A model generated the notes under the pieces. That model was not told the DNA's origin. It saw only the letters and a program-made list of their open reading frames with translations, and ran no database searches. A stretch of DNA of 14,789 bases from an uncultured Porphyromonadaceae bacterium (lineage in GTDB: Bacteria; Bacteroidota; Bacteroidia; Bacteroidales; Muribaculaceae): positions 1-14,789 of the forward strand of contig CAMWZE010000009.1 of NCBI GenBank assembly GCA_947178685.1, given 5' to 3'. Positions 1 to 14,789 of the stretch are shown one piece after another (position 1 is the first letter of the stretch; each line of letters opens with the position of its first letter). A program made the position numbers and the translations under genes.

Positions 1-594
1 CTCGTGGCTTATATGGTCGAAGCAACCCTTTATATCTCCCTCTAACACCCATTCGGGTGAGTATGAACGAGACAGCAAGGTGTGGCACCGAATCATTGCA
101 TCAGCGCAACAGCGGTTTTTCCTGAACCCAAAGGAAAATTTGTCCGAGGTAGTTTCTGCCACTGGGTCAAGTGCCATAAGATGCAAAGCCTGCATTGCAC
201 GGTCTTTCATTGTTGGAATACCCAAGGGGCGGAGTTTGCCGTTACTCTTCTTGATGTTTACTCTCTTTAACGGAAGTGGCTTGTAGCCTCTTCTCCTAAG
301 TGTGAAAATGGCCTTGAACTTTAGTTCAGGAGAAGACCAAAGGACTTTGTCGACCCCTGAGGTCTTAGAGCCACTATTCGAGGTCACTCGTCTTACCGCC
401 AATGCCTTGGCATAGAACGAGTGGGTAAGCGTCCATTGCAAAGATTTAACCTTGCCATGCTTACCTTCTTTTTGAGCTTTTACAATACGCGCCTGAAGCT
501 TCTTGACCGCTCCTTCAGCCTTATCCCAGTCTATGCTGGTCCAGTCTTGGTTTCGGTCAGAAGGCGCACACTTTATATTTCTATTTCCGTTCAT
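1..594 (-). CDS. ltrA: Group II intron reverse transcriptase/maturase, N-terminal 198 residues (partial)
   Basis: This is the intron-encoded protein that assists splicing and copies intron RNA into DNA during retrohoming. Translating from the ATG at 594 gives 198 codons, open to the window edge. Residues about 14-95 match the RVT_N-type N-terminal extension: W-x-x-IDW, KLQARI, AKALAVRRVTSN and a SGVD motif. Residues 114-135 (IKKSNGKLRPLGIPTMKDRA) are the RT1 region. Residues 184-193 (LEGDIKGCFD) hold the first catalytic Asp, motif A. The YADD box, maturase domain and any endonuclease domain lie outside. The start is favoured by a purine-rich GAAGGAAAG about 3 nt upstream and by its position after the ribozyme 5' half. 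The RVT_N architecture is known from chloroplast-like bacterial introns; that class assignment is inference. No frame disruption is seen. Confidence 0.93.
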   Translation of the reverse strand, partial: MNGNRNIKCAPSDRNQDWTSIDWDKAEGAVKKLQARIVKAQKEGKHGKVKSLQWTLTHSFYAKALAVRRVTSNSGSKTSGVDKVLWSSPELKFKAIFTLRRRGYKPLPLKRVNIKKSNGKLRPLGIPTMKDRAMQALHLMALDPVAETTSDKFSFGFRKNRCCADAMIRCHTLLSRSYSPEWVLEGDIKGCFDHISHE

Positions 595-1220
595 TTGCTT
601 TCCTTCTTTAAGAAGTTCTTTAAGTTATCTTGTAAAAGAATTACCGCGTGGAAGTCTGCTCACTTTCGTGCCGGATAATATTGTCAATGCTATGCATAGC
701 ATCGACTCAATCCATATCCGCTCCATTACAGAACGGCATTCGCTTTTTCCACATTCTCATACCTGCATACCATTCAGCATTCCTCGCGGTCAGCTTACCC
801 CTATGGGGAGATATACAGGCTTACCGAGTTTCATGTAGATGCCAAACCAATGGGTTAGGTTCTGTCTCTCAGCCGGCGGTTCTGATGTTCGTGCATTCTC
901 AAAATTCACAAGAATGTCCCACCGCTTTACCTTTTGGTTCAAGCCTATCAGCGTTGTTTGGCTTGTTCGACTTAACGACCTTTAAATGACAGTTCGCTTT
1001 CGCTAACCATACCATTGAGCCAAGCCCCCAGACCGCATAACGCTTGCAGTCGTTGAAATCCCCTCACGGTTCATTCTTCCCCTTTTGGGAGGGTTACCTT
1101 GTCGGGGCAGCTTAGCACAGTTTCTACCGCACCTGCCCTTAGGCTACTATTGACGAAACAATAGGTTTAATCAGAGTAATGCTCAGTTAAACAGCCATCT
1201 ACATGACTTTCTCGTCACAC
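595..1220 (-). ncRNA. Group II intron ribozyme 5' half (domains I-III and start of IV)
   Basis: This 626-nt non-coding stretch lies between the 5' splice site and the intron protein start, the usual place and size for domains I to III. Local helices are visible on the minus-strand RNA. One is CTATTG/CAATAG closing a small loop (about 1150-1170). A second is GGGCAG pairing with CTGCCC (about 1105-1138), with a wobble-rich inner stem. A third is a 10-bp hairpin with loop UGCA at 683-706. The individual domain borders, exon-binding sites and tetraloop receptors were not resolved with confidence. Short plus-strand open frames here are not credible genes. Confidence 0.8.
683..706 (-). other. Strong hairpin within the intron RNA, near the domain III/IV border
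   Basis: The 24-nt segment can fold into a 10-bp stem with a UGCA loop, including one G-U pair on the RNA strand. Its core at 687-702 (ATGCTATGCATAGCAT) is a perfect 16-bp DNA palindrome. It lies about 90 nt upstream of the intron protein start. The likely role is a ribozyme stem in domain III or early domain IV; a protein-binding or translation-control role is possible but not shown. Confidence 0.5.
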
Positions 1221-1934
1221 GAACTTATAATCATAAACCATCATCGCAAAACCCTTCTCCGCGTGCTGACGAATAAAAGGATCGATTATACCGAAAGACT
1301 TACCCGACCCCGGCGTACCCAAAACAATAGTTCCCCGGAACGGATTGATAATGTTGATAAAACCGTTGTGCATACGCTTCTTCCAATAGAAAATCATCGG
1401 GATATTCACCGAATAGGGAGTCTTGACCTCCTGACGCGACTGTTCAAAAGATTCGTTCTCAAAATTGAAGCGGTCCTCGCCGACTTTCATATTGTAATAC
1501 TTCGCTATTCCGTCAAGACCCTGATGAACCAGCATAGTTCCGATCACCGAACAGAAAGCATATAGCACCCGGCTTGCAGGAAAGCCGAACATCGACATTC
1601 CCCATTCGCCATGATGGAAAATGAAACAGAGTCCGACAAGGGTGATACCGGTCAGGACCGGGTAGATCACCATTGTCTTAACATTGAACTTCAAAGCCTT
1701 CTTAGCCTTGGTGCCGATTGCAACTATACAGATGCAGATAAGTTCCGCAACCTTGCAGCTCGCCACGGAATTGAAAACCTTGAAGCGTGCAAGCAGATCG
1801 AGGATGAATGCCGTGATACGATTGTCAGCCGTGATGGGCAAATTCATCACAATCTCAATTATAAGGAATATGTAGATGCAGCTACGGAAGTAGTTATACA
1901 TCATCTGCTGTTCCTTGGTCTCCTCAACACTCAT
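1221..1934 (-). CDS. Type IV coupling protein (TraG/VirD4-like ATPase), 5' exon, interrupted by group II intron
   Basis: Coupling proteins are hexameric inner-membrane ATPases that recruit the relaxase-DNA complex to the conjugation channel. The exon encodes 238 residues. The N-terminal half has hydrophobic segments at about 16-35, 64-75, 88-107 and 121-138, the membrane anchor. Residues 199-238 carry the FRGTIVLGTPGSGKSFGII signature, with Walker A GTPGSGKS at 206-213, then AMMVYDYKF. Homologues continue this last motif with Pro and the rest of the ATPase domain. Here the reading frame meets GTG TGA, the intron 5' end, so Walker B and the C-terminus must be in a 3' exon beyond the window. 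The start lies 1 nt after the traO stop, so translation is probably coupled. CTnDOT calls its equivalent MobC, but the symbol is left blank because of naming confusion with the VirB4-like TraG. This is not a pseudogene if splicing occurs. Confidence 0.92.
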
Positions 1935-1935
1935 C

Positions 1936-2448
1936 TCAGAAAGGGATTTTAAGACCGACCATCAGACCATTCCGGAAAAGGTCGCCATGAAGGAAACACA
2001 CATTGTTCTTCTGAATCACCGAGAACTCAATGCCGGAAGGAAACACATAATCATACTCGAAACCGGCCTCAAGACCGAGGAAGAAATCTTTCTGGACGGC
2101 ACCCAACACAGGGCCAGCACGGAAAGAGAACTTACCGTTCTTGAATCTCTTCAGCTGATGCTTGTAGAGAAGACCTCCGTCCCAGAAATAACCCTTCCAA
2201 AACTGACCATCGCCAACCTTGCGATGATTGCCAAGTTCGCCGAACAACTCAAAGGCTCGGCCATAAGAGAAACCATACTCATACCCCACGGTGGCATCCA
2301 GCGTGGCAGGGAAAAGAAAACCGGCATTGACCGTGAAACGGTTCTCCGCTTTTGCGCTCACGAATGAACAAACGCAAACTACTCCCACAAGCAGAGTCTT
2401 TACCACAAGACCCTTTGCTTTCTGCAATATATTCTTCAACCCTTTCAT
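1936..2448 (-). CDS. traO: Conjugal transfer protein TraO, outer-membrane beta-barrel type
   Basis: The product is 170 residues: a signal peptide (hydrophobic about 15-30, probable cleavage after SAKA at 34), then alternating aromatic/hydrophobic strands rich in Gly, Phe and Tyr, ending in Phe (GLKIPF). A terminal Phe is typical of outer-membrane beta-barrels. Size, position after traN and strand pattern agree with TraO of Bacteroidetes conjugative transposons, an outer-envelope component whose exact role is not settled. Its ATG overlaps the traN stop in an ATGA arrangement (2445-2448), and the coupling-protein gene begins 1 nt after its own stop. This implies tight translational coupling across the three genes. 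Confidence 0.85.
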   Translation of the reverse strand: MKGLKNILQKAKGLVVKTLLVGVVCVCSFVSAKAENRFTVNAGFLFPATLDATVGYEYGFSYGRAFELFGELGNHRKVGDGQFWKGYFWDGGLLYKHQLKRFKNGKFSFRAGPVLGAVQKDFFLGLEAGFEYDYVFPSGIEFSVIQKNNVCFLHGDLFRNGLMVGLKIPF

Positions 2449-3347
2449 CTTGACTCGTATAAATGTTTGGTATGGTTATAATTCCAAGGTATCTTATTGA
2501 GGATGTCGGCGTCAAAGCCGTCAGCATTGAGGATATCCTCATAGTGGATGGTCATGGAGATAACACGACCGCTGATCTGATTCTCAGAAATCTCCAGAGT
2601 CAGCACCTTCTCGTCAGGGAAGGTCAGCTTCGGGAGCACAAGCACATTGCGGTAGTGCTTCCTGAACTTCTTCGCTGTGTTGAGCGAAAAGACCGGTGTC
2701 AGTTCCACGGTCTGAGAATTTGTAGCCTTGACCTCCTTCTTGTCAGCAAGCTTCACACGCAGTTCCTCTATATCGTAAGGAATCTTCGTCTTATTCTCCA
2801 GGGAATAGTCAATGAAAAAGAAATCCCCGATGGAATAGATATTGTTGATCACCGCCTTCATGCCATGTTTCTTGGAGACAATCTGGTTGTACTTCCGACC
2901 GCTCCCATAGACAGCCCAAGCGTAACGTGCCATCTCAGCCTCCGGCATGGTCACGTCAGGATTGACGTAAGACTCCAGATCGGAGTAAGGCACATAGAGC
3001 ACGGACTCAGCCGAAGCAGGACGGGAGGAATAGATGATATCATACTGGGCGATGTGGCGTTCACCGATAAGGGTAAGGGTGCCGATAAGCTCATTGTCGC
3101 GGTATTGCGCCGGACGGTTGTCAGGATCCGGATCATCCTGCCCCTCGATAAAAGGCTTTATGCGCACGATATTGTCATTGCACTGGTTGCCGGCAATCTT
3201 GGTAGTGGAAATATCCACCATCTTGATATTCTCCGGCATGACGATGTGAGTGGTCACCTCACTGTTGACGATGATACGGCTCTTGGCCGAAGTAACCGCG
3301 ACCCCGGAAAGAAGAGCCAAAGCCGCAATAAAGAATTTGGGTTTCAT
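2445..3347 (-). CDS. traN: TraN, VirB9-like periplasmic conjugation protein (DUF4138)
   Basis: Starting at the ATG at 3347, the product has 300 residues with a clear signal peptide (MKPKFFIAALALLSGVAVTS, cleavage near AKS). The C-terminal half has the family hallmark YSLENKTKIPYDIEELRVKL, followed by ADKKEVKATNSQ and a Pro-rich beta region, as in the TraN/DUF4138 proteins of CTnDOT-like elements. In the wider type IV model this protein works with TraM (VirB10-like) in the outer core complex. An in-frame upstream ATG at 3413 would add 22 residues ahead of the signal peptide; it was rejected because the added stretch is basic and AT-rich and spoils the signal peptide. The gene follows the longest gap of the operon and overlaps traO by 4 nt. 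Confidence 0.9.
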   Translation of the reverse strand: MKPKFFIAALALLSGVAVTSAKSRIIVNSEVTTHIVMPENIKMVDISTTKIAGNQCNDNIVRIKPFIEGQDDPDPDNRPAQYRDNELIGTLTLIGERHIAQYDIIYSSRPASAESVLYVPYSDLESYVNPDVTMPEAEMARYAWAVYGSGRKYNQIVSKKHGMKAVINNIYSIGDFFFIDYSLENKTKIPYDIEELRVKLADKKEVKATNSQTVELTPVFSLNTAKKFRKHYRNVLVLPKLTFPDEKVLTLEISENQISGRVISMTIHYEDILNADGFDADILNKIPWNYNHTKHLYESR

Positions 3348-3486
3348 ATATGTCTTGATTATTTGCTTGGAATATTTCTTGTAGAAATTATTACCGATAA
3401 ACCTTACTACCAATAATCAATGTTACTGATAACAATAATTACTGAATGTAAATATTATTAATAATAAAGATTACCAATTTATCCAA
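3348..3486 (-). promoter_or_regulatory. A+T-rich intergenic gap between traM and traN with palindromes; possible internal regulatory region
   Basis: This 139-bp spacer is the only sizeable gap in the operon and is much richer in A+T than the flanking genes. It contains a perfect 14-bp palindrome (TATTATTAATAATA, 3453-3466) and a small inverted repeat, TGTTA/TAACA with a 4-nt loop (3421-3434). Immediately after the traM stop on the minus strand comes TAAATTGG, which resembles the Bacteroides -7 element TAnnTTTG with one mismatch, but no convincing -33 partner was found. It could hold an internal promoter, an mRNA processing site or only a leader. No clear GC-rich terminator is present. The functional assignment is inference. 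Confidence 0.35.
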
Positions 3487-4716
3487 TTATCTTGCCTCAT
3501 CTGAATTGATAAGGTAAACGACTGTGTTATACTTGATTTTCGCCTTGTTCTTACGGATATTGGCAGAGACAGCTGAAGTGGCGGAATTATATAGATTCTG
3601 CAATGCCTGAAGAGCGATGGACTCTCCGGATATGCCACCTCCGTAACCGCTTTCTGACTCAAAACTGATGTTCTGCTGAACGGTAGAAGCACCGGCTTCC
3701 TTCATAAAATCGCGGAAAGCAGATTCAGGGACATAGAAGCCCTCCATGCCGTCATTGTCGAAGACCGACAGGTTCACATTGATGAACTTGCCACCGATAA
3801 GAATACTGGTAACATTGGCCCGAACACGCTGCTGACCGAAACCTGTTACGGTGCCATACAGATATGTGCCTTTCTTCAATCTTGTACCGTTGACAATCAC
3901 ATCATCGAGAAGCTTGAAACGGAGACGTGTTCCCTCATGCGCCTTTGTGGTCTTGTCGATCATCGCACGGATAAGGGAAGCGTCAGCCTGTTCAAACTCG
4001 CTCCCGACCGTGTTGAACTTCTCCGAATTTGTGTCATTGGATTTTATCACCAACTTAGGACGGTTACGTTCCTTTTCCTCTTTCTTTGCCTTGGCGATGG
4101 AATCGGCACGGAGTTTCTGTTGTCTCTCCGTCTCAGCCTCGGCATTGGTGTTGAAACCAAGTCCGGCTTCGATAGCCTTCTGCCGTTCGTAACTCCGCAT
4201 CTGTATCTGTTCAAGTTCGGAAGCGAAATCATCACCCGAAGAATATCCGGAACCACGGCTTCCCGAATAACCGGAAGAAGAACCCCCTGAACGGGAATCA
4301 TCACCGTAGGCATAAGAATTGATATGCTTGCGCGACTCAGCAAGGGAGCGTTCCAGTTCCTCAAGCTCACGCTGCTGACGGAGGCGTTCAGCCTCGGCTG
4401 CATCGATGCGGTCAAGTTCCTCCTCGGAATAACCGTGGTCCAGGGTTTCCGTTTCCTCCTGTTCCTCACCCAGACCTCCGACTGCCGTAAATGCGTCATC
4501 ATCGCCGAAGCGCCGGGACATCTCATACATCTTGCTTCCAGCCTCCTGAGCGTTAGCCTCCGGAAGCTCCGTGTTGATACGGTCAGTTGCCACTTTCTGT
4601 TTCTCCTCACCACCTGCACCGAACGTCTGCATCACGAAATATATCAGCGCACAGAGAGGGACAAAGATAACCAGAGGGAAGATGTACTTCGGTTGTTTAA
4701 AGTTTATCTTTACCAT
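3487..4716 (-). CDS. traM: TraM, VirB10-like core-complex protein
   Basis: The product has 409 residues: a short cytoplasmic tail, one membrane helix (11-30), then a long periplasmic linker. The linker has an acidic/charged helical segment (about 84-130, likely coiled coil), a Gly/Ser/Tyr-rich flexible stretch (137-162) and a second charged helix (167-219). The conserved VirB10/TraM domain occupies about 240-409, with DDVIVNGTRLKKGTYLYGTV and the characteristic FDNDGMEGFYVPESA. The domain order matches Bacteroidetes TraM proteins, which span the envelope and link inner-membrane ATPases to the outer core. The gene lies 56 nt after the traL-like gene. The low-complexity linker is the only part not typical of a rigid fold. 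Confidence 0.92.
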   Translation of the reverse strand: MVKINFKQPKYIFPLVIFVPLCALIYFVMQTFGAGGEEKQKVATDRINTELPEANAQEAGSKMYEMSRRFGDDDAFTAVGGLGEEQEETETLDHGYSEEELDRIDAAEAERLRQQRELEELERSLAESRKHINSYAYGDDSRSGGSSSGYSGSRGSGYSSGDDFASELEQIQMRSYERQKAIEAGLGFNTNAEAETERQQKLRADSIAKAKKEEKERNRPKLVIKSNDTNSEKFNTVGSEFEQADASLIRAMIDKTTKAHEGTRLRFKLLDDVIVNGTRLKKGTYLYGTVTGFGQQRVRANVTSILIGGKFINVNLSVFDNDGMEGFYVPESAFRDFMKEAGASTVQQNISFESESGYGGGISGESIALQALQNLYNSATSAVSANIRKNKAKIKYNTVVYLINSDEAR

Positions 4717-4772
4717 AACTGTTATAAATGAATTTGATTTGTTGTCAATTTTTCAAAGAGATATTAGGATTC

Positions 4773-5255
4773 TTACTCACTATTCTTCAAAGTTTTCACA
4801 ATCCTTTCGAGCTTTAAATAATTCATCCGGATCTGGATTGAATCAGCCCTTGTTTTGACCGGAAGGGCGATAAGGGAATCGAGTTGGTGCCGTATCACAT
4901 TACCTGAAAGGGCCATATCAGAAAGAGTCTTGCGGTGTATGTCCTTATTCTCCTGAATAGTCCTAAACCCGTTGAACACCGTATCGATAGAAGCGATATC
5001 AATATTCGGACCTGCAGGTTTCACCGGATTGAAAAGGGTCAGTGAAAGGTCTGCAAGGAAAATTATAAGGAGAGTCGAGAACACAATAGCGAAAGTGCGC
5101 TTGGGATTCTTCGATGCACGGGAATTTAGAAGCCTTATCCTCGGGGCGAGTCTCAGCCGGGCACCGGCCTTAGACATCAGCGGTCGTAACAGAGACTCCA
5201 CCCCGTTTCCGATCTTTCTCTTGGATTCCCGAAATTTCTTCTTCAAAGATTTCAT
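4773..5255 (-). CDS. traL: TraL-position single-pass membrane protein
   Basis: The product has 160 residues: a strongly basic N-terminal cytoplasmic part (1-52, many Lys/Arg), one membrane helix (about 53-75, TFAIVFSTLLIIFLADLSLTLF) and a periplasmic, probably helical, C-terminus. It sits exactly where traL lies in CTnDOT-like operons, between traK and traM, 11 nt after the traK stop. Known TraL proteins (DUF3989) are also small and bitopic but shorter, around 100 residues, so this one has a longer periplasmic tail. I recognise it by position and topology more than by sequence; TraL may tether inner-membrane parts of the channel. The symbol is tentative. Confidence 0.7.
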   Translation of the reverse strand: MKSLKKKFRESKRKIGNGVESLLRPLMSKAGARLRLAPRIRLLNSRASKNPKRTFAIVFSTLLIIFLADLSLTLFNPVKPAGPNIDIASIDTVFNGFRTIQENKDIHRKTLSDMALSGNVIRHQLDSLIALPVKTRADSIQIRMNYLKLERIVKTLKNSE

Positions 5256-5266
5256 ACCACTTCGAT

Positions 5267-5863
5267 TTAATAGTCAAGGTCCTTATTCTCGATAGTCCTC
5301 CAACCGGTTATCATCAGCCCATGAGGATTATTCTCAGTTCTCGGGACATTCTCGATAAAGCCGGTGGTAATCATGGAGCGCTTCAGGTCACGGGTTCGGC
5401 GCTTGATAAGCTGGGTGCCGTAATAGGTGAACTTGCGCTCATGTTCGTCAAAGTGTATCGAGTCACACATTATCGTACAGACCGCCGAAGAAGAAATTAT
5501 ATCGGAGTAGAAGCCGTTCTCATCCATAGCCTGTTTCTGTTTCAGCGCCGTTCCGTCAGCCATATACATGGCCTTTCCGACAGTCCACTTGATATAGTCA
5601 TTATCGGGCGGGAGATTGAAGAAATACTGATGGAAAAGCTGAATATGGGCGCGTGCCTCCATGATGAAATTGGATTCAAGCTTGGCCCTCTGGGCGAGGA
5701 AAGGTATGTCACCGTCGAGCACATATATCTGCTGACGTTCCTCCGATATTTTAGCAAGGCAACTCCAGACGGTGAACCCGCAGATCAGGGCGCAGCCCCC
5801 GATGGAGGCAAGCACCGTGATCATAGCGAGACGCGTCTTCTGTGCCAAGGACTGAATTAGCAT
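5267..5863 (-). CDS. traK: TraK, VirB8-like inner-membrane conjugation protein
   Basis: The product has 198 residues with an N-terminal membrane helix (12-35). The periplasmic domain begins EERQQIYVLDGDIPFLAQ and contains EARAHIQLFHQYFFNLPPDNDYI. It ends NNPHGLMITGWRTIENKDLDY. These are the landmark TraK features (IYVLD, AR-H--FH--FF-L-P, NPHG-x-I-x-G-x-x-x-x-ENKDL) of CTnDOT-like systems. VirB8-type proteins act as assembly scaffolds that contact VirB6 and VirB10 homologues, here TraJ and TraM, encoded on either side. The start lies 13 nt after the traJ stop. Recognition is strong and nothing is missing. Confidence 0.94.
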   Translation of the reverse strand: MLIQSLAQKTRLAMITVLASIGGCALICGFTVWSCLAKISEERQQIYVLDGDIPFLAQRAKLESNFIMEARAHIQLFHQYFFNLPPDNDYIKWTVGKAMYMADGTALKQKQAMDENGFYSDIISSSAVCTIMCDSIHFDEHERKFTYYGTQLIKRRTRDLKRSMITTGFIENVPRTENNPHGLMITGWRTIENKDLDY

Positions 5864-5876
5864 AACTTTTTAAGAA

Positions 5877-7064
5877 TTATTGTTGAGATTTCTGTTTCAC
5901 TGTACTTGCCATGTGATCCCCTTTGAGATTACGTTTCCCCATCTCACTGAGACCGTAGGTAACTGAGGTCGTACCTCCATAGACTGCGCTACCTGCGGTC
6001 ATACCTGCTCCGGCTGTAGCCGAGAGAGCACCGACAGCCGCCGCTCCTGCGGTGGAACCTGCACTGCTGCTTACGCCACCCGGAATCAGCCATGATGAAA
6101 CCTCAGGCACAAAGCGGATAATATACGCGCCGACCATCATACCCATGGCGTACATGCAGTTAGAGCCAATGCCCTGCAGACCAAGTGCACCTATCTGTGA
6201 CCAAGAGTTGACCGACCCTTGCAAAAGGTGGTCGTATGCCACAAGGTCTTTCTGAAGATTGTAAAGCAGAATAAAATCCACATAATACATAATGGTATAG
6301 ACCACGAAACCCCACAACGAGAGGGAAAGATACTTGGATATCCATTGGCTCCACGCCGACTTCCACGGCGGAGCAAGGGAAAGGGCGAACATGATAGGAC
6401 AGAAAATTGTCATTATAGCCATAAACACGCGCTGGGCGACAAGCATACCGTAATATGACATCTGGAAAATCAGTTCCCCGATGAAGCGGATAATATCGTT
6501 GATCCACTCGCTGACCTTGGTCTCGGCAGCGACCGCCGCACGCTGGGCGTAATCACGGATAGTGTCACTGAGGTGAGCCACATTATAGACCAGTTCCTCA
6601 TACCATACGGCATCCTCACCGATAGCCTGAACCTGTTGGGCCGCTGCCACGGAATCCTGCACAGCCCGTAATTTATCAAGGTAATCAGCCTGACGCTGGG
6701 CTACCTTAAGTTCAAAAGCGGCGACCTCCTTATTCTTTGACTTAGCCATGCTCATTGCGCTTGACTCCAATCCAGATGTCATGCCGGCAAGGGAAGAACA
6801 GATAGTCCCGCTGTTGGCTATGCACAGGGAGATGCCTATGATACGGAGCAGCTTCATCACATCCATGCCACGTCTGCCGAGCATCATCATCCAGCTCTCG
6901 TAGGCACCGACGCACAAGGCAAGCAGAAGGCCGATTGACTTAGCCATCGAGATAGCGGGTCCGAAACCGGGAGGGTTGGCACCGCTCATTGCCTCCAGAA
7001 GTCCGGCAAGGCTCTCGTCAATGGCCGGAAGCCCCATTGTGCAGAGTATATTTAAAAGTGTCAT
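5877..7064 (-). CDS. traJ: TraJ, VirB6-like polytopic membrane channel protein
   Basis: The product has 395 residues with several membrane segments: about 38-62, 70-95, 190-228 (long, partly split), 245-268 and 298-318. A charged helical region (105-145) lies between them, and the C-terminal tail is rich in Gly, Ala and Ser (329-370). Size, topology and position just before traK match Bacteroidetes TraJ, the VirB6-like inner-membrane pore component. Motifs such as FCPIMFALSLAPPWKSAWSQ and WISKYLSLSLWGFVVYTIMYYVDF are characteristic. The start ATG at 7064 is followed directly by a hydrophobic stretch. The gap from the DUF5045-like gene is 42 nt. Confidence 0.92.
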   Translation of the reverse strand: MTLLNILCTMGLPAIDESLAGLLEAMSGANPPGFGPAISMAKSIGLLLALCVGAYESWMMMLGRRGMDVMKLLRIIGISLCIANSGTICSSLAGMTSGLESSAMSMAKSKNKEVAAFELKVAQRQADYLDKLRAVQDSVAAAQQVQAIGEDAVWYEELVYNVAHLSDTIRDYAQRAAVAAETKVSEWINDIIRFIGELIFQMSYYGMLVAQRVFMAIMTIFCPIMFALSLAPPWKSAWSQWISKYLSLSLWGFVVYTIMYYVDFILLYNLQKDLVAYDHLLQGSVNSWSQIGALGLQGIGSNCMYAMGMMVGAYIIRFVPEVSSWLIPGGVSSSAGSTAGAAAVGALSATAGAGMTAGSAVYGGTTSVTYGLSEMGKRNLKGDHMASTVKQKSQQ

Positions 7065-7106
7065 TGCTGTTTAGCAGTTAGTAATGAAAATAATGGAATA
7101 GAAATA

Positions 7107-7790
7107 TCAGTAATGGGTCTGGGCAATCAGACATAGCCTTGCAGTACGTCTGACAAGATCACCCATCTTAGTCTTTATCTCCTCGTAAGCCTTCTGACGC
7201 TTGGTGTTCTCCAACTGGTATCCCACACCGGTCTTATGGATATAGGAGATATCGGAACAGAGGATGGAATAGGCACGGTTGAGTTCGTCGATCTGAGGTT
7301 TCAATTTGCCGTTACTCTTGGTCTGGCAGAAGACCAGACCTTCTGAAATTGACTTCTCCATGCGCTCGAAATCATCCTTGTAAGAGGAATACATCAGGTC
7401 GATAGTGCGGTCAGCCTCACATGCGACTTCCTCCTTCCACAGTTCCTCGACGTACTTGCGTTCCTTCTCAGCCTGCGAGAGTTTCTGACGCTGCGTTTCC
7501 TCCGCTGTAATGCGAACAGGCATGATACGTTTAACATTGGAGTTCTCCTCCTTGAATCTTACGCGGTAGCCGGACTTGAAACCTGCCCATTGCCAGTACA
7601 TCTCCGCTCCCGAATAATTCTTATGGAGGAAATAGTAATACCAGTCAGGCGAGAAATCCCAAGGCCCGTTCTCCATTGAGTGCCACTGCTTGTCCTTCTG
7701 GTCATCATGCCATACCTGCTGCGCCATCGAGAGGGAGGGGACTGAGAGGGAAAGAAGAAGCATTGAAAAGTGTATGATCGGATTCTTCAT
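7107..7790 (-). CDS. Secreted conjugation-operon protein, DUF5045-like
   Basis: The product has 227 residues with a signal peptide (hydrophobic 8-22, cleavage near SMA/QQ). The mature start, QQVWHDDQKDKQWHSMENGP, is followed by a very aromatic patch (WDFSPDWYYYFLHKNYSGAEMYWQW). The rest is a charged helical, probably coiled-coil domain (105-200) ending RLCLIAQTHY. From memory this pattern belongs to the DUF5045 family found in Bacteroidales transfer regions; the identity could not be verified here. Its biochemical role is unknown. Location between the TraI-like genes and traJ, plus export to the periplasm, suggests a channel-assembly or pilus-associated factor. Confidence 0.75.
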   Translation of the reverse strand: MKNPIIHFSMLLLSLSVPSLSMAQQVWHDDQKDKQWHSMENGPWDFSPDWYYYFLHKNYSGAEMYWQWAGFKSGYRVRFKEENSNVKRIMPVRITAEETQRQKLSQAEKERKYVEELWKEEVACEADRTIDLMYSSYKDDFERMEKSISEGLVFCQTKSNGKLKPQIDELNRAYSILCSDISYIHKTGVGYQLENTKRQKAYEEIKTKMGDLVRRTARLCLIAQTHY

Positions 7791-7831
7791 ATTTTATTTC
7801 TTTAGGGGTTAATAAACTTTCATCAGCAATA

Positions 7832-8617
7832 TCAGTAATCATCCGGATTCTCACCCACGGCGTTCCATTGTCCGATAAGGATACCGACAATCTCATCCTT
7901 GACATCCGAGGTAAGGATTTCCCAGATGTAATCAGGCTTCCAGGCACCCTCGGTCATCAGATAGCAATAGAGGTTGGCATTGTCGATAATAGCCCTCGCC
8001 CGGTCAATGCTCGTCTTGAGTACCATCACCAGATTCAGTTTCTCATCCATTGAAGCCTTCATCACATTCAGTCCTGCGGCAGCCATTGAAGCGTAAAGTT
8101 TCTGGCAATGCTTTATCTCACGGCTTATCGCCACATTTGCCTCCGTGTAATACCATGCGACAAAAGGTTTTTTCAACACAGTGTTGTATGTGTTGACCGT
8201 AAAATCCTTATACTCCTTTGTAAGAGAATAAAGTCCGGTAGCAGTACTTGAAATTGCAGCTGCAAGAATCACATACGAATAGGCGTTGTTAAGCTTGGAG
8301 TCAAGAGTGGTCCGGACATCATTGAACTTCCTGGAAGCCTTGGTTATGATGGTCTGCTCACCGAAGCTTGTTGCGACATTCTTCAGTGCTTCGTCCTCAT
8401 CCTTCTTCACCTGCTTGTGGAGAGCCATCAGAGCCTCGAAGGTCGGCAAATCCCGTGGATAGTCAAAAGCGCTTGCTTGTCCGGAACCGAGGATTGCGAG
8501 GGAAAGGGTAACGAAAAAAACTTTCCTCACATGATTCTTATGTAGGGAAGTAGAGAAGGCTTTCTTGATGAAAAGAGCGAATGATAAACTGGCAATCTTA
8601 TTTTTCTTCATAATCAT
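7832..8617 (-). CDS. Second TraI-like exported protein, probable paralogue of the upstream gene
   Basis: The product has 261 residues. A long basic leader (1-31) precedes a hydrophobic stretch (33-44) and a probable signal cleavage after QASA at 50. The mature part is mostly helical. I know no named family for it. It shares features with the preceding TraI-like protein: a hydrophobic/helical segment, then WYYTE (155-159), then a long helical region, and an x-x-W-N near the end (IGQWN). This suggests a VirB5-like minor pilus or adhesin role, but the resemblance is by eye only. It lies 19 nt after traI. An alternative start is the second Met at 8611. Confidence 0.7.
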   Translation of the reverse strand: MIMKKNKIASLSFALFIKKAFSTSLHKNHVRKVFFVTLSLAILGSGQASAFDYPRDLPTFEALMALHKQVKKDEDEALKNVATSFGEQTIITKASRKFNDVRTTLDSKLNNAYSYVILAAAISSTATGLYSLTKEYKDFTVNTYNTVLKKPFVAWYYTEANVAISREIKHCQKLYASMAAAGLNVMKASMDEKLNLVMVLKTSIDRARAIIDNANLYCYLMTEGAWKPDYIWEILTSDVKDEIVGILIGQWNAVGENPDDY

Positions 8618-8636
8618 CAGTTTGAAAAGTTGTCAA

Positions 8637-9467
8637 TTAATCAAAAGTTCCCCATGAAACTATATCCTGAAAAATCGGGTCAAGCTTTGTCCGGTCAATC
8701 GTCACCTTCTCCCAAGCCACACCGCCTGTATTGTTCCAGTCATCAATCAGACCGCTCACGGCATTCTGCATCACCATGACATTTGCCCATCCTTCCGGGT
8801 CAATGGCAAAGAAAAGGTCATTCATGGTGGCATACTGGGCCATAGCCATCATTCCCTGAATCTTGTACCTCAGTTCAAGAAGATCTGTATAGATGCGGTT
8901 TGCGATGGAAAGCCTCTCATACCGGTCAAGAAGATTATAGCCGTCATTCTCACCAGACTCACCGGAGTTATCGCCGAGAGGATTCCGGATCTTCCCGTTG
9001 TTGACGATGTTCACAAAGTCATTCACGAGTTTCTGCGTCTTGGTCACCACACCGGCGAGTTCACCGAGACAGAGCAGCTGGTTATGCCACTTCGCATCCT
9101 TGACTACCTTTGTAACTTCCGGCACATCCTTGATGATGTCGTAGGCGCATCTTCCGATTTCGGTATAATACCAACTTTCTTCACCAAAACCCTTGATATT
9201 CTCCATAGTCAGCTTATAGACCTCCTTCATGGTCGCCATGCTGACGGTGTAAAGTTCAATCTTCTTCTGTTTCGCATTTATGGAATCGAGACGCTTGTTA
9301 TGCTCCCTCTCAATAGCCATTTGGGAAAGAGTGTTGGTAAGAACCGTAGCGGTAGTCTGCGGGTCGGTAACAACCCGGTACACTGCCAAAACCTTAGCCG
9401 GCAAAAGAAGAGACAGCATCATCATCGTGAGAATCAGAAGTTTCTTATACCTCTTTTCCGTCATCAT
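8637..9467 (-). CDS. traI: TraI-position exported protein, VirB5-like
   Basis: From the ATG at 9467 the product has 276 residues: a signal peptide (TEKRYKK then hydrophobic LLILTMMMLSLLLPAKVLA), then the mature start VYRVVTDPQTT, followed by a long helical body. Bacteroidetes TraI (DUF4141) proteins likewise begin just after the signal with a VVTDPT-type motif and are helical, and they follow traG. Function is inferred from position: a periplasmic VirB5-like component needed for the mating apparatus. A longer start at 9500 overlaps the end of traG by 10 nt and would add a 12-residue leader; the 9464-9467 ATG pair gives a cleaner signal peptide. The WYYTE motif (99-103) recurs in the next gene. 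Confidence 0.78.
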   Translation of the reverse strand: MMTEKRYKKLLILTMMMLSLLLPAKVLAVYRVVTDPQTTATVLTNTLSQMAIEREHNKRLDSINAKQKKIELYTVSMATMKEVYKLTMENIKGFGEESWYYTEIGRCAYDIIKDVPEVTKVVKDAKWHNQLLCLGELAGVVTKTQKLVNDFVNIVNNGKIRNPLGDNSGESGENDGYNLLDRYERLSIANRIYTDLLELRYKIQGMMAMAQYATMNDLFFAIDPEGWANVMVMQNAVSGLIDDWNNTGGVAWEKVTIDRTKLDPIFQDIVSWGTFD

Positions 9468-9490
9468 ACTTTTCTGAATACTTAAAGTCT

Positions 9491-12322
9491 TCACTTCCAT
9501 TGCGCCATAATCTTTTGATGTGAATTAACCTTTCGGGCGAAGTCCAGATATTTCTTGATACCTGTCTTCTTCCTGTCTCTCTCGATATAGGTGATAGCCT
9601 CCTGCATCGTGCCGTAATGACGTAGGTAAATCTTCAGTGCCTCCTTCTCAGCACGCTCCGTAGTGTAGGCCCAGTAGCACTCAGGCGGTTCCTCGACCCC
9701 ATAGACATCCGAGTTCTGACCACGACATATCCAGACCTCCTTGAAGTAGTTGCGGTTATCGTGGTTGTTAAGGGCATTGACGGTGAATATCTGCTGACGC
9801 TGTATGGCTGTCAGACCAAGAATAGCAGCAATATCCTCGTATCGGTCCTTGAACTTAGTCTGGTCGAGAAGAATCTTGATGTCCGAATTATTGATGATAG
9901 CCTCCTTAACGATAGGGGAATCTATCACATCGTTAAGTTCCTGAGTCACCACACCGGCTATGCCATGAAACTTGCGGACAGTCTTATAGAGATACTTGAT
10001 ATACTCCGCCATTGTCGGAGAAGCAATCGCCTTCCAAGCTTCCTCGATAATCAGTGCCTTGCGTCCCTTCTTGATGCGCATTTTCTGAAGAAACACGTCC
10101 ATGATGATGAGAACCACGATAGGGAAAAGAACCGGGTCGTCCTTAATCTTGTCAATCTCGAATACAATGAACTTCTCGTCGAACAGATTAATGTCAAGGT
10201 CGCAGTTAAGGGTCATCTCCAGTTCGCCGCCCCTGTAGAACTGCTTGAGAATTGAGGCGAAATCGTGGATGTCGAAGGAGATTTTCTCCTGAGAGGTAAT
10301 CTGAGGTATACGCTCCAATGCAAACTCATAATAGGAATTGAAGGAAAGCTCCGGAACCTTAAGGCGGCGCTTCTGTTCCTCGATGTGGTCAATCTGCTTG
10401 TCGATCTTGATAAGCATGGAGTTCTCGTACAACTCCTTCTTGTATCTCTCCAATTGGGAAATAGCCCTCTCTTTCTCAGATTCCGTTGCTCCCTTGTCAA
10501 GTATTATTGCATTGAAGGCACGGCACTGACGGATCAGCTTATCTCGTCTTTCCTCCGAGGGAAGCATCAGTGCGTGCTTCTCAATCTTTGCAGGCTCCTT
10601 CTGAATCTGCTCCTCGATGTCCTCCATTTTCTGAAGGGTCTCCTCGTAATCTTCCTCCATTTTGGCATTTACAAGGAGTTTCTGGCGCAGACTCTCACGC
10701 TCTTCATCAGTGAAAGAGGTGAACGGATGGAAGAAAGCCTCGTAATACTCCACGATAGTCTGGTTGATGAGCATATCCTCAATCTTAGTAGGTGGCTCGT
10801 TGCCTTTGAAAATCAGGAATATCAGGGATTTAAGGAAGTTCTTCTTCTCACCGAAATTCAGGTTGTACTCCTCATCCGTCACCTTGAAAGGATTCATCGA
10901 TATAGGCTTCTCCTTTGAATAAGAGATATAGGTTCCCCCGAAGTAACCGCATATGCCCTCGTAAGAATCACCGGTATCAACCATCACCACGTCCGTTCCC
11001 TGTTCGAGCAATTGCCGGACAACGCTATTCATGTGGAATGATTTTCCACTGCCCGACGGACCGATGCAGAAGAAATTGGCATTGTCGGTCATCTTGATCT
11101 TTCCCTCCTTGCCCGTAATGTCGATGCAGACAGGAAGACCTTGACGATCCGTGTAGAAAGTTGTCAGCGGAGTCTCCTCAGACTGCTTGAGATGTTCCTT
11201 GAAGAAGAAGCACAAAGCGGCATCCGATAGAGTGAGGAAAAGATCATAGTCCGGATTGAAGGAATATCCGTTTCCCGGGAACGAGTCCAGGAAAAGTTCC
11301 ATCTGATTATAGGCGGTGCGCGAAGCCATGATGCCGCACTCATATAGTTTGGTCTCCAGAAAAGAAGTCACCGGAGTCACCTTGTCAGGAGCACAGCTCA
11401 CAAGGATATTGAAATTGGTATGTACGAGAAGGGTTGAATCCACTGCGAGAAGATTCAGCACTTCCTCGATGTCCGCCTTGGCAATCTTGTTGCTCGGGTC
11501 GGGCATTGAGCCATGACGCTTTGCCTTACCCTGAAGCTTGCGTAGAAGTTTGCGTTGACTCGGAATCTGAACCACCTGATTATACACCACGCAATCGGCA
11601 TGGGGAATCTGGGTAAGGAAAGAGAGCACATCCGTAGCGATTGCATAGCCGTTCACGCTCATCTGGGTATAAGGCTTGACCCACGTGGGAAGATTAATCT
11701 CGTCAATATCCACAAGAGGATAAGACTTCACAATTTTATCTCCTATTCTCAGATACTCGTCCGAAGCCTTGAAATTGGTCATGGTGAAGGCACCGTGTCG
11801 GAAATTGAAAGCCATGAAGCGGTGGCAGTATTCGCTGACCTCCGGCTTCGTGAGCTTGCGGTGGCTTATACCCTTTTCGGCAAGTATATCGCAGACCTTT
11901 GAAATCTTGGCATGGAAATCAAGCCACTTCTTAGGGTCATACTGAACGAACCTGCTTTTCTGTCCCTCCTGGGTGATGATAAGGTAGGTCGTAATCTCTG
12001 TGAACTCCCTTCCCTCGAAGTATCTGAAATAGCTTTTAGTCAGAAACTCCGCACCCTCGGGCACCGAATGGGTGTATGCCTGACGGCAGAGAATATCCTG
12101 CTTCTGGAGACAGTAACCCTCGCCGAGAGTCTGCACGATATTTGAAAGCACATCCTGAAACAGCATGTACTGTTCGGCATCCGTGCAGAGCTGCTGCACA
12201 GGATTGGTCATGCGTATGATGACCGACGGCTCACCCTTGGCAGAGAAAAGCACAACGTTACCGTCCGTCTCCTCAAGTTGGGCGTAAAGACCGTCAAACA
12301 CACGTTTCTTAGATGTTGCCAT
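9491..12322 (-). CDS. traG: TraG, VirB4-type conjugation ATPase
   Basis: The product has 943 residues. The N-terminal VirB4 domain (about 1-400) begins MATSKKRVFDGLYAQLEE. Walker A is GPSGSGKS (421-428), with SMNPFKVT downstream. Walker B is ALIIEEAW (756-763), with the coupled motif GVVTQELND (about 790-798). The C-terminal region contains YGVEEPPECYWAYTTERAEKEA, as in CTnDOT-type TraG. This ATPase powers assembly of the channel at the inner membrane. The ATG at 12322 was chosen because the open frame further upstream to 12523 reads through traF in another frame. Between the Walker motifs lies a long, highly charged helical insert (about 540-655) that appears longer than in CTnDOT TraG. The start is 19 nt after the traF stop; the end lies close to traI. 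Confidence 0.95.
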   Translation of the reverse strand: MATSKKRVFDGLYAQLEETDGNVVLFSAKGEPSVIIRMTNPVQQLCTDAEQYMLFQDVLSNIVQTLGEGYCLQKQDILCRQAYTHSVPEGAEFLTKSYFRYFEGREFTEITTYLIITQEGQKSRFVQYDPKKWLDFHAKISKVCDILAEKGISHRKLTKPEVSEYCHRFMAFNFRHGAFTMTNFKASDEYLRIGDKIVKSYPLVDIDEINLPTWVKPYTQMSVNGYAIATDVLSFLTQIPHADCVVYNQVVQIPSQRKLLRKLQGKAKRHGSMPDPSNKIAKADIEEVLNLLAVDSTLLVHTNFNILVSCAPDKVTPVTSFLETKLYECGIMASRTAYNQMELFLDSFPGNGYSFNPDYDLFLTLSDAALCFFFKEHLKQSEETPLTTFYTDRQGLPVCIDITGKEGKIKMTDNANFFCIGPSGSGKSFHMNSVVRQLLEQGTDVVMVDTGDSYEGICGYFGGTYISYSKEKPISMNPFKVTDEEYNLNFGEKKNFLKSLIFLIFKGNEPPTKIEDMLINQTIVEYYEAFFHPFTSFTDEERESLRQKLLVNAKMEEDYEETLQKMEDIEEQIQKEPAKIEKHALMLPSEERRDKLIRQCRAFNAIILDKGATESEKERAISQLERYKKELYENSMLIKIDKQIDHIEEQKRRLKVPELSFNSYYEFALERIPQITSQEKISFDIHDFASILKQFYRGGELEMTLNCDLDINLFDEKFIVFEIDKIKDDPVLFPIVVLIIMDVFLQKMRIKKGRKALIIEEAWKAIASPTMAEYIKYLYKTVRKFHGIAGVVTQELNDVIDSPIVKEAIINNSDIKILLDQTKFKDRYEDIAAILGLTAIQRQQIFTVNALNNHDNRNYFKEVWICRGQNSDVYGVEEPPECYWAYTTERAEKEALKIYLRHYGTMQEAITYIERDRKKTGIKKYLDFARKVNSHQKIMAQWK

Positions 12323-12341
12323 TACTGTTCTTTTATTTTCG

Positions 12342-12629
12342 TTAATTACTGAAAAGCCGGGAGTAGATGAACACTCCCCGGTGCCGTTTCTTGTTATGGA
12401 GACCGCCTTTCTGCTTGACATAAATCGTAAGGAGGCCGGCCACCGCCATGACGAGCATGGCAATGAAACCGGCCAGCTTGCCGAGAATGATCGAGAAGGC
12501 GATGAACCCCACGAAAGAGACACCGATTGCAGCCGCAGCCAATATCAGGAAGCGGCCACGGATACCCATGAACTCCAGAGGTTTCTGCAACCCCTTGAAC
12601 ACCGGGTAGCCGTCCGGATTTATCGCCAT
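12342..12629 (-). CDS. traF: TraF, small inner-membrane conjugation protein (DUF4133)
   Basis: The product has 95 residues: an N-terminal segment with FKGLQKPLEFMGIRGRF, two adjacent membrane helices (about 26-48 and 52-71), and a basic tail KKRHRGVFIYSRLF. The arrangement 'KG-x-x-x-P-x-EF-x-G' before two helices is the DUF4133/TraF signature in Bacteroidetes transfer operons and resembles VirB3-like proteins. VirB3 works with the VirB4 ATPase, which fits the location directly before traG. The start at 12629 is 24 nt after the traE stop. Confidence 0.88.
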   Translation of the reverse strand: MAINPDGYPVFKGLQKPLEFMGIRGRFLILAAAAIGVSFVGFIAFSIILGKLAGFIAMLVMAVAGLLTIYVKQKGGLHNKKRHRGVFIYSRLFSN

Positions 12630-12653
12630 GTCAGTCGTTGATTTTCCGGTTGA

Positions 12654-12754
12654 TCACTTGAAGAACAGGGGCAACGCCTCAGACAGAGCGATGAAGGAAA
12701 CACAGCCACCGATGGTGAGCATGATGGTTTTCTTCACATCCTGATCGCCGTTCT
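12654..12754 (-). CDS. traE: TraE (DUF4134), 3' exon of an intron-split gene
   Basis: After the intron the frame reads NGDQDVKKTIMLTIGGCV, then SFIALSEALPLFFK and a TGA stop at 12654. This matches the C-terminus of TraE/DUF4134 proteins, whose usual form has a conserved GD-x-D/D-x-x-K turn before the last membrane helix. TraE is a small VirB2-like membrane protein of about 100 residues. Only about 33 residues lie here; the 5' exon is beyond the right edge, across the intron. The first exon base is at codon position 2 if the 3' splice site is at 12755, so exon 1 should supply the first base of the split codon. No ATG of its own gives a sensible protein. Confidence 0.85.
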
Positions 12755-12815
12755 GTGGGCTCGACACCGAGCGCGTAACCACATTACTGTGGCACGTTTC
12801 ACCGTGTCTGCCCCC
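12755..12815 (-). ncRNA. Group II intron domain VI with branch-point A and 3' splice site
   Basis: A long stem closes with GGGC pairing GCCC (12760-12757) and GACAC pairing GTGTC. It is capped by an inner hairpin CCACA-GUAA-UGUGG with a GNRA loop. On the 3' strand, a G-A pair of unpaired bases leaves A at 12761 bulged, 7 nt from the end of the intron, exactly where a branch-point adenosine is expected (7-8 nt). The intron then ends in AC at 12755. The junction is inferred from this geometry and from the traE frame. Confidence 0.82.
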
Positions 12816-12849
12816 AAACCGTACGTACATGTCTCCATGTATACGGCTT
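12816..12849 (-). ncRNA. Group II intron domain V (catalytic core)
   Basis: The 34-nt element has all the family hallmarks: a basal stem of 8 pairs carrying the AGC catalytic triad (12848-12846) with a G-U pair, an apical stem UACAUG/CAUGUA, a GAGA tetraloop of GNRA type, and a two-base CG bulge on the 3' side. It lies 37 nt after the maturase stop codon. Domain V is the most conserved part of these ribozymes, and every expected pair is present, which indicates a structurally intact, probably splicing-competent intron. Confidence 0.95.
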
Positions 12850-12886
12850 TCCAGTGGTTTAACTATGTGTTCAGCAAAGAATCGTC

Positions 12887-14698
12887 TCATTGTTTACTCT
12901 GATTTATTATATCCATACAAGTTTTGCATACGGCAAGCGTCTTGCGCCTGCGCTTCAACATCTGTCGTCCCCATGGGGTGTTCTTGTCAAGGCATGACAT
13001 CATGCGGACATGATGCATATAGAGCACCTCATTATCCTTTCCACATAACTCACATACCCCCGATTTAAGGCGGTGGGCAAGTGTTGTCGCAGGAAGAAAT
13101 TCGTTGGGACATTCAACGGAAGGTTGCACGTCATACCCTTTGGCTTTCCTCGCAAAACCTTGATTATACAGCACACTCTCTTTGATAGAGCCGTCTTTTG
13201 TCCGATATGAAATCGAGAAGCGGCCGTTATTGGTGTATTTGCTCTTAATCTTGATTTTAGTCGTGTTGAGTTTCTGGGCAAGCGTCTTACACAGACTATA
13301 TTCCATGATGTACGCAAACGACGAGCATTGTCCCGAACAGTTGTTGGCAATGCAATAGTAGTTGTAGAATCCACGGATTTCTGAGTTGAACCTCTCAAGG
13401 ATTTTGTGTGGCTTCATCGCAAGTAACTTGGGGCGTGATTTTGGCTTCCATACGATTTTGCCGTTCTCTGAGGTGTACTGCACGGCATCGTACTTTTCAA
13501 GTGCCTTTCTCACTGTCTCCGAGTTAAGGAGAAGGTGGACTTTCCCTTTGTGGTTCCTTTGCAGGATTCCGTTCCTTGTCCTGCTCATTCTTTCGGATGT
13601 ACGGACTGTAATGTCATATCCGAGAAACTTGGCTGTCTCCTGCGCGTGGGTTATAAGTGTCTTTTCGGGGGAGAGTTCGAGATGCAGGCAATCACGCATA
13701 TATATTGTGATGTCAGCCTTTATTCTCTCGCAATCCTCTTTAGACCCTATTACACCAATGAGGAAGTCATCCGCATATCTCGTATAGACGATGCGTCTGT
13801 AATCATCGTCAATGTCGAGTTTGCAAGGTAGGGTTCGCAACTTAGCTTGCATAAGGGAAATGCGTTCCCTCAATTCGGCTCTCTTGTTTTCATCAGTCTC
13901 TTTCCGGAGTTTCCTTCTCAATGCACAAGTCTTAGTGTTGAGATTGAAGTATTCCGGATTTCGTTTGCGACCTTCTCCTCTGTTGAATGTTTCAGCATAG
14001 CGAGCCATGTGACGGTCAAAATGGTCAAGGTAGATGTTGGCAAGTATCGGTGAGATAATGCCCCCTTGCGGTGTGCCGTGATAGGACTCGTGAAACTTCC
14101 AGTCCTCAACATATCCTGCATTGAGGAACTTCCTAATGAGCCGTAAGAAACGTTCATCGGATATTCGCTCGCGTAAGATTCCTATCAGTATGTCATGGTC
14201 TATGTTGTCGAAGAATCCTTTTATATCACCTTCGACAAACCATTTCACACCTGTGAAAGTCTTTTGAATCTGTGTCAGTGCAGTGTGGCAACTTCTGTAA
14301 GGTCTGAAACCATGTGAGCGGTCAGAGAACGCTCCTTCATATATAGCTTGCAGAATCATTCTTACCACTTCCTGCACCAGCTTGTCATTCCACGATGGAA
14401 TACCGAGGGGACGTAACTTTCCGTTCTTCTTGGGAATGTACGTTCTCCTTGCAGGTTTTGGGGAATAGGTCTCATCTTTGAGACTGTCAATCAGTCGCGT
14501 TATCTTCATGAGGCTCATTCCGTCCATAGTGTCTCCGTCAGTGCCAGGGGTCATATTCCCTTGCTTGACTTTGAGCCGTTCATAGGCGGCATGATACATT
14601 TCCTCATTGAAGAGAATGCGGTAAAGACGCTCGAACTTATAGTCCGAGACTTTGCTGTGTGAACACAGAGCGTCTAATATTATCTGTGGATTTCTCAT
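12887..14698 (-). CDS. ltrA: Group II intron reverse transcriptase/maturase with C-terminal HNH-like domain
   Basis: The product has 603 residues from the ATG at 14698 (MRNPQIILDALCSHSK, the usual start for this type). An upstream in-frame ATG at 14755 would add 19 residues of intron RNA-derived sequence. The reverse transcriptase domain includes PKKNGKLRPLGIP, motif A VEGDIKGFFD (155-164), GTPQGGIISP (208-217) and the catalytic YADD (308-311), followed by LELSPEKTLIT. The maturase domain spans about 385-525. The C-terminal endonuclease-like domain has CELC (549-552), HH (562-563), RRRKTLAVC and CKTC (591-594), but the His that usually follows the last CxxC is Met and the usual final His is absent. 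The protein resembles mitochondrial-like bacterial intron proteins (inference). It should promote splicing and mobility of the traE intron. Confidence 0.96.
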   Translation of the reverse strand: MRNPQIILDALCSHSKVSDYKFERLYRILFNEEMYHAAYERLKVKQGNMTPGTDGDTMDGMSLMKITRLIDSLKDETYSPKPARRTYIPKKNGKLRPLGIPSWNDKLVQEVVRMILQAIYEGAFSDRSHGFRPYRSCHTALTQIQKTFTGVKWFVEGDIKGFFDNIDHDILIGILRERISDERFLRLIRKFLNAGYVEDWKFHESYHGTPQGGIISPILANIYLDHFDRHMARYAETFNRGEGRKRNPEYFNLNTKTCALRRKLRKETDENKRAELRERISLMQAKLRTLPCKLDIDDDYRRIVYTRYADDFLIGVIGSKEDCERIKADITIYMRDCLHLELSPEKTLITHAQETAKFLGYDITVRTSERMSRTRNGILQRNHKGKVHLLLNSETVRKALEKYDAVQYTSENGKIVWKPKSRPKLLAMKPHKILERFNSEIRGFYNYYCIANNCSGQCSSFAYIMEYSLCKTLAQKLNTTKIKIKSKYTNNGRFSISYRTKDGSIKESVLYNQGFARKAKGYDVQPSVECPNEFLPATTLAHRLKSGVCELCGKDNEVLYMHHVRMMSCLDKNTPWGRQMLKRRRKTLAVCKTCMDIINQSKQ

Positions 14699-14789
14699 AC
14701 GTCTCTCACGTCTTCTACAGTTAATAATAGACAGCCACCTGCCACCCTTCGCCATGTACGTGGCTTTCCCACGCTCGGACTACTATGGT

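What the first reader, a model, noticed from the sequence alone, without database searches (positions are those of the whole stretch)
1..14789. Two different group II introns split the first and last transfer genes seen in one conjugation operon
The 5' end of one intron interrupts the coupling-protein gene (1220/1221) and the 3' end of another interrupts traE (12755/12754), both in the sense orientation. The encoded proteins are of different types: an RVT_N-type extension on the left versus a MRNPQ-type protein with an HNH-like end on the right. Neither host gene can work unless its intron splices, so transfer would need two independent ribozyme events. Group II introns are known in conjugation genes (the Lactococcus relaxase intron Ll.LtrB is the classic case), but two intron types in one MPF_B operon is unusual. 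It could act as a gate on transfer or as a way for introns to ride on conjugation.
Basis: partly seen in the sequence, partly recalled or inferred. Interest (0 to 1): 0.78.

Follow-up and report, generated by a model that had tools for sequence, protein, structure and literature searches.

The report
Two site-specific introns split conjugation genes
A gut-type bacterial DNA-transfer operon has two unrelated self-splicing introns sitting inside transfer genes, each belonging to an intron family that keeps to one codon of one gene, which makes it a good natural system for asking whether such introns merely hitch-hike on DNA transfer or also slow it down.

Summary
The window is a Bacteroidales tra operon on the minus strand, and each end lies inside a different group II intron. 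The left end is the 5' part of an RVT_N-type intron in a MobC-like coupling-protein gene (after ...VYDYKF, 1221/1220). The right end is the 3' part, with an intact HNH-type IEP, of a second intron in traE (12755/12754).

Neither is an accident. A survey found 94 relatives of the two intron proteins; 82 sit in conjugation or other mobile-element genes, and 76 of the 76 with both junctions held keep the frame. Intron-protein trees sort by insertion codon (8 changes for 9 sites; 14 for 15), and the window's introns fall in the 'MobC DYKF' and 'TraE KM(Q)NGD' lineages. Identical introns (2534/2534) occur between flanks only 64-74% identical, so they move. Operons with two or three introns recur, one of them in Phocaeicola vulgatus ATCC 8482.

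Best reading: two retrohoming introns dedicated to conserved codons of conjugation genes, removed by splicing. 'Riding on conjugation' is supported. 'Gating transfer' is untested here, with a 3- to 4-fold precedent for Ll.LtrB. The partner exons lie off the contig. A striking new member of a known kind, not a new kind.

The parts
1..1220 (-). 5' part (1220 nt) of an RVT_N-type group II intron inserted in mobC; starts GTGTGACG at 1220
   Evidence: RF02012 hit 1165-1025; boundary against intron-free mobC; about 73% nt identity to the introns at the same mobC site in L113/L114
1..594 (-). N-terminal 198 aa of its intron-encoded protein (RVT_N + RVT_1), cut by the contig end
   Evidence: Pfam; NCBIfam TIGR04416 partial, below cut-off; dN/dS 0.085 and 0.077 against L113 and L114
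902..907 (-). candidate EBS1 (GAATTT), intron position 314, pairing with the last six exon bases AAGTTC
   Evidence: single best alignment column over 21 introns at different sites
1221..1934 (-). mobC-like (T4SS coupling protein) 5' exon, 238 codons, Walker A ...GTPGSGKS... to ...VYDYKF
   Evidence: NCBIfam NF041326 Bacteroid_MobC E 5.8e-46, 157 bits against a cut-off of 900; the intact homologue L008 is also below it (491 bits, E 4.9e-147), so MobC-like; intact homologues of 769-778 aa in L008 and L009; Pfam YWFCY
1936..2448 (-). unnamed ORF (170 aa) between traN and mobC, with relatives at the same place in other operons
   Evidence: no Pfam or NCBIfam hit; matched in many of the relatives shown
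2445..3413 (-). traN (DUF4138)
   Evidence: Pfam, TIGR03780 above cut-off
3487..4716 (-). traM
   Evidence: Pfam, TIGR03779 just under cut-off
5267..5863 (-). traK
   Evidence: TIGR03781 above cut-off
5877..7064 (-). traJ-like
   Evidence: TIGR03782, E 1.3e-15 but below cut-off
9491..12322 (-). traG (VirB4 ATPase)
   Evidence: TIGR03783, 439.6 bits, above cut-off; P-loop_TraG
12342..12629 (-). traF-like (DUF4133)
   Evidence: Pfam PF13571 E 4.8e-4, below cut-off
12654..12754 (-). traE 3' exon: AG + 32 codons + stop
   Evidence: 100% aa identity to the end of intact TraE in L001
12755..14789 (-). 3' part (2035 nt) of an HNH-type (LtrA-like) group II intron inserted in traE
   Evidence: RF00029 hit 12851-12755; 83.3% nt identity to the intron at the same traE codon in L158
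12887..14698 (-). complete intron-encoded protein (603 aa), RT with YADD, maturase domain, HNH domain, no internal stop
   Evidence: Pfam; dN/dS 0.067 against L158 and L005

Best explanation
The window is a Bacteroidales conjugation (tra) operon colonised by two unrelated mobile group II introns, each from a lineage that retrohomes to one particular codon of one conserved conjugation gene. The left intron belongs to a lineage that inserts after ...YDxKx of MobC. The right one belongs to a lineage that inserts after the first base of the Q/S codon in TraE ...KM(Q)NGD. Shown: positions, orientation, in-frame exon halves in relatives at these sites, site-faithful phylogeny, EBS1-IBS1 pairing that changes with the site, recent movement of sister introns between divergent elements, and purifying selection on the intron proteins and the host exons. 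Inferred: both introns splice out of the tra mRNA with help from their own proteins, so that TraE and MobC are still made, and the RNPs then home into empty copies of the same codons in other conjugative elements met through transfer. The most likely net effect on the element is neutral to mildly negative.
For: Ribozyme and protein domains present. Site fidelity: the RVT_N tree of 36 labelled rows and 9 sites needs 8 changes (shuffled minimum 18), the HNH-type tree of 43 labelled rows and 15 sites needs 14 (shuffled minimum 29). The left protein groups with the two MobC-DYKF proteins L113/L114 (SH-aLRT 98) although the MobC proteins there match the reference MobC at only about 32-35% identity. 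The right one groups with TraE-site proteins (100). Of 94 places, 82 are in conjugation or other mobile-element genes; 76 of those 82 have both junctions held, and 76 of 76 have phase-compatible open frames spelling a coherent motif. Split codons match across the junction: c|ag, c|aa and t|ca in TraE give Q, Q and S, residues seen in intact TraE (L001, L003); all seven introns at the integrase QIYA site give K or R. In 18 of 20 compared pairs the introns are 97.5-100% identical while the 300 bases upstream are 52-84% identical, e.g. L005/L013 2534/2534 with 63.7% upstream. EBS1 at one aligned column pairs with its own site (mean score 11.95 against 2.66 for other sites; the next column's gain is 2.2 against 9.3). 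dN/dS 0.067-0.085 for the intron proteins and 0.036-0.069 for the mobC 5' exon.
Against: No RNA evidence; splicing is inferred. The window lacks the traE 5' exon, the mobC 3' exon, the left intron's domain 5 and most of the left protein. Low dN/dS cannot prove that the genes still work if the introns arrived recently, and dS is large or saturated in several pairs. The mobC DYKF site was empty in 52 of the 52 VirB4 relatives in which that stretch is held, and only two other places (G152, G126) show it occupied. The window's own introns have no near-identical copy elsewhere in the search (83% and 73% at best), so recent movement is shown for their relatives, not for them. In one relative (G640, L238) a second VirB4 intron is truncated and its 3' exon was not found, so some intron-bearing operons do decay. 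The frame test picks the best of three phases, so frame alone has a 1-in-3 chance; the motif match is the stronger part.
Confidence: 0.85

Rival explanations
1. The two introns act as a gate: TraE and MobC appear only when both splice, so transfer is restrained or tied to conditions that favour splicing or maturase supply.
For: Ll.LtrB in the L. lactis relaxase gene lowers transfer of pRS01 3- to 4-fold by attacking spliced mRNA (PMC6003770, abstract and sections 8 and 15). The window has two such dependencies in one operon.
Against: Most relatives carry empty sites (an intron was found in traE or VirB4 in 7 of the 80 loci), and near-identical introns hop between elements, which fits a parasite better than a conserved control. 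Nothing here measures expression or transfer.
Confidence: 0.12
2. The genes are dead: insertion has inactivated traE and mobC and the element is a relic.
For: Partner exons are not visible in the window; L238 shows that a VirB4 intron can decay with loss of the 3' exon.
Against: The other tra genes of the window are open, exons and both intron proteins show strong purifying selection, and complete copies at the same sites in relatives keep both exons in frame.
Confidence: 0.1
3. Assembly artefact: the contig was joined or ended wrongly inside repeated introns.
For: Both ends lie inside mobile, repeated sequences, a usual place for short-read contigs to break; in genome G004, 17 of 31 domain 5/6 hits start within 60 bases of a contig's first base.
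Against: Each junction is reproduced at base level in independent assemblies carrying the same intron lineage at the same codon, and gene order from traE to mobC matches the relatives shown.
Confidence: 0.03

Closest known systems
Ll.LtrB / Ef.PcfG group II introns in relaxase genes ltrB and pcfG (PMC5072309, passages read; PMC6003770, abstract and sections 8 and 15)
   Same: Mobile group II intron in the sense strand of a conjugation gene, at a conserved protein motif, spreading between related genes at the same codon; LtrA-like protein with HNH for the right intron
   Different: Host genes here are traE and mobC, phylum Bacteroidota, two unrelated intron types in one operon; splicing and mobility not measured
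B.th.I1 and B.th.I2 of Bacillus thuringiensis plasmid pAW63 (PMC1196294, passages read)
   Same: Two group II introns in one conjugation region, one of them in the coupling-protein (VirD4) gene
   Different: There the two introns are related to each other and one lacks an ORF; here they are of two different classes
Group II introns elsewhere in gut Bacteroidetes ICEs (PMC6907783, passages read)
   Same: Group II introns reported in CTnDOT-like elements
   Different: In the passages read they are noted as inserted modules (one with ErmF) or as a counted MGE class; no passage seen describes codon-specific insertion into tra genes

Membership tests
Group II intron (right, traE) | Catalytic domain 5/6 and 3' end in AY next to the exon | tested here: met
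   RF00029 56.8 bits ending at 12755...GAGCCCAC|
Group II intron (right, traE) | Intron-encoded RT/maturase | tested here: met
   RVT_1, Intron_maturas2 and HNH above cut-off, YADD present; TIGR04416 299.4 bits against cut-off 300
Group II intron (right, traE) | 5' end GUGYG and EBS-IBS pairing | tested here: inconclusive
   Off the contig. Relatives at the same codon start GTGCG; in L005 and L158 the hexamer GCATTT at intron position 319 can pair with the exon's AGATGC, one base out of register from the column scan
Group II intron (left, mobC) | 5' end GUGYG, domain 1 with EBS1 complementary to the 5' exon | tested here: met
   GTGTG at 1220; RF02012 109.5 bits; EBS1 GAATTT pairs with AAGTTC, 5 Watson-Crick and 1 G-U
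Group II intron (left, mobC) | Domain 5/6 and complete RT/maturase | not testable with these tools
   Beyond the contig end; the relative at the same site in L151 has RT and domain 5
Site-specific retrohoming intron lineage | Same codon occupied by related introns in diverged host genes | tested here: met
   Trees and change counts; intron against flank identity
Group II intron | Splicing in the cell | not testable with these tools
   No RNA data available here
Ll.LtrB-like regulator of conjugation | Measured effect on transfer | not testable with these tools
   Needs a mating assay

The most novel reading that the evidence does not exclude
Gut Bacteroidales conjugation modules carry a guild of at least two dozen intron lineages, each dedicated to one codon of a core transfer or mobility gene. 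Multi-intron operons such as this one depend on several ribozymes at once, so that joint splicing sets the rate of gene transfer in the gut.
Probability: 0.12. Interest if true: 0.8.

Novelty: new member of a known kind. Interest (0 to 1): 0.5.

Why it matters
Whether introns in conjugation genes are passengers or brakes is open; as far as I know the effect on transfer has been measured mainly for Ll.LtrB. The relatives found here give a natural series of tra operons with no, one, two or three introns, of two unrelated classes. One two-intron operon is in a named reference strain, P. vulgatus ATCC 8482. The pattern also shows how a retroelement can track conserved protein motifs: in the RVT_N set, 8 of 12 EBS1 mismatches fall on the synonymous position of the penultimate codon.

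Tried and rejected
Plasmid collection with the whole window: only a 187-base intron piece matched, in 4 records. Non-intron interruptions among the 80 relatives (L015 MobC at residue 206; L075 and L078 VirB4 starting at residues 424/426) were looked at and set aside: no RT match in the three and no Rfam intron hit in L015 or L078; L075 was not given to Rfam. L238 first looked like a VirB4 gene with two working introns, but the second intron's 3' exon was not found, so it is not counted as an intact multi-intron case. IMG/VR scans gave 7 and 3 loci with relatives of the two proteins; one of the ten (L249) has VirB4 pieces downstream of its intron. A 3' junction was printed for six of the ten (L248-L253) and none of these is one of the window's two sites; L247 and L254-L256 were not resolved. 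EBS1 for the HNH-type introns: a signal at one alignment region, blurred by indels. An early regex put the 5' end of L162-L164 two bases off; corrected.

Paper searches for earlier reports of this pattern: (open-licence PMC only). No title or abstract listed there describes codon-specific intron lineages in Bacteroidales tra genes; full texts beyond the passages cited were not read, and subscription papers are not covered.
Full report
What the window is. The minus strand reads traE (3' exon), traF-like, traG/VirB4, a traI-position ORF, two further ORFs, traJ-like, traK, a small ORF, traM, traN, an unnamed ORF and the 5' part of a mobC-like gene. It is the transfer operon of a Bacteroidales conjugative element: 80 relatives of its VirB4 were fetched from GTDB genomes, and the gene order matches in the relatives shown.

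The two introns. At the left end, mobC breaks after codon 238 (...VYDYKF) and an RVT_N-type group II intron begins (GTGTGACG; RF02012 109.5 bits). At the right end, an intron with domains 5/6 (RF00029 56.8 bits) and a complete 603-aa RT-maturase-HNH protein ends just before the traE 3' exon. Intron-free relatives show that the bases on either side are contiguous codons in intact genes. The contig ends inside both introns, so the partner exons are off the contig, and no genome is held for it.

Are the sites occupied elsewhere? Among the 80 VirB4 relatives, 7 were found to carry a group II intron in traE or VirB4. L005 and L013 have complete traE introns at the window's codon; L002 and L004 are contigs that start in the 3' end of the same traE intron; L045 and L046 have complete VirB4 introns; L041 ends inside one in VirB4, judged from the first bases of its 5' end. 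TraE is uninterrupted there in 71 of the 77 loci that hold its end; besides the four above, L007 and L058 could not be read. MobC is uninterrupted at the window's codon in 52 of 80; in 26 no mobC is held, L024 ends before it and L015 is broken earlier by something else. Reaching further, I searched 397 genomes of the family of Duncaniella muris and 399 of the family of P. vulgatus with the two intron proteins. This gave 9 places over 300 bits and 34 places at E <= 1e-60 for the RVT_N query, and 17 and 34 places at E <= 1e-60 for the HNH-type query. At most three candidates per genome were scored, so these are undercounts, and only these two protein families were sought.

Where they sit. Of the 94 places, 82 lie in mobile-element genes (tally). 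Fifty-nine are in transfer genes: VirB4 21, MobC 19, TraE 9, TraI 6, MobB relaxase 3, TraN 1. The other 23 are in helicase-like genes (10), tyrosine integrases (9) and an ArdC-like gene (4). The remaining 12 are ectopic or could not be assigned: L118, L193, L194, L195, L198, L208, L214, L227, L233, L234, L239, L240. L193 sits at the very end of a tRNA-Gly gene. Assignments rest on tblastn with the window's genes and the reference MobC and TraE, on Pfam/NCBIfam for representatives, and otherwise on reading the junction peptide. The PW|RPSDLEQR helicase group (no Pfam hit for L188), TraN (L161) and integrase L211/L212 were named by eye; the ArdC match of L241 is below its cut-off.

Frames. For 76 of the 82 both junctions are held, and in 76 of 76 the two exon halves are open in a compatible phase and spell a coherent motif: EEAW|KAI of VirB4, QG|KKYYDAL of TraI, YDFK|PDLS of MobC, the split Q/S codon in TraE and K/R codon in integrase. 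The six untested are L113, L167, L168, L169, L224 and the second intron of L238. The script chose the best of three phases (for L141 the phase was set by homology to TraE), so the agreement with intact homologues is the real evidence. The two intron classes hit neighbouring bases: 1 nt apart in TraE (aligned by eye), 11 in MobC, 16 in TraI (counted from the junctions).

Site-specific lineages. Protein trees sort by site: 8 changes for 9 sites in 36 RVT_N rows (200 label shuffles, minimum 18), and 14 changes for 15 sites in 43 HNH-type rows (minimum 29); the seven ectopic rows in the trees were left out of the counts. Some rows are identical, and the trees are quick ones. The window's left protein joins the MobC-DYKF clade and its right protein the TraE clade. 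The HNH-type TraE site appears in two branches (window group; L169 + L206) on either side of the relaxase sites, which parsimony reads as an ancestral TraE site.

Targeting. Over 21 RVT_N introns one alignment column holds a hexamer that pairs with each intron's own exon. Ten pair fully; eight of the other eleven have their single mismatch at the synonymous position of the penultimate codon, L111 and L181 mismatch at another position and L114 has two mismatches. In the window this is 907-902. For the traE introns L005 and L158 a matching hexamer lies at intron position 319.

Movement. Of the 21 pairs compared at shared sites, L111/L112 are identical flanks included and say nothing. Of the other 20, 18 have introns 97.5-100% identical although the 300 bases upstream are 52-84% identical; the other two, L158 against L005 and L013, have introns at 77.0% and flanks of 67-80%. 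The 600-base downstream flanks run past the gene in the traE and integrase cases, so the upstream figure is the fair one. The clearest is L005 (D. muris) against L013 (Prevotella sp. MGM2): 2534/2534 in the intron, 191/300 upstream, 438/594 downstream. The window's own introns are more distant relatives: 83.3% to L158 in traE, 73% to L113 in mobC.

More than one intron per operon. G090 contig C385: TraE (RVT_N), VirB4 (HNH-type), TraI (RVT_N). G052 C15: VirB4 and TraI, plus domain 5 before a TraE 3' exon at the contig start. P. vulgatus ATCC 8482: TraE and VirB4, both RVT_N (L235). G090 C80: VirB4 and TraN. G001 C10: MobC and MobB. So the window's pair is uncommon but part of a pattern.

Mechanism and prior art. 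Shown: anatomy, frame, fidelity, pairing, movement of relatives, selection (IEP dN/dS 0.067-0.085; mobC exon 0.036-0.069). Inferred: splicing and protein function. pAW63 already has two introns in its tra region, one in virD4 (PMC1196294, passages). Ll.LtrB and Ef.PcfG sit at one conserved relaxase codon (PMC5072309, passages). Ll.LtrB lowers conjugation 3- to 4-fold (PMC6003770, abstract and sections 8 and 15). Hence: a new and informative member of a known kind. The gate remains a hypothesis; riding on conjugation is well supported.

Noticed in passing
L046/L175, L176-L179, L196, L197, L238 (VirB4 EEAW|KAI lineage): These introns begin CTGTGAC, with C instead of G at position 1, if the frame and the conserved Trp of VirB4 are to be kept; L180 begins CTGCGAC.
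   Followed up: partly
Genome G004 (Phocaeicola faecicola, holds L045): 31 domain 5/6 hits, 17 of them starting within 60 bases of a contig's first base, so introns seem to fragment this assembly.
   Followed up: no
L224 and L234 (G652): Two HNH-type introns in tandem: the 3' end ...CCTAC of one is followed directly by GTGCGCCC of the next.
   Followed up: no
L193 position 974: RVT_N intron inserted at the very 3' end of a tRNA-Gly gene, with two more tRNAs downstream.
   Followed up: partly
L210 and L160/L170: HNH-type introns inside MobB-type relaxase genes, in L210 within an H-rich stretch KHE(D)IDRHHLH that looks like the catalytic motif (motif recalled), much as Ll.LtrB does in Lactococcus.
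   Followed up: partly
L015 20535: mobC broken after residue 206 by an insertion without a group II intron hit.
   Followed up: no
L238 9191: VirB4 carrying an RVT_N intron and a truncated HNH-type intron; the last exon was not found, an example of decay.
   Followed up: partly
window 1936-2448: 170-aa ORF between traN and mobC, present in many relatives, with no Pfam or NCBIfam match.
   Followed up: no
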